Under the pieces are notes generated by a model that had not been told where the DNA came from, searched no databases, and worked only from the letters and a program-made list of their open reading frames with translations. Below, piece by piece: positions 1-64,000 of a DNA stretch of 64,000 bases. The DNA lies in the NCBI GenBank assembly GCA_902786855.1, contig CADAEH010000011.1:1-64000 (forward strand), read 5' to 3'. Source of the DNA: an uncultured Eubacteriales bacterium (GTDB lineage Bacteria; Bacillota; Clostridia; Peptostreptococcales; Anaerovoracaceae). The first letter of the stretch is position 1, and each line of letters begins with the position of its first letter. The position numbers and the translations under genes are program-made.

Positions 1-156
1 GATTTAGACTTTTTCGACCTTTTTGACTCTCTTAGACTTCAGTATGGATTATCTCATTTCGGCGACGGACCCGCTACGCACGGATGGTTTACCGTTTACC
101 AACTGACGTTGTCTACCCCATTTTCTATGCGGCAAATGGATGCCTGTTGCTTTTGA
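1..156 (+). CDS. C-terminal end of an unidentified protein, cut by the window start (possibly a remnant)
   Basis: One plus-strand frame is open from the first base to a TGA at 154-156 and encodes about 51 residues, including HFGDGPATHGWFTVY. A closely related peptide, HFGTGPAMHGWFTFY, is encoded on the minus strand around 7334-7390. Differences between the two DNA copies include several synonymous changes, so this frame was probably once under protein-level selection. I do not recognise the family. It could be the true C-terminus of a gene that begins before the window or a decayed fragment. Confidence 0.4.
   Translation, partial: DLDFFDLFDSLRLQYGLSHFGDGPATHGWFTVYQLTLSTPFSMRQMDACCF
42..98 (+). 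repeat. Left arm of a 57-bp imperfect inverted repeat
   Basis: The reverse complement of 7334-7390 matches this segment at 49 of 57 positions by hand alignment, with uninterrupted blocks such as TCTCATTTCG and GGATGGTTTA. The two arms enclose the AT-rich defence-like gene block. The arms also encode related peptides, so they are inverted copies of part of a gene rather than simple transposon ends. Confidence 0.7.
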
Positions 157-226
157 CATCACATTTAGCATGAGCTGAAGTAGCTTTATTTCTTTAAAAC
201 AGCTGCGCTGGAAAGTACAAAGAAAA

Positions 227-277
227 ACAATCTGCAGAATGGTTCTGTTGAAAGGGAAAAGCGGTAGTGATGATACT
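227..277 (+). promoter_or_regulatory. Recurrent surface-regulon promoter, copy 1
   Basis: The segment reads ACAA, then GAATGGTTCTG, then a -35-like TTGAAA (248-253), exactly 18 nt, then GATACT (272-277) followed by ATAAAT. The same architecture occurs at 24283, 25687, 51061, 51557 and, on the minus strand, 33654. It would drive the exported protein at 391 through a leader of about 110 nt. The remaining bases between 157 and 390 show no gene I can support. Confidence 0.7.
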
Positions 278-390
278 ATAAATTCAAGATCATATACTTT
301 TATTGATATGAGAGCCTTAGATGACGAGTGGGAGGTCTGCTCTTGATAATATGGCTCAGAGCATTATTAGATTTGAGGAAAGGAGAAAAA

Positions 391-1563
391 ATGAGTGCAA
401 AACGAAATAAGATATTGTCTTTATTTTTGATTTTATCTTTGTTTGTCGGAATGGTAGGAATCTTCAATGTTGACACTACCTATGCTGCTGCAAAGAAGAA
501 AATTCATATCAAGAAGAAAACGGTTATTCTTTCAGTAGGAGAAACCTATACACAAAAGTTAATAGCCAAGAATGGTAAAACTATTAAGGCAAAAAAGGTG
601 AAATGGAAGAGCTCCAATAAGTCCGTAGCTAAAATCACTAAAAAAGGGAAGATCACAGCAGTCAGTGCCGGAACAGTTAAAATGACTGCAAAGTATAAAG
701 GAAAAAAATACAAATTCACTGTTCAGGTAATGGCAAACTCTGGACCAGTGGTACCGTCCGCACCATCAAAAAATATTAGCTTAGAAACGAAGTCGCTTGT
801 GTTGCATAAAGGGGAGACAAAAGTAATAAAAGTGACTATTGACAAATACGGGTCCTTAACAGGCTTTTCGGATAACAACAATATAGAGTGCACATGGGGC
901 GATTGGACTGGTTGGGTAGATGGAAAAAATTCTATTTATTTGAATGTGACAGGAGTTGTTGCTGGCAAGTCTAAAGTTAAAGTACACTTCACTGATGATC
1001 CCGCAAACTACGACACGTTGGATATAACTGTTAATCAAAGAAAAACCAGTCATGCTAATCCGGAACAGGCATATTCACAATTACAGAATTATATACTTGC
1101 AACCGGAAAGAAAATACAGCCTAGTGATTATATGGTTGGAGATTATTATATAGAGTCCGCAGCAACTGCAACTAAGGATCATCCAAGAATTACAATTGCT
1201 GCAGAAGAAGATAAACCGACATTAATAGTTGAGATCCAGTTCGCAGACGATGAGTTTGAGTACTGGATGGTAATGAACGCATCTGATTTAGCAAAGAATG
1301 TTAATCAGTTTAATATGAGCCAACCGGGACTTTTTAGCACAAATTATTGGGGAGATATCTATATAGATAAGTACAGCGGACAGCTTTCAGATAATAATGG
1401 AGGTCTGGTCAGGATCAAAAAAACTGGACCGATAGTTGTTACAGATAGCAATGAGCTGATGCGTGTTTATACATTCGTCAGGAAATCAATACTTGCGGTT
1501 GACGATTATCTTTACGATGAAACAGGGTATGATTTGGTTGATCTCGGTTATTTATATATATAA
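391..1563 (+). CDS. Exported Big_2 (bacterial Ig-like) surface protein
   Basis: The product is a 390-residue predicted secreted protein. ATG 391 is chosen over an upstream in-frame start at 328 because AGGAGA lies just before it and a canonical signal peptide then begins at the N-terminus (KRNK, hydrophobic core, cut near TYAAA). Residues about 35-115 form a Lys-rich Big_2 fold with the hallmark SSNKSVAKI and GKITAVSAGTV segments. The C-terminal half is unassigned. The signal peptide is nearly identical to that of the gene at 51738, and both proteins end in a similar DLGYLYI or DLGFLLWD segment, so they are paralogues. Both genes also share the recurrent promoter. A function in adhesion or wall association is inferred. 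Confidence 0.85.
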   Translation: MSAKRNKILSLFLILSLFVGMVGIFNVDTTYAAAKKKIHIKKKTVILSVGETYTQKLIAKNGKTIKAKKVKWKSSNKSVAKITKKGKITAVSAGTVKMTAKYKGKKYKFTVQVMANSGPVVPSAPSKNISLETKSLVLHKGETKVIKVTIDKYGSLTGFSDNNNIECTWGDWTGWVDGKNSIYLNVTGVVAGKSKVKVHFTDDPANYDTLDITVNQRKTSHANPEQAYSQLQNYILATGKKIQPSDYMVGDYYIESAATATKDHPRITIAAEEDKPTLIVEIQFADDEFEYWMVMNASDLAKNVNQFNMSQPGLFSTNYWGDIYIDKYSGQLSDNNGGLVRIKKTGPIVVTDSNELMRVYTFVRKSILAVDDYLYDETGYDLVDLGYLYI

Positions 1564-1636
1564 ACTGGACTATATTTCATAATCCGTAGAAACAGAGAGC
1601 AGTTACCAAGTCTCAGTCATGACAAACAATCCCACA

Positions 1637-1676
1637 CCAGCCGGCTCAGCGAGCCGGCTGGTAATTTCTTCTTTTT
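1637..1676 (+). terminator. Rho-independent terminator
   Basis: CCAGCCGGCTC and GAGCCGGCTGG form a perfect 11-bp stem around a 3-nt loop, followed by a T-rich tract. It ends the transcript of the surface protein at 391. Confidence 0.9.
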
Positions 1677-1738
1677 AGGGAATAAATATTTAACCAAAAG
1701 CGAATAACCGTGTAAAAAACACGCAAAATGCGATTTGA

Positions 1739-1767
1739 TTGACATGTTATTAAATTTAATATATAAT
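1739..1767 (+). promoter_or_regulatory. Consensus sigma-A promoter
   Basis: TTGACA (1739-1744), a 17-nt spacer and TATAAT (1762-1767) match the consensus exactly. Transcription would begin near 1774, which excludes the in-frame ATG at 1772 as start for the downstream ATPase and supports ATG 1814. Such a strong promoter suggests constitutive expression of the ATPase/TOPRIM pair. Confidence 0.9.
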
Positions 1768-1813
1768 CTCGATGCATTTATTGAGATGGGAATATATAGA
1801 AGTGGTGATAGTT

Positions 1814-3268
1814 ATGGAAGCAATGAAAGCACACGATTTTATTACAGAAGAGCATGGAATCAATCTGCCAACTGTAAGAATAAAAAAAGTTATTCTTGAT
1901 GACTTTAAAAGTGTAGGACACGGGGAAATAGTTTTTAGTTGCGGAAGAGAATTTGTTCCTTATGGTACGCAGGCAGATATCCTTGGAATCTATGGGCAGA
2001 ATGGTTCTGGCAAAACAGCATTTATTGAAGCATTATCGATTCTTGGGCGCTTGATGGCAGGAGCGAGAGTACCAAGTGTATATGCTGAATGTGTTTCTGT
2101 TGATAAAGAGTATGCAAGGATTGAATGCATTTTTGATTTGCAATATCCGGATGGCATTAGGCGAGAAGCTTCTTATTCCTTTTGTATGTCCAACACTCCG
2201 CTGACAAAAGAAGAAATTGAAGAAAGACATAAAGAAAAAGCGGATGAAACTCTTATTCCCGACGAAGAGAGCAAAGTAACGATATTCAATGAGAAGGTCT
2301 CTTTGTTGTGGGAATCTGTTTCCAAACGACAGCCGATTATTGATACTTCATCAGAAGATGTTCCATTTATACCTGCCACCAAGAGGAAAGAACTGGTTGG
2401 AGGAGGAACCAAGGTTCTGATTCCACTTGAAGTAAACAAGAGACTTGCGAAAGATAAATCACGATCTTTTATTTTTATGAAAGAAACAATGGAAATGTTT
2501 GAAGATCATAACAATTTCTCAATTCCTTTCAAAGTCCTTGTTGAGTTAAGATATTATGCACGCTACTATCTGCATGTTGTAGATACAAAATCATCTGGCT
2601 TCATAAGACTTAATTTTGCTATGCCTATATATACTAGAAATGGCAGAATGCTGTTTAAAGTTAATAATCCAGAAACTATACCTGTAAAATTTCTTGAAGA
2701 AATAAAGGGTGATCTGAATCACATAAGTGCAGTTCTAGAACAACTAGTACCCGGTCTGACCATTGGCATGAAAGAAATCTCTCAGACTCTAGATAAAGAA
2801 GGTGAACCAGCATCTCTTTGTATGCTTATGGCCTATAGGGATGGAAAGGAACTGCCCTTAAGAGATGAGTCAGATGGTGTAAGAAAAATAATATCAGTTT
2901 TGAGCTTAATTATAGATGCATATAATGATCAGTCCGTAACAGTTGCAATTGATGAATTTGATGCTGGTATATTTGAGTATCTGCTTGGTGAGATACTTCA
3001 GGCACTCGAAGAGTCCGGCACAGGACAATTCATTTTTACATCGCACAATCTCAGACCTCTTGAAGTGATCAACAGGAAATATCTCTACTTTACAACTACT
3101 AACCCTGATAATCGTTATATACGTCTGAAAAACATTTCAGCAACTAACAATCTTAGGGATACATATTTCCGGGAGATCATACTTAGTGAGCAGGAAGAGG
3201 AGCTCTACAACAAGACTAAGCGCTTTAAAATTGTTTCTGCACTAAAGAAAGCAGGAGGCGTTTACTGA
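1814..3268 (+). CDS. AAA15/AAA21-type (OLD/ABC-like) ATPase of a two-gene defence-like operon
   Basis: The product has 484 residues. A Walker A motif GQNGSGKT lies at residues 61-68 and a Walker B at about 376-383 (VAIDEFDAG, D380/E381), preceded by an ESDGVRKI signature-like segment and followed by a TSHN sensor-like motif. This order is typical of SMC/ABC-related ATPases found in anti-phage systems. It overlaps the next gene by one base (TGATG), so the two are translationally coupled. The arrangement, ATPase plus small TOPRIM partner, resembles PARIS (AriA/AriB), AbiL or Gabija-like systems, in which the ATPase senses infection and the TOPRIM protein is the effector. Assignment to a named system is not possible from sequence reading alone. 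Confidence 0.85.
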   Translation: MEAMKAHDFITEEHGINLPTVRIKKVILDDFKSVGHGEIVFSCGREFVPYGTQADILGIYGQNGSGKTAFIEALSILGRLMAGARVPSVYAECVSVDKEYARIECIFDLQYPDGIRREASYSFCMSNTPLTKEEIEERHKEKADETLIPDEESKVTIFNEKVSLLWESVSKRQPIIDTSSEDVPFIPATKRKELVGGGTKVLIPLEVNKRLAKDKSRSFIFMKETMEMFEDHNNFSIPFKVLVELRYYARYYLHVVDTKSSGFIRLNFAMPIYTRNGRMLFKVNNPETIPVKFLEEIKGDLNHISAVLEQLVPGLTIGMKEISQTLDKEGEPASLCMLMAYRDGKELPLRDESDGVRKIISVLSLIIDAYNDQSVTVAIDEFDAGIFEYLLGEILQALEESGTGQFIFTSHNLRPLEVINRKYLYFTTTNPDNRYIRLKNISATNNLRDTYFREIILSEQEEELYNKTKRFKIVSALKKAGGVY

Positions 3269-4053
3269 TGGGGAAGAGGCCTAAAAGGAAAATAGTTTTG
3301 TTTCTTGTAGAGGGCAAGTCTGATCGGGAAGCTCTTAGTATTGCTATATCAGAACTATATGACAGAATTGATCCGAATATTGAAGTGTTCTTCCCTGTTA
3401 TCAGAGATGAAGGAGTTGAGAGAGGCGGAGATATAACATCAACTTTTTTTATCAATAGCCGGGGAAAGGAACGATGGATTCATTCAGACAATATAGAGGA
3501 AGCGCTTTACACACTCTTTCTGGAGGACTTCTTCGATAAAGAGAAAATTTTGCCTAAAGATATTGCGGGTATAGTCCAGATTGTTGATACAGATGGAGCA
3601 TTTATACCTGATGACAAAGTTATCTTCGATGAAAATATGTCTAAGGATGATAAACCGATATATACAGAAACCGAGATCCGGTGTGTAAATGCGGAACACA
3701 TTAAAAAACGCAACGAACAGAAGAGCAAGAACCTAAATCATCTGAGCAGCATCAAAACTATAAAGGTTAAACAGAAGACAGTGCCATATTCAATATACTA
3801 TTTTTCCTGCAACCTTGATCATTTCCTTCACAACGATGCTAACCTTGAGCATTCATTGAAAATCAAAAGAGCAAAAGAATTTGCAGGAGAGTACATTGAT
3901 AAAACTGAGGCTTTTGTAAAATGCATAAATGACAACCCAGGCACAGTGCAAGATATGGATTACGCACAGTCATGGGAATTCATAAAACAGGATTTGAATT
4001 CACTTGAGAGACATACGAATTTGAATATCCTGCTACAGGAACTATGCAAATAG
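3268..4053 (+). CDS. TOPRIM-domain putative nuclease effector partner of the ATPase
   Basis: The product has 261 residues. The N-terminal strand ends in LVEGKSD (E15), the typical TOPRIM glutamate motif, and IVQIVDTDG supplies the acidic pair D107/D109. These are the metal-binding landmarks of TOPRIM folds in OLD, primase and topoisomerase proteins. The central region is rich in charged residues and carries a YYFSCNLDHFLH segment. The start codon overlaps the stop codon of the ATPase, which implies a stoichiometric complex. RloB-like, AriB (DUF4435) and AbiLii-type proteins are the nearest functional analogies. A nuclease role triggered by phage is inferred from the pairing, not seen. Confidence 0.7.
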   Translation: MGKRPKRKIVLFLVEGKSDREALSIAISELYDRIDPNIEVFFPVIRDEGVERGGDITSTFFINSRGKERWIHSDNIEEALYTLFLEDFFDKEKILPKDIAGIVQIVDTDGAFIPDDKVIFDENMSKDDKPIYTETEIRCVNAEHIKKRNEQKSKNLNHLSSIKTIKVKQKTVPYSIYYFSCNLDHFLHNDANLEHSLKIKRAKEFAGEYIDKTEAFVKCINDNPGTVQDMDYAQSWEFIKQDLNSLERHTNLNILLQELCK

Positions 4054-4183
4054 GTTGGGTAATATAATACGACATTAGTGTTAAGGTCAGGAGATTTTAG
4101 CTATTGTCGATTTTCAACCGATGCTAACAATGGAGAACCATAATTGAAATTATTTTCCCATAAAAAGAAACTGGTGACTATAT

Positions 4184-4981
4184 ATGAAAGAGCAGGCCAT
4201 TAACAAGATTATATATTTTGACAAAGAAACTATTAGCAATATCTTGCAGGAAAAGAATAGAGGCGCATTATCACACCAATCAGACACTTCATACACCATA
4301 AATAACAGCGGTAATATATCTGCAAAAACAAATAATAAAATAAACCTGAACGTTCCTTTCCTTGCCAGAGTAGGATTCATGTTATCAGGTTCTATAGATG
4401 CTGGGTATATTGTCAGTCGCAATAGTATAACAACAGTTTCATCAACAGAAATCTCTGAATTTGAAAAAATAAAGCCGTCGTTATCAGTTTTTAAGAATGT
4501 CCAACTTTATGATATTGAAAACTCTTCCACATCATTTAGAGTAGCCGGAGGCTATATGCGGATGTTGAAGGCGGGCTTTGATGAAGATGTTGACCCGAAG
4601 GAATTCATGGCTGTGATGAATAATTATGATGGCTATGATACTTATAAAACTAGTGAAAATATATATGTTAGATTTAATAACACTGCTTTTATTAGTAACT
4701 ATAAGAGAAATGATTTGTTGATGACAACATTAACTTTATACTGCATTCATGTAGGCAGGTTCGACAGAGATCGTTTTGATTTCAAGAAAGAGATTTCTAA
4801 AATGAATCAAATAATAAGTGATACAGAAAAGCCACAAACACTTGATGAGGTCTATCCTCCCCAATATGTACCTGAGACAACAGATTTGAATTATAGCGAG
4901 CGGGACATGAATAGTAACAATCAAGTAGATCTCTACGATGTTTTATATGCATGCATTATGTTGGAGGATAAGGATGAATAA
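4184..4981 (+). CDS. DUF6414-like protein, first gene of a pair with a Clp-like ATPase
   Basis: The product has 265 residues and no signal peptide or membrane segment. The opening IIYFDKETISNILQEKNRG, the following Asn-rich SGNISAKTNN stretch and the VSSTEISEFEK segment resemble the DUF6414 family as I remember it, a group of unknown function scattered in accessory DNA. The C-terminus contains SNNQVDLYDVLYACIMLED, which looks like a short helical partner-binding tail. Its last 8 bases overlap the downstream AAA+ gene, so the two are almost certainly co-translated. A GGTGA sits just upstream of the ATG and is a weak ribosome binding site. The family assignment is tentative. Confidence 0.6.
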   Translation: MKEQAINKIIYFDKETISNILQEKNRGALSHQSDTSYTINNSGNISAKTNNKINLNVPFLARVGFMLSGSIDAGYIVSRNSITTVSSTEISEFEKIKPSLSVFKNVQLYDIENSSTSFRVAGGYMRMLKAGFDEDVDPKEFMAVMNNYDGYDTYKTSENIYVRFNNTAFISNYKRNDLLMTTLTLYCIHVGRFDRDRFDFKKEISKMNQIISDTEKPQTLDEVYPPQYVPETTDLNYSERDMNSNNQVDLYDVLYACIMLEDKDE

Positions 4982-6107
4982 AAAGCGGTCATACCATTTA
5001 GTAATAGGATCTGGCACCTATTTTGATGGAGTTGTTAATGATGTGTTACAGAAAAAAACAACGAAAAGTTTTATGGATCTTGTTAAAGAATCTGATGCAA
5101 ATAGAAACGCTCATTCATGTAAAAAAATAGAGGCACAAAATGTCATTGTAAAGAATAATCATTATCATGGAATAGTGGAAGCTGCTCATGATCGACTGGG
5201 ACCTCTTATTGAAGAACTCACATCAGAAGATGCTACAATTATGGTTCATAATCCACCAAAGGTGTTGATGGATTATATTAACGAGAAAAATGAAAGATCT
5301 CTAATAAACTTAACAATTCATCGTGAAAAATATTCAATAGAGAAAAATAGTAAAATGTTCTCATACAGAATATCAAAAATTGAGGAGTTGATTATTGGTC
5401 AGAGTGAAGCCATACAAGAAATAAGTAAAAGCTTGTGGTATCTTACTAATACAAATAGAACTAATCCATATGTAATTATGCTTTATGGTAATAGTAGTTT
5501 GGGAAAGACTGAACTAGTACGGGAAGTGGCAAAACACTTTTATGACGGGAAAGTGCTGGAAAAGCATTTGTCAATGTTTAAGAATCCAATATACTCAGAC
5601 TATTTTTTTGGTGAATCACCAAATCGGAGAAGTCTTGGGTATGATCTGTTAGAAAGAGAGTCTAATTTAATCTTCTTTGATGAATTAGATAAATGTCCAG
5701 AACACTTTTACTCTGCTTTTTATACACTCTTTGACAATGCAATGTTTAAAGATGCCACCTATGATGTTGATGTATCTGGTATTGTGATTGTCTTAACTTC
5801 AAATTATCATACTAAATCCGAGATGATGAAGCAGCTTGGGCTACCTATCTTTTATCGTATAGACAAATTCATACATTTCAAAGATTTTGACAGCGATACG
5901 ATTCATAGCCTTGTAGTGAAAGAGATTCATGAACGAAGGGATGATTATTGTAAGAAGTATACAGAGGAGCAAATGTATGCATTGATAAGTCCAAACATTT
6001 CAGTTGTTGGTGAAAATGCGAGAACTATCAAATACAAAATTCAGGAAGAAATTGAGAATATAATGTTTGAGGATGTTTCGGGCATTAATAGTAAATCCCT
6101 TATATAA
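4974..6107 (+). CDS. Clp/AAA_2-type AAA+ ATPase with a unique N-terminal domain
   Basis: The product has 377 residues. ATG 4974 is chosen because GGAGGATAAGG precedes it; it overlaps the previous gene by 8 bp. Residues about 1-120 have no recognised domain. From about 135 there is a ClpA/ClpB-type module: IIGQSEAI, Walker A GNSSLGKT at 172-179, Walker B LIFFDELDK at 232-240 (D236/E237), sensor-like VLTSN, and a short C-terminal lid. Only one AAA domain is present and there is no visible ClpP-binding loop or middle domain, so this is not a housekeeping Clp chaperone. Together with the DUF6414-like gene it forms a compact unit of unknown role in an accessory island. A remodelling or sensing function in defence is inferred. 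Confidence 0.75.
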   Translation: MNKKRSYHLVIGSGTYFDGVVNDVLQKKTTKSFMDLVKESDANRNAHSCKKIEAQNVIVKNNHYHGIVEAAHDRLGPLIEELTSEDATIMVHNPPKVLMDYINEKNERSLINLTIHREKYSIEKNSKMFSYRISKIEELIIGQSEAIQEISKSLWYLTNTNRTNPYVIMLYGNSSLGKTELVREVAKHFYDGKVLEKHLSMFKNPIYSDYFFGESPNRRSLGYDLLERESNLIFFDELDKCPEHFYSAFYTLFDNAMFKDATYDVDVSGIVIVLTSNYHTKSEMMKQLGLPIFYRIDKFIHFKDFDSDTIHSLVVKEIHERRDDYCKKYTEEQMYALISPNISVVGENARTIKYKIQEEIENIMFEDVSGINSKSLI

Positions 6108-6256
6108 CAGCCGCTAATAACATAGAAACAGAAACAATAGTAGATAATAAACTATTTCTTTTAGCATAGTACGTTCTGATATGTTTTGATCAGTATAAGG
6201 TCTAATTCTGGGAGCAAAAAACTAGAATGTAAGGTTTGGGAAAAAGGTTAACTATA

Positions 6257-7114
6257 ATGAGAAAGAAGATTTCTGAAAAAAATAGATTTCCTGTTTTTAA
6301 CATAGATAATGAGTACAAAAAAATGCAGGATTTGTTTTGTGACAAACGAGCTTTTGGAAAAAATGATGTAATTAATGGCAGACTGCAACCAAGATATAGT
6401 TATAGTGATTGCTTGGCAGAACTGTTTTTGGGATGGAAGCTTAGAGGCACATTTACTAATTTGCATGAAATGTTATACATGCTTGGTATTAGTGAAAAAG
6501 ACTTTAAAGAACAAGTTACTGACGAAAAGTTATTAGACTATATCCAATTCGTTTTTAATGCCATTGCTTTTGTAGATAAAGAAGCAAAAAAGAATGGTTA
6601 TTACCGAAATGGGGATACCATATTCAATGCAATAATAGATAATGGAAAGCAAATACTAGAGAAATTAGGTGCGCATTTATCTATTGATAATCAAGAGTTT
6701 TTTGTCATTTATAAAAATGATGTCGCAACAATTACATCTATTATTCATAAGGATATAGAACCAAGCATAGTCGAGTATTTGAAAATAGACAATTATGGTA
6801 GTTTAACACGAAAAGAGGAAGTGCTTTGCACTTTAGCTAAAAAACTAGAAGGTTTCGAAAAGGACCTAAATGCAACTGAATTCAAAGCATTATGTTCAGA
6901 TACAACGTTTCTATTTGATAAGACTGGGATAAGACATAATCGTAATGCAAAAGACAGAATAGAATCCATTTTTGATGAAATGACACCAAAAGAGCGAGAA
7001 TGTTGGTATGATAATGCATTTCAACTTTTCCTTGCTTGCATGGCAGTAGTTCCTTATTTAGAGATAAAGAAGAAAATAAAAGCAATAAAAAAAGAAGATA
7101 ATATAAAAATATAG
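6257..7114 (+). CDS. HEPN/abortive-infection-like protein of unknown family
   Basis: The product has 285 residues, is mostly helical in composition and very AT-rich. A TTG 21 bases upstream is possible, but ATG 6257 has AAAAAGG at a suitable distance. The C-terminal third holds KTGIRHNRNAKDR (R226, H227, R229), reminiscent of the Arg/Asn/His catalytic region of HEPN RNases such as AbiJ or Abi_C proteins, although spacing deviates from the usual RN-x3-H form. It ends in a Lys-rich helical tail. About 150 nt separate it from the AAA+ gene, and the same strand and similar composition suggest a third member of that cassette. The HEPN reading is weak; it may be another Abi-like fold. Confidence 0.55.
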   Translation: MRKKISEKNRFPVFNIDNEYKKMQDLFCDKRAFGKNDVINGRLQPRYSYSDCLAELFLGWKLRGTFTNLHEMLYMLGISEKDFKEQVTDEKLLDYIQFVFNAIAFVDKEAKKNGYYRNGDTIFNAIIDNGKQILEKLGAHLSIDNQEFFVIYKNDVATITSIIHKDIEPSIVEYLKIDNYGSLTRKEEVLCTLAKKLEGFEKDLNATEFKALCSDTTFLFDKTGIRHNRNAKDRIESIFDEMTPKERECWYDNAFQLFLACMAVVPYLEIKKKIKAIKKEDNIKI

Positions 7115-7165
7115 ATACGTTTTTGAACCAGTGTAAAGAGTAGAATGGGCGTAACGAAAACGCAA

Positions 7166-7282
7166 TATCTCATAAATATTGGCAGATCAGCCGCTGGCTT
7201 GGGCAGGCTTGCTGGCAGGCGGCTGGCAGTGCTTGCGGATTTTCATGACAGAGATCCAGTGTCGGTCCTTAATATGCTATAA
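7166..7282 (+). pseudogene. Decayed N-terminal fragment of a metallophosphoesterase
   Basis: The frame encodes GRLAGRRLAVLADFHDRDP followed by VSVLNML and a stop. It aligns without gaps to the N-terminus of the intact gene at 20341 (RLDGKRLAVLADFHDRDP). Both the DNA and the first metal-binding motif (ADFHD) are retained, but everything after the first 25 or so aligned residues is missing. It is a relic of a second copy, broken at or near the inverted repeat that follows. Confidence 0.8.
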
Positions 7283-7333
7283 GCGACTAATTTAGGGGCG
7301 GATTGCAGACAGTGCCTGACGACTTCATAATCA

Positions 7334-7390
7334 TAAAAGGTAAACCATCCATGCATGGCGGGTCCGGTACCGAAATGAGATAATTCATAC
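7334..7390 (-). repeat. Right arm of the 57-bp imperfect inverted repeat, with a short coding relic
   Basis: It is the inverted counterpart of 42-98. On the minus strand it encodes HFGTGPAMHGWFTFY, directly after an in-frame stop, so it cannot be a complete gene. The frame runs on to about 7244, overlapping the metallophosphoesterase relic on the other strand. The non-coding gap 7115-7421 is therefore made of two adjoining gene relics. Confidence 0.7.
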
Positions 7391-7421
7391 TAATCATAAT
7401 CTGTGAATAATGGTGATTGCT

Positions 7422-8297
7422 ATGAATGGAACAATCTTACTAATAACGATAATTTGTATACTTGCTTTATTTGCCGTTATCTTAAGAAAGAGATCTCCGA
7501 GAAGTAATAAGGGGTTTGAAGAAAAACAAGAAAGTGCTACAAAGGGTAAAGCCGAATATGGAAGGAAGAAAGACGTTTCTCTTGAAAGAATAGGGTACGA
7601 AACAGAAAAGCAGATTGCAGAAATTATAAAGCAAGAATTAGAAGAAGGGCTGGAAGGTTACGTTTTACAGAATCTTTATATCCCTAAGGATAATGGCAGT
7701 ACTTCCGAGATAGATGCTGTGTTGATTTGCACTAAAGGATTATATGTCTTTGAAAGTAAAAACATTGCAGGATATATCTTTGGTGATGAAAAACAGAGAG
7801 ATTGGACAGTTACGCTTCTTTCAGGCAATAAAACAACCGAAAAGCATAAACTGTATAATCCTATATGGCAGAATAATACACATATCAGGCATTTGAAAAG
7901 ATACCTTAATTCTTCCATACCTGTTAATTCAGTTATCATTTTTTCAGATCGAGGAGCGCTGAAAAATATCCCAAGGCATACAGAATCAGCAACAATCATT
8001 CAAATCAGAGACCTCAAAGAGTATTTGGATTCAATCAGACATAGTTCTCCGGATGTGCTGACATCCGACGAGGTGTACGATATTTGCCTGAAACTTCTTC
8101 AACTTACAATTGTCAGCGAAGAAAAACAACAGGATCATGTTTTGAACATTATTGAGCAACAAGAAACTCCTACCATATGTCCTTGGTGTGGGGGAAGGCT
8201 CATAGTCAGAACAGCCAAAAAAGGGAATAATGCGGGTAAAATATTCTATGGCTGCTCTAATTACCCAAAATGCAGATATACAAGAAATATAGAATAG
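7422..8297 (+). CDS. NERD-domain membrane protein with C-terminal topoisomerase-type zinc finger
   Basis: The product has 291 residues. ATG 7422 follows GGTGATT; another ATG at 7410 is in frame. Residues about 3-22 form a single membrane anchor. Residues about 60-175 carry the NERD (nuclease-related) pattern: GYETEKQIAEIIKQEL, then NLYIPKDNGSTSEIDAVLI, then GLYVFESKN, which supplies the conserved D and E-x-K of PD-(D/E)xK-like enzymes. The C-terminus is a four-Cys zinc finger (CPWCGG ... GCSNYPKC) as in topoisomerase I tails. NERD proteins are linked to nucleic-acid processing and plasmid or defence DNA, but their reaction is not established. It sits 19 nt before the next gene and may be co-transcribed. 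Confidence 0.85.
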   Translation: MNGTILLITIICILALFAVILRKRSPRSNKGFEEKQESATKGKAEYGRKKDVSLERIGYETEKQIAEIIKQELEEGLEGYVLQNLYIPKDNGSTSEIDAVLICTKGLYVFESKNIAGYIFGDEKQRDWTVTLLSGNKTTEKHKLYNPIWQNNTHIRHLKRYLNSSIPVNSVIIFSDRGALKNIPRHTESATIIQIRDLKEYLDSIRHSSPDVLTSDEVYDICLKLLQLTIVSEEKQQDHVLNIIEQQETPTICPWCGGRLIVRTAKKGNNAGKIFYGCSNYPKCRYTRNIE

Positions 8298-8316
8298 ATT
8301 TCTATGGAGATTCTTT

Positions 8317-9399
8317 ATGTATAACGACGATCGCAGGAACTTAACAGGAGTCATTATTATCTTGCTGCTGGCGGCAGCCCTTGTTGCTTTTTTCATTTTT
8401 GTAAAGGTGGAAGAGAAAAAGGACCTTGAAGCAGCCATCCAGGAAGCCGAAGAGTACGAAGCTGAGATGGGCAGCTTAAGAGGCGATGCTGACAAGGTAT
8501 ATAACTCACTTATAGAGAGACTGACCATTCCTGATTTTGTCATATGGGGAGACGAAGGTGCAGCAGGCGTTAACGGCAGCCTTGTCCCGGAATTTACTGC
8601 AGCAGCTGAGGCGGATCTGTTCGGATCTTTCGACGCAGCATACTCAGCAGAGACCCAGAGGACCATCACCAGCGATCTTACTGTGAACATGTATAACATG
8701 GGCGTCACCCGAGAGGGCATGAAAGAGATCCTTGCAAGATCCGGCGCGAAGAAAATGGTGACGCGGAATGCGATCGTTATACCTGCAGGGGAGAATGGCA
8801 AAGTCAACCTCGAGATCGCTGATGAGGATGGAAACGACCTTCACTTTGCCGGCCAGAAAAATGTCAAATTCGACGAGACCACAATATCCGGCGTTCCGGG
8901 TAAGCTCACAGAGGGAGACGGCGAATACGATGCCGACCATCCGCATCTTGCTTTTGTGCGTGCGCGCAGCGGTGAGGAAACGGCAGCCCCGGAGGACACT
9001 GCTATCGAGACTGAGCTGTCCGGACGATATACAGACAGCATCCCCGTACTGTTTTTCGACAACATTGTTACCGGAAACAACGGAAAAGCATCTACGGATA
9101 CAGGTGCAGCGATCGCAGATCTCAAGACCCTGGCAAAGTCCCATACACCTGCGGCAGATAATGATTGGTACGTCATTGTCGTGACTGCAGAGGAAGGTAG
9201 CGAAACAGACAAAGCATTGCGGGATGCTTTTGGCAACCACTATATATGCAACAACAAGATCGCAGAGGATATGACCGATGAGGACTATGCAGCCCTTGCA
9301 GAGAAAGTGTATGAGACCATAAAATCGCAGGGATGCTTCGATAGTGTGATCGAGGAAGTAGACAAAGCGACTGCTGAGCTTGCTCATACCGCTGGATGA
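8317..9399 (+). CDS. Membrane-anchored degenerate SGNH/GDSL-like protein
   Basis: The product has 360 residues with a TM helix at about 11-31 (VIIILLLAAALVAFFIFV) and a short coiled coil, then an extracytoplasmic domain. The motif DFVIWGDEGAAG sits where SGNH hydrolases have GDSxTxG, so the nucleophilic Ser appears replaced by Glu. Later blocks VNMYNMGVT, IPVLFFDNIVTGNNG and WYVIVVTAEEGS follow the order of SGNH-like exported proteins of Clostridia. The missing Ser suggests a non-catalytic binding role or misassignment of the family. The ribosome binding site is GGAG 9 bases upstream. GC content rises clearly here compared with the preceding genes, marking the probable end of the AT-rich segment. 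Confidence 0.6.
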   Translation: MYNDDRRNLTGVIIILLLAAALVAFFIFVKVEEKKDLEAAIQEAEEYEAEMGSLRGDADKVYNSLIERLTIPDFVIWGDEGAAGVNGSLVPEFTAAAEADLFGSFDAAYSAETQRTITSDLTVNMYNMGVTREGMKEILARSGAKKMVTRNAIVIPAGENGKVNLEIADEDGNDLHFAGQKNVKFDETTISGVPGKLTEGDGEYDADHPHLAFVRARSGEETAAPEDTAIETELSGRYTDSIPVLFFDNIVTGNNGKASTDTGAAIADLKTLAKSHTPAADNDWYVIVVTAEEGSETDKALRDAFGNHYICNNKIAEDMTDEDYAALAEKVYETIKSQGCFDSVIEEVDKATAELAHTAG

Positions 9400-9688
9400 C
9401 TGGACGATATACCCATTCATAGGCTATAATTTATATATCAATCAGACATAGACGGCATGTGGCATTTTGCTGTATGTATATCATCCTGGTTGGTGCTTTG
9501 GGCCATTTAGTACCGTATGGCTGCGGGGCATCAAGCAGAGAGATAGCGGACAATAAAATGTTGATATGATATCTATGAGTGACCGGCGGAATGGGCGTGC
9601 TGCATGTGCAGCAGGTTGATTTGCGGTTTTGCATAGACATGGGACATGCCTCTGTGTATTCACAGTGATACGAAGGAGGTATTTTATT

Positions 9689-11140
9689 ATGTCAAAAAAT
9701 AGTAATGAACACGCGAGCAGCAACAACTATTCGAGACGGAACGGACGGCCGGGCAAAGGATCGCGCAAGCCTTGGCCTAAGGGCTGTGTGTGGCCGGAGC
9801 CAATTCCTATGGGAGAGGGTATCGCATGGGATGTTGAGCTTGCTGAAGGGCTGGACCTTGACGAAGAGGGCAATGATCTGCTTGAGATCAGGGCGTATAT
9901 GGATGAGCTTGTTGAAAGAGGCATATTGCATGAGGATTATTCGCTGAATCAGGATTATGATTATGAGGATTATGATCCCGAGATACTGGATTATCCTATC
10001 GATGAGGCAGACGAATTCATGCCTGTCATTGGCGAGGAGTACTGGCTTGATGGATTTGATCTTGAAATGTGGGAAGAGGATCTCAGCGAGCACGTGAACT
10101 TGCTCAAGATAGATAATAGCGGCGCTGATACAGTCAGTGAGATCACCAGTATTATCGGATACGAGTTCATCAATGAGAATCTGCTTAGGCAGGCGTTTAC
10201 ACGCAGAGCTTTTGCAGCAGAGTACGGTCTGACAGGATGCAGCGAGGAACTGGAATTCATCGGCGACTCTGCGCTGAATATGTCGGTTACACGCGAGATT
10301 GCTTTGCATCTGGCTAAAGTGGTCCCGGAGCTGACAGCTGCGCCATTTACCTCCGGATATAACGAAGGGGATTTCTCGAAAATAAGGAGCCAGTTCGTCT
10401 GCAAAGAGCATCTGGAGGAGTGCGCGCGCAAAACAGGACTTGATCGGTACATTCTGTATGGCTCAGATGAGCAGCCGGGAGAGAGCAGCAGAGAGGACAT
10501 GATGGAGGCGCTCATTGGCGCTGTTGCGATAGACTCCGGGTGGAACTGGGATGATATAGACAACGTGATCGACCGGCTGATTCGTGTGCAGCTCGGGAAT
10601 CCGGATCTCCTCCTTAAGGAGACTTTCTATGAGCTGTTTAATGCGTGGCATCAGAAGCATTTTGGCTGCATGCCTGAGTATGAAATCAGTGGATACGTCT
10701 CATACTGCTGTACAATGAGATTTTTCATACCGGAAAATGATAAAGGCATCCGTACCGATCAGCGTGTTGATGTCTGGGCTTATACACGAAGCAAGGCTCG
10801 GGAGCGCGCGGCAGAGATGGCGTATTGGTTCGTGATCAATAGGGGTCTATGGATCAATCTGAAGGACGCCAATGTGGTGCCAAGCAGAGATGAGAGCATC
10901 AACCAGCTGCAGGAGCTGTATCAGAAAAAGTATGTCGAAGACAGGCCTGAGTACAGATTCCGTGAAAGCTATGACGGTGAATGGCACTGTGACTGCGAGT
11001 GCGGTGGTGTGAGCGGCTGGGGATACGGTCCGAGCAAAACTGCTGCGAAGAAGAAAGCCGCATATATGGTGATCATCCGCCTCCTGGACAGCGCCGGGCT
11101 GTGCAAGGACGAGTGGAAAGAAGAAGCTGAGCATTTTTAG
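9689..11140 (+). CDS. Enlarged RNase III with acidic N-terminal extension and two dsRBD-like regions
   Basis: The product has 483 residues, about twice the usual bacterial RNase III. ATG 9689 follows AAGGAGGT. Residues 1-25 are basic and low-complexity, and about 45-150 are strongly acidic (EDYDPEILDYPIDEADEF). The RNase III domain spans about 155-300: EELEFIGDSAL with E186, E189, D193, and EDMMEALIGA with D270 and E273, matching E. coli E38, E41, D45, D114 and E117, so it should be catalytically active. A degenerate dsRBD-like stretch (FNAWHQKHFG ... KARERAAEMA) is followed by a clear dsRBD at about 400-470 (PEYRFRESYDGEW ... GPSKTAAKKKAA). It is not next to the usual smc/ftsY/acpP genes and is probably an additional, specialised dsRNA nuclease. 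Confidence 0.88.
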   Translation: MSKNSNEHASSNNYSRRNGRPGKGSRKPWPKGCVWPEPIPMGEGIAWDVELAEGLDLDEEGNDLLEIRAYMDELVERGILHEDYSLNQDYDYEDYDPEILDYPIDEADEFMPVIGEEYWLDGFDLEMWEEDLSEHVNLLKIDNSGADTVSEITSIIGYEFINENLLRQAFTRRAFAAEYGLTGCSEELEFIGDSALNMSVTREIALHLAKVVPELTAAPFTSGYNEGDFSKIRSQFVCKEHLEECARKTGLDRYILYGSDEQPGESSREDMMEALIGAVAIDSGWNWDDIDNVIDRLIRVQLGNPDLLLKETFYELFNAWHQKHFGCMPEYEISGYVSYCCTMRFFIPENDKGIRTDQRVDVWAYTRSKARERAAEMAYWFVINRGLWINLKDANVVPSRDESINQLQELYQKKYVEDRPEYRFRESYDGEWHCDCECGGVSGWGYGPSKTAAKKKAAYMVIIRLLDSAGLCKDEWKEEAEHF

Positions 11141-11327
11141 ATCGAATAGTTAACTTGATGCTTTCCTATGGCTCTGGAAATGATATATATATCAAACAAT
11201 ACCAGCGTAGCATATTGGTATCAGTCACTTCCGACAGTAGTCCGGAAGCCTTTACCGGATGATCCAGAACTCTGCATGCGATAAATTCAGAACTTGATTT
11301 TAACTATATTTTAGGTAAAAAAAGTAA

Positions 11328-11376
11328 AGTATTACTATCAGCAATAATGTTGCCCAACTAGGCTGATAATACTTAT
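11328..11376. repeat. Imperfect inverted repeat in non-coding DNA
   Basis: TATCAGC and GCTGATA flank about 19 nt, with outer AAGTATT and ATACTT extending the pairing. It lies in the 11141-11612 gap. It could be a transcript-end structure of the RNase III gene; there is no adjacent T tract. Confidence 0.45.
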
Positions 11377-11392
11377 TTATAAAAATCTTAGC

Positions 11393-11446
11393 AAAATAAC
11401 CCTGTCAGATCACAGCAAAGTAGATCTGGCAGGGCTATTTTGTTAG
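11393..11446. terminator. Bidirectional hairpin terminator
   Basis: AAAATA, CCCTGTCAGATC, an 11-nt loop, GATCTGGCAGGG and TATTTTGTT make a stem of about 12 bp with A- and T-rich flanks on either side, so it could terminate in both directions. The rest of 11141-11612 contains no gene I can support. Confidence 0.75.
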
Positions 11447-11610
11447 GCTCTATTGCATGATCTGGGGTCAAACAACAAGTGGTGTTATGTTAGCGCGCAG
11501 CAAATTAGTCAAAATTGGTCAAATTATCTGAGCCCTGACATTTAGAGCAGCTGTCCTTGATGTCATAAAATGGTTTTTTGAAAGTGCATTTAAAAAAAAC
11601 AATTATTTAA

Positions 11611-11650
11611 GAATGGTTTTATTGAAAGCCAAAATTTTATCAGTGATAAT
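11611..11650 (+). promoter_or_regulatory. Recurrent surface-regulon promoter, variant copy with 17-nt spacer
   Basis: GAATGGTTTTA is followed by TTGAAA (11622-11627), 17 nt and GATAAT (11645-11650). A second, weaker AATGGTTTTTTGAAAG occurs just upstream at about 11570-11584, so the region carries two tandem partial copies. It would serve the zinc-ribbon gene at 11868 or the truncated frame it overlaps. Confidence 0.5.
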
Positions 11651-11846
11651 ATCAAATAAAATATGGCATACGCCGCAAGGCGCACATCATTCATGGAATA
11701 CTGATTATGATTCATATCGTGTTTCGGTCATCTGGGGAACGGTGTATCTTAAATTAGGAAGCAAGAAATATCGTCTAAATGTAGACAGTGATAATAAACC
11801 GACCTCGATCGAAGGATACGGAGAAAAACAAATAACGCTTTATTGA
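11613..11846 (+). pseudogene. Truncated frame fused to a promoter; probable gene remnant
   Basis: The frame has 77 codons, but its only ATG (11613) lies inside the promoter motif, where the first residues MVLLKAKIL are translated promoter DNA. From about residue 18 the sequence (WHTPQGAHHSWNTDYDSYRV ... YGEKQITLY) looks like the end of a genuine beta-rich protein, with no recognised family. There is no ribosome binding site. The simplest reading is a deletion that joined the promoter to the 3' end of a former gene; a small functional protein using an unusual start cannot be excluded. Confidence 0.45.
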
Positions 11847-11867
11847 AATTGATTAAAGGAGAATGCT

Positions 11868-12392
11868 ATGGAAACTAAAAAATGCCCTATGTGTGGAATC
11901 GATATTGAAGCAGGTCTGGATACATGTCCTGCTTGCGGTTTCAGATTTGAGTCGGATCAGGCCACAGAAGCACAGGCCCCGGAGGTTGAATTTCAGGCTC
12001 AGAAGAATGCTGCACCTACAGCTTCTGCAAGTCTGCTGCCGAAGTCAAAACTCGACAGCATGTCACAGAAGATCGATATGATCTATAATGTGATAATCGG
12101 GATAGGAGTAATAGCGATCATTCTTGGATTTGTATGTTTTTCCAAGGATACCGGCTCATATATCGAGAACCTCGCATATGGAGGAGATGCTTACACAGGT
12201 ATCCAGAATGCGGCTGCCGGCACCGGCAGAAACGTTCATTATCTGGCAGAGATCGTAGCTTTTGGCTTTGGATCGGTCGACCTCATTGCAGGACTCACTC
12301 TTTGCGCTTTCGGCCTGATGAAGAAAAAGGTACTGGCAAAAGAAGTGGCTGATACAGAAAAGTCGATATCAGAAGAACTGCCAGAGATCTAG
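11868..12392 (+). CDS. Zinc-ribbon membrane protein
   Basis: The product has 174 residues with a strong AAAGGAG before ATG 11868. The N-terminus is a zinc ribbon (CPMCGIDI ... CPACGFRF) typical of zf-ribbon_3 and double zinc ribbon membrane proteins. A polar linker leads to a membrane helix at about 73-92 (IIGIGVIAIILGFVCF) and a second hydrophobic segment at about 130-150 (AFGFGSVDLIAGLTLCAFGLM), between which lies a short Gly/Ala-rich extracytoplasmic loop. The charged tail should be cytoplasmic. No enzymatic motif is visible. Together with the zinc-ribbon protein at 33600 it may belong to the regulon defined by the recurrent promoter. Confidence 0.75.
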   Translation: METKKCPMCGIDIEAGLDTCPACGFRFESDQATEAQAPEVEFQAQKNAAPTASASLLPKSKLDSMSQKIDMIYNVIIGIGVIAIILGFVCFSKDTGSYIENLAYGGDAYTGIQNAAAGTGRNVHYLAEIVAFGFGSVDLIAGLTLCAFGLMKKKVLAKEVADTEKSISEELPEI

Positions 12393-12824
12393 GATCGATA
12401 TGAAGTAGGAACAAAGTCATATAAATATACTAGAGCATCGAAAAGAGCTCTTTGAGTTCCCTTCATATGTTCAGACTGAATAAGGGGACTGTATCAGCAC
12501 ATTGCAAGTAGCCTCAGGTTCTAATGCTCTACTTTTTTTCTACTTTAATGAACCATAAACAAAAGGCGATACCTGCATTATTATGAACCCATAGCTATGC
12601 AAGTGAAGTCTAACGAAGAGGTATATCCGCCGAGGCTCGACCATTTTGGTGGGGCCTCTTATATTGATAAAACTCAAATAGCCAAGCCCTGATCCGGGGC
12701 TTGGTTAACCTTGTATGGATAACAATTGATGAGTATAATAATTGCTGGGGCTTTGAGATTAGATGATTGTTGCTGACTATTTATTTCTAGTTACGGCTTT
12801 TTTTTAATTGCAGAAGGGATCACC
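12393..12824. other. Gene-free gap with one clear hairpin
   Basis: The only structure I can support is CCAAGCCC (12682-12689) and GGGCTTGG (12697-12704), which form an 8-bp stem with a 7-nt loop. It is followed by TTAACC rather than a T tract, so termination is possible but not certain. No gene or gene relic was recognised in either strand. Confidence 0.5.
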
Positions 12825-15122
12825 ATGAAGAGAAAACTATTAATTATGACACTTGCACTGGCGATGGTATTCGCTTACTCATTGCCTGTATTCAACTCAG
12901 ATGCAGTAGTAAATGCTGCAATGGGGACTGCATCTCAGTTTATAAATGATGCAAGGTGGAGCAATGGCGTGAGCTGGGGCGACAGCCAACGTCCTAAAAT
13001 ATCGAGCTGGGATAGTTGGAGCTGTTGCGCATATGCAGCTGATTTTGCCAAATACTGCTATGATGCTAATAGTCCGAGCAGTGGAACACGATTTACGAAC
13101 GCAAGTGAAATCAGAAGCGGAGATATTATTCATCTAGCAGGGAATCCCGAGCACTGGTTTGTTGTTATCAGCAGATCCGGAAATACCTTGCATACTGCTG
13201 AAGGAAATTTCAGCGGAAGAGTTAGAGTTGCGACAGATGTTTATACAGTAGAAGGGAGTCAGGTAAGAGACAAATATAATGGATTAAAAACTATTGCAAA
13301 TGGATACCATTACACCGCAGCACCAGTAGTTAACAATCCGTTCGGCAATCTTGATTCGGCAACAGGCGGAGAGAAGTCTGTCTATATTTCCGGATGGGCT
13401 ATAGACTCGGACGTCCTGTCAACCGGGCTTGAGATCCATGTATATATAGGTGGAGCTGCGGGAGCTGCCGGAGCAGAAGGACATTCAGGCATCTACGCTA
13501 ACAAGAATAGAACTGATGTTGGAGCTGCGTATCCAAGTGCAGGAAGCTATCACGGTTTCAGTGAAACTATCAGCACGAACAAGTACGGAACGCAGGAAGT
13601 TTACGTCTATGCCATCAATCAGGGCAGCGGCAGCAACACCCTCATCGGACATAAAACCGTGACGATAACGAGGGACAAGCCTGCGATATCGGATATAAAA
13701 GTGATCGGCAAAGGACTTGACGGCTATATTGTCAAGTGCAATGTAACTGCAGTGAACGGCCTTTCCAGAGTCCAGTTCCCGACCTGGACAGAAAGAAACG
13801 GCCAGGACGACCTGCCTACAGGCTGGGAGACCAATGCTAAGTACTCAGGAACCATCACGAAGGATCCGAACTATAGCAACAGATATAATATTGTTTATAC
13901 TGTCAAAGCAAGTGACCACAACAATGAATCCGGTCAATATAACACACATATATATGCTTATGACAGTTTAGGACAGCTGACTTCTTGTCAGGTGCCTGCG
14001 GCCAAGACTGTTGTGTCAGCATCTAACATCGACGAGCAATCACCTGTGATCAGTAACGTAAATGTAGTGACCTGCACTGCGGATCAGGTTGTGATAGAAG
14101 CAGACGTCACTGACAATGGCGAACTTGACACAGGAAGATGTAGAGCCATACCATACTATATTATCGGAGACGGTAGATCGAGAATCTTTGTCGGCGATTT
14201 CAAATGGGTATCAGGTAACAAAATCAGATTCACATTAAATGGGGCCTCAATAACAGAAAAGCAGGAAATAGAATTACATGTTTATGACATGTCAGAAAAC
14301 GAGGCAGTAGTGACGGTACCTGTTACCCGTACAGCCAAAACATATGTGAATGTTCAGGTCGGAGATACATTCAGTTCAAAAGAGTTCACCGGTGAAGGTG
14401 TAAGCATGGGCGGAAATGGTCTGAGCAACTGGACTGATTATTCTTACTATGGTGACGTGCTGAGGAATAATGGGGACGATACATTTACGGCATTAAAAGC
14501 AGGTAAGAGTACATTATTCTTTGTCAGTGCGAAGTATGGCACTAAGCTTGGCTGTGAGGTCACTGTCACTGATCCGTCAAGCGGCTCTGATCCGGGAACT
14601 GATCCGGGATCCAACCCGGCAAATAACCCAGGTGGCAGTGGCTCAGGCAATAATTCTTCGAGCAGTGCTGCCTCTTCAGCAACAATGCCTGCAGGCACAC
14701 GCGTTCAGGCAGGCGGATGTGAGTATACTGTGCTGGACCCTGCATCAAAAACAGTTGTATTCACGAATGCCCCAAATATGAAGTCTGTCATAGTCCCTGA
14801 AACTATAGCCATTTCAGGCCAGACATACCGAGTTGCCGAGGTCGGAGCTAAAGCCTTTACAGCGAAAAAGATCAGGACTGTCACCATCGGGGCAACCGTC
14901 AGCAGACTGGCTCCGGAGTCATTCGCAGGCTCAAAGGCTACCAAGATGATCGTCAAGACCAGACTCCTCAAGAAGGCATCGGTCAGGAAATCACTCAAGG
15001 GATCCAAGATCAAGAGCATAAAAGTAAAAGTCGGCAAGAAGGCAGATAACAAGAAATTTGTGAAGAAATATAAGAAAATATTCACAAAGAAAAACGCAGG
15101 AAAGAAAGCCTCAGTAAAGTAG
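12825..15122 (+). CDS. Exported CHAP/NlpC-like peptidase with GBS_Bsp-like, Big_2-like and LRR regions
   Basis: The product has 765 residues with a signal peptide ending near VVNAAMG. Residues about 35-165 look like a cysteine amidase of the CHAP/NlpC type: SWSCCAYAADFAKYC supplies a candidate Cys and EHWFVVISRSGNTLHTAEGNF a candidate His. Then comes an HYSGWAID-type domain (YISGWAIDSD), a GBS_Bsp-like repeat (SRVQFPTWTERNGQDDL ... HIYAYDSLGQ), an Ig-like domain, a Gly/Ser/Pro linker, and a C-terminal BspA-like LRR fragment (YRVAEVGAKAFTAKKI). The extreme C-terminus is Lys-rich. It is likely a cell-wall hydrolase or surface adhesin; whether the Cys/His pair is active is unproven. Confidence 0.75.
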   Translation: MKRKLLIMTLALAMVFAYSLPVFNSDAVVNAAMGTASQFINDARWSNGVSWGDSQRPKISSWDSWSCCAYAADFAKYCYDANSPSSGTRFTNASEIRSGDIIHLAGNPEHWFVVISRSGNTLHTAEGNFSGRVRVATDVYTVEGSQVRDKYNGLKTIANGYHYTAAPVVNNPFGNLDSATGGEKSVYISGWAIDSDVLSTGLEIHVYIGGAAGAAGAEGHSGIYANKNRTDVGAAYPSAGSYHGFSETISTNKYGTQEVYVYAINQGSGSNTLIGHKTVTITRDKPAISDIKVIGKGLDGYIVKCNVTAVNGLSRVQFPTWTERNGQDDLPTGWETNAKYSGTITKDPNYSNRYNIVYTVKASDHNNESGQYNTHIYAYDSLGQLTSCQVPAAKTVVSASNIDEQSPVISNVNVVTCTADQVVIEADVTDNGELDTGRCRAIPYYIIGDGRSRIFVGDFKWVSGNKIRFTLNGASITEKQEIELHVYDMSENEAVVTVPVTRTAKTYVNVQVGDTFSSKEFTGEGVSMGGNGLSNWTDYSYYGDVLRNNGDDTFTALKAGKSTLFFVSAKYGTKLGCEVTVTDPSSGSDPGTDPGSNPANNPGGSGSGNNSSSSAASSATMPAGTRVQAGGCEYTVLDPASKTVVFTNAPNMKSVIVPETIAISGQTYRVAEVGAKAFTAKKIRTVTIGATVSRLAPESFAGSKATKMIVKTRLLKKASVRKSLKGSKIKSIKVKVGKKADNKKFVKKYKKIFTKKNAGKKASVK

Positions 15123-15153
15123 CAACAAACGCAAACGACATTCAAAATAACGG

Positions 15154-15187
15154 CCGGTCCATCGCTCGATGGACCGGTCATTATTTA
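15154..15187 (+). terminator. Rho-independent terminator
   Basis: CCGGTCCATC and GATGGACCGG pair perfectly around GCTC, followed by TCATTATTT. It ends the gene at 12825. Confidence 0.85.
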
Positions 15188-15384
15188 GAGAGGCTTGTTA
15201 ACGTGCATTTCATGGATATTATTTTGCATAATAAGAGTTCAGCGCAGATTTTCGGAAGAAAGATGTATACTGTAGACAGAAAGTAAGGTGCCTGTTTTAT
15301 AGAATCAGACTAAGCGCTGGAGAAAGTCAGCTCGCATCTGGAAAATACTAAAACCACACGGGAGTAAATAGGAGGATCAGCATT

Positions 15385-16308
15385 TTGGTGATAGATCGTA
15401 TAAAAAGTATGCATATGAGACCGGACTCTGTAGGCAAAGTCCTGATGATAGCCATGATGTATCTGTTCGCTTATAGACAGGCGGAGGGACTTGTCTTTAT
15501 ACTTGACGGTAATTTGATCGTGTTGCGGTCCGTACAGATAGTGCTCACTGTCGTGTTTGGGCTCTTGCATAATTACGCTGTCAGAGAATGTGTTGAAGGC
15601 CGGGCATCTGCGTTTGCCGATGGAGATGGGGTCTCTTTTCCTATGTGGACCATGGTCATGATAATGATCATCAGTCGTTGGCTGGTCAAAGTATTCACAG
15701 TGATCTCAAATGAGCTCATTGGAGGGATGACAGAGGCTGCTGTTTTTGTGTTCGGGATCCTGCATATGATCCTTACATATATCATCTCACTGGTTTTGGG
15801 CGCATTGCTGTGGAAATTAGTTAAAATTTTATTGCAGAGAAGGGAAGAGAATCTTAGAAAACGCGAAAAAGAGGAAAGAAGAAGGGCCACCAGGGATAGG
15901 ATCAGAAAGATCTCATCATTCGTGGAAGAGTTTCGCATAGAAGACCAGTATATCAATAAAAGTCAGCCGGAACGGTATTACAGACGCTATATGTATCTGC
16001 AGGATATCAACAAGGAGATATATAATTCGATCAGATACAGAGTTCAAACGGGAACTGAAAGGAACGGTTATGTCGATCCCAAAGTAACAAATGATGCCCG
16101 CGACATTCTATATGATAGATTGGATGACTATGACAGGGTGTTCAATGTTACGTTCTCCGTGAAGTATTATGACTCGCTGGTAGATGATTTGAACAGATTA
16201 AGCAGATCATCACATGAACTGTGGAATGTCGGTTTTGGGAACATGCCTTCATTCAGCATGACTGAATATGAATTCAAACGGGCGTGGGCAGATTACTGGA
16301 TAGCTTGA
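15385..16308 (+). CDS. Polytopic membrane protein with charged cytoplasmic tail, unknown function
   Basis: The product has 307 residues. The start is a TTG placed 9 nt after AGGAGG (15370-15375), the best-positioned start codon; an in-frame ATG at 15411 is an alternative. Residues about 18-35, 40-62, 80-105 and 115-150 are hydrophobic and give about four membrane helices. They are followed by an amphipathic Arg/Glu-rich coiled coil (RREENLRKREKEERRRATRD) and a soluble C-terminal domain rich in Tyr and Asp. I do not recognise the family. It stands alone on a short transcription unit before the exported protein at 16397. Confidence 0.65.
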   Translation: MVIDRIKSMHMRPDSVGKVLMIAMMYLFAYRQAEGLVFILDGNLIVLRSVQIVLTVVFGLLHNYAVRECVEGRASAFADGDGVSFPMWTMVMIMIISRWLVKVFTVISNELIGGMTEAAVFVFGILHMILTYIISLVLGALLWKLVKILLQRREENLRKREKEERRRATRDRIRKISSFVEEFRIEDQYINKSQPERYYRRYMYLQDINKEIYNSIRYRVQTGTERNGYVDPKVTNDARDILYDRLDDYDRVFNVTFSVKYYDSLVDDLNRLSRSSHELWNVGFGNMPSFSMTEYEFKRAWADYWIA

Positions 16309-16396
16309 TCTTTCGTTATGGTATACTCAAAACAAAGAATGATCATCCTGAAGTGATCCGGGGAGACTAAAAGGAGTGTAAAAGGAGTGCAAGAAG

Positions 16397-17053
16397 ATGT
16401 CAAAGGGTAATATCAACAGCAAATATTCAAGGCTGCTGGCCATAGTCATAGCGATCATTATGATCTTCTCATGTGCTTCTGTTTCGGCAGAAGCCAAGTC
16501 GTCTAAGACGAAGAAGATGAATACCTACTGGTCATGTGTGAAGTCCGGGGATACAGTATACTGTACCTCCAACAACCATAACATATTCAAAGTTGATCTG
16601 AAAACCGGAAGGGTCAATAAACTTGTGACAGGCAACTGCTATGTCGACAACCTGGCTCTTAAAGGGAAATACCTGTATTACTGCGATCATGGTTCCGGTC
16701 CGGCCAGGACCAGTTACCTGTGCCGGGTCAACGTCAATACCGGAAAGAAAAAGATCCTGGCCGACTGGTGTTCTCTTGAGTATGTTATCAGTGGCTCCAA
16801 GATCTATTACAAAAAGGTCTCAACCAAAAACTACACCATAAAATATAAGACCTACGTTATGAAGTTAAACGGAAAGAAAAAGAAGGCTACCAAAACGAAG
16901 ATCAAGGAAACTTCAGCCGATTCCAATGCAGCTGGGTTTTCTACCTGGAATGATATCGACTGGAATAAAATGAATACGGGTTATACAGCGCATTTCTACC
17001 TGAAAACACCATCCGGAAACATTTTGCTCGAGACAGCACACCCATACTTTTAG
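16397..17053 (+). CDS. Exported beta-propeller-like (DUF5050-like) protein
   Basis: The product has 218 residues with a signal peptide ending near VSAEAKS. The sequence alternates short strand blocks such as SGDTVYCTSNNHNIFKVDL, LKGKYLYYCD, LCRVNVNTGKKKIL and ISGSKIYYKK, the pattern of DUF5050/TolB-type propeller blades. It ends in YLKTPSGNILLETAHPYF, which is shared in form with the paralogues at 26689 and 28867. An unusual detail is a duplicated ribosome binding site, AAAAGGAGTG twice in tandem just before the ATG. The role is unknown; surface ligand binding is inferred. Confidence 0.75.
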   Translation: MSKGNINSKYSRLLAIVIAIIMIFSCASVSAEAKSSKTKKMNTYWSCVKSGDTVYCTSNNHNIFKVDLKTGRVNKLVTGNCYVDNLALKGKYLYYCDHGSGPARTSYLCRVNVNTGKKKILADWCSLEYVISGSKIYYKKVSTKNYTIKYKTYVMKLNGKKKKATKTKIKETSADSNAAGFSTWNDIDWNKMNTGYTAHFYLKTPSGNILLETAHPYF

Positions 17054-17061
17054 GAGAGACA

Positions 17062-17098
17062 GGGAGACAGGAGGCAGGGGGCCGTCCCTGTCTCCTTT
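17062..17098 (+). terminator. Hairpin of the GGGACAGG/CCTGTCTCC repeat family
   Basis: GGGAGACAGG and CCCTGTCTCC pair around about 14 nt and are followed by TTT. It separates the exported protein at 16397 from the dehydratase at 17127. It belongs to a dispersed family of similar hairpins in this window. Confidence 0.65.
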
Positions 17099-17126
17099 GA
17101 CTGACACTATCATAAGGAGACAGGCA

Positions 17127-18812
17127 ATGGATAAGAAATTCTTTAATGGAGCAGAGGCCGCTCACAGAAGAGTGATGATGAAGGCGGCAGGTTACACCGA
17201 CGGAGACATCCGCCGCAAGCCTGTAATAGGTGTGCCTAATTCGTTCATGGAGGGCTCGCCCGGATCAGCCCATCTCAGACAAGTCGCAGAAGCCGTAAAG
17301 CAGGGCATCTGGGCTGCAGGCGGAGTGCCTGTGGAATTCGGCATCCCGGCTACATGCGGAAATCTTGCTAACGGTGTGGAAGAGATGAAGTATGAACAGG
17401 TAGGCAGAGACATCGTCTGCATGTCCGTGGAATTTGTCACCAAAGTACATAATTTTGACGGCCTCGCTATGGTCGCTACATGTGACAACATCATTGCCGG
17501 CTGCTATATGGCGGCCATGAGACTGGATATCCCTTCAGTCGTAGTCACCGGCGGACCGATGCAGGCGGGCCATCACTGCGGCAAGACCGTAGTGGAAGCA
17601 GACCTTGATTCAGCGAGATTCTCGGGTGCCTCGGAAGAAGAGCTTATGGAGATGGAAGACAATGTCTGCCCGGGAGTCGGAGCGTGTCCTTCGATGGGTA
17701 CTGCCAATTCAATGCAGATGCTCGGAGAGGTCATCAATCTGGTGATGCCGGGAACGGCAACGATCCCTGCAACAGATGCCGGCCGCATCAGAGCAGCAAG
17801 GAGGGCAGGCAAGTTCATCGTAGAGCAGGTCAAGGCTGACAGGAAGCCTTCGGAACTGATCACTCGCGAAGTTCTGGAAAACGGCATCATCTACGATATG
17901 GCAGTAGGCGGATCGACCAATCTGGTGCTGCACATACTCGCTTATGCATACGAACTCGGGATCGAGATGAGCCTTGATGATTTTGATAAATACGCGCAGG
18001 AGATCCCTTGCATCAATGCCGTCATACCTAACGGCCCGTACAGCGTGGTCGATTTCTACCATGCGGGCGGGGTGCTCAATGTGATGAAGCAGCTCGAGAG
18101 CAAGCTTTATCTTGATGCCCCGAGTATATTCGGATGCCCGTGGAGAGAAGTGCTTGATAAGGTGACACCGCAGACCAACGAAGTCATACATTCGCTTGAG
18201 AAACCGCTCTTCAATGAGCCGGGACTCAAGGTGCTGCACGGAAACATCTCGCCAAAAGGCGCTATCGTAAGGCCGACGGCAGTTTATGAAGAAGTGAAGC
18301 ACATCAAGGGACCTGCCAAAGTCTTCGACAACGACAAGTACGCTTTTGACGCGATCATGGCAGGAAATATCGTTCCGGGTGACATCATGGTAGTCAGATA
18401 TGAAGGCTGCAAGGGTGCGCCGGGCATGAAGGAGCTCATGCTCTCGATCGATGCTCTCATCGGCAAAGGTCTGCACAAAAGCGTGGGCATGATATCCGAC
18501 GCGAGATTCTCAGGATTCAACTACGGATGTGTGATCGGGCATGTATCGCCTGAGGCATACGACGGAGGGGTCATTGCGCTGATCGAAAACGGTGATGAGA
18601 TCGAGATAGATATCAATGCCGGAACAGTTGACCTGCTTGTCCCTGATGAAGTGATCGAAGAAAGACGCAAAAACTGGGTACAGCCGCCTCTCAAGGAGGG
18701 CAAAGGCTGCCTGAACATATATGCAAGGATGTGCAGACCTGCCGAAGAAGGCGGTGCGATGCAGCCCTGGGATATAGACGGAAAGTACAGAGAAGAAGGT
18801 TCACCATGGTAG
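17127..18812 (+). CDS. ilvD: IlvD/Edd-family dehydratase (dihydroxy-acid dehydratase type)
   Basis: The product has 561 residues, the normal family length. ATG 17127 has AAGGAG upstream. The three Cys-containing blocks expected for the Fe-S cluster are present: PATCGNLANG, ATCDNIIAGC and CPGVGACPSMGTANSMQ. The latter continues into TATIPATDAGRIRAARRAGK. The C-terminal block IVRPTAVYE, the substrate loop GCKGAPGM and SDARFSGFNYG are also typical. The enzyme would dehydrate dihydroxy acids in valine/isoleucine synthesis or sugar acids. No other ilv or leu gene is nearby and the N-terminal half diverges from classic IlvD, so a sugar-acid dehydratase is a real alternative and the symbol is provisional. 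The stop codon overlaps the next gene. Confidence 0.88.
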   Translation: MDKKFFNGAEAAHRRVMMKAAGYTDGDIRRKPVIGVPNSFMEGSPGSAHLRQVAEAVKQGIWAAGGVPVEFGIPATCGNLANGVEEMKYEQVGRDIVCMSVEFVTKVHNFDGLAMVATCDNIIAGCYMAAMRLDIPSVVVTGGPMQAGHHCGKTVVEADLDSARFSGASEEELMEMEDNVCPGVGACPSMGTANSMQMLGEVINLVMPGTATIPATDAGRIRAARRAGKFIVEQVKADRKPSELITREVLENGIIYDMAVGGSTNLVLHILAYAYELGIEMSLDDFDKYAQEIPCINAVIPNGPYSVVDFYHAGGVLNVMKQLESKLYLDAPSIFGCPWREVLDKVTPQTNEVIHSLEKPLFNEPGLKVLHGNISPKGAIVRPTAVYEEVKHIKGPAKVFDNDKYAFDAIMAGNIVPGDIMVVRYEGCKGAPGMKELMLSIDALIGKGLHKSVGMISDARFSGFNYGCVIGHVSPEAYDGGVIALIENGDEIEIDINAGTVDLLVPDEVIEERRKNWVQPPLKEGKGCLNIYARMCRPAEEGGAMQPWDIDGKYREEGSPW

Positions 18813-19549
18813 ATAATGATAAATACTGGGATCAGCTGATCTCTGAAGGACTTCGGTTCCTGCAGGAACAGAATAATGACGCTGCAGCCGCCGTATTGAA
18901 GAAAGCATCTTTTGACGTTGAGCATAGCTATCATGACAGCTGGCGCTGGGGAACAGACTACTGGGCATTGATCCTCTATCTCAAGTACAGAGACTATATG
19001 GCTCTGGGAGAAAAGAAAGAGCAGATCGAAAGAGACATCATGTCCGCGCTGGTAACCTTTCAAAAGGAGTCCAGAGATCTCCTTTCGACGGTATCGATCC
19101 GTCAGCTGGCTGAAGAGCCCGCAGAATGGAAAGATGTTCTCCCGTTTCAGAAAGCATCAGAAGATGCAGAGCTTTTCATGAGCGAGGGAAACTATGACTG
19201 TGCTTTTGATCGTGTTTACACTGCTTTTTCTGACTATATCAGGCATCTTCTCACAGAGCACGGCGTGCACTTCGAAACAGATGACATCATGTCCGCATTG
19301 CTCACGAAACTTCATGAGCATTATTGCTCACACGCCCAGCAGCCAGACGCTGGAGACAGGATCAGAACCATCCTTCTGAGCACAGAAGGACTCATAGATA
19401 CGATAGATGGATTGAGAAATAATACGGCAGCACTTCCTGACGGGCAGCTTTACGGAAAGCTGCTTGAAAAGAGAGAAGCCCGGCTTGCTATAGGTCTGCT
19501 AAACTCGATCGTAGACTATATTGAGGATGTTGAAAAAGAGCAGTCATAA
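18806..19549 (+). CDS. Abi_C/HEPN-like protein translationally coupled to the dehydratase
   Basis: The product has 247 residues. Its ATG (18806) lies inside the end of the dehydratase gene, a 7-nt overlap, with AGAAGG upstream. The C-terminal half fits the abortive-infection C-terminal (Abi_C) pattern: CAFDRVYTAFSDYIRHLLTEHG followed by GLRNNTAALPDG (R204, N205) and a final helix. In canonical HEPN RNases the motif is RN-x3-H; here the His is missing, so catalysis is doubtful. The N-terminal half is helical and charged. Coupling of such a gene to a metabolic dehydratase is unexpected and may reflect insertion downstream of a housekeeping gene. Confidence 0.65.
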   Translation: MVDNDKYWDQLISEGLRFLQEQNNDAAAAVLKKASFDVEHSYHDSWRWGTDYWALILYLKYRDYMALGEKKEQIERDIMSALVTFQKESRDLLSTVSIRQLAEEPAEWKDVLPFQKASEDAELFMSEGNYDCAFDRVYTAFSDYIRHLLTEHGVHFETDDIMSALLTKLHEHYCSHAQQPDAGDRIRTILLSTEGLIDTIDGLRNNTAALPDGQLYGKLLEKREARLAIGLLNSIVDYIEDVEKEQS

Positions 19550-19594
19550 GCCGTAATGCCGGTGGCTGAGCATTTGATCTGAAAGGGGGATCAT

Positions 19595-20302
19595 ATGAGA
19601 AAAGAGAAAAGAACACTGAGATGGATAGCGTGCTGGTTGATCGCAGCTCTGTTTGCTTCGCTTACTGTTGTGATCCCGGCTGCGAAGCCAGTGTGTGCTG
19701 CGGATATATCTATAAAGGGAAACTACAACTTTGCTTATTATCCGAAAAACAAAAGCATGAACACTTATGAAATAGAGGTAAGCAATTCTGAAGAGGATGA
19801 GATAGAGGGCGTCAGGCTGATCGGCAATACAGATCCGAGTGTAGCAAGCTTCACTTATGATGAATGGACTCATATCATATATATGAAACTCCGTAAGCCG
19901 GGAATGACTACCATGACAGTTGAAATATCAAGATCAGTGTTTGACAATGAAGGCGTACGGGTCGATATCAAGGAGAAACGCTCATTTACTGTCAACTCAG
20001 TTCAGTATAGATGTCCTGTCAAAAAATTGAAAATCGGCAAGAAATCCTATAAAAGCAAATTCAAGTCCAGTAATACTTACAAAGCCAAGAAGCATAGGAA
20101 AATCAAAAAACAAAAGCTTTCCATAAAACCGATAAAAGGATGGGAAGTTAAGTCTATACTGCTCGAATACGGTGCGGGCTGGGGCGTAAATGAAAAATAT
20201 CTGAAGAACAACAAGCGCTTTTCGAGCCCTAAAGATGGCGAAATTACTATAGAAATGTATAATGCGGAACTCGGGCTCACGGAATACCTGTATCTAAGGT
20301 AA
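19595..20302 (+). CDS. Exported protein of unknown function with basic C-terminal half
   Basis: The product has 235 residues, with AAAGGGGG before ATG 19595. The N-terminus KEKRTLRW then a hydrophobic run to VCAADIS is a clear Sec signal peptide. The mature part begins with beta-rich sequence similar to Ig-like domains (NTYEIEVSNSEEDEIEGV, TDPSVASFTYDEW), then a Lys-rich segment (KIGKKSYKSKF ... KKHRKIKKQKLSIK) and ends at YLYLR. It has no recognised catalytic motif. The family is not recognised; a surface structural role is inferred from the signal peptide and its similarity in style to the other exported proteins here. Confidence 0.7.
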   Translation: MRKEKRTLRWIACWLIAALFASLTVVIPAAKPVCAADISIKGNYNFAYYPKNKSMNTYEIEVSNSEEDEIEGVRLIGNTDPSVASFTYDEWTHIIYMKLRKPGMTTMTVEISRSVFDNEGVRVDIKEKRSFTVNSVQYRCPVKKLKIGKKSYKSKFKSSNTYKAKKHRKIKKQKLSIKPIKGWEVKSILLEYGAGWGVNEKYLKNNKRFSSPKDGEITIEMYNAELGLTEYLYLR

Positions 20303-20340
20303 ATGACATCAGGCGAGCCTATCCGGACGATATTTGCAGA

Positions 20341-21261
20341 ATGGACCTGACGAAAACTCAGTATTTTATTAATAGTAGCAGGTCGATCTCCAATATTGGC
20401 GATTCCTTCTCCAATATTGACAGACCAACTTCCGGCCCCCGCAGGCTTGACGGTAAACGGCTGGCTGTGCTTGCGGATTTCCATGACAGGGATCCCGGGC
20501 CTGTCCTTGATGTGCTGAGGGACGATATCCCGGATGCAGTCATGATTCCCGGAGATATTGTCTGGGGATTCTTCCCGCAGGGTGAAAAGTATCTTCTCGA
20601 CAGATGCCGCAATGCCATAGCATTTCTTCAGGGCTGCTGTGAGATCGCCCCGACATATATGTCAGTCGGCAATCACGAGGCCCTGCTCTGCAGCGATGAA
20701 TACGACAGACTGCGAGCGATCGGAGTGACAGTTTTGGACAATGAATACACAGAGCTGAGATTCCGGGATGACCCGTCTCCCGGGAAAGTTTTCGCAGGAG
20801 GACTGACATCAGCCCATACACTCAGCTATAACCATTTCCGTGATGAGTACAACCGGGCAAACGGCGCAGACGGCTATGCGAGATACCCGTATCGCCGCAA
20901 ACCTAAGGATCTTGAAGCGTTTCCGACCAGCAGTGCCTGGCTTGATGATTTTGAGCAGGCAGATGGATACAGGATATTGCTGAGCCACCATCCGGAATAC
21001 TGGTGCCTCAGAGAACCGATGCTCATAGACAAGAAGATCGATCTCGTTTTGTCGGGACATGCACACGGCGGACAATGGCGGATCAAGGGGCAGGGGATCT
21101 TAGCGCCGGGGCAGGGATTGCTGCCAAAATACACCGGCGGCGTTTATCAGGGACAGTATGGCAGCATGATCGTCTCCAGAGGTCTCAACAACCCATATTG
21201 GTTCGTGCCGAGATGGGGCAATCCGTGCGAGATAGTATATATACAGTTGCGCGATTCATAA
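20341..21261 (+). CDS. Calcineurin-like metallophosphoesterase (YkuE-like)
   Basis: The product has 306 residues with no signal peptide. The five metal-binding blocks of the superfamily are present in order: LAVLADFHDRDP, MIPGDIVWG, SVGNHEAL, ILLSHHPEYW and LSGHAHGGQWR. The enzyme should be a binuclear metal phosphodiesterase or phosphatase; the substrate is unknown, and YkuE-type members act at or near the envelope. ATG 20341 has no evident ribosome binding site, so the true start may differ. A decayed copy of the N-terminus lies at 7166-7282. A promoter for the next gene starts a few bases after the stop codon. Confidence 0.9.
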   Translation: MDLTKTQYFINSSRSISNIGDSFSNIDRPTSGPRRLDGKRLAVLADFHDRDPGPVLDVLRDDIPDAVMIPGDIVWGFFPQGEKYLLDRCRNAIAFLQGCCEIAPTYMSVGNHEALLCSDEYDRLRAIGVTVLDNEYTELRFRDDPSPGKVFAGGLTSAHTLSYNHFRDEYNRANGADGYARYPYRRKPKDLEAFPTSSAWLDDFEQADGYRILLSHHPEYWCLREPMLIDKKIDLVLSGHAHGGQWRIKGQGILAPGQGLLPKYTGGVYQGQYGSMIVSRGLNNPYWFVPRWGNPCEIVYIQLRDS

Positions 21262-21266
21262 ATCTG

Positions 21267-21296
21267 CTGACATAATCTGACCCGAACATGTATAAT
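21267..21296 (+). promoter_or_regulatory. Sigma-A-like promoter of the LRR gene
   Basis: CTGACA (21267-21272), an 18-nt spacer ending in TG, and TATAAT (21291-21296) lie 115 nt before the LRR gene. Confidence 0.7.
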
Positions 21297-21322
21297 TAAC
21301 ATAACGATCAGTCATGATTCGC

Positions 21323-21349
21323 GGGGACAGGGGACGATTCTCTGTCCCC
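21323..21349. repeat. Dispersed GGGGACAG/CTGTCCCC hairpin in the LRR leader
   Basis: GGGGACAG and CTGTCCCC form an 8-bp stem. The loop contains GGGACGATTCT, the same core as in hairpins at 32559, 37622 and 57856. Its position between promoter and start codon would place it in the 5' leader of the LRR transcript. Confidence 0.65.
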
Positions 21350-21411
21350 TATCGTAACGGAGCACTGATACGGGATTTTGCTGAATATAATCTCAGTAGG
21401 GGGTGTAACTT

Positions 21412-23229
21412 ATGTGTCTTAAAAAACGAATATCCCTGATATCAGCGATCACAGTATTGTTGTTAGGTCTTGCATTTTGCATGAGCAATACTGTATTTGC
21501 TGAAGATGTCATAGACAACGGGTCTTGCGGAAAGAATGTCTCATGGAAACTCACCGGTACAACAACTGATTTGACGCTTACGATAAGCGGTACTGGTCGT
21601 ATGAACGACTTTCCGGAAACTGAGATCCCATGGGGCAGGAAAAGTGATATAAAAACCATTATTGTGAAAGAGGGTGTCACATATATAGGACGTAATGCTT
21701 TTTATTCTCTTGAAAACGCCCAAACAGTCTCTCTGCCTTCGACACTGACCGGAATAGGATATAGAAGTTTTGGCAATTGCAGAAGTTTGGGAGAGATAGT
21801 CATCCCCGGCAGCGTGACCTCGATAGGAGAACTTGCATTTTATGGCTGCAGTAGTGTGACAAGCATAAATATACCAGACCGTGTGACTTCGATAGCAGGA
21901 CATACATTCGAGGGCTGCAGCAGTCTGGCGGGCATAGAAATTCCAAGCAATGTGACATCGATCGGAAACTCTGCATTCTTTGATTGCAGCAGTCTTACAG
22001 GAATAGATATACCGGGCAGCGTGACCTCGATAGACGAATATGCATTCGCTGGCTGCAGCAAACTGACAAGCATAGAAATACCTGGCAGTGTGACATCGAT
22101 TCCGGACTCTGTTTTCTCGCGCTGCAGCAGTCTGACAAGCATAGAAATACCGGACAATGTGACCTCGATAGGAGCACATGCATTCGAGGTCTGTAGGAGC
22201 CTGACGAGCATAAAATTACCAGACCGCGTGACCTCGATAGGCAGAGAAACATTCAAGGACTGCAGCAGTCTGACAAGTATAGAAATACCGGATGGTGTAA
22301 CATCGATCGCCTATGGTGCGTTCTCTGGCTGCAAAAGTCTGACAGGCATAGATATACCAGCCGGAGTGACCTCGATGGGAGGCGCTGTATTCAGGTACTG
22401 CAGCAGTCTGACAAGCATAAAATTACCGGCCGGAGTGGACTCGATCGGAGATTCTGCATTCATTGGCTGCAGCAGTTTGACAAGCATAGAAATACCGGAC
22501 AGCGTGACCTCGATCGGAGAATTTGCATTCGAGGACTGCAGCAGTCTGGCAAGCATAGATATACCGGCTGCAGTGACCTCGATCGGGATCCATGCATTCT
22601 ATAACTGCAGCAGCCTGAAAAATATATTCATACCGGACAGTGTAACAGAGATCTATTCACCGGCATTTCCTGACGATACTGTTATCATCTGCAATACAGA
22701 TAGTTATGCTTATCAGTATGCGGTGAACAATAAGCACAAGTATGACCTTACATCCGGACATCAGTTTGATGCGGGCGTAATAGAGACAAAGCCTACACCT
22801 CAGAGCGAAGGCGTAATCGTCTATACCTGCAAGACCTGTCAGTATCAAAAGAGAGCCCAGATCCCTAAGACGACCCCAAACCCATCTGCAACAGGCTCGA
22901 ATGGACAGGCAGCAGAGAAGGTGATCACCGACCTCAAAGCCGTCAAGATCTCCAAGCCAAAAGCAGCAAAGAAAGCCGCAACAGTCAAATGGAAAAAGGT
23001 CAGCAAGAAGGATCAGAAGAAGATCAAGGGCATCGAGATCCAGGTCAGCACAGACAAGGCATTCACCAATATAGTCAAATCGACTACAGCCGGAAAGAAG
23101 AAGACCTCTAAGAAGATCAAAGGCCTGAAATCCAAGACAAAATACTGGGTCCGCATCCGCGCATACAAAAATGCCCCGGATGGCAAGCACGTCTCCGCAT
23201 GGAAGACCAAATCATTTAAAGCGAAATAG
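21412..23229 (+). CDS. BspA-like leucine-rich-repeat surface protein with C-terminal basic FN3 domain
   Basis: The product has 605 residues with a signal peptide ending near TVFAEDV. After a short SxGKNVSWKL strand typical of these proteins, about 14 tandem 23-residue LRR_5 units follow (consensus CSSLTSIEIPDSVTSIGEFAFEG), from about residue 80 to 415. A small Cys-containing domain (TCKTCQYQKRAQIPK) and a Pro/Thr linker lead to a very basic FN3 domain (KISKPKAAKKAATVKWKKV ... GLKSKTKYWVRIRAYK) ending in FKAK. BspA-type proteins bind host or matrix ligands. The C-terminal FN3 domain is shared, nearly word for word, with the proteins at 24487 and 58115, and may mediate retention at the cell wall. 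Confidence 0.92.
   Translation: MCLKKRISLISAITVLLLGLAFCMSNTVFAEDVIDNGSCGKNVSWKLTGTTTDLTLTISGTGRMNDFPETEIPWGRKSDIKTIIVKEGVTYIGRNAFYSLENAQTVSLPSTLTGIGYRSFGNCRSLGEIVIPGSVTSIGELAFYGCSSVTSINIPDRVTSIAGHTFEGCSSLAGIEIPSNVTSIGNSAFFDCSSLTGIDIPGSVTSIDEYAFAGCSKLTSIEIPGSVTSIPDSVFSRCSSLTSIEIPDNVTSIGAHAFEVCRSLTSIKLPDRVTSIGRETFKDCSSLTSIEIPDGVTSIAYGAFSGCKSLTGIDIPAGVTSMGGAVFRYCSSLTSIKLPAGVDSIGDSAFIGCSSLTSIEIPDSVTSIGEFAFEDCSSLASIDIPAAVTSIGIHAFYNCSSLKNIFIPDSVTEIYSPAFPDDTVIICNTDSYAYQYAVNNKHKYDLTSGHQFDAGVIETKPTPQSEGVIVYTCKTCQYQKRAQIPKTTPNPSATGSNGQAAEKVITDLKAVKISKPKAAKKAATVKWKKVSKKDQKKIKGIEIQVSTDKAFTNIVKSTTAGKKKTSKKIKGLKSKTKYWVRIRAYKNAPDGKHVSAWKTKSFKAK
21650..22650 (+). repeat. Coding tandem repeat of about 69 bp
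   Basis: About fourteen 69-bp units with a conserved core (CTGCAGCAGTCTGACAAGCA, then ATACCGG, then GTGACCTCGAT) encode the LRRs. The high identity between units at the DNA level suggests recent expansion or gene conversion and potential for length variation by recombination. Confidence 0.85.
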
Positions 23230-23301
23230 CATCGCAGTACCACCCGGCTCACTGAACTGCTACCCACCAATAGGATAGCGAAAAAACAAAAGATTTGAAC
23301 G

Positions 23302-23335
23302 ATCAGCAACTGAAATATGTTGCTGATTGTTTTTT
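23302..23335 (+). terminator. Rho-independent terminator
   Basis: ATCAGCAAC and GTTGCTGAT form a 9-bp stem followed by TGTTTTTT. It ends the LRR gene. The rest of the gap to 23606 shows no gene I can support. Confidence 0.9.
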
Positions 23336-23606
23336 AGCTTATAATCCGCTGTTCAAAAAAGGATTGAATCAGCAGAAACGAATGGAGTATCCTTTCAACA
23401 TATAGTCAGACATGAGTAAAGTGGAACCGCGCTATACATGATCTTGGTGCAGATGGTATTCTGAAAACGCATCTCGGAGATTAGAAGCAGATATATTCAA
23501 TGATCGGTAACGGGGAATTGTTACTGGTATTGCAGGGCAATCGCACTCGAGGGATGCGGAGAGCTCGCCATACCGCGCAAACAGTTGCAGAGAGAGGAGA
23601 CATGAT

Positions 23607-24128
23607 ATGGATCTGATGGAAGTGATGCAGAAAAGACGCAGCATCCGTAAATATACCGGTGAAAACATCCCGGAAGACAAGCTTGACAAAGTCCTTCAGG
23701 CTGCTTTGCTTGCACCAACAAGCATGAACAGAAGACCTTGCGAATTTTATGCAGTGACAGATCGGGAAACGCTTAGAGCGCTTTCTGCCGCCAAAAGGGC
23801 CGGCGCGGCTATGCTTGCTAATGCCGCAGCCGCCATCGTCGTCACTGCTGATTCAGAGCTTGCCGACACCTGGATCGAGGATTCTTCGATCGCTTTGACA
23901 TATATGCACCTCATGGCTGTGGACCAGGGACTGGGTTCGTGCTGGATACAGATGCACCTGAGACAGTCTGCAGACGGAAATGACGCTGAAGATAATGTGC
24001 GCAAAATCCTTTCACTCCCCGACAAGTATAGAATAGTCGGCATCCTCTCCCTCGGCATTCCGGCTCAGGACAGACCAAAACAGGAACTGGATGACCTCGA
24101 GTACACCAGGATCCACAGGATAAGATAG
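23607..24128 (+). CDS. Nitroreductase-family FMN-dependent oxidoreductase
   Basis: The product has 173 residues, typical for a compact nitroreductase, with GAGGAGA 6 nt before the ATG. It begins with the family hallmark MQKRRSIRKYTGENIPEDKL, in which the Arg/Ser/Arg residues contact FMN phosphate. LLAPTSMNRRPCEFYAV and the later GLGSCWIQMHLR plus YRIVGILSLGIP complete the fold. It would reduce nitro compounds, quinones or related acceptors with NAD(P)H in the cytoplasm; the natural substrate cannot be told. It is a single-gene unit bounded by terminators on both sides. Confidence 0.9.
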   Translation: MDLMEVMQKRRSIRKYTGENIPEDKLDKVLQAALLAPTSMNRRPCEFYAVTDRETLRALSAAKRAGAAMLANAAAAIVVTADSELADTWIEDSSIALTYMHLMAVDQGLGSCWIQMHLRQSADGNDAEDNVRKILSLPDKYRIVGILSLGIPAQDRPKQELDDLEYTRIHRIR

Positions 24129-24193
24129 ACAGCTCGATGATATCAGTTTCAAGCATCGAAATCACAAGTGATCAACGTTATTAATAAGCGATG

Positions 24194-24225
24194 AGAACGG
24201 TCCCGGAATAAGACCGTTCTTTTTG
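24194..24225 (+). terminator. Rho-independent terminator
   Basis: AGAACGGTC and GACCGTTCT form a 9-bp stem followed by TTTTTG. It ends the nitroreductase gene. Confidence 0.9.
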
Positions 24226-24282
24226 TATGCTGTAAAACAGCACTGAAACCGTGGAGAACTCTAGAAGAAAATGCAAAGAAAA

Positions 24283-24333
24283 ACATTTCAGGGAATACCT
24301 TTGTTGAAAGAAAAAAGCAGTGCCGGCGATACA
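24283..24333 (+). promoter_or_regulatory. Recurrent surface-regulon promoter, copy 2
   Basis: ACATTTCAGGGAATACCTTTG is followed by TTGAAA (24304-24309), exactly 18 nt and GATACA (24328-24333). It precedes the Big_2/FN3 protein at 24487 by about 150 nt. The upstream words GCAAAGAAAAACA also recall copy 1. Confidence 0.65.
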
Positions 24334-24486
24334 ATAAAAACAAGGTTATACGTTTTGTTATATAAAAGCGTTTGCTTGTGCGAGGAAACAAATTGAATAT
24401 CTGAATGGAAAACTGACTATTCAGAAATAATTGATTTATTTGTTGAATAGTAAATACAAAAGAAGAGAAAGGGGAAAGTGACTTAA

Positions 24487-25488
24487 ATGAGGAGACGATT
24501 AAGATTCATCATATTATTTGCAACAATCTTTATCCTGGTTTTATCTTCAGCTTGTCTTGCTTACGGGGAAGATGGAAATATCACTATTAATTTTAACAAG
24601 ACTAAAACGATAATGACTGTCGGTTCTAGTATGCAGCTCAATTTAACATCAAATACTTCTGGATTAAGTTCAAGTGACTTGAAGTGGAGCAGTAGCAATC
24701 CTTCAATTGTATCAGTAGATAATGATGGGGTATTCACTTCTCACACTTTAGGAACTGCAGTAATTACTGCAACATCACCAACCGGTGATAAAGCGTCATG
24801 TACTGTTACTGTCAAGGATTACTTATATCTGGCTGAAAATGATTTCGTGGTAATACATTATGATTATCCATCTGCTCGTGCAAGAATTGTAGGAGCTTAT
24901 GCATATACTGATGTTGCAGGACATGATATTGTCATTACACTTAATTATTATTCAATAATAAACATCTACTCTCAATTTAAAATGTATGATTTTACAGAAA
25001 GAACAGTTATAAGTGATATAAGCAAATATTTTAACCGTATGATTGAAAAAGATTCGGGACGTTTACGGGCATATGAAAGGTACAATGAGGCTTTGGAAGC
25101 TCAGAGACTTTTGCTGAAAGGATTCGGACAATACTCAGATGTCAAAAGGATCAACAAACTCCTTAACTCTGATTCGGAAACAATACAGGATCTTCCTGCA
25201 GTTAAGATTTCTAAGCCGAAAGCTGCCAAGAAAGCTGTAACTGTTAAGTGGAAGAAAGTTTCTAAAAAGCATCAGAAGAAAATACAAGGTATAGAGATTC
25301 AGGTCAGTACGGATTCAGGATTCAATAATATAGTAAAATCAACTTCAGTAGGAAAGAAGAAAACCTCTAAAAAGATCAAAGGCCTCAAATCAAAAACTAA
25401 ATATTGGATACGTATTCGTGCTTACAGAATTGATACTAATGGAAAACATGTTTCAGCATGGAAGAAAAAGACCATAAAGGTGAAGTAG
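24487..25488 (+). CDS. Exported Big_2 plus FN3 surface protein
   Basis: The product has 333 residues with a signal peptide ending near CLAYGED. ATG 24487 follows GAAAGGGG. Residues about 35-110 form a Big_2 domain (GSSMQLNLTSNTSG, WSSSNPSIVSVDNDGVFTSH, GTAVITATSPTG). The middle, about 115-230, is helical and has no recognised domain. Residues about 240-333 are the basic FN3 domain ([19 protein letters not shown] ... [15 protein letters not shown]) found on the LRR protein next door but encoded with more A and T. The gene stands between two terminators and carries its own regulon-type promoter. Confidence 0.88.
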   Translation: MRRRLRFIILFATIFILVLSSACLAYGEDGNITINFNKTKTIMTVGSSMQLNLTSNTSGLSSSDLKWSSSNPSIVSVDNDGVFTSHTLGTAVITATSPTGDKASCTVTVKDYLYLAENDFVVIHYDYPSARARIVGAYAYTDVAGHDIVITLNYYSIINIYSQFKMYDFTERTVISDISKYFNRMIEKDSGRLRAYERYNEALEAQRLLLKGFGQYSDVKRINKLLNSDSETIQDLPAVKISKPKAAKKAVTVKWKKVSKKHQKKIQGIEIQVSTDSGFNNIVKSTSVGKKKTSKKIKGLKSKTKYWIRIRAYRIDTNGKHVSAWKKKTIKVK

Positions 25489-25494
25489 AGGTGA

Positions 25495-25520
25495 GGGGAC
25501 AACTGGCGTTGTCCCCATTT
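25495..25520 (+). repeat. GGGGACAA/TTGTCCCC hairpin
   Basis: GGGGACAA and TTGTCCCC pair around CTGGCG, followed by ATTT. It lies 6 nt after the stop codon and may act as the first of three serial terminators. Confidence 0.7.
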
Positions 25521-25565
25521 AGAATATGCGATATATAGCCCGATTGGACCGTTAGAGGTAAACAG

Positions 25566-25592
25566 GCCGGTCAATGACCGGCTTTTAGTTTC
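25566..25592 (+). terminator. Rho-independent terminator
   Basis: GCCGGTC, AAT and GACCGGC form a 7-bp stem, followed by TTTTAGTTT. Confidence 0.8.
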
Positions 25593-25640
25593 TAGCAAAT
25601 AAAAAAGGATATATCACTATCAACTGACAAGGGTAAGAGA

Positions 25641-25664
25641 GGCGGACGCATGTCCGCCTTTTTA
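25641..25664 (+). terminator. Rho-independent terminator
   Basis: GGCGGAC, GCAT and GTCCGCC form a 7-bp stem followed by TTTTT and then AGTATGG, the same trailer seen after other terminators that precede the recurrent promoter. Confidence 0.85.
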
Positions 25665-25686
25665 GTATGGAAAAATGCACAACAAA

Positions 25687-25737
25687 ACAAGCCGCGGAAT
25701 GGTTTTGTTGATAGTTAAAACCCATGTTGCTGATACT
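25687..25737 (+). promoter_or_regulatory. Recurrent surface-regulon promoter, copy 3
   Basis: ACAAGCCGCGGAATGGTTTTG is followed by TTGATA (25708-25713), exactly 18 nt and GATACT (25732-25737), then ATAGAATCAAGAT. It precedes the exported protein at 25807. Confidence 0.7.
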
Positions 25738-25806
25738 ATAGAATCAAGATTTGTTTTTCTGATAATAGATAATCTACATTATCTTTTTGATTAGGAGGGA
25801 GTAACT

Positions 25807-26448
25807 ATGAAAAGGATCGTTTCTGTATTTATACTGATGATCATGCTTTTGACTGCCATCCCGCTTTCTGTAAGTGCAGCTGCACCGGGATATATGGAAG
25901 TCAAAATCACAAAGAAGAATGTGAAAAATTATCTTGAAGTGAAGAAAATAAAGCGATATGATGAGTTTGGAGATTATAGCGGATACTTTTTCGGACTATA
26001 CAGTAAAATGCGTAAAAAAGGATACTACCTGTATAGCTCAGATGGTGTTGCAGTGAAGATCAGTGGTACTGAAAAGTCCAAATATAAATACAAAAAGAAG
26101 TGGAAGAAAAGCAGTTATAAGTTTAAAAACAGTACAGTGACATTTAACCAATTTATCGGTGGGGGTGGCTCAGAATCAAGTTATAAATATGCCAAGTTGA
26201 CAAAAGTAAAGTATAAGAAAGCCAAAGGGACCATGATTTTCGTCAGACCTGACAATGTGATAGGGGTAAAGCTGGAGCGGACTGATAGCGATGGAGACAA
26301 AGTGTATCGAATCATGCTGAAATATCCTTATGATCAAAATACTAACTGTGAATCGCACTGGGATGATGTGCAGGAAAAGGAAATCATTGATTATTACTAC
26401 ATAACACGCTTGGTCAGCAGATACGATAATGAACTAGCCAGATATTGA
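25807..26448 (+). CDS. Exported Lys/Tyr-rich protein of unknown function
   Basis: The product has 213 residues, with a strong AGGAGGGAG before ATG 25807. The N-terminal 25 residues are a Sec signal peptide ending at VSAAAPG. The mature protein is rich in Lys and Tyr (KYKYKKKWKKSSYKFKNSTV) with predicted beta strands and a Gly-rich turn GGGGSE. No known domain or catalytic motif was recognised and there is no FN3 tail. Monocistronic arrangement between terminators and the regulon-type promoter group it with the other surface proteins. A wall-binding or cationic surface role is inferred from composition only. Confidence 0.75.
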   Translation: MKRIVSVFILMIMLLTAIPLSVSAAAPGYMEVKITKKNVKNYLEVKKIKRYDEFGDYSGYFFGLYSKMRKKGYYLYSSDGVAVKISGTEKSKYKYKKKWKKSSYKFKNSTVTFNQFIGGGGSESSYKYAKLTKVKYKKAKGTMIFVRPDNVIGVKLERTDSDGDKVYRIMLKYPYDQNTNCESHWDDVQEKEIIDYYYITRLVSRYDNELARY

Positions 26449-26474
26449 AAATACCTTACAACAAGCAACCATCA

Positions 26475-26507
26475 CCAGCCGTCTCTTGCGAGCCGGCTGG
26501 TTTTTCC
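26475..26507 (+). terminator. Rho-independent terminator
   Basis: CCAGCCG and CGGCTGG flank an imperfect inner stem and are followed by TTTTTCCTTTT. It ends the gene at 25807. Confidence 0.85.
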
Positions 26508-26688
26508 TTTTGCCGATATTTCAAGCTTTCATGCATCTCAGGCCGCTTAATATGCATTCCGGGGTAATGATCATTGAATCGCAGTTTACCATGCTAGTAT
26601 CTAATTACACAAAAGCTGATCGATCATAGATAGAGCTGAAGGATATAAAAGCTTGTTCTCGGAACATGAAATGACGGAGGGGAATAAA

Positions 26689-27336
26689 ATGCATAAAAGA
26701 ATAATGTCGTTCTTCCTTGTACTGCTGATCGCAGTTGCTTTTTTGCCTGCGCAGGCGTCGGCTGCTTCGGGCAAAGTCAAAATGACCGGATATAATAAAG
26801 TGCTGAAATCAGGAAATGTTGTATATTGTGCAGGCGCCGAGGGGATTTACCGGGTCGGAGTTGACACTGCAGGAAAGGTGACAGGCATAAAGCTGCTTTA
26901 TTGGGATGAGTCATCTGGTGAATACAGCTATTTCTACGGTATGAAGCTTAAGGGCAAGTACTTATATGCCCAGTATGAAACAGAGGGAACACCTTATGGC
27001 CTTTGCAGAGTTCATGTTGTAACAGGAAAGTGCAAGGAACTTGCCAGTGTAGATTGTGAAGGATCCGTAGAATATGCAATAAAAGGAAATAAAATTTACT
27101 ATAAAGCCCTTGGCAGCAAAAAAGGCAGAGTAATGAATCTGAATGGAAAGTCAAAGAAGCGGACTTCGGTCAAACCCAAAATGACTCATAAAAAATCAAA
27201 TGCGGATGGTTATACCGTAATTATGGCCGAACATGAAATCCCTTGCCTGGATGAAGAAACTGATGAACAATATTTGGTAACCACATACCTTAAGACCCCG
27301 GCCGGCACCTTCAAACTCGGATCACATATCTACTAA
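26689..27336 (+). CDS. Exported propeller-like protein, copy A of a duplicated pair
   Basis: The product has 215 residues. ATG 26689 is preceded by GGAGGGG, which rules out the upstream in-frame ATG at 26653. The signal peptide (RIMSFFLVLLIAVAFLPAQA) and the mature start SAASGKVKMTGYNKVLKSGN are almost identical to the gene at 28867. Blades such as VVYCAGAEGIYRVGV, MKLKGKYLYAQYETEGTPYGL and YAIKGNKIYYKA follow a DUF5050-like pattern. It ends in YLKTPAGTFKLGSHIY. The pair flanks the gene at 27569, so the duplication is not strictly tandem. The function is unknown; a sensor or surface ligand binder is possible. Confidence 0.8.
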   Translation: MHKRIMSFFLVLLIAVAFLPAQASAASGKVKMTGYNKVLKSGNVVYCAGAEGIYRVGVDTAGKVTGIKLLYWDESSGEYSYFYGMKLKGKYLYAQYETEGTPYGLCRVHVVTGKCKELASVDCEGSVEYAIKGNKIYYKALGSKKGRVMNLNGKSKKRTSVKPKMTHKKSNADGYTVIMAEHEIPCLDEETDEQYLVTTYLKTPAGTFKLGSHIY

Positions 27337-27381
27337 GATCGACAAAGCACATAAAAGGAATCAAATACCCGTTTGACCAAG

Positions 27382-27406
27382 TCAGCCGACTCACATCGAG
27401 CCGGCT
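27382..27406 (+). terminator. Hairpin after copy A (weak terminator)
   Basis: CAGCCGACTC and GAGCCGGCT pair with one mismatch but no T tract follows. Nearly the same hairpin follows copy B at 29520, so it was duplicated together with the gene. Confidence 0.6.
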
Positions 27407-27568
27407 CATGATAGTAACTAATTGCACAAGTATCGTACGCAAAGAATGACCAATCGCCCAGTTTTCTCCACGCAAAGACTTTTTTATATATTGTATAATT
27501 AGTCATGTAACAGAAAACGGGTCGCGGGCAGTTCTTTGTATTTTGCAGAAAGTAAGGAGTGGTAGAGT

Positions 27569-28783
27569 ATGAAGAGGTTGAAAAGAGTAATAACTGCATT
27601 CGTAATGCTGGCAGTTGTATTTTCATTTATGCCTGTGATCGATGGACAGGTTTACGCTGCATCCAAGGCTGCATCCAGGAAGAAACCGGCGGCGCCTAAG
27701 ATCACATATGCAAAAGAAGTGTCTGTCCCGACTGATGAGACCAAGGTGGTCCTTGTCAAGTGGACCAGGGTAAAGGGCGTTAAAAAGTATCAGGTGGGAG
27801 CCCGGTCACCGCAAAAGGTATGGTACAAGGTAAAGACAGTTAAAAAGACTGCCAAAAACAAGAAGAAATACACCAGGAAGAACAAGTTCAGGGTAGTTGC
27901 CAAGGGAAAGAAATACAAAGTTTACAGGTACGGATATAAGTATACAAAACTGGATGCTACCAAGTCTTGCCAGTATAGATTCACTGAGGCGTACAACTGG
28001 GGCGATATTGGTGCCAACTCCACATACCTTTTTGCCGTAAGAAGTATGAAAGGAAAGAAATACAGCAAATGGAAAACGGTTGCTGTGACGACCGGTGCCG
28101 GCGCAAACGAAGAGAAAACTCTGACATCCCCGGGGCAAAGTATTTCAACGACCATGGATGGAAAGAAGGTCACGCTTACGGTAGGAAAGAACAGTACTGT
28201 TCCAATGCCGCAGCCTAAGAAGGGCTCCTGGGAAGCAAAACCTTTAACGATCATTCCTTCCAAGATCGAAGACGTTCTTGTACGTGATGAAACCGGCAAT
28301 AGCGAAACGATCAATATAGAAGGAAAAGCACCGGATGGCCGTGAAGCGTACTGCAGGATAAATATCGAAGGCGGTGTCTGCGATTCCATATATTATACGA
28401 TTGGCGGCGGCACCAACTATGGTGATGACAAAACTTACACCTGTGAAGGGCTGGGATACGGACCGGGATTTTGCGGCAAGAAGTACACTGTTCTGGATCC
28501 TGCTACATCAGTAGTCTGGACAACAGACGGGGCAGAGCCTAAGCTTGGACAGGCGAATAAGTCAATCAACGGAAACGAATACCCATTTGATCAGGTCACA
28601 TCCAACTCATCTCCATATAATGGCAGCGTGCAGGTGCGCGGAACCGGCACCTACGAAAACGGCGGCACCAGCATCTGGAGCGAATTGAAGAGGGCCCTGT
28701 TCAACAAGTGCGAATGGGTCAGGATATACAAGGGAACCACTATCGTTGCAGAAAGCTTCCTATATGATGGTTACTATAACTAA
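27569..28783 (+). CDS. Exported FN3-containing surface protein, unknown function
   Basis: The product has 404 residues with GTAAGGAG before ATG 27569. The signal peptide ends near QVYAASK. Residues about 45-170 form an FN3-like domain with a long basic insertion (VVLVKWTRVKGVKKYQVGARS, then KKTAKNKKKYTRKNKFRV, then YLFAVRSMKGKKYSKWKTVAV). The C-terminal half, about 180-404, is Gly/Thr-rich, with TNYGDDKTYTCEGLGYGPGFCGKKYTV and two Cys that may form a disulfide. No catalytic motif was recognised. It sits between the duplicated propeller-like genes. A TATAAT at 27494-27499 may be its -10 element, but I see no good -35. Confidence 0.75.
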   Translation: MKRLKRVITAFVMLAVVFSFMPVIDGQVYAASKAASRKKPAAPKITYAKEVSVPTDETKVVLVKWTRVKGVKKYQVGARSPQKVWYKVKTVKKTAKNKKKYTRKNKFRVVAKGKKYKVYRYGYKYTKLDATKSCQYRFTEAYNWGDIGANSTYLFAVRSMKGKKYSKWKTVAVTTGAGANEEKTLTSPGQSISTTMDGKKVTLTVGKNSTVPMPQPKKGSWEAKPLTIIPSKIEDVLVRDETGNSETINIEGKAPDGREAYCRINIEGGVCDSIYYTIGGGTNYGDDKTYTCEGLGYGPGFCGKKYTVLDPATSVVWTTDGAEPKLGQANKSINGNEYPFDQVTSNSSPYNGSVQVRGTGTYENGGTSIWSELKRALFNKCEWVRIYKGTTIVAESFLYDGYYN

Positions 28784-28866
28784 GTTCTTTAGCATAAAAC
28801 AAGAACGTACAACATAAGCGAAACATAAGCGCAAAACATGAGCATAATACTAAGGAGGGTAAAAAT

Positions 28867-29505
28867 ATGCATAAACGAATAATGTCTTTCTTACTGGTAC
28901 TTATGATCGCAGTTGCTTTTCTGCCTGCTGAGGCGTCAGCTGCTTCGGGCAAAGTCAAAATGACCGGATGCGATCAGGTGCTGAAATCAGGTAATATTGT
29001 ATACTGCGCAGGCTCCGAGGGGATCTATCAGGTCGGAGTCGACAATGCAGGAAGAGTGACCAACGTAAGAATGCTTCACAGAAGTGAGACAATGGGTAAT
29101 TATAGCTATTTCTACGGCATGAAGCTCAAGGGCAAATACTTATATGCCCAGTATATGACAGAGGGAACACCGTTCGGCCTCTGCAGAGTTCATGTTGCAA
29201 CAGGAAAGTACAAGACCCTTGCCAGTGTAAATGACAAAGGATCTGTAGAATACGCTATAAAGGGAAAGAAAATTTACTTCAAAGCCAAGAGCAGCAAAAA
29301 AGGTAAAGTAATGAAACTCAATGGGAAGTCCAAGAAAAAGACTTCAACCAAGCCTAAAATGATCCATGTAAATTCAAATGATCCCGGTTATTCCCTGATA
29401 ATAGCCGAACAGGAGATCCCTCACCCTGACTATGATGAGTATTTAGAAACCACATACCTCAGGACTCCGGCCGGTACCTTCAAACTCGGATCACATCTTA
29501 GCTAG
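28867..29505 (+). CDS. Exported propeller-like protein, copy B of a duplicated pair
   Basis: The product has 212 residues with AAGGAGG before ATG 28867. It is nearly identical in domain order and largely in sequence to the gene at 26689: the same signal peptide, the mature start AASGKVKMTGCDQVLKSGN, and the blades YFYGMKLKGKYLYAQYMTEG and YAIKGKKIYFKA. It differs mainly at ligand-loop-like positions and before the C-terminus, and ends in YLRTPAGTFKLGSHLS. The downstream hairpin is duplicated as well. The pattern suggests a fairly recent duplication with divergence. Confidence 0.8.
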   Translation: MHKRIMSFLLVLMIAVAFLPAEASAASGKVKMTGCDQVLKSGNIVYCAGSEGIYQVGVDNAGRVTNVRMLHRSETMGNYSYFYGMKLKGKYLYAQYMTEGTPFGLCRVHVATGKYKTLASVNDKGSVEYAIKGKKIYFKAKSSKKGKVMKLNGKSKKKTSTKPKMIHVNSNDPGYSLIIAEQEIPHPDYDEYLETTYLRTPAGTFKLGSHLS

Positions 29506-29519
29506 AAATCATCACATGA

Positions 29520-29544
29520 CAGCCGACTCATATCGAGCCGGCTG
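29520..29544 (+). terminator. Hairpin after copy B
   Basis: CAGCCGACTC, ATATC and GAGCCGGCTG pair with one mismatch, followed by TTGTATAAT. The TATAAT at its 3' edge may be part of a promoter for the HEPN gene at 29595. Confidence 0.6.
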
Positions 29545-29594
29545 TTGTATAATAAAGCATCCGGAGCTAGCAGGATCGGATTCAGGAGCAATTG

Positions 29595-31670
29595 ATGAAT
29601 AAGAACAAAGAGTACTTGGAAAGAAGGATCGAAGAGATCAGAAGCAATATGATCAGACTCAGAGACGCTACAGAAGCTGATCTGAAAGCCGGAGTGGATA
29701 AGGAAAAGGCAGAGCTTTTCTTTAAGAGGCGTAATAAATACAAGGCTTCGATCGAGGAATATATCAAGGCATATAAAAAATGGATGCATACACATCTGAA
29801 CTCGATCGATGTCGGTCAGGTAACTGACGCAATGATATTATCCCTGGGTTTCAGAGATTATTTCACCTCAGCGGAAGAATACAGAGCAGTCCGGTCATTT
29901 TGCGCGGAGTGCTTTCCGGTCGATCTGGAAACATGCAGGTTTTATTCGCATTATCTCAAGATACAGATGGACAAGATATACAGTGTCCTCCTGGATACGT
30001 CGCTGAGCAGAAGTGAGAAGAAAGAATCTGTCGACTACGAGTGGTTCAAATACGATATGCTGCGCTGTGATGCACTTAGCTACTATATCAACGTGGGAAA
30101 GGCCTATATAGACATTTCTGTATTCGGGGATCTTAAATATACTGATAAAAAAGGAAAAGACTGCAATTTTGTAGTTGAGGCGGACAGACTGCTTGGGATC
30201 GCATATCCATATGACATGAGAGCCGCCAGACTGTCTTTCGACCTGTACAGACTTTTTGGCGAAGACAACCAGCTGGAATGGGCCTTTATCTTTACATACA
30301 ACTATATCTATCGGCTCTTTGTGATGGGAATTATTTCTAAGATCAATGAGTTTTTTAAGGAGCCAACGATCAACGGTGATGATCCAAGGCCGATCGATGA
30401 GGTGCTGAGGGATACTGTCAAGGGCCTGAATGAAGCGATACAGCATTTTCATAAGCTGAAAGGGGAGAGGACCACCCGCAAGTATAAGGAATATGTGATC
30501 ACTGAATATCCGGAAGTGGATCTGATGTGGGAGATGGGCATAGGAACGAGGGAGTCCCTTAAGACCAGAGCGGGGAAGCTCAATAACTACACTTTTGTAT
30601 TAGCCAATACGATCCCTGCCCTCTACACTTTCAAAGACATGATATCCTGGGTGCTGAGCCGTGATCCTGACAGGTTCCCGGCAGACCGGAGTGAGATCGA
30701 GTCGCTTTATACCCAGCTTAATTCTATAGAGCAAAGCATTTTGTGCGACGTATATGAGAGCACTTATACTTTCGATTCAGCCTCAAAAGAACTGAGCATT
30801 GAACGTACCAGTCTCTTCGAGGACAGCATCGCCAGACAGGTCAGTATCTGTAACGGGCTCGGGCAGATCGTCCAGCTTGTATCCCTTAAGAATCTCGACC
30901 TCCTGTTTGAGAAGAAAAAGGAAGTCGTCGAGCAGCTCAGAAGCGAGGGGGTCAAAGTCCATCAGATAGAAGAGAGAGTCGCCGAGATCGTAGAAACCGC
31001 GGTCGAGAACATCCGGCTCCAGATAGCAGAAAACCATTATGATTCGAAGTATATCGATGTGATCAATGACCTGATCGCAGACAGCAATGTCGACCCTGAA
31101 GTGTATGATCTCTCTGTTTTCCGCAGCATGCTCGGGTCTGCGGAATACCTGTATGAAAAATACATAGTATCGCAGGAAGAAGTGGAGACATTTGATTACA
31201 GCTTTGTGGCGATCCTCTATTACAAGTCCCTCGAGTCGCTTATCAACTCACGCTTCTACAGACCATATATCACAGGCACATGTGCAGATGGGGTTCCCCT
31301 CATAGATCTTGAGAGGCGCCAACAGGACTTTAATGACTTTTTCCCTGAAAGGACCTGCAAATTCATAGTGCATAGCCGGAGACTGCAGGAGAGCTGTGAG
31401 CTGGGCAAACTGGCCAACATCCTCAAGAGCGATCCACCGGCAGCCCTGAAGACGTATTTCGATCATAATTTCACCTTTACGGACGAGGAGCGGGTCTCTT
31501 TTGGTGAAAAGCTGTCGACAGCTGCCAATAAGAGGAATGAAGCAGCCCACGGTTCCGTATCACTTACCCATGAAGATGCCAGGGAAGCGAAAAGGAATAC
31601 ATACAGTTTTGACGAAGATATCAATGACTACCGCGGCATGATACTGGAGTTCCTGAATCACTGCAGATAA
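29595..31670 (+). CDS. Large HEPN-domain protein, unknown family, possible defence factor
   Basis: The product has 691 residues. AGGAG lies 6 nt before ATG 29595; a TTG immediately upstream is less likely. It is soluble, highly charged and helical throughout, with an N-terminal coiled coil (NKEYLERRIEEIRSNMIRLR). The C-terminus carries a textbook HEPN RNase motif, KRNEAAHG with R647, N648 and H652, preceded by SFGEKLSTAANK. HEPN domains of this kind are metal-independent RNases in toxin-antitoxin, Abi and CRISPR systems. The rest of the protein, about 600 residues, has no recognised domain and could be the sensing part. It is monocistronic with no visible antitoxin. A decayed copy of its last 50 residues lies at 33780-33926. 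Confidence 0.8.
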   Translation: MNKNKEYLERRIEEIRSNMIRLRDATEADLKAGVDKEKAELFFKRRNKYKASIEEYIKAYKKWMHTHLNSIDVGQVTDAMILSLGFRDYFTSAEEYRAVRSFCAECFPVDLETCRFYSHYLKIQMDKIYSVLLDTSLSRSEKKESVDYEWFKYDMLRCDALSYYINVGKAYIDISVFGDLKYTDKKGKDCNFVVEADRLLGIAYPYDMRAARLSFDLYRLFGEDNQLEWAFIFTYNYIYRLFVMGIISKINEFFKEPTINGDDPRPIDEVLRDTVKGLNEAIQHFHKLKGERTTRKYKEYVITEYPEVDLMWEMGIGTRESLKTRAGKLNNYTFVLANTIPALYTFKDMISWVLSRDPDRFPADRSEIESLYTQLNSIEQSILCDVYESTYTFDSASKELSIERTSLFEDSIARQVSICNGLGQIVQLVSLKNLDLLFEKKKEVVEQLRSEGVKVHQIEERVAEIVETAVENIRLQIAENHYDSKYIDVINDLIADSNVDPEVYDLSVFRSMLGSAEYLYEKYIVSQEEVETFDYSFVAILYYKSLESLINSRFYRPYITGTCADGVPLIDLERRQQDFNDFFPERTCKFIVHSRRLQESCELGKLANILKSDPPAALKTYFDHNFTFTDEERVSFGEKLSTAANKRNEAAHGSVSLTHEDAREAKRNTYSFDEDINDYRGMILEFLNHCR

Positions 31671-31826
31671 AGGCTCTGCCGATGCTGTCACAGGGGCCCT
31701 CTGAGTAGTATAATTCCAGTAACCGGTAATGGATCCAATCATAGTTACATACTATGCTCGGAACAAAACCATCGGAAAACTGTGATGCACAATAATCAAG
31801 TCAATCAATATAGAAAAGGAGAAGCC

Positions 31827-32528
31827 ATGAGAAGAAAAAGCATTGCGATCATTGTCAGTGTCATAATGTTACTGACACTCTGTTCATTCAGCGTTTCATT
31901 CGCTGATACTGCTGCTCCGGGGCAGGTGAAGATCAGCTCCGTCAAGGCAAAGTCCGCTCCGCCTAAGGTCGGAAAGGCAACTGTCACCGTAAAGTGGAAG
32001 AAGCTGAAAGGCGCAACCGGATATCAGATTTTTGTCAAGAGTCCTGATGGGGACTGGGATTGTGTGAAAACAGTCGGAGGAAAGAAGACTTCCGCGAAGT
32101 TCAAGACTTTTGTCGGGAAGCACGCTGTCGCAGTACGCGCCCTGAAAAATGCCGATGGCCAGACTCTTGCAGGCCCATTTTCAAAGGCTAAGAACGTCAA
32201 GGTCAAGAGCAAAATGACCCTGCAGAAGTATGTCAAAAAACATCCTGCTCAGCGTAAAAAAGCTGAGAAGATAGCGGATGAAGAGGGAGTCACTGTCCAG
32301 TTCAGAGATAATGATCTGATCTACATCTATGACTTAGCAAGCCTGATAGATGCAAATTCATTAAATCAGGAAGTAATAAACAAGCTGGATGCCGGACTGA
32401 TACAGGAGCAGCCGACATTCATGAATGTCATAAAACTGTTCAAAAAAGAATGTAAGATCGGCGGTGTCAGAGTAGTGATCAAGTACACACATAACGGCAA
32501 CCCGATACTGACGAGAATCTTCCAGTAG
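31827..32528 (+). CDS. Exported protein with N-terminal FN3 domain
   Basis: The product has 233 residues with AAAAGGAG before ATG 31827. The signal peptide ends near VSFADTA. Residues about 30-120 form a basic FN3 domain (KVGKATVTVKWKKLKGATGYQIFVKS, then KTSAKFKTFVGKHAVAVRALK, ending in VKVKS). The C-terminal half is a helix-rich region (LQKYVKKHPAQRKKAEKIADEEGV) followed by strands, without a recognised family. Here the FN3 unit is N-terminal, in contrast to the other proteins in the window. A strong hairpin follows the stop codon. Confidence 0.78.
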   Translation: MRRKSIAIIVSVIMLLTLCSFSVSFADTAAPGQVKISSVKAKSAPPKVGKATVTVKWKKLKGATGYQIFVKSPDGDWDCVKTVGGKKTSAKFKTFVGKHAVAVRALKNADGQTLAGPFSKAKNVKVKSKMTLQKYVKKHPAQRKKAEKIADEEGVTVQFRDNDLIYIYDLASLIDANSLNQEVINKLDAGLIQEQPTFMNVIKLFKKECKIGGVRVVIKYTHNGNPILTRIFQ

Positions 32529-32558
32529 GAACGAGCGAGAAGCACAAAAGAGCAATAA

Positions 32559-32603
32559 GGGGACGGCTCTCTGTTGCGAAACAGAGAGCCGTCCCCTGTC
32601 TCC
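32559..32603. repeat. 16-bp perfect hairpin of the GGGGACGG repeat family
   Basis: GGGGACGGCTCTCTGT and ACAGAGAGCCGTCCCC pair perfectly around a 6-nt loop, then CTGTCTCCTAT follows. It probably terminates the gene at 31827. It is the cleanest member of the dispersed family. Confidence 0.8.
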
Positions 32604-32666
32604 TATATAATTGAGGTAAGAATAAAAGAGCTTTAGGTATACTTTACCTTCTCGAGTTTTGAGTCA

Positions 32667-32700
32667 TAAAAAGTAGCAGACAACTGATGTTGCCTGCTAC
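32667..32700 (-). terminator. Rho-independent terminator
   Basis: On the minus strand GTAGCAGGCAAC, ATCA and GTTGTCTGCTAC form a 12-bp stem with one mismatch, followed by TTTTTATG. It ends the zinc-ribbon gene at 33600. Confidence 0.88.
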
Positions 32701-32724
32701 AGTGAATAGAGCCTATTACAATGA

Positions 32725-33600
32725 TTAATCTCTGTCTATCTTTTGAACATGAATTAAAGGAAGTGTAATTGTCGCTCCCAAAGTAGATGTATATGAGTAC
32801 AATCCATCAGAAACTCCGTAAAATGTTACATTATCATCCTCAAGTATTCTCGACTCTGTGAGGCTAGGATCATAGTATATATATACTGTGTCATCCCAGC
32901 CATCAGAAGATGTATTGACTCTCATATCAACCTCAGTGTCGCTCTCCAAAACCTGAACAACCTTTCCATGTCCCTTTATTTTCTCACCTTTGTGCTTATC
33001 AGGATCTCTGGCAAGATCTTCAAAGCTCATGTCAGAATAGTCTTCTTCTGCTGTGAACTCTTCAAAAGTGATCTCCGGTTCCGGTTCTGGTTCAGGTTCT
33101 GGCTCTGGTTCCGAGGTTGTTTCTTCAACAGGTTCCTCACTTGTCGTAGATGTATCACTAGTGGTTGAAGAATCATCTTTACTACTTCCAAAAGCGCCGA
33201 CGAGGCAAATAAGTACAAGAACAGCTGCAGCTATTATTGCAATCTTTTTTATACTCATCTTATTCTTTTTTGCCTCGGCAATCTTTTTCTCTGTCCCACT
33301 GATACTGGTCTGAATTGATGCAGGTGCAACATTCTTGATCTTATCATCTCCACTGGTTTCTTTTGCATCATCGATATCAGTGTCTACCTTAATCTCTTCT
33401 GCATACTTAGTATCTGGTGCGATATCGCCGACATTGATTAGTGGTTCAATTGGTGTCCCACACTCTGGACAGAATTTACTATTTGATTCAATTCCGCACT
33501 TTGGGCAAACACGTATCTCATCAACATCAGACAGATTTGTTCCGCACTCTGGACAGAACTTACTATTTGTTATTTTTCCACAACTAGGACACTTTTTCAT
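32725..33600 (-). CDS. Double zinc-ribbon membrane protein with Glu-Pro repeat and extracytoplasmic domain
   Basis: The product has 291 residues. Two zinc ribbons open the protein (CPSCGKI ... CPECGTNL and CPKCGIE ... CPECGTPI). After an acidic linker, a membrane helix lies at about 118-138 (IKKIAIIAAAVLVLICLVGAF). Outside follow a Ser/Thr-rich stretch, an (EP)n repeat and a folded domain of about 110 residues (EEDYSDMSFEDLARDPDKHK, then IKGHGKVVQVLES, then TVYIYYDP) that resembles OB-like domains of exported Clostridial proteins. ATG is preceded by AAAGGAGG on its strand. Its promoter is a member of the recurrent family, the only one found on the minus strand. Confidence 0.82.
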   Translation of the reverse strand: MKKCPSCGKITNSKFCPECGTNLSDVDEIRVCPKCGIESNSKFCPECGTPIEPLINVGDIAPDTKYAEEIKVDTDIDDAKETSGDDKIKNVAPASIQTSISGTEKKIAEAKKNKMSIKKIAIIAAAVLVLICLVGAFGSSKDDSSTTSDTSTTSEEPVEETTSEPEPEPEPEPEPEITFEEFTAEEDYSDMSFEDLARDPDKHKGEKIKGHGKVVQVLESDTEVDMRVNTSSDGWDDTVYIYYDPSLTESRILEDDNVTFYGVSDGLYSYTSTLGATITLPLIHVQKIDRD

Positions 33601-33653
33601 AGATAACCTCCTTTGCAGTTGCCTCCACTATTTAAACTATATCTAAATCAAAG

Positions 33654-33700
33654 GATATAGCTTATTGCAAAAAGACTTTTCAAAAAAATCATTCCAAATA
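33654..33700 (-). promoter_or_regulatory. Recurrent surface-regulon promoter, minus-strand copy
   Basis: Reading the minus strand, GGAATGATTTTT is followed by TTGAAA (complement of 33678-33683), exactly 18 nt and TATATC (complement of 33654-33659). Spacing from GGAATG to the -35 is also 6 nt, as in the other copies. It lies about 55 nt before the start codon of the zinc-ribbon gene. Confidence 0.65.
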
Positions 33701-33779
33701 CAATTGTTTTTTTAAAATGCAATTTTGCAATTTCATTTGAAATACTATGCATTGTAAAGAAAAGACGGAGAATAAATAG

Positions 33780-33926
33780 TACCCGGAAACATTAAAAGAA
33801 TACCTCGATAATCACTTCAACTGCACAGACACTGAGTAGATTGCTTTCGGAGAAAAGGTAGTCCTGACTGCGACCCACAGAAACAATGCAGACCATGGCA
33901 CCTTTCAGTTATCTATGATGATGTAA
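33780..33926 (+). pseudogene. Decayed C-terminus of a HEPN protein related to 29595
   Basis: The frame reads ETLKEYLDNHFNCTDTE, an in-frame TAG, then IAFGEKVVLTATHRNNADHG and a stop. It aligns residue by residue with the C-terminus of the HEPN protein at 29595 (LKTYFDHNFTFTDEE, SFGEKLSTAANKRNEAAHG), including the RN-x3-H motif. No upstream part of the gene remains; the frame is closed by a stop at 33777. The remainder of the gap 33601-34118 holds the promoter above and the hairpin at 33973. Confidence 0.85.
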
Positions 33927-33972
33927 AATTTGCAAAAGAGCACATGCAGCTATGAGGTGTTTAGAAAGAAAT

Positions 33973-34000
33973 AAGCGGCCACGTTTTATCGTGACCGCTT
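33973..34000 (-). terminator. Rho-independent terminator
   Basis: AAGCGGCCAC and GTGACCGCTT pair with one mismatch around an 8-nt loop. On the minus strand the stem is followed by ATTTCTTTC. It ends the gene at 34119. Confidence 0.8.
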
Positions 34001-34118
34001 TTGCTATAACTTTCTATTCTTGCATCAGCTAGATCTGATCAGAGCTCATTGCTGAATGTAAATGCTGGTTTAGAGCTCACCTCTGAGCACCAGGAACTAT
34101 GATCAGTAGTTTTACAGG

Positions 34119-37100
34119 CTACTTAACTGTAACTGTAATTCTCTTGAATACGCCATTCTGTGCGTAAGCGTAGATGTAGCAGGTGCCTTTACTCTTAGCC
34201 TTTACTACGCCTTTCTTTGATACTGTTGCGACGCTGTTATTGGTCGACTCGTATCTTATGCCTACATGCTTCTTGACTTTCAGCTTCTTAGCCTGAGGTA
34301 CTGCCTTTGCCTTAAGCTTCAGACTCTTGCCGGCTTTCAGTTTCTTAGCCTTTTTCAGTACAGCCTTCTTTACTGTAACTTTCTTGTGGTTGCCGACTTT
34401 GCCGCCTTTGGTCGCTACATGGATTACCTTGGATGTCGAGACGACATTGTTGTTTTTATCGAGAGCAACGACGATGAACTTGTAGTAGGTGCCTTTAGCG
34501 ACTTTCTGGCCGTTGACCATGTTTACAGTCTGCCTGTTGCCATTGACAGTGCCGAGCTTCAGAGGCTTGTTGCCCTTGCCGCACTTGTTGCCGTAGATGA
34601 TGTATGATGTTGCACCAGGCACCTGAGTCCAGTTCAGATCGATAGATGTTTTGGCTTGTTTTGGCGACTTGAGGGTGAGCTTGCCGAATACAGTTCCTGC
34701 AGGATCATCATCGGTCACCATGTTCGTGATAGCCTTGTCGGCAGCTGCTGCGCTGGCACCCGGGCCGACAGGAGTTCCGTCAGCACCTTTCTGGTTAGGA
34801 TCACTTCCCGGTGTCGGTGTCGGATCGTTTCCAGGTGTAGGCGTAGGTGCTGGGATTTCCTTCCACTGTGCCGTCACTGTCAGGTCATCATTGACGCTGC
34901 TGAAATCTGTATCCCAGCCTTCGAAAGTATAGCCGTCTCTTGTCGGATCTTCCGGCGCGGTTGCGGACATTCCCTCTTTGACAACTTCTTCCTTCAAAGT
35001 ATTGCCCTGTCCGTCAACGAATGTAACATTATATTTCTCAGGGATATCGATCTCGACCAGTTTGCTCGCATAATCCGTCTTTTTACTGCTGTTGCACTGC
35101 TCGTTGAATACATAGAGTACTTCGCCGCGCGCGCGCTTGCCTTCTACGTTTATTTCTACTGTGCCCGATGCATCCCCACCTGCAGCACAGTTCTTTAGTT
35201 TGCCGTAGTAAATGACCTTTGCCGATGGGTCAGTAATCGGCTTGTCAGTGATGACGGCAGAAACGTATTCATTTGTCCCGGTCGTCGCGCCTGTGTATGT
35301 GACTGATACGCCGGTTTCCGTTTCAAAGGATCCGGAAACGCCAAAATTCGAATGTCCGTTAAGTCCCGTGATCGTGCCGTCGTCCCGCAATGTCAGTTTC
35401 CATTCATTGGATAACTGTTTTTCGATCGGAGCCAAAGCATCCGCACCAATATCTCCGGAAATTTTGCCGTTTGTGATGTCGGAAGTGAAGAGGACCGATG
35501 ACAGATTCAGATAAAAGGCAGGACGCACACCGTATCCGAGGCTGGTATTGTTGCCATACCCATCGACGGATCCGTCAGATTGGACTCTTGCCACATATGC
35601 GTCGCCAGAGCCTGGTGAGCGAAGCCACCATTGATCACCGTCTAAACTTCTGAATGTATCGGAAGGCAGAGCAATTGCTTCTGCAGTTGAGAGCGGCCAT
35701 AGATAGCCAGAGGTCGCAGTTCCCGACACACCATAGCTGTATGGATAATTCGTAGAAAATTCGCCCACTTTGAGGATGCGGTTTTCAACTGCTTTCTTTT
35801 CTTTTTCACTGAACAGATTATTGTACAGAGTGTTTACAACCTTTTTCAGATCAGAACCTTCGTAATTGTTTCTGTCTGGCAGACTTCGATCCGCTTTGAA
35901 AGGTATGGTGGTGGCCAAAAATCTCGATGAGAACAGTGTCATCACGCCGTCCTGCCTGAGGCGACTGTTTCCCGAATTATTAATGCTGATCATGCGCCAA
36001 GGTTTCCCGGCATACCAGATTGTCTGAGCAAGGTACGAGTTGACCGTGCTTCTAAACGCTGATTCCAGTGCTGCCACCATAGCAGGGGAATTCACTAGCG
36101 GCATTGGACCAGGTGTCGGATCAGAGTCCAGCTTCCACATTGCCGTCACGGTCAGATCAGTATTGACATTTCTGAAATCTCTATCCCAGCAGGTGAAGAT
36201 GTATCCGTCTCTCGTCGGGACTTCCGGCGCTGTTGCAGATGCTCCTGCATTGACGGTTTCCTCTTTCAGCGTGTTGCCCTGTCCGTCCATAAATGTGACA
36301 GTGTATTGATCAGTTATATTGATCTCGATCAGTTTGCTCGCATAATCCGTAAGCACGTTGTCGTTAAAATGCTCATTGAAAACATAGAGCACGTTGCCGC
36401 GATTACGCTTGTCGGCTAAGTTTATTTCTACTGTACCCGATGCGTCTTCAGCCGTAGAACATTTCTTTACTCTGCCGTAGTAAGTTGCTTTTGCTGATGG
36501 GTCAGTGACCGGCTTGTCAGTAATGATGGCAGAAACGAATTCATCTGTTCCTGTCGTCGCACCTGTGTATGTAACTGATACGCCGGTTTCCGTTTCGGTG
36601 AATTCAGAAACGCCAAAATTCGAATGCCCGTCAAGACCTGTGACCGTGCCGTCGTCAAGCAGTGTCAGTTTCCACTCGCCGTTTGTATTGGTCCCGACTG
36701 GGTTCAGAGCATCCGCACCTGTATCACCGGAAGTTTTGCCGCCTGTAGCTGCAGATGTGAGGAGAACAGATGACAGATCAAGGTAAAATGCAGGACGTAC
36801 ACCTGCTTCAGACACCGCGCTATTGCCCCTTTCGTTGACGTATCCTTTTTGAATTTCCGCTACATATCCGCGATCATAGCCTGGTGAGCGAAGCCACCAT
36901 CTGTCACCTGAAGAGACTGTAAGTTTTTCGGAAGGCAGAGCGTATGCTTCTGCAGTTGAGAGCGGCCAGAGATAGCCTGAAGTTTCTGTTGTAGTCACTC
37001 CATAGGAGTATGGATAAACTGAAGAATACTCGCCCACTTCGAGGATGCGGTTTTCAACTGCTTTCTTTTCCTTTTCATCGAACCAGGTATTATAGTAGTT

Positions 37101-37472
37101 GTTTACAGTTTTTTGCAGGTCAGAATTAGCGTAAATGCTCCTGTTTCCTGAATATCCAATAGGATTGAACTCTTGATCACTGGCTAAAAACCCCACTGAG
37201 AACAATGTCATCTTTCCATCCTGCAAGGTATTGTAATTTCCTGCCTCATCATAGCTGATAACATACCATGGGCTCTTGGCATACCAGACTGTCTGTGCCT
37301 TGTCTGTATTGGCTTTCGCTTTCAGCACGCTTTCAGATCCCACCGCCATGGCAGGATCACCACTAGCCGCATAAACCGGCACTCCAATTTGCGGCACAAA
37401 TCCGACAATAACAGCTGCTGCAAGCAGCGTCATCAGGATCTGCGTCAAGCGCCTTTTTAGTTTTTTCTTCAT
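34119..37472 (-). CDS. Large exported protein with duplicated DUF6273/InlB-like units, FN3 and Big_2
   Basis: The product has 1117 residues. ATG at 37472 is preceded by GAGGGGGC; a TTG further upstream is in frame. A signal peptide ends near PVYAASG. Two tandem units of about 430 residues follow. Each has a DUF6273-like domain (TVWYAKSPWYVISYD, AVENRILEVGEYS, YLWPLSTAEAYALPS, WWLRSPG), a Gly/Thr-rich domain (GHSNFGVSEFTETETGVSV) and an InlB-like Flg_new repeat (YTVTFMDGQGNTLKEETV, GYIFTCWDRDF). Then come a Pro/Thr linker with PTPGNDPTPTPGSD, an FN3 domain and a C-terminal Big_2 domain (STNNSVATVSKKGVVKAKSKG). It should be a long surface protein; ligand binding by the DUF6273 modules is inferred. 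Confidence 0.88.
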   Translation of the reverse strand: MKKKLKRRLTQILMTLLAAAVIVGFVPQIGVPVYAASGDPAMAVGSESVLKAKANTDKAQTVWYAKSPWYVISYDEAGNYNTLQDGKMTLFSVGFLASDQEFNPIGYSGNRSIYANSDLQKTVNNYYNTWFDEKEKKAVENRILEVGEYSSVYPYSYGVTTTETSGYLWPLSTAEAYALPSEKLTVSSGDRWWLRSPGYDRGYVAEIQKGYVNERGNSAVSEAGVRPAFYLDLSSVLLTSAATGGKTSGDTGADALNPVGTNTNGEWKLTLLDDGTVTGLDGHSNFGVSEFTETETGVSVTYTGATTGTDEFVSAIITDKPVTDPSAKATYYGRVKKCSTAEDASGTVEINLADKRNRGNVLYVFNEHFNDNVLTDYASKLIEINITDQYTVTFMDGQGNTLKEETVNAGASATAPEVPTRDGYIFTCWDRDFRNVNTDLTVTAMWKLDSDPTPGPMPLVNSPAMVAALESAFRSTVNSYLAQTIWYAGKPWRMISINNSGNSRLRQDGVMTLFSSRFLATTIPFKADRSLPDRNNYEGSDLKKVVNTLYNNLFSEKEKKAVENRILKVGEFSTNYPYSYGVSGTATSGYLWPLSTAEAIALPSDTFRSLDGDQWWLRSPGSGDAYVARVQSDGSVDGYGNNTSLGYGVRPAFYLNLSSVLFTSDITNGKISGDIGADALAPIEKQLSNEWKLTLRDDGTITGLNGHSNFGVSGSFETETGVSVTYTGATTGTNEYVSAVITDKPITDPSAKVIYYGKLKNCAAGGDASGTVEINVEGKRARGEVLYVFNEQCNSSKKTDYASKLVEIDIPEKYNVTFVDGQGNTLKEEVVKEGMSATAPEDPTRDGYTFEGWDTDFSSVNDDLTVTAQWKEIPAPTPTPGNDPTPTPGSDPNQKGADGTPVGPGASAAAADKAITNMVTDDDPAGTVFGKLTLKSPKQAKTSIDLNWTQVPGATSYIIYGNKCGKGNKPLKLGTVNGNRQTVNMVNGQKVAKGTYYKFIVVALDKNNNVVSTSKVIHVATKGGKVGNHKKVTVKKAVLKKAKKLKAGKSLKLKAKAVPQAKKLKVKKHVGIRYESTNNSVATVSKKGVVKAKSKGTCYIYAYAQNGVFKRITVTVK

Positions 37473-37625
37473 TTGTTTTGCCCCCTCACTTTCACTCAAA
37501 TTGTCTGTTCACTTAAGAACATACTACGTGCAGATAACTGCACAGCCCGCACCGGGCCTCTTGCCTATAATTATATAAAGCAGCTCAAAATCGGCAAAGG
37601 AAGAAAACTGGTCAATATGGGGAAG

Positions 37626-37668
37626 GGGACGGTTCTAAACGTTGGAAAACCAACATTGAGAACCGTTA
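37626..37668. repeat. Imperfect hairpin of the GGGGACGGTTCT family
   Basis: GGACGGTTCT, CGTTGG, AAAA, CCAAC and AGAACCGTT pair in an imperfect stem of about 17 bp. It lies between the convergently ordered end of 37824 and the upstream region of 34119, which is otherwise gene-free. Confidence 0.65.
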
Positions 37669-37722
37669 GCTCCTGTTTGTCAATGTCAGGCAGCAGAATT
37701 AAGAATATATTCAAAATGAAAA

Positions 37723-37742
37723 AGCCGGCGCGCGAGCCGGCT
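37723..37742 (-). terminator. Second terminator of the gene at 37824
   Basis: On the minus strand AGCCGGC, six bases and GCCGGCT form a 7-bp stem followed by TTTTCATTTT. Confidence 0.8.
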
Positions 37743-37759
37743 GTAATGTTATAAAAAAA

Positions 37760-37782
37760 CTGCGGCGCCCAAAGCACCGCAG
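37760..37782 (-). terminator. First terminator of the gene at 37824
   Basis: On the minus strand CTGCGG, 11 bases and CCGCAG form a stem followed by TTTTTTTAT. Confidence 0.82.
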
Positions 37783-37823
37783 CTATTACCTATATCATTT
37801 CAGCGCCAGAAGCACCGCAGTGA

Positions 37824-39383
37824 TTATTTAACTTTGACTTTTTTCGCTTTCGAGAACGGTCCGTAGTAATATGTCCCATCTATCACGGCGAAAGCTCTGA
37901 CTTTGTAGGAATATTTTTTCTTCCTTGAGAGGCCTTTGTGGGTGACTGACTTGATATTCGCACCCTTGGTGAGAGCATTCACATATTTCTTTGACTTCGG
38001 ATACTTGATGTAGATCTCGTACCCGGTCGCGCCTGCTACCTTGTTCCAGGACAGTTTGTTCTTCGCCTTTTTCCTGGTACATTTGAGCTTAGGAGCCTTG
38101 AGTGAGCGGGCTAAAGCAAGAGCCTGCTGCTTTTTCTGAGCAGCAAGATGCGCCGCCTGCTGTGCTTTTGCAGCGGACACAGCATTGGTCATGCCTGAGA
38201 CCTGCTCCAGACCGGAACCGTTTCCTGATCCGCTGCCGGAACCGCTCCCTGAGCCGGAGTCGCCTGATCCGTTTCCCGAACCCGAGCCGCCTGATGTATT
38301 CGCGACAACTGTAACAGTCACTTCAGCTTTCGTCGGTCTGTACGTTGTATCGCCTTTGGCATTGATCGTGATCACAGCACTTCCGGTGTTTTGCCCGGTG
38401 ATGGTACCGTCTTCACTCACCGTCGCGATGACCGCATTGCTTGTTGTATAAGAAAGCTGCGTTTTGGCCGTCAAGTCGAGCTTGTATGTTTTGCCGCTTT
38501 CGATGGTGACCGGAACCAGACTGCCCTCTATAGTCTGCTCAGTCCTGTCATCGGAGCCGGTAACAGTGATGTAGTTTTCAACAGTTCTGGCTAAAAACTG
38601 TCCGTGGTCGCCTTCATCGCAATCAGTATAGATCACCGTGTAACCGTCCGACACAGGTGTCACAAACCCGTTTTCATCTACCTCAGCGATCTGAGGATCC
38701 TCGGATCTGAACGAGACATGCGCGCCGGGCTTCAGGCTTACCTGGATCTGCTGCGGACCGTCTGCCGGTGTGACAGAGATGCTGTTCCCGTGTTCATAAT
38801 CCCAGCCGCACCAGACAAGCTGCTCCTCGTTAAAACCGGATTCTCTGTATATTGCGACCGGCAGGGTGATCGTGCAGTCCTTGAATTGCTCATCTCCGGG
38901 AACGAATACCGTCAAAACAGGATTGCCCGTTTTGTGCAAAACAAACTTCCCGTCGCTTCCGATCTCCAGAACACTCTCATCAGAAGAAGTGATGACCATC
39001 TCATCACCTGTGAGAATACCTAAACTGAAAAAAGATCCATCGATCACTTCATACTTAGTCACTACCAGTCTGTGCTGGTCACAGAGCGGCAACCCTAATA
39101 TATAGCTGTCTCCATCGTACAGATATCCTGAAGTATTAGATGAACCCCGCTCCTTATTGCTCCAGCAAGGCGTGATCAAAGATCGTACAGACAGCACTCT
39201 GTCAGCCCTGGTATCGGTGATCCCGGCCGCATTGCCGCCGGAACCATTGTATGCAAAACAGTCATTCCCGGCGAATCCGGGCATGCCGAATACAAGCATC
39301 AACACAGCCGCAAAAACAATAAGGAAACAAACACATTTCCTGCGGCGAATACTATTCAGATTTTGCTCACTTCTTTCATTCAT
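37824..39383 (-). CDS. Exported Big_2-like protein with Ser/Gly linker and C-terminal basic FN3 domain
   Basis: The product has 519 residues. The N-terminus has an Arg-rich stretch then a hydrophobic segment ending near CFAYNGS, a Sec signal. Several Big_2-like domains follow (SSDESVLEIGSDGKFVLHKTG, SEDPQIAEVDENGFVTPVSDG, TSNAVIATVSEDGTITGQNTG). A (GS)n linker and an Ala/Gln-rich helix join them to a C-terminal FN3 domain (LKCTRKKAKNKLSWNKVAGATG ... KAKKVKVK). That FN3 domain is closely related to the one at 54042 and forms a second subtype beside the KPKAAKKA type. The start lacks a clear ribosome binding site. Confidence 0.85.
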   Translation of the reverse strand: MNERSEQNLNSIRRRKCVCFLIVFAAVLMLVFGMPGFAGNDCFAYNGSGGNAAGITDTRADRVLSVRSLITPCWSNKERGSSNTSGYLYDGDSYILGLPLCDQHRLVVTKYEVIDGSFFSLGILTGDEMVITSSDESVLEIGSDGKFVLHKTGNPVLTVFVPGDEQFKDCTITLPVAIYRESGFNEEQLVWCGWDYEHGNSISVTPADGPQQIQVSLKPGAHVSFRSEDPQIAEVDENGFVTPVSDGYTVIYTDCDEGDHGQFLARTVENYITVTGSDDRTEQTIEGSLVPVTIESGKTYKLDLTAKTQLSYTTSNAVIATVSEDGTITGQNTGSAVITINAKGDTTYRPTKAEVTVTVVANTSGGSGSGNGSGDSGSGSGSGSGSGNGSGLEQVSGMTNAVSAAKAQQAAHLAAQKKQQALALARSLKAPKLKCTRKKAKNKLSWNKVAGATGYEIYIKYPKSKKYVNALTKGANIKSVTHKGLSRKKKYSYKVRAFAVIDGTYYYGPFSKAKKVKVK

Positions 39384-39428
39384 AGCAGAATTATATCAGA
39401 AAAAGTCATCATACCGCTATCATTATAG

Positions 39429-39465
39429 CCTTTTTCCAATACTATGATAATATAATGGAAAAAGG
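39429..39465 (+). promoter_or_regulatory. 10-bp inverted repeat overlapping the ribosome binding site of 39477
   Basis: CCTTTTTCCA (39429-39438) and TGGAAAAAGG (39456-39465) pair perfectly. The right arm runs into AAAGGGGGGAG, the ribosome binding site of the small gene at 39477. If transcribed it could mask that site; it could also be a DNA operator, since the 93-bp gap separates two divergent genes. Confidence 0.55.
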
Positions 39466-39476
39466 GGGGAGAACCG

Positions 39477-39815
39477 ATGAGTTTCAGAGATTTTAACGAT
39501 GAAGGGCCGGGCACTTTTGCATGGGATTATGTGCTCGGTGGTAATACAACCGGCTTGTTCCCGGAAGAGACGCATTACGAAGTCGACGGGAATACTCTTC
39601 TTGAGGTGATTTTCAGACACACCGGCGGTAATAAGTTCGAACCTGTTTACGGAGACTCCTGGAGGATAGACAATATCAGCGATATGCAGTTCGCCGGAGG
39701 ATCAAGATGCTTTACTTTTGACCAGGGCGGTGGACACTTCAGGGCGACAGTAAATGAGAAGCTGTCTGTAAAATACGGTCTGCTGATTGTTGATCTGGTT
39801 GAACGCATGATTTAA
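39477..39815 (+). CDS. Small conserved-looking cytoplasmic protein, unknown function
   Basis: The product has 112 residues with a very strong GGGGGGAG before ATG 39477. It has no signal peptide or membrane segment. It contains aromatic and Gly-rich blocks (GTFAWDYVLGG, RHTGGNKFEPVYGDSW, FDQGGGHFRATV) and a hydrophobic C-terminal helix (YGLLIVDLVERM), consistent with a small alpha/beta fold. I do not recognise the family. The gene is monocistronic, about 100 nt ahead of the sugar-nucleotide cluster and divergent from the surface protein at 37824. Confidence 0.65.
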   Translation: MSFRDFNDEGPGTFAWDYVLGGNTTGLFPEETHYEVDGNTLLEVIFRHTGGNKFEPVYGDSWRIDNISDMQFAGGSRCFTFDQGGGHFRATVNEKLSVKYGLLIVDLVERMI

Positions 39816-39919
39816 CGCAGTAATTCTGTCCGTATAGTTGTTGTAATTATAGTAAAGCACTTGGTATTATCAAAGCAAGGAGATCAGACACATCAGGGAC
39901 AGGTTTGTGGTCGAAATAT

Positions 39920-41065
39920 ATGAAAACTCCAATCGATCTTAATGGCAAAACGATACTGGTAACCGGTTCTCCCGGTTTCATCGGGGCGTATCTGGTTCTG
40001 CGCCTTTTGCGTGAAATGAAAGGCGGCCATGTCATCAGTTTTGACAACATGAATGACTATTACGATCCTTCGCTCAAGGAATACCGGCTCGGCCTGATCG
40101 AGACCGCCGCACAGGCAGCGGACCCGGCAGACAGTGCCGTGAAGCATACTTTTATCAGGGGTACGATCGCTGACAGGGTCCTGGTTGATAAGGTGTTTGA
40201 GGAGTACAGGCCGGATATCGTTGTGAATCTCGCCGCACAGGCAGGCGTGCGATACAGCATCGATCATCCTGACAGGTATATAGAGTCGAATATCATCGGT
40301 TTTTACAATATCCTTGAGGCATGCCGCCATGCAAATGATGCTGCCGCGAAAGTGGCTCAGGACGATGATATGAAAGATGGATCGGGCCAAGCCTCATACA
40401 GCGGTATCGAGCATCTGATATACGCTTCCTCTTCATCGGTATACGGCAGCAATAAAAAGGTGCCTTTCAGCACCGATGACAAAGTAGACGACCCGGTCTC
40501 ACTGTATGCAGCTACCAAGAAGAGCAATGAGCTCATGGCACACGCATACAGTAAACTGTACAATATCCCTTCGACCGGGCTGAGGTTCTTCACGGTGTAC
40601 GGACCGGCTGGGCGTCCGGATATGTTTTACTACAGTGCGACGCAGAAACTGGTCCGGGGTGAGAGCATTAAGATCTTCAATTACGGGGATATGAAGCGTG
40701 ACTTTACCTATATAGACGATATCATCGAGGGTGTGATCCGTGTTATGAAGGGCGCGCCTGAGAGATCGACCGGGGAGGACGGCCTGCCGGTCCCGCCTTA
40801 TGCTGTATATAACATCGGCGGCGGACAGCCTGAAAACCTGCTCGATTTCATCTCAACTCTGCAGGAAGAGCTCGTGCATGCCGGGGTCCTGCCGGAGGGC
40901 TATGATTTCGAGGCTCATCGCGAGCTGGTCGGCATGCAGCCGGGAGATGTCCCGGTCACATTTGCGGACTCCGAAGCGCTCGAGCGCGACTACGGCTTCA
41001 AGCCTCAGACAGGCATCAGAGAAGGCCTCAGGAAATTCGCAGAGTGGTATAAAGAATATTATTGA
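39920..41065 (+). CDS. UDP-glucuronate 4-epimerase (NAD-dependent SDR)
   Basis: The product has about 381 residues; ATG 39920 is preferred although an in-frame TTG at 39905 is closer to a purine-rich AGGGACAGG. The Rossmann motif GSPGFIG (the family has GxxGxxG) is followed by FDNMNDYYDPSLKEYRL, the signature of bacterial UDP-GlcA 4-epimerases. The catalytic Ser/Thr region ASSSSVYGSNK and YAATKKSNE (Y-x3-K) are intact, as is the later TVYGPAGRPDMF. It would interconvert UDP-glucuronate and UDP-galacturonate. It has a longer insertion (residues about 130-155) than typical members. It begins a three-gene operon with the kinase and nucleotidyltransferase. Confidence 0.9.
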   Translation: MKTPIDLNGKTILVTGSPGFIGAYLVLRLLREMKGGHVISFDNMNDYYDPSLKEYRLGLIETAAQAADPADSAVKHTFIRGTIADRVLVDKVFEEYRPDIVVNLAAQAGVRYSIDHPDRYIESNIIGFYNILEACRHANDAAAKVAQDDDMKDGSGQASYSGIEHLIYASSSSVYGSNKKVPFSTDDKVDDPVSLYAATKKSNELMAHAYSKLYNIPSTGLRFFTVYGPAGRPDMFYYSATQKLVRGESIKIFNYGDMKRDFTYIDDIIEGVIRVMKGAPERSTGEDGLPVPPYAVYNIGGGQPENLLDFISTLQEELVHAGVLPEGYDFEAHRELVGMQPGDVPVTFADSEALERDYGFKPQTGIREGLRKFAEWYKEYY

Positions 41066-41083
41066 TAAGAAGTGAGAAATTCC

Positions 41084-42268
41084 ATGAGATGTGAAGAAGC
41101 TTTTATAGAGACATACAAAATGGATCCGGAGGGCGTAGCTTTCTGCCCTAACCGTATCTGCCCGCTCGGTGCACATATAGACCATCAGCATGGGAAAATC
41201 AACGGGATCGCCCTTGATAAGGGTGTACGCATAGCTTACAGCCGTGAGGAAGACGGAGCGGTCGCGGTCAGGAGCCTCAGCTTCCTGGGCGCCGCCAGGT
41301 TTTATGTGAACGAGATACCCGCAGAGAAAACCGGTGACTGGGCTGACCATATCAGAGGCGCGGCGCTGGAACTGGGAAAAAAATATCAACTCAGGTATGG
41401 CTTAAGCGCCATGATCGAAGGCGATCTGCCGATCGGAGGCCTGAGCAGCAGTGCTGCTGTCATCATCGCTTTTTTGTCTGCTTTGGCGAGTGTCAACCAC
41501 ATCCGTCTTGAGCCGAAGGAAACCATTTTGATGGCGCAGGCAGCAGAGAATAAATATGTGGGAGTAAAATGCGGCGTACTTGACCAGAGCTGCGAGGTGC
41601 TCTGCCGAAAGGACCACCTGCTGTATCTGGACTGCTCGGACGACAGTTATCAGCTCATACCATGGAATGGCCCGGATTTTAAGATCGCGATATTCTTCAG
41701 CGGCTTTCAGCGGAGCCTCGCGAGGAGCGCGTATAATCTGCGCCAGGATGAATGCAAAGCTGCAGCTTCTGCACTTCTGACTTATGCCGGGATAGACCCG
41801 CGGGATCTTAACGGAGCAATACTCAGGAATGTGCCGGAAACGGTTTTTGAAGAATATAAGGACAAACTCCCGCAGACTCTCCGCAAACGCGCAACGCACT
41901 TTTTCGAAGAATACAACCGCGCCGAGGCTGGTGCAGCGGCATGGAAAAACGGCGATCTCAGCACCTATGGTCGCCTGATCTTCGAGAGCGGGCTCAGCTC
42001 GATCGAAAACTACGAGTGCGGCAGCCCCGAACTGATCACACTTTACGACATTATGACAGAAACAGATGGCATTTACGGCGGGCGCTTCAGCGGCGCGGGA
42101 TTCAAGGGAAGCTGTATGGCCCTGATCGATTCGCGCAGATCTGAAGAAGTACTGGCCCATGTAGAAGAGCGCTATCTGTCAGTCTATCCGGAACTTCGCG
42201 GCAAGTACCTGAGCGCTTTGTGCGATTCAGCGGACGGAGCAGATCTGAACGGAGGCCTGTGCGTATGA
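41084..42268 (+). CDS. GHMP sugar kinase, galacturonokinase-like
   Basis: The product has 394 residues, the size of galactokinases. The N-terminal signature is NRICPLGAHIDHQHGK instead of the galactokinase GRVNLIGEHTDY; GAHIDHQ is, from memory, the form in plant galacturonokinase. The GHMP ATP motif DLPIGGLSSSAAV, the GVLDQSCEV catalytic block and GAGFKGSCMAL follow in order. With the epimerase before it and the nucleotidyltransferase overlapping its end (ATGA), the likely role is phosphorylation of free galacturonate to galacturonate-1-phosphate in a salvage route to UDP-galacturonate. Galactokinase activity cannot be excluded. Confidence 0.82.
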   Translation: MRCEEAFIETYKMDPEGVAFCPNRICPLGAHIDHQHGKINGIALDKGVRIAYSREEDGAVAVRSLSFLGAARFYVNEIPAEKTGDWADHIRGAALELGKKYQLRYGLSAMIEGDLPIGGLSSSAAVIIAFLSALASVNHIRLEPKETILMAQAAENKYVGVKCGVLDQSCEVLCRKDHLLYLDCSDDSYQLIPWNGPDFKIAIFFSGFQRSLARSAYNLRQDECKAAASALLTYAGIDPRDLNGAILRNVPETVFEEYKDKLPQTLRKRATHFFEEYNRAEAGAAAWKNGDLSTYGRLIFESGLSSIENYECGSPELITLYDIMTETDGIYGGRFSGAGFKGSCMALIDSRRSEEVLAHVEERYLSVYPELRGKYLSALCDSADGADLNGGLCV

Positions 42269-42996
42269 AATGCATCATTCTTGCTGCCGGATATGCAACG
42301 AGGATGTACCCGCTGACGCAGGATTTCCCCAAACCTCTGCTCAAGGTCGGTGAGAAGGCCATCATCGACTGGCTTGTGGACGATATCAGCCCGGTGATCG
42401 ATGGATTTGTTGTGGTAACGAATCATAAATTTTACGAACATTTTCGAACCTGGGCAGCCGGGAAAACGCCAAAAATCGAAGTTCTCGATGACGGGACGGA
42501 AAGCAACGAGACTCGCCTCGGGGCTGTGAAAGACATCCAGTTCGCTGTCAGCAGCCTGGATATTGATGATGACTGTGTGGTCATGGCAGGAGACAACGTG
42601 CTGGACTTCAGCCTGAAGCATTTCATTGCTTTTGCCCGGGAGAAGGGAACATCCTGTGTCATGTGCTATGAGGAGAACCGGCTGGAGGCACTTCAGAAGA
42701 CAGCGGTCATAACTCTGGATGAGAACAGCGCCATCACAAGTTATGAAGAAAAACCAGTCGATCCTGAAAGTGATCTTGCCGTACCGCCGTTTTACTGCTA
42801 CCTGGCAGCTGACCTGCACCGGATACCGGAAGCGCTGGACGCCGGCTGCGGATATGATACGCCGGGTTCTTTTGCAGCCTGGCTCAGCAGACAGACGACC
42901 ATGCATGCCTACCGCATGCCCGGAAAGCGCCTCGACATAGGAGACGTGGCAAGCTATCAGCAGGCCCGCGAAGCATATCAAGGAATCAGATCATAG
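42265..42996 (+). CDS. Sugar-1-phosphate nucleotidyltransferase
   Basis: The product has 243 residues. It starts with the nucleotidyltransferase motif KCIILAAGYATRMYPLT and continues with PKPLLKVGEKAIIDWLVDD, both typical of glucose-1-phosphate thymidylyl/uridylyltransferases. GDNVLDFSL holds the metal-binding Asp, and SYEEKP a conserved Glu/Lys. The enzyme would join a sugar-1-phosphate to a nucleotide; here UTP and galacturonate-1-phosphate are the logical substrates given the kinase upstream. The ATG overlaps the kinase stop codon by 4 bases (ATGA) and lacks its own strong ribosome binding site, so coupling is likely. Confidence 0.87.
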   Translation: MKCIILAAGYATRMYPLTQDFPKPLLKVGEKAIIDWLVDDISPVIDGFVVVTNHKFYEHFRTWAAGKTPKIEVLDDGTESNETRLGAVKDIQFAVSSLDIDDDCVVMAGDNVLDFSLKHFIAFAREKGTSCVMCYEENRLEALQKTAVITLDENSAITSYEEKPVDPESDLAVPPFYCYLAADLHRIPEALDAGCGYDTPGSFAAWLSRQTTMHAYRMPGKRLDIGDVASYQQAREAYQGIRS

Positions 42997-43047
42997 ACTG
43001 ACCTCCGGAAACTGGAACAGTATACCTGACCGGAAGGTCAGTTTTAT
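42997..43047 (+). terminator. Rho-independent terminator
   Basis: ACTGACCTCCGG and CCGGAAGGTCAGT pair with a bulge, followed by TTTATT. It closes the epimerase-kinase-nucleotidyltransferase operon directly after the last stop codon. Confidence 0.75.
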
Positions 43048-43069
43048 TATGCAAAATAGCGGACAATGG

Positions 43070-43098
43070 TTGACTTCACAGAGCCGTACTGATACCAT
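43070..43098 (+). promoter_or_regulatory. Sigma-A-like promoter of the dehydrogenase gene
   Basis: TTGACT (43070-43075), 17 nt and TACCAT (43093-43098) give a moderate promoter about 90 nt before ATG 43188. Confidence 0.55.
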
Positions 43099-43187
43099 AT
43101 CAATGCTGCCAAAATGTTGCTGATAACAACATTTGCGCAGATCGATGGAGATTGATACGAATTGAAGAAAGAGAAAGAGAAATCTGT

Positions 43188-44672
43188 ATGAAAAAGCTTT
43201 CGCTCGAACTGCTTTCCCAGGCAGTCACTACAAACAGGAAATCACAGAACATGACGCAGGCTGATCTGTCTGTTGCTACCGGCATCAACAGATCCATCCT
43301 CTCCAGACTCGAGTCGCAGGACTATACGCCTTCAGTCGACCAGCTGATCTCTCTCAGCGAGGTGCTTGGCTTTGATCTCGCATCCGTTTTAACTGACGAT
43401 GCGACAGATGCGGGGGCTTCCGGCAAGGATTACCAGGACATCCCGCGCATGAAGATCACAGTTGCCGGCGTCGGCTACGTAGGCCTTTCACTTGCAGTCC
43501 TGCTCGCACAGAACCACGATGTGACTGCGATCACAACGACCCAGTCCAAAGCAGACAATCTCAACCGATTCATCAGTCCGATCAGGGACGAAGAGATCGA
43601 GAGATTCTTCGGTGAGGTCAGAAGCGGCGAGCGCGAGCTGAGCCTCCGCACTACTACTGACAAAGCTGCTGCTTACAGAAGTGCGGATCTTGTCATCATA
43701 GCTACTCCGACCAACTATGACGAAGTCGACCAGTTCTTTGACACCAGTGCGGTGGAGGATGCGATCGAGCAGACCCTGGCTGTGAACCCGGATGTCATGA
43801 TGGTCATCAAGTCCACCGTTCCGGTTGGCTATACAGACAGTGTTCGTGAGAAGTATGGTATCGACAACATCATGTTCAGTCCGGAATTTCTCCGTGAGTC
43901 CAAAGCTCTCTATGACAACCTGCATCCAAGCAGGATCGTAGTCGGAGCATACGACCACCAGAGGGAAGCTGCGCAGCTTTTCGCTGATCTGCTGCTCGAA
44001 GGTATGCGCACAGAGGAGCGTCGCGCCGGAGCGGTTCCTCAGGATATCAGGACACTGATCGCACACCCGACCGAAGCCGAAGCGATCAAGCTTTTTGCCA
44101 ATACATATCTGGCAGTAAGAGTAGCCTATTTCAATGAGCTGGACACATATGCGCAGAAGAAGGGCCTTGACACCCAGCAGATCATCGAGGGCGTCAGCCT
44201 GGATCCCCGTATCGGCGGACACTACAACAATCCGAGTTTTGGATACGGCGGTTACTGCCTGCCTAAGGACACCAAGCAGCTGCTTGCCAACTACAGGAAT
44301 GTGCCGCAGACCATGATCGAAGCTGTAGTTAAGTCCAATACAGTTAGGAAGGACTTCATCGCTGGGCAGATCATCGCTAAGAATCCTGATACAGTCGGCG
44401 TCTACCGCTTGACCATGAAGTCCAACTCAGATAACTTCCGCGCTTCCGCCATTCAGGGCGTCATGAAGCGCATCAAAGCCAAAGGGATTCCAGTCATAGT
44501 TTACGAACCAACCCTCGAAGACGGCAGCGAATTCTTCCGCAGCAAAGTCGTCAACGACCTCGATGCTTTCAAAGCACAGAGCGACGTCATCATCGCCAAC
44601 CGTTTTGATGAAAGTGTCCTCGGCGACGTAGCAGACAAAGTATACACAAGAGACCTGTTCGGCAGAGATTAA
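43188..44672 (+). CDS. ugd: UDP-glucose 6-dehydrogenase fused to an N-terminal XRE-type HTH domain
   Basis: The product has 494 residues. Residues about 10-65 are a Cro/CI-type helix-turn-helix ([32 protein letters not shown]). From about 86 the sequence follows E. coli-type Ugd closely: [72 protein letters not shown], and [20 protein letters not shown] with catalytic Cys357. It oxidises UDP-glucose to UDP-glucuronate, the substrate of the epimerase at 39920. Stand-alone Ugd has about 390 residues and no HTH, so the fusion suggests an enzyme that also binds DNA, possibly autoregulating. AAGAGAAA before the ATG is a weak ribosome binding site. Confidence 0.92.
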
Positions 44673-44776
44673 GAAGAACAGGGCATGGGCGGTTCTCTGT
44701 CTCCTGCCGCATTGCGCATTTCAGCGACAAAGGACAGTTCTTCACTTTCCGAATCAGATAACAAAATAGAGCATAC

Positions 44777-44812
44777 AAAAGCCGGTCGATCATATGATAA
44801 ACCGGCTTTTAT
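44777..44812 (+). terminator. Rho-independent terminator
   Basis: AAAAGCCGGT and ACCGGCTTTT form a 10-bp stem with a T run. It ends the dehydrogenase transcript. A degenerate member of the GGACGGTTCT family (GGGCGGTTCTCTGTCTCC) lies just before it at about 44687-44704. Confidence 0.85.
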
Positions 44813-44837
44813 AGTGAAATAACATAGAAGACAATTA

Positions 44838-46526
44838 ATGGTGGACAGAAAACATCAGGACTCCCTGCAGTTGATGGGTGATCAGGCTCTCTCACATGTT
44901 GCTTTTGCTGTTTTTGCAGTAACCATCATCGCTGCTGCTGGTTTCTGGTTGATCGGTGAGAAGAAGTATAACGATCAGATCGAAATTGCGGAAAAGGCTT
45001 TGGCGGAAGGCAACTACGAGCAGGCCGAAACTTCTTACCTTTCTGCGATCGGGATGAGAAAGAGGAAGCCCAAAGCCCGTGAAGGACTTGCATACACATA
45101 TGCTCTTGAATCTCGTTTTAACGAATCTGCACAGGTATACAACGATCTGTATCAAGATACAAAGGAAGAGAAATACTTAAGTGCTGCAGCATCCGTAAGT
45201 GAAGGAATGATTCCGATGGACAATGAGTTGTTTTCCGGGGAAGGCATATGGATCGGGATCGACCTTGAGCAGATACCAAAAGATGACGATCTGACATACT
45301 TCCTTGGACAGTATTGCAGCTATAGCTGGTTTTTCGGACGAGAAAAAGATCCTTCAAACTGGTATAAATTCAACGCAGAATCACCGGAAAGCAGCTATGC
45401 TTTTCCACTGACACCCTTCATGACCAATGAGGATTATTTCCCGGAGTATGTTGATGCACTTGAATATCGCTCAGATGAAGTTGATCCAAAAGGATGGTTG
45501 GATCCGGATGTGTTATATTTCCAGAGAATATCGAAGGATGTTGTTGACCGGATATATACTGTTTTGTTCAATGTTGATGAATCGAAGCTCGAAAGCGTTC
45601 TTGCAGAGGCTGAAAGTCGCGGTCTGATGTATCTTGACGGTGGCTACTACTATGAATTCCTTGCAGCAATGGGATTCGGGGGTATGGATGCCAGAATAGA
45701 GACGGCATATATCAATGGCGATCGCTGCTATGTGAAATATACTGCTGTTTCCGCAATGGGAGATGGTGGAGAGTTCGGTACTTATTATGCAGTAATGAAG
45801 ATGAAGTCGATCGATGGCAAAATGCTTTGGACTATGCTTTATAACAGCACTGAAGCGCCTGCGGAAATAACGGATTCCTTGAATAATAATGCAGACAAAT
45901 CACCAGAGAAAAGCGATACTGCCTTAGAACTTAGTGAAGAAGAAAAGCATTATATAGCTGCGACCGTCGCTCCTTTCATCGATTCAGAGAAAGGGCTCAT
46001 AATAGAGACCTTGACAGATGAGGAGATAGCGGATTGTGTTTCATACCTGATAGAGGTCGGCTATGGCATTGATGGAGCAAGCAATATTGTTCCGTTCAAT
46101 CTGGTTTATTTAGAAGGTGAGCCCTGGAATCATGTAAACGGGGAGAGTTTTCTTGAAGCCGCCAAGTATGTTTATGGGCGCGATATTGACGGGGCAGAAG
46201 CGCTGGATCACCTTGATGACTCCGGGGGATTTATGCGAGGTGACGAAGTGACCGGGGGAAGCGACGTTATATCGGTTGACGGAACGGACATTCACAGGCA
46301 GGATTATCTCCAGATGCCGCCGAACGGAAGAGGGCATTATTATGGAATAGTGATCGATCAGGCAGAGAAGAAAAACGGAGATGTAATAGTTCAGTATCAC
46401 ATCGATGCCTTTGACTACGATATGAATTCAACAAGGGTTCGGGATAACTGCAAAGCCACATTACGGCCAACAGAAAACAAGAAATATCCATATACACTTA
46501 TATCCATAGGAATTAATGAACCATAG
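44838..46526 (+). CDS. Membrane-anchored TPR-like protein of unknown function
   Basis: The product has 562 residues. A membrane helix lies at about 20-41 (VAFAVFAVTIIAAAGFWLIG) with a short N-terminal cytoplasmic part. Residues about 45-120 look like two tetratricopeptide repeats (AEKALAEGNYEQAETSYLSAIGM, LAYTYALESRFNESAQVYNDLYQ). The remainder is a long extracytoplasmic region rich in Asp, Glu and Tyr with no recognised domain, containing LEEVNG-like acidic helices and a terminal strand-rich part (HYYGIVIDQAEKKNGDVIVQY). ATG 44838 has only a weak purine stretch upstream. It is monocistronic between two terminators. Confidence 0.65.
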   Translation: MVDRKHQDSLQLMGDQALSHVAFAVFAVTIIAAAGFWLIGEKKYNDQIEIAEKALAEGNYEQAETSYLSAIGMRKRKPKAREGLAYTYALESRFNESAQVYNDLYQDTKEEKYLSAAASVSEGMIPMDNELFSGEGIWIGIDLEQIPKDDDLTYFLGQYCSYSWFFGREKDPSNWYKFNAESPESSYAFPLTPFMTNEDYFPEYVDALEYRSDEVDPKGWLDPDVLYFQRISKDVVDRIYTVLFNVDESKLESVLAEAESRGLMYLDGGYYYEFLAAMGFGGMDARIETAYINGDRCYVKYTAVSAMGDGGEFGTYYAVMKMKSIDGKMLWTMLYNSTEAPAEITDSLNNNADKSPEKSDTALELSEEEKHYIAATVAPFIDSEKGLIIETLTDEEIADCVSYLIEVGYGIDGASNIVPFNLVYLEGEPWNHVNGESFLEAAKYVYGRDIDGAEALDHLDDSGGFMRGDEVTGGSDVISVDGTDIHRQDYLQMPPNGRGHYYGIVIDQAEKKNGDVIVQYHIDAFDYDMNSTRVRDNCKATLRPTENKKYPYTLISIGINEP

Positions 46527-46561
46527 GTTCAGCATTGAAAATTGAAAAAGGAAAAATACAC

Positions 46562-46593
46562 ATGGGATGTTCAACATACTTTGGGCATCCCAT
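46562..46593 (+). terminator. Rho-independent terminator of a repeated type
   Basis: ATGGGATG and CATCCCAT pair, followed by TTAGTAT. An almost identical hairpin and trailer follow the subtilase gene at 50927. Confidence 0.75.
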
Positions 46594-46654
46594 TTAGTAT
46601 CCGGCAAAACATCTCTGAGACTTTAGGAAGCCGCGCAAGAAAATACAGAGAAAT

Positions 46655-46706
46655 ACAAGCAGAGAATGTTTTTTTGACGATTTTTGTTACATGCGCATGC
46701 TATTAT
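46655..46706 (+). promoter_or_regulatory. Recurrent surface-regulon promoter, variant
   Basis: ACAAGCAGAGAATGTTTTTT is followed by TTGACG (46674-46679), then TATTAT (46701-46706) at 21 nt. The upstream half matches the recurrent promoter, but the spacing to the -10 differs. GTTACAT (46686-46692) and ATGTAAC (about 46716-46722) form an inverted repeat across the -10, a possible operator. About 180 nt of leader follow. Confidence 0.45.
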
Positions 46707-46884
46707 ATAAAAGTAATGTAACGCAATCTCTTGTTTGTCGATCGATTGAATTCTTGCAGCTGATTGCTGCTTTCAAGACAGGCGTTGCATCTGCAGACTG
46801 GGATAATCTCATAATATATTTCGGTAGGACAAGGGATATATCAATTAGTTACGGGCGTTGATAGGGATAATCAGAGAGGTGTAT

Positions 46885-48294
46885 ATGAAAAGGAAGATTT
46901 TTGCAATTTTAATGGCACTGACACTGGTGCTGACGTACATGCCCGCACTGGCATTTGCGGAAGGCGGAGCTGTATCAAAAGCGGAGGCCAAGAAGGCTGC
47001 CGCAGCGAAGACTGTTGAAACCGGTAATCCGGAAAAGGCAAAAGGCGGTAAACTCCTTGAATCAAAGAAGGAGATGTCTGTAAAAGCAGCCGATTATGAT
47101 GACGAAGAGTATTACAACGGCACATACAGCGGCAAGCCGGAATTCTATACAGCAGACTATACAGACGATGACGGGGAACTCATGTATTACTATGACATTG
47201 AGCCGAATTCGGGAGACCGCGTTACTGTTGAGGTAGAAGACGAAACATTCACTTACGTATGGACACAGGATGATGATGGTGACTGGTATTTTGAGATTCC
47301 GGGAAATCCGGATGACTGGCTCATGATCGATGAGGTCTATGTAAATGATGATCAAACAGAGGCCGGAATGCTCGTTTATAGAAAGGTCTGGGATGACGTA
47401 GAAGAAGAATATCTTACTGACTGGAGTGCAGTCATTTTTGTAGACAAATTCAGTGTAAGCAATACTGTTAAGAGTATTTCTTTCCAGCCGTCAACAATAT
47501 ATCTTGTTGCAGAAGACATCATATGCTATGACGAAGGCATACCGTATTATTCCTTCTTAGAGAGAAGCACACACAAGGCCGGAGGAGAAACCTGGAAATC
47601 ACCATATGCTGTAGGCGATAAACTGACTGTACAATATGTTAACGGGATCACACAGACGTTTGTAGATGCGGATATGAGTTTCGTTGACTATGATGAAGAA
47701 GATGAAGCTTATTATACTTACTATAATGACTGGTTTAAGAAAGGCGACAATTATATCAGAGCATATGTAGACGACGATGTACTTACACTCGGCAATAATA
47801 CAGTCTCAATATCCTGGCATGGAGTTACTGCCAAAATCAATGTCGTAGTAGAGACAGCTGCACAGAAAAAGGCCAAAGACGACGCTGCCAGAAAGGCTGC
47901 TGCTGAAAAAGCAGCCGCAGCAAGGAGAGCTGCAGCAGAAAAGGCAAGAATTGCTGCAGAATTCGCTGCAAACGGTTATGGCTATATCGATCCTTCACTG
48001 CCTAAGGTCAAGTTCCAGAAGCCAAAAGCTGCTAAAAAGAACTTTACTGCCAAGTGGAAGAAGATGGGCAAAAAAGATCTGAAAAAAATCAAAGGCATTG
48101 AAGTAGAATACAGTCTCACACCTGATTTCAAGAATCCGGTATTCAAGTCAACAGGTAAGAAGAAGGCCAATGTCAAGATCAAGAAGCTCGCTTCCAAGAA
48201 GACTTATTACGTAAGAGCACATTCATATGTAATAAGAAACGGAGTCAAGTATGTCTCCTATTGGTCAACACCTAAAAAGGTAAAGATCAAATAG
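46885..48294 (+). CDS. Exported acidic surface protein with Ala-rich helix and C-terminal basic FN3 domain
   Basis: The product has 469 residues. ATG 46885 follows AGAGAGGTG; an upstream in-frame start at 46858 would disrupt the signal peptide. The signal peptide ends near LAFAEGG. The mature protein is rich in Asp, Glu and Tyr up to about residue 330 (DYTDDDGELMYYYDIEP), then has an Ala/Lys-rich helix (QKKAKDDAARKAAAEKAAAA) and a FN3 domain of the KPKAAKK type (FQKPKAAKKNFTAKWKKMGK ... WSTPKKVKIK). The central domains are not recognised. The helix may act as a stalk that places the acidic domain away from the basic FN3 tail. Confidence 0.82.
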   Translation: MKRKIFAILMALTLVLTYMPALAFAEGGAVSKAEAKKAAAAKTVETGNPEKAKGGKLLESKKEMSVKAADYDDEEYYNGTYSGKPEFYTADYTDDDGELMYYYDIEPNSGDRVTVEVEDETFTYVWTQDDDGDWYFEIPGNPDDWLMIDEVYVNDDQTEAGMLVYRKVWDDVEEEYLTDWSAVIFVDKFSVSNTVKSISFQPSTIYLVAEDIICYDEGIPYYSFLERSTHKAGGETWKSPYAVGDKLTVQYVNGITQTFVDADMSFVDYDEEDEAYYTYYNDWFKKGDNYIRAYVDDDVLTLGNNTVSISWHGVTAKINVVVETAAQKKAKDDAARKAAAEKAAAARRAAAEKARIAAEFAANGYGYIDPSLPKVKFQKPKAAKKNFTAKWKKMGKKDLKKIKGIEVEYSLTPDFKNPVFKSTGKKKANVKIKKLASKKTYYVRAHSYVIRNGVKYVSYWSTPKKVKIK

Positions 48295-48335
48295 AACAGA
48301 TCGGGAATTAGCAAATATCAGACAGAACGCATTGA

Positions 48336-48378
48336 CGTCCCTCGCCCGCGGATGAAATGAAGCCGGCGGGGGACATTA
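48336..48378 (+). terminator. Imperfect GC-rich hairpin
   Basis: CGTCCCTCGCCCGC and GCCGGCGGGGGAC pair imperfectly around about 14 nt, followed by ATTATT. It lies in the gap before the subtilase. Confidence 0.6.
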
Positions 48379-48417
48379 TTCAGGGCGATTCATTTGAATC
48401 AAAGCAGGAATGTTCAT

Positions 48418-50904
48418 ATGCAGATGATCAGCAGAAGAAACAGAATAGGAAAGAGGCTCATTACAGTGACCTTGCTGGTTGCTGTCCTGTTGTGGGGTTA
48501 CCCTGCAGCCTCTGCAGACCTGAGCGCGAAGGCCGAGACGGCTCCGGCCGGGCAGGTCGTCGTGCTTTATGAGGATGGTCAGATCAATGACATGCATGCA
48601 GACAGTAAAGGGCCCGGAAAACAGGATACTGTCGAGTCTGCTCAGGAGAAGATACTTGATGAAGCGCTTGATGACAGTTATACGATAGATGACACTATCG
48701 TGCTCGACGCAGCTGACGAGACAGAAGAAAAAATGGTTATGGGCGTGATCTCCTCAGATGAATTCAGCACTGAGGAGCTTGTGGATACTCTTCAGAGCAC
48801 CGAAGGCATCAGGTACGCAGAGCCTAATTTCAGATTCTATGCGAACAAATTGCCTGACTGGAGTGACACTTTCATTAAAGATTCCTGGCAGCTGGGAGAA
48901 AAGGGCATCAATGCAGACAAAGCACCTGCAGCCAAAAGCGGCGGAAACCCTATCGTGATCGCCGTGATGGATTCCGGGATCGCTTACGATCATCCGGATC
49001 TTGTGTCGCGTATGTGGTCTGCTCCTGCAGGCCTGGATATCGGCGGTGAACATGGAAGGGATTTTATCAGCAATGATAATGATCCGTACGACGAGGATAA
49101 TCACGGTACTCACTGCGCGGGCATAATCGCGGCTGCGGCAAATAACGCTGAAGGCATTGCCGGAATCTCGGGAAGAAACAACGTTGAGCTCATGGCTGTC
49201 AGAGTACTGGATGAAGACGGAGGCGGTGACTTCTCGGTAGTGATCAAAGCCTTTGAATATCTGATAGAAGCAAAGAAGCATGGCGTCAATATCAAAGCTG
49301 TCAACTGCTCTTTTGGTGCCGAAGGGAAATCATCCATACTGGACACTGTGATCGATCGTGCCGGAGAGAACGGTATCCTGACCATAGCAGCAGCCGGTAA
49401 TGAGTCTCAGAATAACGATGCAAACAACTACATACCGAGCAACTCCAACTCCCGCTATGTTGTATCAGTGGCGGCAATCGATGATGACGGCAGCCTCGCT
49501 TCGTATTCCAATTTTGGGAAAAACAATGTAGACGTGGCAGCGCCGGGCAGCAACATCCTGTCCACTGTTTTGCACAACAATTATGCGCCGTTCCTGTATG
49601 AGGCGGCCCGCGTAAGAGCGACCACACAGGTCTACGGAGAGTTCGGCGGAGCTAATGTTTCATACGAAGGCGGCACAGGGATCCCTTCAGTGACCCCTGT
49701 ATCCGGTACAGGTCATGACGGGAAAGCGATCACAGGCGTGGGAACGTTCGGAGCTTCTAAAATGTATTCGATCCTGCTCAACGACAGCCACGGCCACGCG
49801 GACCTAAGCATCACAGGCGGAACTGAAAAGGGAGCATTTCAAATAGGCAATAATCAGAAAAGTCTCAGATGGACCATTAAAGATGCCGGCTACGGTGACA
49901 AGTTCATACTCTTTTTCCCATATACCAAGGTCAGCGACAACCCGTATGTCAGTATGGTATTAAAGACGCACTCGGATTTTCCGGTAAACGGCGGCGGTGA
50001 TCTGAAGCTCGGTGATGTAGTGATATATGAAGACGGTCAGGGCGGAGTAAACTATCAAACTTCCGCAGAAGAGACCAGATGGGTACTTGACACGGACAGG
50101 ACGTATAACAGCCTGTGGCATGCATCGGGTGAAAACGAGGCTCTCTATGACATGTCAGCTGTAAGCGGCCTCTCATATGGCTCATACGGGCTCGGCCTCG
50201 TCTATGAAGCATGGGATGAAGGAGATTTCTATGTGGATATCAGTTCGATAGCCATATCGTCAGCATATGCAGATGAGAGCACCTTCGGAGCTTATGGAGT
50301 CGCTTCCGGGACCTCGATGGCGACTCCGGTCGTTACAGGAGCAGCCGGACTTATCGCTTCTGCGAGACCTGACCTGAGCGCGGAGGCTCTTAAAGACGTT
50401 TTGATCAAGACCACCAAGGCTAAGAGCTCCCTTGCAGGCAAATGCCAGACTGGTGCATCCATCGACTTCGCAGTATACGGCAGCTCAGTAAGCCCGAAAA
50501 CCAACACCGGGGGTAATACGGTCAAACCATCGCCAGGCAAAACAGAGGGAATGGACTTTGTCTGGAGCGGGAAAAAGCTGACATCCAGCATAAATATTCT
50601 GCTTCGCAATCCACTTCCTAAGGCTAAGACTCCTAAGAAGTTCAAAGTTAAGTCCAAGAAGGGCAAAGCCGCTCTTAAGTGGAAAAAGGTAAAAGGAGTC
50701 AACGGATACCTCATCTTCCGTAAGACAGGCAAGGGCAGATTTGTGCAGATCGCGAGACTGCCATCCGGTAAAAAGAGCTATACCGACAAAACCGTAAAAA
50801 AAGGTAAAAAATACCAATACTTGATCGTCAGCTACAAAAGTGTGAACGGTAGCAACGCAGTGTGCATTTCACCAGCATCCAAAGTCAGGAAACTAAAAAA
50901 ATAG
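48418..50904 (+). CDS. Exported subtilase (S8) serine protease with C-terminal FN3 domain
   Basis: The product has 828 residues. ATG 48418 gives a signal peptide (RLITVTLLVAVLLWGYPAASA); AGGA lies upstream. An inhibitor-type propeptide covers about residues 45-140. The catalytic triad is intact: D185 in VIAVMDSGI, H229 in NHGTHCAGI and S633 in SGTSMATPV. A large insertion of about 220 residues separates the oxyanion-region NAAGNES-like block (IAAAGNESQ) from the Ser. After the protease domain, a linker leads to a FN3 domain (KKFKVKSKKGKAALKWKKVKGVNGY ... SKVRKLKK). It should be a surface-located protease that cleaves host or bacterial proteins. Confidence 0.92.
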   Translation: MQMISRRNRIGKRLITVTLLVAVLLWGYPAASADLSAKAETAPAGQVVVLYEDGQINDMHADSKGPGKQDTVESAQEKILDEALDDSYTIDDTIVLDAADETEEKMVMGVISSDEFSTEELVDTLQSTEGIRYAEPNFRFYANKLPDWSDTFIKDSWQLGEKGINADKAPAAKSGGNPIVIAVMDSGIAYDHPDLVSRMWSAPAGLDIGGEHGRDFISNDNDPYDEDNHGTHCAGIIAAAANNAEGIAGISGRNNVELMAVRVLDEDGGGDFSVVIKAFEYLIEAKKHGVNIKAVNCSFGAEGKSSILDTVIDRAGENGILTIAAAGNESQNNDANNYIPSNSNSRYVVSVAAIDDDGSLASYSNFGKNNVDVAAPGSNILSTVLHNNYAPFLYEAARVRATTQVYGEFGGANVSYEGGTGIPSVTPVSGTGHDGKAITGVGTFGASKMYSILLNDSHGHADLSITGGTEKGAFQIGNNQKSLRWTIKDAGYGDKFILFFPYTKVSDNPYVSMVLKTHSDFPVNGGGDLKLGDVVIYEDGQGGVNYQTSAEETRWVLDTDRTYNSLWHASGENEALYDMSAVSGLSYGSYGLGLVYEAWDEGDFYVDISSIAISSAYADESTFGAYGVASGTSMATPVVTGAAGLIASARPDLSAEALKDVLIKTTKAKSSLAGKCQTGASIDFAVYGSSVSPKTNTGGNTVKPSPGKTEGMDFVWSGKKLTSSINILLRNPLPKAKTPKKFKVKSKKGKAALKWKKVKGVNGYLIFRKTGKGRFVQIARLPSGKKSYTDKTVKKGKKYQYLIVSYKSVNGSNAVCISPASKVRKLKK

Positions 50905-50926
50905 CAACACGATGTGCTGAAAACAC

Positions 50927-50958
50927 GGGATGTCCGACATATCCGGGCATCCCATTTA
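50927..50958 (+). terminator. Rho-independent terminator of a repeated type
   Basis: GGGATG and CATCCC pair across 15 nt, followed by ATTTAGTATG. The sequence matches the hairpin at 46562 in both arms and trailer. Confidence 0.7.
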
Positions 50959-51060
50959 GTATGCGAAAAACAGTTCCGAAGGCTTTAACTGTATAGAATC
51001 TTGTGTCGCTTGCAGAGAAATAAGCACTTCAGGAAAGGATATGAAAAAATACATATTAAA

Positions 51061-51111
51061 ACAAGCGCGGGAACGGTTTTGTTGAAAGTAAAACACTGTC
51101 TTGCTGATACT
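51061..51111 (+). promoter_or_regulatory. Recurrent surface-regulon promoter, copy 4
   Basis: ACAAGCGCGGGAACGGTTTTG is followed by TTGAAA (51082-51087), exactly 18 nt and GATACT (51106-51111), then ATAAATTCAGGAT. It drives the small HTH gene at 51155, about 35 nt downstream of the probable transcript start. Confidence 0.72.
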
Positions 51112-51154
51112 ATAAATTCAGGATTGTGCATTTTCGGTAACAGGGGAGTTTGCT

Positions 51155-51328
51155 ATGAGTGATAATCGTTTTACTGAAAAAGAAAGAATCAGGATAGCTA
51201 AACTTCATGTTGAGGAAGGGAAATCTCAGCGAGTCCTTTCCATCGATTATGGTGTTTCCCAGAGCTCTATCGGCAGATGGGTAGCCAAGTATCGAAATGA
51301 AAAAATGACAAAAAATAATAAAAAATAG
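51155..51328 (+). CDS. Lone 57-residue HTH_Tnp_1-type protein
   Basis: The product has 57 residues with CAGGGGAG before ATG 51155. The sequence RFTEKERIRIAKLHVEEGKS, then VLSIDYGVSQSSIGRWVAKYR matches the helix-turn-helix of IS3-type OrfA/transposase_8 proteins. There is no OrfB, no terminal inverted repeat and no target duplication nearby, and the C-terminal leucine zipper of OrfA is absent; it ends in KMTKNNKK. It carries an intact regulon-type promoter and ribosome binding site, so it is probably expressed. It could be a domesticated DNA-binding regulator or an IS remnant captured by the promoter. Confidence 0.75.
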   Translation: MSDNRFTEKERIRIAKLHVEEGKSQRVLSIDYGVSQSSIGRWVAKYRNEKMTKNNKK

Positions 51329-51458
51329 AACTTATTGTATCGATTGCAACAATTCCACTGCGAACATGGACGCGAATAAAATAACGGAAAAAAGATTTAC
51401 ACTCTAATATCAGATCATTAATTGCAGTAAGTAACAATCAGCGAGAAGCTTGGCATAT

Positions 51459-51492
51459 GGGGTAGGCGGCTGAAACGGCCTACCCCGTTTGT
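51459..51492 (+). terminator. Rho-independent terminator
   Basis: GGGGTAGGC and GCCTACCCC form a 9-bp stem around 10 nt, followed by GTTTGTAT. The remaining bases between 51329 and 51737 hold only this hairpin and the promoter below. Confidence 0.8.
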
Positions 51493-51556
51493 ATGGGATA
51501 AAAAAGTTCTGCTACATTAGTTTTTATAACAGACTTTGAAAAAAGAACATAACAAA

Positions 51557-51607
51557 ACAATATAGAGAACGGTCTTGTTGAAAGGAAAAAACATCACTTC
51601 TGATACT
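51557..51607 (+). promoter_or_regulatory. Recurrent surface-regulon promoter, copy 5
   Basis: ACAATATAGAGAACGGTCTTG is followed by TTGAAA (51578-51583), exactly 18 nt and GATACT (51602-51607), then ATAAAAATTAAGAT. It precedes the FN3 protein at 51738. Confidence 0.72.
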
Positions 51608-51737
51608 ATAAAAATTAAGATAATGTGTTCCCGGAAACATAGGAATCTGCTGTTGGAGGGAACCATTTTTTATATAAATATCAGTATCGTTAAAACATAC
51701 CGGATATTTAATTTAAGGGAAAGGAGAAGATGTTGAA

Positions 51738-52646
51738 ATGAAGCGTAATAAGGTATTGTCATTATTCCTGATACTCGCTCTGTTTGTCAGTATGGTAGGA
51801 ATAATAAATGTTGACACAACGTATGCTGCTGCTAAGAAAAAAGCCTCTAATAAGGTAAAGGTTAAAGTTGCATCTTATACAAGTGATTCTGTAACTATTA
51901 ATTGGAATAAGATCAAGAAGCCTGATAAAGGCTATGCGGTATTCAGAAACGGAAAAGCTATTGCACATCTGGGGAAAAAGGCGACTAAATTTACAGACAC
52001 AAACCTTGCCCCGGGAACATCTTACACTTACCAGATCAAAACATTCAAAGTTAAAAAAGTAAAAAAGAAAGGAAAGAAAGTAAGAAAATATACCTACAAG
52101 AAAAAATCAAACAAGATTAGCGTAACAACATATCCGGCAAATGCAGCAAAACCGGCAAATCAAAACAATGCATCGTCACCTTCTGAGGCAACTGATGTTG
52201 TATCATACAACAAACAATTCATTCAGGATTACGTAAACAAAAATGGATACACCAATGGCAATGGTGATAAAACTGTGCATTTTTCAAATGGTTCATCGAA
52301 TGATGTATACATAGTTAGTCACGCATATTCGATTGAATTAATAAGTTACGTTAAAACCAATGATATGAGTATGCTAACCACGATGCTGCTGGATACTAGC
52401 TATAATGCGGTTGTTAGTCCAATTGTCACTATAGGAAGCTTAGAGATGCGTACAACATTTATTCCTGAAAAATATACAAAATATACAAAACTAAGCTTTA
52501 CTTCTGATAGTAGCAGCGCATCGCTTGACGTCGCACAGAATTTAGCAAATTCAGCATTTAAGCTGGCAATGTCATCCTGGGATCTTGCATTATTTACCAA
52601 TTATAATATAACCATGAAGGATTTAGGGTTTTTACTTTGGGATTAG
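51738..52646 (+). CDS. Exported FN3 protein, paralogue of the protein at 391
   Basis: The product has 302 residues with GAAAGGAGAAG before ATG 51738. The signal peptide (KRNKVLSLFLILALFVSMVG) and the following VDTTYAAAKKK match the protein at 391 almost residue for residue. Residues about 40-140 form a Lys-rich FN3 domain (VKVKVASYTSDSVTINWNKI ... YQIKTFKVKKV) in place of the Big_2 domain of the paralogue. The C-terminal half (YNKQFIQDYVNKNGY to KDLGFLLWD) is of the same type as in 391 but diverged. It looks like domain exchange behind a conserved export signal. The gene is AT-rich and carries regulon promoter copy 5. Confidence 0.85.
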   Translation: MKRNKVLSLFLILALFVSMVGIINVDTTYAAAKKKASNKVKVKVASYTSDSVTINWNKIKKPDKGYAVFRNGKAIAHLGKKATKFTDTNLAPGTSYTYQIKTFKVKKVKKKGKKVRKYTYKKKSNKISVTTYPANAAKPANQNNASSPSEATDVVSYNKQFIQDYVNKNGYTNGNGDKTVHFSNGSSNDVYIVSHAYSIELISYVKTNDMSMLTTMLLDTSYNAVVSPIVTIGSLEMRTTFIPEKYTKYTKLSFTSDSSSASLDVAQNLANSAFKLAMSSWDLALFTNYNITMKDLGFLLWD

Positions 52647-52770
52647 GTCTGACAGTTATCTGACCAGAAACTAAGGCAGAGAGCCGGTTCATCAAAGGAT
52701 GGGCCGGCCATTCAATTTATCAAAGCCTGTCTGTGCGATGCAGGGTAATCAAAAATGGCAATGTGATCTT

Positions 52771-52823
52771 AGGAATGGTTTTTTTGAAACTTTATTTGAG
52801 CCGGCGTGGTAGACTTATAAAAA
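52771..52823 (+). promoter_or_regulatory. Recurrent promoter upstream half, degenerate copy
   Basis: GGAATGGTTTTT and TTGAAA (52784-52789) match the family, but no GATACT follows at 18 nt; ACTTATAAA lies about 4 nt further. It may be a weakened promoter for the gene at 52961. The rest of 52647-52960 contains an imperfect GAGCCGG/CCGGCC hairpin near 52680-52713 and nothing else I can support. Confidence 0.4.
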
Positions 52824-52960
52824 AGAATAGCTTTCTGTTTTTTTTGACACTTTTATTGTAAAAATAAAAAGTCACTAATTGGCGAATCCTCTCTGCGAAC
52901 AAGGGCTGTATGCTGTATAATAATTATGAAAGAGGGGTAGAAATCAGGAGTTTTAGGCGT

Positions 52961-54010
52961 ATGAGCTTGACTGGATATAGATTGAAGGACTGGAGAAAGA
53001 CTCTGGATGAACTCGTGGCTGAGACGGGGGTCAGCCTTGAGGATGTGTGCAATTATATAGGCTCTGCTTATAATAAAAAAGGGCCTAGTTTTTATGTAAA
53101 GCTTCCGAGGAAACGGTCGGTATACATCGGTGTCGGCATGGCTTTCGGGCAGCCGGTAGAGGTGATCAATGACTGGATCACGGGCTTTGCCGGCAAGAGG
53201 AAGCTCTATGCGAAGGATATAAGCGGGGATCTTGTCTGGATCTATCTTATAAATGCGAATTATAGCGAGTGGCAGAATGGTGAACATGATGCGAAAAACA
53301 GCTATAATTATTACAAGCACTATGAAGAATTCCAGGCGGCTGCCTATGCTGTATTCCGTGAAAGGTGGGACGAGATAATCCTGCGCTATGAGGACACTTC
53401 AGACATAGAGGTGAGCCTGGGGCAGGCAGAGTTCGGACCTGAATTTGACGGGCTTAAGGAATATGTGGCAGCACATATGGATGCTTTTAAGACTGCTTAC
53501 AGTAAACCGAGGTCCTACCTTGACATGTATGTCGAAAGGATCATTCTGGCCTGCAGAAATCATCCGGGTTTCAGGCACATCCGCAGCATCAACGCTATGC
53601 GAGGATATCTTGACGACAGCATGATCAATTTCCTCTGTGGGAGCAGCAATGCGATCAATGTAATCGACCTTTCGACGGGCAAAAGGACTGTCAACATCAA
53701 ACATGTGCCAAAAAATCGCTCGAAATATATCGATATGGGATTGTCACTCGGCATGACCGAAAGCGACCTGAACGAGCTTCTGACAAAGATGGGGTATGTA
53801 GCTCTTGACGAGGAAAGCGACAGAGACAGTGCGCTTGTGACCGGTCTCAGGAAGTGGGAAAAGGCCCATCCGATACAGAGAAAGTTCAAAGACAAGTATT
53901 TCGGCGGAGATGATCTGATCAGGCTGACAGAAAAGGAAGAACAGCAGGCTGTTGAAGAGATGCTGCACCTCAGGTCTGAGATGCGTGATCTGGTGAATGA
54001 AGTAGAATAG
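52961..54010 (+). CDS. XRE/kinase-associated cytoplasmic protein, first gene of a kinase operon
   Basis: The product has 349 residues. ATG 52961 follows CAGGAG; an in-frame ATG at 52910 would extend it by 17 residues and is less convincing. Two similar helical modules are visible: DWRKTLDELVAETGVSLEDVCNYIG ending in YIGVGMAFGQPVEVINDWI, and later INAMRGYLDDSMINFLCG ending in YIDMGLSLGMTESDLNELLTKMGYVAL. The second matches the 'lGls..eln.LL..aGy..L' helix pattern of XRE-like proteins encoded beside Ser/Thr kinases in Clostridia. No membrane segment is present. The gene is followed after 31 nt by an exported protein and then a kinase, so a role as substrate or regulator of the kinase is inferred. 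Confidence 0.7.
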   Translation: MSLTGYRLKDWRKTLDELVAETGVSLEDVCNYIGSAYNKKGPSFYVKLPRKRSVYIGVGMAFGQPVEVINDWITGFAGKRKLYAKDISGDLVWIYLINANYSEWQNGEHDAKNSYNYYKHYEEFQAAAYAVFRERWDEIILRYEDTSDIEVSLGQAEFGPEFDGLKEYVAAHMDAFKTAYSKPRSYLDMYVERIILACRNHPGFRHIRSINAMRGYLDDSMINFLCGSSNAINVIDLSTGKRTVNIKHVPKNRSKYIDMGLSLGMTESDLNELLTKMGYVALDEESDRDSALVTGLRKWEKAHPIQRKFKDKYFGGDDLIRLTEKEEQQAVEEMLHLRSEMRDLVNEVE

Positions 54011-54041
54011 TTCGTGATCAGAAAAAACGAGGAATAAGCTT

Positions 54042-55091
54042 ATGACTTTCAGGGTCATCCTGAAAAAAGCGCTAATAATCGCACTGGCTGCAGTAATGAT
54101 CATATTGCCGCAGTCCGGTCTTTTCGTGTCTGCGGCGGATGATGCAACACAGGGCAAAGGCAGACCGCTGACCGTTTATTATATGAGCGGCCAGGATGAT
54201 TACGGGTATGACCATTACTATAACACAGGTATCATCCGGGACGGCGGGACGGGAACTCTCAGTGTCGATCTGACGGACAGAGTTCCTTTCATATGGCTAG
54301 GATACTATGGCCAGCAAACCGTCGAGCTTCCTGACACAGAGGTCGCAGAGATAATAAGTACAGTTCAGAAACCTGATGATTTTCCGACTTATTACCTCAG
54401 CCTGAAGCAGGCCGGAACAGCAACTTTCAATATAACGCTTCCGGGCGATGGAGAGTACAGAACATGCACCTACACGTTTAAGCTTGTCGTTTATGATAAT
54501 AGTAATTCGGGCAGCCAGGGCGGAAGCGGAGAAACCGGCGGTCAGAATGGCGAGTCCGGCGGTCAGAACGGCGAGTCCGGTGGCAGCGGCGATCAGAATG
54601 GCAACGGGAACGGATCCGGTGACCAGACCGGCAGCGGGGATAATGGCACATCCGGCTCAGGTAATTCAGGAGCATCATTTGATTCGGGCAACCCTGCAGG
54701 ACAATCTGCAGGTCAGGCTTCCGGTTCAGGTAACACTGCAGGACAGGCTACGCCAAAAGTCGCCAAAAATCGCACTGCAAACGCCAATATCGTCGTGAGT
54801 TTTGCGGCTAAGTCAAAACCTAAACTCAAATGCTCAAAGCGCATGAGGCGTAAAAACAAGATTGTCTGGAATAAAGTTGCCGGAGCGAATGGATACGAAC
54901 TTTTCATAAGATATCCGGGATCGAAGAAATACGTAAAGGCGCTGACCAAGTCTGCATCGGTCAAGTCGGTCACGCATAAGGGCCTCAGCAAGGGCAGGAC
55001 TTACAGATATAAGATAAGAGCTTTTTCCATAGTAGATGGAGTTAAAAAATACGGAGTTTTTTCGAAGGTTTTAAAGGTCAAAGTCAAATAG
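54042..55091 (+). CDS. Exported Gly/Ser-linker protein with C-terminal basic FN3 domain
   Basis: The product has 349 residues with GAGGAATAAG before ATG 54042. The signal peptide ends near LFVSAAD. Residues about 35-150 form a beta-rich Ig-like domain with Tyr-rich start (YYMSGQDDYGYDHYYNTG). A low-complexity Gly/Ser/Asn/Gln linker (repeats of GGQNGESGG and similar) covers about 155-235. The FN3 domain at the C-terminus (KLKCSKRMRRKNKIVWNKVAG ... FSKVLKVKVK) is nearly the same as in the protein at 37824. It is the middle gene of the kinase operon and may be the surface partner sensed by, or controlled by, the kinase. Confidence 0.8.
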   Translation: MTFRVILKKALIIALAAVMIILPQSGLFVSAADDATQGKGRPLTVYYMSGQDDYGYDHYYNTGIIRDGGTGTLSVDLTDRVPFIWLGYYGQQTVELPDTEVAEIISTVQKPDDFPTYYLSLKQAGTATFNITLPGDGEYRTCTYTFKLVVYDNSNSGSQGGSGETGGQNGESGGQNGESGGSGDQNGNGNGSGDQTGSGDNGTSGSGNSGASFDSGNPAGQSAGQASGSGNTAGQATPKVAKNRTANANIVVSFAAKSKPKLKCSKRMRRKNKIVWNKVAGANGYELFIRYPGSKKYVKALTKSASVKSVTHKGLSKGRTYRYKIRAFSIVDGVKKYGVFSKVLKVKVK

Positions 55092-55113
55092 GGCGACGTC
55101 CTCGTTGTCATCT

Positions 55114-56877
55114 ATGAGCGAGTTGTATTTCAGAAAGTATGAACCAATATTCGGATCCTGGCGCATAGTCGAGGAGCTTGGAAGCGGCGCGGAGGGGCAT
55201 CTCTACCGTATAAGCCGCGAAGATGCTCTCGGCCATGTGTTTTATTCTGCGCTGAAAGCGGTAAGCATTCCAGCGGGCGGTGCTGATGAACTGAACTCGA
55301 TGATCGCAGGCGGGATGACCCGCGAAGAGGCGACAAAGTATTTTGACAGTGTGCTCAGTGAGACAGGACAGGAATTCAAGCTGCTCGAAAAGCTCAAGGG
55401 CAACAGCAATATCGTCAGCTATGAGGATCATGAAGCTTTCAGGCGTGATGACGGGATCGGCTGGGACGTGCTTATCAGGCTTGAGGAACTTACTCCGCTG
55501 GTCAGACATTCGATCTATAACAGGATGGATGAGGCTGAGATCATCAGGATGGGCGCGGACATTGCCAAAGCACTGACTCTGTGCCGTAAGTACGGGATCA
55601 TTCACAGGGACATCAAGCCGGAAAACATTTTTGTCTCCCCGTCAGGAAACTATAAACTGGGTGATTTCGGCATCGCCAGAATCATTGAAGATACGACAAC
55701 ATCACTTTCTCGCAAGGGGACTTACAGCTATATGGCTCCGGAGGTCTACTGGGGCAGAGACTATAACCATTCCGCAGATATCTATTCGCTCGGGATCGTC
55801 ATGTACAAATACATGAATGACGGGCGGATGCCATTGATGCCGGTGTACCCAAAACCGGTAGCCTACAGGGACGGCGAAGAAGCTTTCGTAAAAAGGGTAG
55901 GCGGCGCAGATCTTCCGGCACCCAGAAACGGTTCCGATGAGCTCAAGGCGATCATACTTAAAGCCTGTGCCTATGAACCTGCGGATCGCTACACCGATGC
56001 ATCGGAAATGCTGCGCGATCTTGAAACACTCGCGCGCGGCGAATCAGAAAGTGCTGCTGCGGGCATGGGCCGCGGAGCAGCCGGAAAGTTCGCCGCATTG
56101 TACGCAGGCGCGAATTCAGCAGCAGCCTCATCAGGCGAAGAAGCACAGCAACTTGCCGGTACAAACGCAAAAAAACGCACTTCTTCGAAGCGCGCTATCG
56201 CGGTCGCCGTTGTTATATTCCTGCTTGCAGCCGCAGGTATCGCATATGCACTCATCCCCAAAGCGGTGACCGATATCGATGCCGGCAAGATCGAAGGCGA
56301 TGCTGAGATATATATAGGAGAAGAACTTACCCCTGAATTCGAGGTGCTCCCTGACTGGTTCAAAGACGAGCCGGTCACTGTCACCACTGATAACGACTCC
56401 GTCGTCCGTGTTGACGGGACGACTCTGCATGCGGAATCTGTCGGCGAAGCCACGCTGACCATATCTGCCCGTGAGTACTCTGAGCAGTCCGTCATCCACG
56501 TCGTTCCGAAAGTTACCTCGATCGAGGGGATCGACAAGGAGATCAGCCTGACCACAGGCAACACATTGGCACTCGAGCCGGTGCTTTCACCTGAGGAGTT
56601 TTCATCCGAACCGGTCGAATACACTGTTGCGGACAAGGCTGTCTGCACTGCTGAGCCGGGAGAAAAAGGTTCAGCCACGCTGACCGCAGTCGCAGCAGGA
56701 AATACAACTCTGACCGTCTCTGCAGGCGGTACCTCGATCGAAGCAACGGTCACAGTCACCGACCCTGTCGTTTATGTGCCGAAGTCATCAGGTTCAAGCA
56801 AGAAATCCAAGTCGAAATCCGGGTCCGGCAAGAGCAAGAAAGGCTACTTCGACTCCAGTGACGACGAAAGTTTCTAG
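55114..56877 (+). CDS. Transmembrane Ser/Thr protein kinase with Ig-like ectodomain
   Basis: The product has 587 residues. The kinase domain (about 1-310) has the glycine loop ELGSGAEGHLYRI, catalytic loop HRDIKPEN with D166, LGDFGIAR with D184, and YMAPEVYWG. A juxtamembrane Ala-rich segment precedes a membrane helix at about 360-383 (AIAVAVVIFLLAAAGIAYALI). Two Big_2-like domains form the outside part (SVVRVDGTTLHAESVGEATLT, VADKAVCTAEPGEKGSATL), replacing the PASTA repeats of PknB/PrkC kinases. The tail is Ser/Lys-rich and ends in acidic residues. It is the last gene of the operon from 52961 and its stop overlaps the convergent GDPD gene by 4 bp. Confidence 0.92.
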   Translation: MSELYFRKYEPIFGSWRIVEELGSGAEGHLYRISREDALGHVFYSALKAVSIPAGGADELNSMIAGGMTREEATKYFDSVLSETGQEFKLLEKLKGNSNIVSYEDHEAFRRDDGIGWDVLIRLEELTPLVRHSIYNRMDEAEIIRMGADIAKALTLCRKYGIIHRDIKPENIFVSPSGNYKLGDFGIARIIEDTTTSLSRKGTYSYMAPEVYWGRDYNHSADIYSLGIVMYKYMNDGRMPLMPVYPKPVAYRDGEEAFVKRVGGADLPAPRNGSDELKAIILKACAYEPADRYTDASEMLRDLETLARGESESAAAGMGRGAAGKFAALYAGANSAAASSGEEAQQLAGTNAKKRTSSKRAIAVAVVIFLLAAAGIAYALIPKAVTDIDAGKIEGDAEIYIGEELTPEFEVLPDWFKDEPVTVTTDNDSVVRVDGTTLHAESVGEATLTISAREYSEQSVIHVVPKVTSIEGIDKEISLTTGNTLALEPVLSPEEFSSEPVEYTVADKAVCTAEPGEKGSATLTAVAAGNTTLTVSAGGTSIEATVTVTDPVVYVPKSSGSSKKSKSKSGSGKSKKGYFDSSDDESF

Positions 56878-57806
56878 TAGATCGCGCCGTTTGCGGTGAT
56901 ATAGTCGACACCCATGAGGGCGCACTTGCGGGCTTTTTTGCGCGAAGGCAATGTCCACACGCAGACCTTCAGCCCTGCTTTGTGGAACCTTTTGACAGTG
57001 GTTTTCTTCAATTTAGTATAGTCAAGAGAAAGGCAGTCGATATCTGCCTTTTTCATTTTGCGTATTGTCGATGAATATTTCTTCTTAGGAAGCTTATCCA
57101 TCAGATACATCGTCTGGATGTTGTTTCTGATGCCCATGCTCCGGGCCATTCTAGCTGCATCTGCGACCGCGTTGAAGTTAAAACTTATGATCACGGCTTT
57201 GCGGTCCCCGAGGAGCGTCATCAGATATTTAAGTCCGCGCTCGGAAAAACGATGCTTCAGCTCTATAACAGGAACCGCGTTCCCGGAACCGGACCAGATC
57301 GTATCAAGAGCCTGCTCAACCGTCGGAATCTTCTGCCCGCTGTACAGACTGACTCTTTTGCCCGAAATGATGGTGTAGCTGTCCAGATCAGATCTCGAAA
57401 TAGTGCGGATCTTTTTCTTTACACCGCACATTCTTTTGATACTTGAGTTGTGCATTACCAGGATCAGCGGATCGTTAGGAACTTCGCGCGTCCGGACCTG
57501 TTCATTCCCTTCTCCATCGATGAATGTTTCGGTCTCGGTCCTGACTGCCGGCTCTGCTGAAGACTCCCAGATGTCGAACTCGACGCCGTAGAAATTGCTG
57601 TCATCGGCAGCGAGCTTGAATGCTGCAAGGGTATTCTCGGGAGCTTTTGCGCTGAGTCCGCGGTGGGCGATGTATTGAGGCCGCTTTGCACTTGCGGCAG
57701 AAGCCGCAGCATATGAACTGACTGCGCCTGCGTCAAAACAGATGGCAGCCATGCACAAAACAATGACTATTGAAATAAAGCGGCTTGCTTTCCGGTAAAA
57801 CTTCAT
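56874..57806 (-). CDS. Exported glycerophosphodiester phosphodiesterase (GDPD family)
   Basis: The product has 310 residues. The N-terminal hydrophobic segment to about residue 35 is a signal peptide or anchor. YIAHRGLSAKAPENTLAAF and GVEFDIWES give the catalytic His/Arg and metal-binding Glu/Asp. The usual HD block reads LVMHNSSIKRMCG, that is His-Asn rather than His-Asp, a change worth testing. VIELKHR and WTLPSRKKARKC follow in the expected places of the TIM barrel. It would hydrolyse glycerophosphodiesters at the cell surface, for phosphate scavenging or teichoic acid turnover. The gene converges on the kinase, with stop codons overlapping and no terminator between them. Confidence 0.87.
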   Translation of the reverse strand: MKFYRKASRFISIVIVLCMAAICFDAGAVSSYAAASAASAKRPQYIAHRGLSAKAPENTLAAFKLAADDSNFYGVEFDIWESSAEPAVRTETETFIDGEGNEQVRTREVPNDPLILVMHNSSIKRMCGVKKKIRTISRSDLDSYTIISGKRVSLYSGQKIPTVEQALDTIWSGSGNAVPVIELKHRFSERGLKYLMTLLGDRKAVIISFNFNAVADAARMARSMGIRNNIQTMYLMDKLPKKKYSSTIRKMKKADIDCLSLDYTKLKKTTVKRFHKAGLKVCVWTLPSRKKARKCALMGVDYITANGAIY

Positions 57807-57855
57807 GATCTCACGCCCCGATGTTCACTTTCGCTCTCATAGCTTTTCTAAAGGA

Positions 57856-57922
57856 GACAGAGAACCGTCTCCTCGTATCATGTATCCGGAGAGACGGAAG
57901 AACCGCCCGCCTGTCTCCGAAA
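57856..57922. repeat. Compound GGAGACAG/CTGTCTCC repeat
   Basis: Two blocks, GGAGACAGAGAACCGTCTCC and GGAGAGACGGAAGAACCGCCCGCCTGTCTCC, form alternative hairpins. They belong to the dispersed GGGACGGTTCT family. The gap 57807-58114 otherwise holds a TATAAT at 58062-58067, a likely -10 of the gene at 58115, with no clear -35. Confidence 0.6.
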
Positions 57923-58114
57923 CTGGCAGTTAAGGACTCTGCCTAATTACGATTGTACAGGAATGCAAAACTGATTGCCAGTTCATATCGGCTTGTTCCA
58001 GTTCATATATCTTTCACTCACATTTCCCGATAAACGTCTGCGAAAAGGGTGTTCTGTATAGTATAATATTTGCAAAGGGTAACACAATTAACACTCTGAT
58101 CTATGGTGACTGTT

Positions 58115-61100
58115 ATGTTCAAGAAAAGACTTGCTTTTATTCTGATCACATGCGCTTTGCTCGTACTCGGGATCCAGCCTGTGCCGACAGCAGATGCGGC
58201 TTCTGATTCGATCCGTGTCAACGATGATGTCACAGTCGAGAAATACTACTGGCAGGATACATGGGATGCGAACCAGAACAACGCATACATCGATATTGTT
58301 TCCGGCATATTTGATATGCAGACTGAGATATCTGTCCACGATGACTATATCAACAGCGAGCAGCTGATGAATGTCGCGAAGAGGATCTCACAGGATTTCA
58401 GTACGCTGGACATGGTATATTTTTCAGGTGTTTCGTACACTGATGATGGATATGTAGACAAGGTGAACATGACATACAGCGGTAGCTATCTCGTTGAAAG
58501 CGATGAACAGTTACACGGCATGATCCGTGAACTTGCGGACTATACTGCTTTTGGCAGATCGTTCATCGATCCTACGATGACAGATCTTGAAAAAGCTTTG
58601 TTTATGCATGATTTCGTAAGCCAGCGCACTCTGTATGAAGTCAATAATCATAGCGTCTGGGGCAGTGCTGCTGTCTTTATGGATCATAAGGGTATCTGCG
58701 GCGATATAAGCGCTGCTTATGATAAGATGTTGTATTCTGCAAATGTACCATTCGGCGATGCGGAAGGTCATATGCACGCATGGACCGATATCTATGTTGA
58801 CGGGAAATGGTATGTATCTGATGCGACCTTTGACTCACCTTCCTCTCCTGAAAATGTAAGATATACACCTGCGAAACACACTTACTTCCTGCGTGGCTGT
58901 AATAATCATTATGAAGATGATTTTATCAGCAGATTTGAATGTATGGACGTTTACTATACAATCCCACAATACTTAATTGACTCTGTGGATCCTGAAGATC
59001 CGGCACAGTTTTGGAATTTCGGAGATTGTGAAAGCAATCTGGCATATCACGTGAATGAAGGGGATACTCACGGTTCACTTTATTATCTTACAAAACCGAA
59101 TGTATTCAGCAGCAATCGAGTTCTGACTGTAAGAGACTCTCTCAGGAGTGATGCCGAGGTCACAACATATCCTGAAAGTAAATATGAGGCAATCGTCTCG
59201 GTGCATGATACGCTTTACGGACTCAGAGATAATGCGATATACATCATAGACTGGAACACGCATGAGGAGACCCAGGTGGGGGTCCTGCAGGATGGTGCTT
59301 ACAACTACACAGGCGATGCCGGTTCTGACCCGGGAGCGCAGGCTTTTGACAAGGAAGCAAGCGCGATCACCGGGATCGTCGCTGATAACGGGATGCTGAC
59401 AGCACGCGTCGCATATGCAGATAATACTACCGGTGAGTTCACAGCCTGCACCTATGACAAAGTGGTAGCATTCCCTGCAGAAGATCAGGTAAAAGCTGAG
59501 GTCAGCGGACCATCTGAGGATCCCGTAGATATTCTTTACGGTTTTGATCCGTCATGGAGTTCTTCACTCATGAGGGCGAAATGCATGGTAATAGGGATCA
59601 CTGACGTTTTCCATCATACAGATGGATATACATTCCCTGATACTGTTTCCGGGATCAGATTGACCGGTATTGATTATCACGCTTTCGAAGATGTCGGTCC
59701 TGATCAGCTGGCCGGTGAGCTGGAATTCGGCTATTTCCTGTACAATATCGGGCAGTACGCGTTCCGGAACTGCACAGGTATAAGCGGCGATCTGGATTTG
59801 TCTAAAGCATGTAATGCCAATGATTTTGCCTTTAAAGGATGCACCGGACTCGACGGCAAGGTTACCCTGCGTCCGAACGAAACTATACCTCAGGGTCTTT
59901 TCTCTGGGTGTACCGGGATCAGGGAAGTAGAGAACCTTGAAACAGCAGACAGGATCGGCGACTCAGCATTCAGGGAATGCACCAGCCTCACAGGCTGTCT
60001 GCAGTTCCGGGATAATGTGGATATTCAGGGAAATGCATTCAGAGGCTGCTCAAATATAACGATCCCATCAGTGCTGAAGGCAACGAGGATCTCCGGGTAT
60101 GCTTTTGAAAACTGCGCAAAGATCACCGGAGAACTCAGCATTCCGGAATGTACCAGAATCGGTGAATATGCCTTTACTGGTACGGGCATAACCAGACTCA
60201 CGGATACAGATAAAGTAACAGAGGTACAAAGAGGCCTGTTGAAAGACAATCGGATGACCGGAATCTTAAATTTTCCGGCTCTTAAGAATATAAGATCGGA
60301 AGCTTTCGCAGTTCTCAATCCACAAGTCACTGCACTGCGCCTCTCCAATCCGGATACGGTCGTGCAGTATAACGACATAGGCTGCTTCCCATACTACGCA
60401 GATATCCCGCTGTTTGTTGTCAAAGATTCTGCGGTCGAAAATGTCATCAAGCAAAAGTACACATATGGCGTCAACTACTGGTATATCGATGATGTGATCG
60501 CGAGCGGTGAGCTTGATAACGGTGTACAGTGGTCGATCGGAGCTGACGGCAATATGAACCTCAGTCTGGCGGACGGTGTCACCGAAAGGGTGACCGTAGG
60601 CGGCTACGCATCTGATCCGGCACCTTGGGATCAGTATAAGAAATTCGCAGAAAACCTGAACGTCCAGAGCGAACTGATCGCACTCGGCAGCGATGCTATA
60701 TGCGGTTTTGATAACCTTCATAATGTCAATATGACTTATGGCTGCACATATGAGGATGACTCGTTTGTGAACTGCGGCTACCTGCCTGCAGAGAACATAA
60801 CGGTCGGAGAGTGCGCGCATGTGGAAGTGGTGATCCCTGCAGTGGCAGCGACCTGCACAGAGACCGGACTGACAGAAGGCAAAAGGTGTTCAAGATGCGG
60901 TCAGATCCTGGTGGAACAGGAAGAGACACCGGCTCTTGACCATGACTGGGGCAGCGGAAGCATAACAACACAACCTACCTGTACGGAAGCGGGCGTCAGG
61001 ACATTCACATGCAGCAGATGTGATGCGACCAGAACTGAGCCTGTAGATGCAACCGGCCATACTGAAGAGGTGATACCTGCAGTAGCCGCGACCTGTACAG

Positions 61101-63112
61101 AGACAGGACTGACAGAGGGCAAGAAATGCTCAGTCTGCGGCGTTACCCTTGTAGCTCAGGAGGAGACACCGGCTCTTGGACATGATCTGAGCAAGACTGC
61201 GGCAGTTGCACCGACCTGTACAGAGGATGGCAATATAGATTACTGGACATGCAGCAGATGCCATAAGGTGTTCCGTGATGCGGCTGGTGAACATGAGATC
61301 ACGGCTGCGGAAACAGTGGATAAGGCAACCGGCCATACCGAAGAAGTGATCCCTGCAGTAGCCGCGACCTGTACTGAGACAGGCTTGACTGAAGGCAAGA
61401 AATGCTCAGTATGCGGCGTGACTCTTGTAGCACAAGAAGTGGTCCCTGCCCTTAAACACGACTGGACTGACTGGACAGAAACAACTCCGGCATCCTGTAC
61501 ACAGGCGGGAGAAGAGCAGCGCGTCTGCAAGCGTGATTCTTCGCATATTGAAAAGCGTACTCTTGAGAAACTGCCTCATACAGAAGAGACTGTTGCTGGC
61601 AAGGCAGCGACCTGTACAGAGAACGGATTGACTGAAGGCAAGAAGTGCTCAGTCTGCGGTGCGACCCTCGTAGCCCAGGAAGAGATCCCGGCTCTGACAC
61701 ATGATTGGGGTGAGTGGATAACTGTAAAAGAAGCAACCGAAGATGAAGCGGGCTTAAAGACCAGGACCTGCAGCAGGGATCCATCACATGTCGAAGAAGA
61801 AGTAATACCGAAACTCACCCATGTCCATACTATCGTCCATGTCGAAGCAGCAGCCCCGACCTGCGAAGCGACAGGCAATATCGAATACTGGACATGCAGT
61901 AAATGCCATAAATATTTCAGCAATGAAAATGCTGCTGATGAGATAGAAGAAGCAGACACGATAGTTGCTAAGTCACCGCACACGTTCGGTGCCGGAACGG
62001 TAACGATTCCGCCGGAAGTCGGAAAAGAAGGCACCATCACTTATGCTTGCAGTGTCTGCGGAGCTGAGAAAAGCGAAACGATCCCGGCTCTGGAAGAGTC
62101 GCAGGCAGAGACTTTTGCAGAAATAGAAGAGACCCAGGCAGCGGTCGAAGACGCGATGATCGTTGCCGGAGATGTCACGGAGTCGTCCACTCAGGCCGAG
62201 TTCGACGAAGCCGCCAGCCAGACTGAAAGCGCAGTCACAGATACAGCGGCAGTTCTCGAGGAGGCGGAAACTGTTCTGGATTCAGCTGTTGAAACATACG
62301 GTGCGGATTCACCGGCTGCCGCTTATGCACGGGAAAAAGTGACTCAGGCCAAAACGATCCATGCGCAGGCTCTGCGAGCATCCGCGACGGTACAGTATGC
62401 AGCTGCAGGAGCAGCTTACAATGCCGCGCAAAAGGCGGCCGAGACTCCGGGCGCTGCAGCTGTTGAAGCAGCCGAGAATGCTGAGGCCGCTGCCAAGTCA
62501 GCTCAGGTCAAAGCACAGGCTGCCTGCGATGCCGCAAATGCAGTACTCGAGTCGGTCAGAGAGGCCGGATACGCTGAGGACAGCCCGGAATATCAGGCAG
62601 CGGAGCAGCTCGCAGCTGATGCCGCTTCAGAAAAAACAGCGGCTGACAAGCGTGTGACAGATGCTTCAAATGCTGTGAAAGCAGCCAAAGAAGCTGCCGC
62701 AAATCAGGGCGGCTCCGGTGACCAGGATGGATCAGGACAGGGAGCCGGCGGCCAGGCGATCAGCACAGGCGATCCTTCTGCAGCAGTTGCTGCAACCGAG
62801 CCTGCTGAAATACTCGATCTTCCGACGGTCAGGATCTCCAAGCCGAAAGCCGGCAAGAAGTCTGTCACCGTCAAGTGGAAGAAAGTCAGCAAGAAGAACA
62901 AAAAGAAGATCCAGGGCATCGAGATCCAGTACAGCTATGACGGCTTCAACACCATAGCCGGCACCAAGTACGGCAAGAAGACCAAGACATCACTCAGGAT
63001 CAAAGGTCTGAAGTCCAAAAAGAAATGCTGGATTCGTATCCGGGCTTATAAGAATGCGCCAGACGGCAAACACGTCTCCGCCTGGAAGAACAAGACCGTA
63101 AAAGTAAAATAA
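58115..63112 (+). CDS. Giant exported transglutaminase-like/LRR/Cys-repeat protein with FN3 tail
   Basis: The product has 1665 residues. ATG 58115 follows GGTGA and gives a signal peptide ending near TADAASD. Residues about 155-245 form a transglutaminase-like domain with a complete triad: C195 (KGICGDIS), H221 (HMHAW) and D236 (SDATFD). BspA-like LRRs follow (about 515-760). Residues about 900-1330 hold six or more repeats of about 45 residues with CxxC pairs ([19 protein letters not shown] ... ETPALGHDW). An Ala-rich coiled coil (about 1335-1550) and the KPKAGKK-type FN3 domain (ending in VKVK) complete it. It may crosslink or cleave surface proteins. The Cys repeats recall zinc- or disulfide-stabilised stalks. 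Confidence 0.9.
60810..62090 (+). repeat. Coding repeats, Cys-rich CxxC modules
   Basis: The stretch [19 protein letters not shown] recurs with few changes at about 60846, 61088, 61367 and 61609 and in weaker form between. The spacing of about 240-280 nt between the closest copies shows a higher-order unit of two modules. Frequent recombination between copies is likely. Confidence 0.8.
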
Positions 63113-63185
63113 CAGACGCATAAACGGCAAACAGTTCTCCACCTGAAAGACAAAACAATAAAAAGCAAATATCGACTGTTGAAAA

Positions 63186-63212
63186 GGACCTGTATCAGAC
63201 AGGTTCTTTTCT
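63186..63212 (+). terminator. Rho-independent terminator
   Basis: GGACCTGT, ATCAG and ACAGGTTC pair with one G-U, followed by TTTTCTGTTTC. It ends the giant surface protein gene. Confidence 0.82.
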
Positions 63213-63354
63213 GTTTCAGACAATTTTGACCAGGTGTCCAATTTATTTCCCATGTTAAGAAGCCGAAGTATTGTATACTTATTTCATCAAATCCGTTACC
63301 GGATGACTTACGGCTTCACCGTGATGTGGAAGCCGGGAGATAGGAGATCCGTCG

Positions 63355-64000
63355 ATGAAAAAGTACATGAGAATGAATAAGATTATAAGAAGATTGCTTC
63401 TGACGGTTCTGACTGCCGCTGTGATAGTAGGGACTTTGCCTGCTATGACTGTGAATGTATCGGCAGCGAGCACACAGGGGCTGGAAACCAGAACGTATAC
63501 ACAGAGTGAGCTCCGCAATTACTATAAGAGCCACCCGGTCCAGAGACCTGACTATTCTTTTTCACAGCAGCCGAGTGTGTCTGCTCCGTATGCTCTGGGA
63601 GCCGTGTCCAATGACTGTCTGCAGGATGCACTCAATCTTCTGAACATATACAGAATGATTGCGGGAACAGAGCCTGTACAGATCACCCAGAATGCCCAGC
63701 GCTACGCTCAGGCGGGCGCGCTGAACTGTGCGATCAGAAATAACCTCGACCATTACCAGTCGACACCGTCTGATATGGATCCGGAGATGGCGGGATGGGC
63801 ACAGCATGGCATGCAGTATTCAAACCTTGCGGGAGGCGGAAGGTCTCTGACCGATACGATCACCAGATATATGCTGGAGACATACGGAGATCCTGCTTTT
63901 GGACACAGGCGCCATCTTTTGAAATATGACCTCAGCGAGGTAGGGTTTGGCGTGGCAGAATCGACTAAGGGCGATTGTTACATGTCTGCCTATGTCGGCA
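63355..64000 (+). CDS. Exported CAP (SCP/PR1) domain protein, cut by the window end
   Basis: The first 215 residues are visible. ATG 63355 follows AGGAGATCCGTCG. The signal peptide (RRLLLTVLTAAVIVGTLPAM) ends near NVSAAST. The CAP fold begins at about residue 95 with DALNLLNIYRMIAGTEPVQI and continues with LNCAIRNNLDHYQSTP, which carries the conserved cavity His. GHRRHLLKYDLSEVGFGVAES holds the second His region. Bacterial CAP proteins are secreted and of uncertain activity. The gene runs off the right edge, so any C-terminal FN3 or Big_2 domain cannot be seen. Confidence 0.85.
   Translation, partial: MKKYMRMNKIIRRLLLTVLTAAVIVGTLPAMTVNVSAASTQGLETRTYTQSELRNYYKSHPVQRPDYSFSQQPSVSAPYALGAVSNDCLQDALNLLNIYRMIAGTEPVQITQNAQRYAQAGALNCAIRNNLDHYQSTPSDMDPEMAGWAQHGMQYSNLAGGGRSLTDTITRYMLETYGDPAFGHRRHLLKYDLSEVGFGVAESTKGDCYMSAYVG

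Follow-up and report, generated by a model that had tools for sequence, protein, structure and literature searches.

A class of promoter-like sequences with a 20-nt spacer ahead of exported-protein and other genes of an uncultured Eubacteriales bacterium, read as a probable activator-dependent set

The window, that is, the whole 64,000-nt stretch of DNA analysed here, contains several copies of what looks like one promoter, standing before genes for exported proteins and other genes. The question raised by this locus is whether the copies mark a set of genes that is switched on together and, if so, by what means. An earlier note on the window had named six copies, and all six are present. Five of them, all on the plus strand, form one tight class. 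The first strong module (208..291, GAATGG at 237, -10 TACTAT at 274-279) precedes g328 (328-1563), which encodes an exported Big_2 protein (PF02368 in the protein). The second (24262..24347, GAATAC at 24293) is followed by g24487 (24487-25488), for an exported protein with Big_2 and fn3 domains by Pfam, and the third (25666..25751, GAATGG at 25697) by a gene for an exported protein without a Pfam match (25807-26448). The fourth (51040..51125, GAACGG at 51071, -10 TACTAT at 51108-51113) precedes a lone 57-aa HTH gene on the plus strand (51155..51331, HTH_Tnp_1/HTH_23 by Pfam), while the target of the fifth (51536..51620, GAACGG at 51567) is g51738 (51738-52646), an exported fn3 protein (Pfam). 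Over 89 columns the five copies align without gaps, the mean column identity being 78%, and the blocks that are fully conserved (CA, AAAACA, GAA, TGTTGA and GATAC) are set apart by diverged spacers of fixed length. A leave-one-out matrix made from the other four copies gives each copy 56-76 bits; with the full five-copy matrix, the top non-member in the window scores -12.0 and the top of 15 Markov-simulated windows -8.5.

The other copies are weaker. The sixth, on the minus strand (33645..33728, GAATGA at 33694), lies before the zinc-ribbon protein gene g32725 (32725-33600, minus strand; Pfam) and is a weak member, with a matrix score of 22.1; R2 gives it E 1.04, R3 gives E 0.03, and the final matrix, for which it was not a training site, gives 22-23. 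Variants that had been placed near 11620, 46675 and 52785 are the plus-strand sites at 11611, 46664 and 52773, with matrix scores of 31.7, 19.7 and 29.8. The first of these (11576..11660, GAATGG) has a 19-nt spacer and precedes a zinc-ribbon-like protein (11868-12392; the zinc-ribbon matches are below the Pfam cut-offs). The second (46634..46712, GAATGT; R2 E 2.1e-9, the site being in the R2 training set) precedes an exported protein (46858-48294). The third (52744..52821, GAATGG; R2 E 1.4e-9, again in the R2 training set) is followed on the plus strand by g52910 (52910..54010), whose 366-aa product has no Pfam match, by an exported protein (54042-55091) and by a Ser/Thr kinase with a Big_2 domain (55105-56877; Pfam); g52910 and the two genes behind it (54042..56877) presumably form one operon.

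The earlier note had suggested scanning the genome with a profile of the copies. In such a scan with R1, a profile of the five strong copies, over the source genome (2,897,730 bases in 62 contigs, 87% complete), the five window copies are the five best matches in 2.9 Mb, with E 5.8e-22, 1.9e-19, 1.8e-22, 2.7e-22 and 6.4e-18 from the first module to the fifth. They are followed by 11576-11660 (1.3e-5) and by the 46664 site, on which R1 was not trained (match at 46636, E 0.10). These top seven matches all lie in contig C11 (71 kb), and the remaining three of the 10 matches lie elsewhere with E 2.7 or worse. The 33694 and 52773 sites were not recovered by R1 in this genome-wide scan. A two-half matrix finds 9 sites scoring at least 17 in the window, versus 0.2 expected in simulated windows; these are the six copies and the three variants, seven of them being training sites of the matrix (46664 and 52773 included), with 11611 and 33694 untrained.

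What the copies have in common was determined by adding weaker sites to the alignment. The fixed point is then TGnTAnnnT, with its TA 37 nt past the G of GAAyG. The sites added from other contigs were C3:159147 on the minus strand, before an exported protein, and C5:2705, before a lone HTH gene that is followed by an SPFH-like-looking gene. In the 25-row alignment A5 all 25 rows agree in the T, A and last T of the -10 hexamer, and two T of the T-run/TTGA word are likewise invariant. Because these hexamer positions are invariant, the GATACT that had been taken for the -10, at 18 nt from TTGAAA, is better read two bases further on as an extended -10 (TGa-TACTAT) at 20 nt; the constancy of the spacing was correctly seen, its length was not. 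In a curated set of 47 sites, 39 have 20 nt between TTGAxx and the hexamer, 6 have 21 and 2 have 19, and a TG extension lies ahead of the hexamer in 34; in this count TAnnnT was required when the hexamer was chosen, and the set was assembled from model matches and by eye, most sites having been found with models that prefer 20-nt spacing. A count of T-run, TTGA and TAnnnT combinations at spacings of 10-30 nt in 12 untrained g52910-family loci (87 kb) gave 7 sites at 20 nt versus a mean of 0.35 at the other 20 spacings (hexamer 5/6, P 9e-8), and 7 at 20 nt versus a mean of 0.7 with a looser hexamer (4/6, P 9e-6).

The common part across the 47 sites is thus a T-run joined to TTGA (TTTTnTTGA), 20 nt, and the -10, and it is in TTTTnTTGA and the -10 that the class-wide information lies. 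GAAyG is weaker. It occurs in most window copies, as had been observed, but the copy at 24293 reads GAATA and the word is not class-wide; it was dropped as the defining word, being absent in 10 of 13 g52910-family promoters of the genus beyond the window. With the strong copies removed, nothing upstream of the T-run stands clear of the null (maximum 0.39 bits vs a 95% null of 0.37), so no upstream element is class-wide and a separate activator site is not visible. Of 46 distinct sites scoring at least 17, 3 lie within same-strand frames. Rfam gave no match at gathering score in the window, and a known leader RNA was rejected as a reading.

The -10 has the sigma-A feature (TAnnnT, often with TGn), whereas the spacer departs from the 17 +/- 1 nt of sigma-A promoters. 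We infer, with somewhat better than even confidence, that these sequences act as promoters, that sigma-A reads them in spite of their overlong spacer, that they need an activator, as the AgrA-activated promoters do, and that together they make up a small set under common control. Two other readings bear on the same boxes. An alternative sigma factor whose -35 and -10 domains span a longer distance would account for a constant two-box geometry with nothing else conserved class-wide, but the -10 is TGnTATAAT-like, with an invariant T, A and T as in sigma-A, which makes this reading improbable and leaves the proposed alternative sigma factor signature unsupported; the invariant last T also led us to drop sigma-D and SigE as readings of the -10. 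The activator site was the better of the two proposals made for GAAyG, although the word is not class-wide and the general oddity is the 20-nt spacer. Odd spacers can sense DNA twist. The same promoters might work without a dedicated activator: the overlong spacer would sense twist or supercoiling, letting growth phase or osmolarity act directly as the switch, and the T-run and extended -10 would compensate for the poor spacing. The conservation of only T-run, TTGA, spacer length and -10 across the class, with no separate operator, is in agreement with this, and so are the mixed target list and the intergenic matches in other families described below. On the other hand, the class is small (13 matches at E <=0.05 in the source genome) and leans to exported proteins, which is more regulon-like, and the five strong copies carry an extra conserved upstream block. 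We consider a supercoiling switch unlikely, and likewise the compensation that it calls on.

The activator-dependent set also has to be weighed against plain descent, in which the copies would have been inherited with duplicated AT-rich genes and no common regulation would exist. g328 and g51738 share their signal-peptide region (86% over 28 aa), g328 and g24487 each have a Big_2 domain, and a single contig holds all copies of the 89-bp form. The five genes behind the strong copies have 35-37% G+C in a window of 45%, so the AT-rich shared history that had been suggested is apt for them; it does not extend to the genes behind the four weaker copies (40-47%). Against duplication, the strong-copy genes have otherwise no mutual BLAST match at 1e-3, the conserved blocks are kept apart by diverged spacers of fixed length, and the core recurs in other species ahead of different kinds of genes. 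Duplication is disfavoured, and we regard it as very improbable. The module as a mobile unit was also rejected: one copy was unmatched in plasmids and phages, and a relaxed pattern was unmatched in a genome contig collection (in both searches records of the source genome were possibly excluded). The sole viral match of the relaxed pattern falls within a phage gene of 418 aa and seems due to chance.

Recurrence in relatives was followed with R1, with a pattern and with model R3. Applied to 394 genomes of the order with a cut-off of E 0.001, R1 gave one match each in four genomes besides the source. Three of these (L016, L045, L046) lie inside genes of other families; the fourth, L044 (G352), is a true relative, its site lying 119 nt before a zinc-ribbon-like protein that resembles g32725. 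Another R1 match (L017, G023) stands 112 nt before a g52910 homolog. Neither the R1 scans nor the pattern search took gene content into account. The pattern search over 48 genomes of the genus gave 14 matches in 5 genomes (7 in the source genome), and the reversed pattern gave 0. One match (L084, G229) lies 106 nt before a Big_2-like protein whose signal peptide is nearly that of g328, and L086 (G352) precedes another g52910 homolog. Elsewhere among the pattern matches, L087 runs into the start of a gene, and within 400 nt of L082 there is none. At E 0.05, R3 matches in 26 of the 48 genus genomes, with 13 matches in the source genome and about two false matches over the genus expected from the E-value alone. 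Beyond the genus, the order-wide R3 search gave 12 loci: four inside genes (L198, L200, L202, L203), one without a site (L205), four that are intergenic, each in a different genome from outside the family (L196, L199, L201, L204) and three in the sister genus (L195, L197, L206). By sight, the sister-genus sites L197 and L206 precede proteins with an N-terminal-proximal membrane anchor. The intergenic matches in other families mean that the class is wider than the family or that the model picks chance promoters.

The most consistently associated target is g52910. Residues 18-95 of its product weakly resemble XRE-type HTH domains; the protein has no sequence relative in the PDB and no confident structural relative. 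Homologs occur in 9 of the 48 genus genomes (14 genes including the window's own), and the relatives with g52910-type genes include Mogibacterium sp. MAGs from sheep and goat gut, uncultured Clostridiales and others. For the 13 other homologs in the genus, a T-run/TTGA site is visible 72-184 nt ahead of the point where the protein match begins. Two of these are training sites, three score 20.9 to 32.0 and eight score -1.4 to 10.3; the eight were accepted by eye and then put into R3, and are therefore not independent support. In a hold-out of 12 untrained upstream regions of the family, 5 score at least 15 (L166, L169, L171, L174 and L179, the last in Anaerovorax odorimutans) and 7 lie below, while random stretches reach this score in 7 of 580. 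Among these seven, no site at 19-21 nt was seen in L164, L165, L173 and L176. L178, also one of them, carries a divergent pair of sites: one, with a 19-nt spacer, precedes g52910 and kinase-like genes, and the other, with 20 nt, precedes a zinc-ribbon protein cluster that opens with a gene lacking a Pfam match. In six loci the g52910 homolog has a kinase-like gene behind it, identified by Pfam in L170 and by sight in L165, L172, L173, L176 and L178. As the sole regulator g52910 was rejected, since G229 and G405 have sites and no homolog at 1e-10.

Among the targets outside the g52910 family, two in L142 and one each in L140, L143 and L147 are by sight exported proteins, one (L141) is by sight lipoprotein-like, and some are, also by sight, seemingly unrelated GalT-, BrxA- and TadA-like genes. 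Exported proteins make up 17 of 51 targets (P 0.03), 17 of 36 without the g52910 family versus 85 of 430 background genes (P 5e-4), and 12 of 29 when the window is left out as well (P 0.009), as judged by a crude signal-peptide rule of our own and with the exclusion of the g52910 family decided afterwards. The claim of a shared promoter architecture with fixed spacing before exported proteins is supported and extends to congeners. The name surface-protein regulon is too narrow, since the class also stands before zinc-ribbon, small lone HTH and g52910-family genes.

The lone HTH gene has a second copy in the source genome (C5:2782-2964), directly after a class site. A search of the genus gave 5 matches, four of which lie 63-84 nt after a site (two in the source genome and weak ones in G006 and G023; two of the four sites are untrained); the fifth belongs to a transposase-like gene and has no site. 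Its product remains a candidate activator. It was rejected as the sole regulator: G229, G352 and G405 (96%, 87% and 94% complete) have sites and no match at 1e-4.

A LytTR response regulator of the AgrA/VirR type could also drive the class. In L170 and L172, both low in the hold-out, a 20-nt site lies 71 and 50 nt, respectively, before a LytTR response-regulator gene, which comes just after the g52910-like and kinase genes. The overlong spacer is shared with AgrA promoters, as described in passages of PMC4227749. Against these points, no class-wide repeats are found upstream, and the LytTR half-site is present in 1 of 47 sites, far upstream. The consensus for this half-site is WMMGTTNRK. Overall, LytTR control of the class seems decidedly unlikely.

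The last candidate is a variant Spo0A regulon, in which a receiver-less Spo0A-type protein would bind a changed 0A box (TGTTGAA for TGTCGAA) over the displaced -35. A Spo0A-type DNA-binding domain (PF08769) is kept in 41 of the 48 genus genomes, with one match each, in open frames of 136-232 aa, and four such proteins scanned with Pfam hold no other domain and hence no receiver; the Spo0A-like protein of the source genome is encoded at C5:67204-67500. The helix SRVERAIRHAI (1lq1, 1fc3) is altered to [IV]EHxIR[NT]A[IL] in the 10 proteins read, and TGTTGAA occurs in 13 of 47 sites. The promoter of spoIIG, which Spo0A activates, has a long spacer, and as in spoIIG and spoIIE a TGTTGAA-like word here overlaps the displaced -35. 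The regulon would differ from that of Spo0A in the missing receiver, the altered recognition residues and the canonical box TGTCGAA, found in 0 of 47 sites. According to passages of PMC3485338, the isolated Spo0A domain binds without phosphorylation, and C4 and G2 of the 0A box are contacted positions; here C4 is C in 0 of 47 sites and G2 is G in 20 of 47, which speaks against the reading. Moreover, G352 and G018 (87% and 82% complete) have sites and no PF08769 match, and at E 0.05 R3 finds nothing in 22 of the 48 genus genomes, many of which have the protein. No site was found upstream of ten Spo0A-like genes (best score 7.5), which would have indicated autoregulation. We consider Spo0A-type control of the class quite unlikely, and it is similarly doubtful that a relic of the sporulation master switch, cut down to its DNA-binding half and altered in its recognition residues, now serves Mogibacterium-like gut bacteria as the activator of a surface-protein and kinase regulon; if true, the relic would act through long-spacer promoters bearing a changed 0A box. 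In the collection of papers searched, none on receiver-less Spo0A in non-sporulating bacteria or in Mogibacterium was found.

Returning to sigma-A promoters that need an activator, the proposed mechanism is as follows. The T-run fused to a TTGAAA-like -35 and the mostly extended sigma-A -10 would be separated by a 20-nt spacer, three nucleotides longer than suits sigma-A, so that RNA polymerase with sigma-A alone would use the promoters poorly. A trans-acting activator would bind at the T-run/-35 (about -49 to -32), and in the five strong copies perhaps also at the upstream CA...AAAACA block (about -70 to -56), and would bend or twist the DNA or hold sigma region 4 so that the displaced elements cooperate. 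The candidate activators would be a g52910-type HTH-like protein, the small lone HTH protein, a LytTR response regulator and a receiver-less Spo0A-like protein. The set so controlled would consist of exported Big_2/fn3/LRR-type, zinc-ribbon, small lone HTH and g52910-kinase genes. MerR-type promoters have spacers of 19-20 nt and resemble the class in spacer length, although no strongly conserved spacer sequence is found here class-wide (by column conservation). The agr P2 and P3 promoters of Staphylococcus aureus are described in passages of PMC4227749 as having 18- and 20-nt spacers, and cutting these to 17 raises AgrA-independent transcription; we count this for the existence of long-spacer, activator-dependent promoters. 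As described there, they share sigma-A-like boxes and an overlong spacer with the class and have their activator just upstream; unlike them, the class has no class-wide LytTR repeats, its T-run is fused to the -35 and TG is present in 34 of 47 sites.

How the gut relatives of Mogibacterium regulate their genes seems to have received little study; in the collection of papers searched, none on Mogibacterium promoters and regulons was found. The shared overlong-spacer switch suggests that these genes are turned on together by a helper protein. A promoter class that can be read from sequence would reveal which surface proteins are made together and would link the Ser/Thr kinase gene to them, and it lends itself to a clear test of what enables RNA polymerase to work with a 20-nt spacer.

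The receiver-less Spo0A-type protein, which carries the PF08769 DNA-binding domain, is present in 41 of the 48 genus genomes, with one copy in each, and is encoded at 1558-2052 of locus L185 (C5:67204-67500 in the window's own genome). Its gene adjoins an SLBB/HHH (ComEA-like) gene.

Weak sites, with a spacing shorter than that of the class of putative promoters, lie upstream of genes that by sight are tadA-like in two species (L075, at C1:18319 on the minus strand of the window's own genome, and L127, in genome G002). Downstream of the strong class copy at 208..291 (+), the window holds an AT-rich block of defence-like genes (1772-6107), in which an AAA_21 protein, with AbiLi as its closest match (E 1.7e-26), is followed by the Dodola-system proteins DolA (E 7e-49) and DolB (E 1e-99). 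Elsewhere, a class site on the minus strand (L144, G352:C94:3702-3754) lies 205 nt upstream of a 200-aa gene whose likeness to brxA (BREX) was judged by sight.

Among the other window proteins, that of 43152-44672 is an unusual fusion, in which an HTH_3 domain at the N-terminus is combined with a complete UDP-glucose/GDP-mannose dehydrogenase, and the 503-aa protein of 9629-11140 contains a mid-protein ribonuclease III domain (residues 182-305). The exported paralogs of 26653-27336 and 28867-29505 (73% identity), one of which matches DUF5050, are separated by another exported gene.

Between class promoter and exported-protein gene, L142 (G023:C4) and L147 (G006:C28) have very short HTH frames, of 42 and about 46 aa, which look as if they were degraded copies of the lone HTH gene (51155..51331, +; 57 aa).
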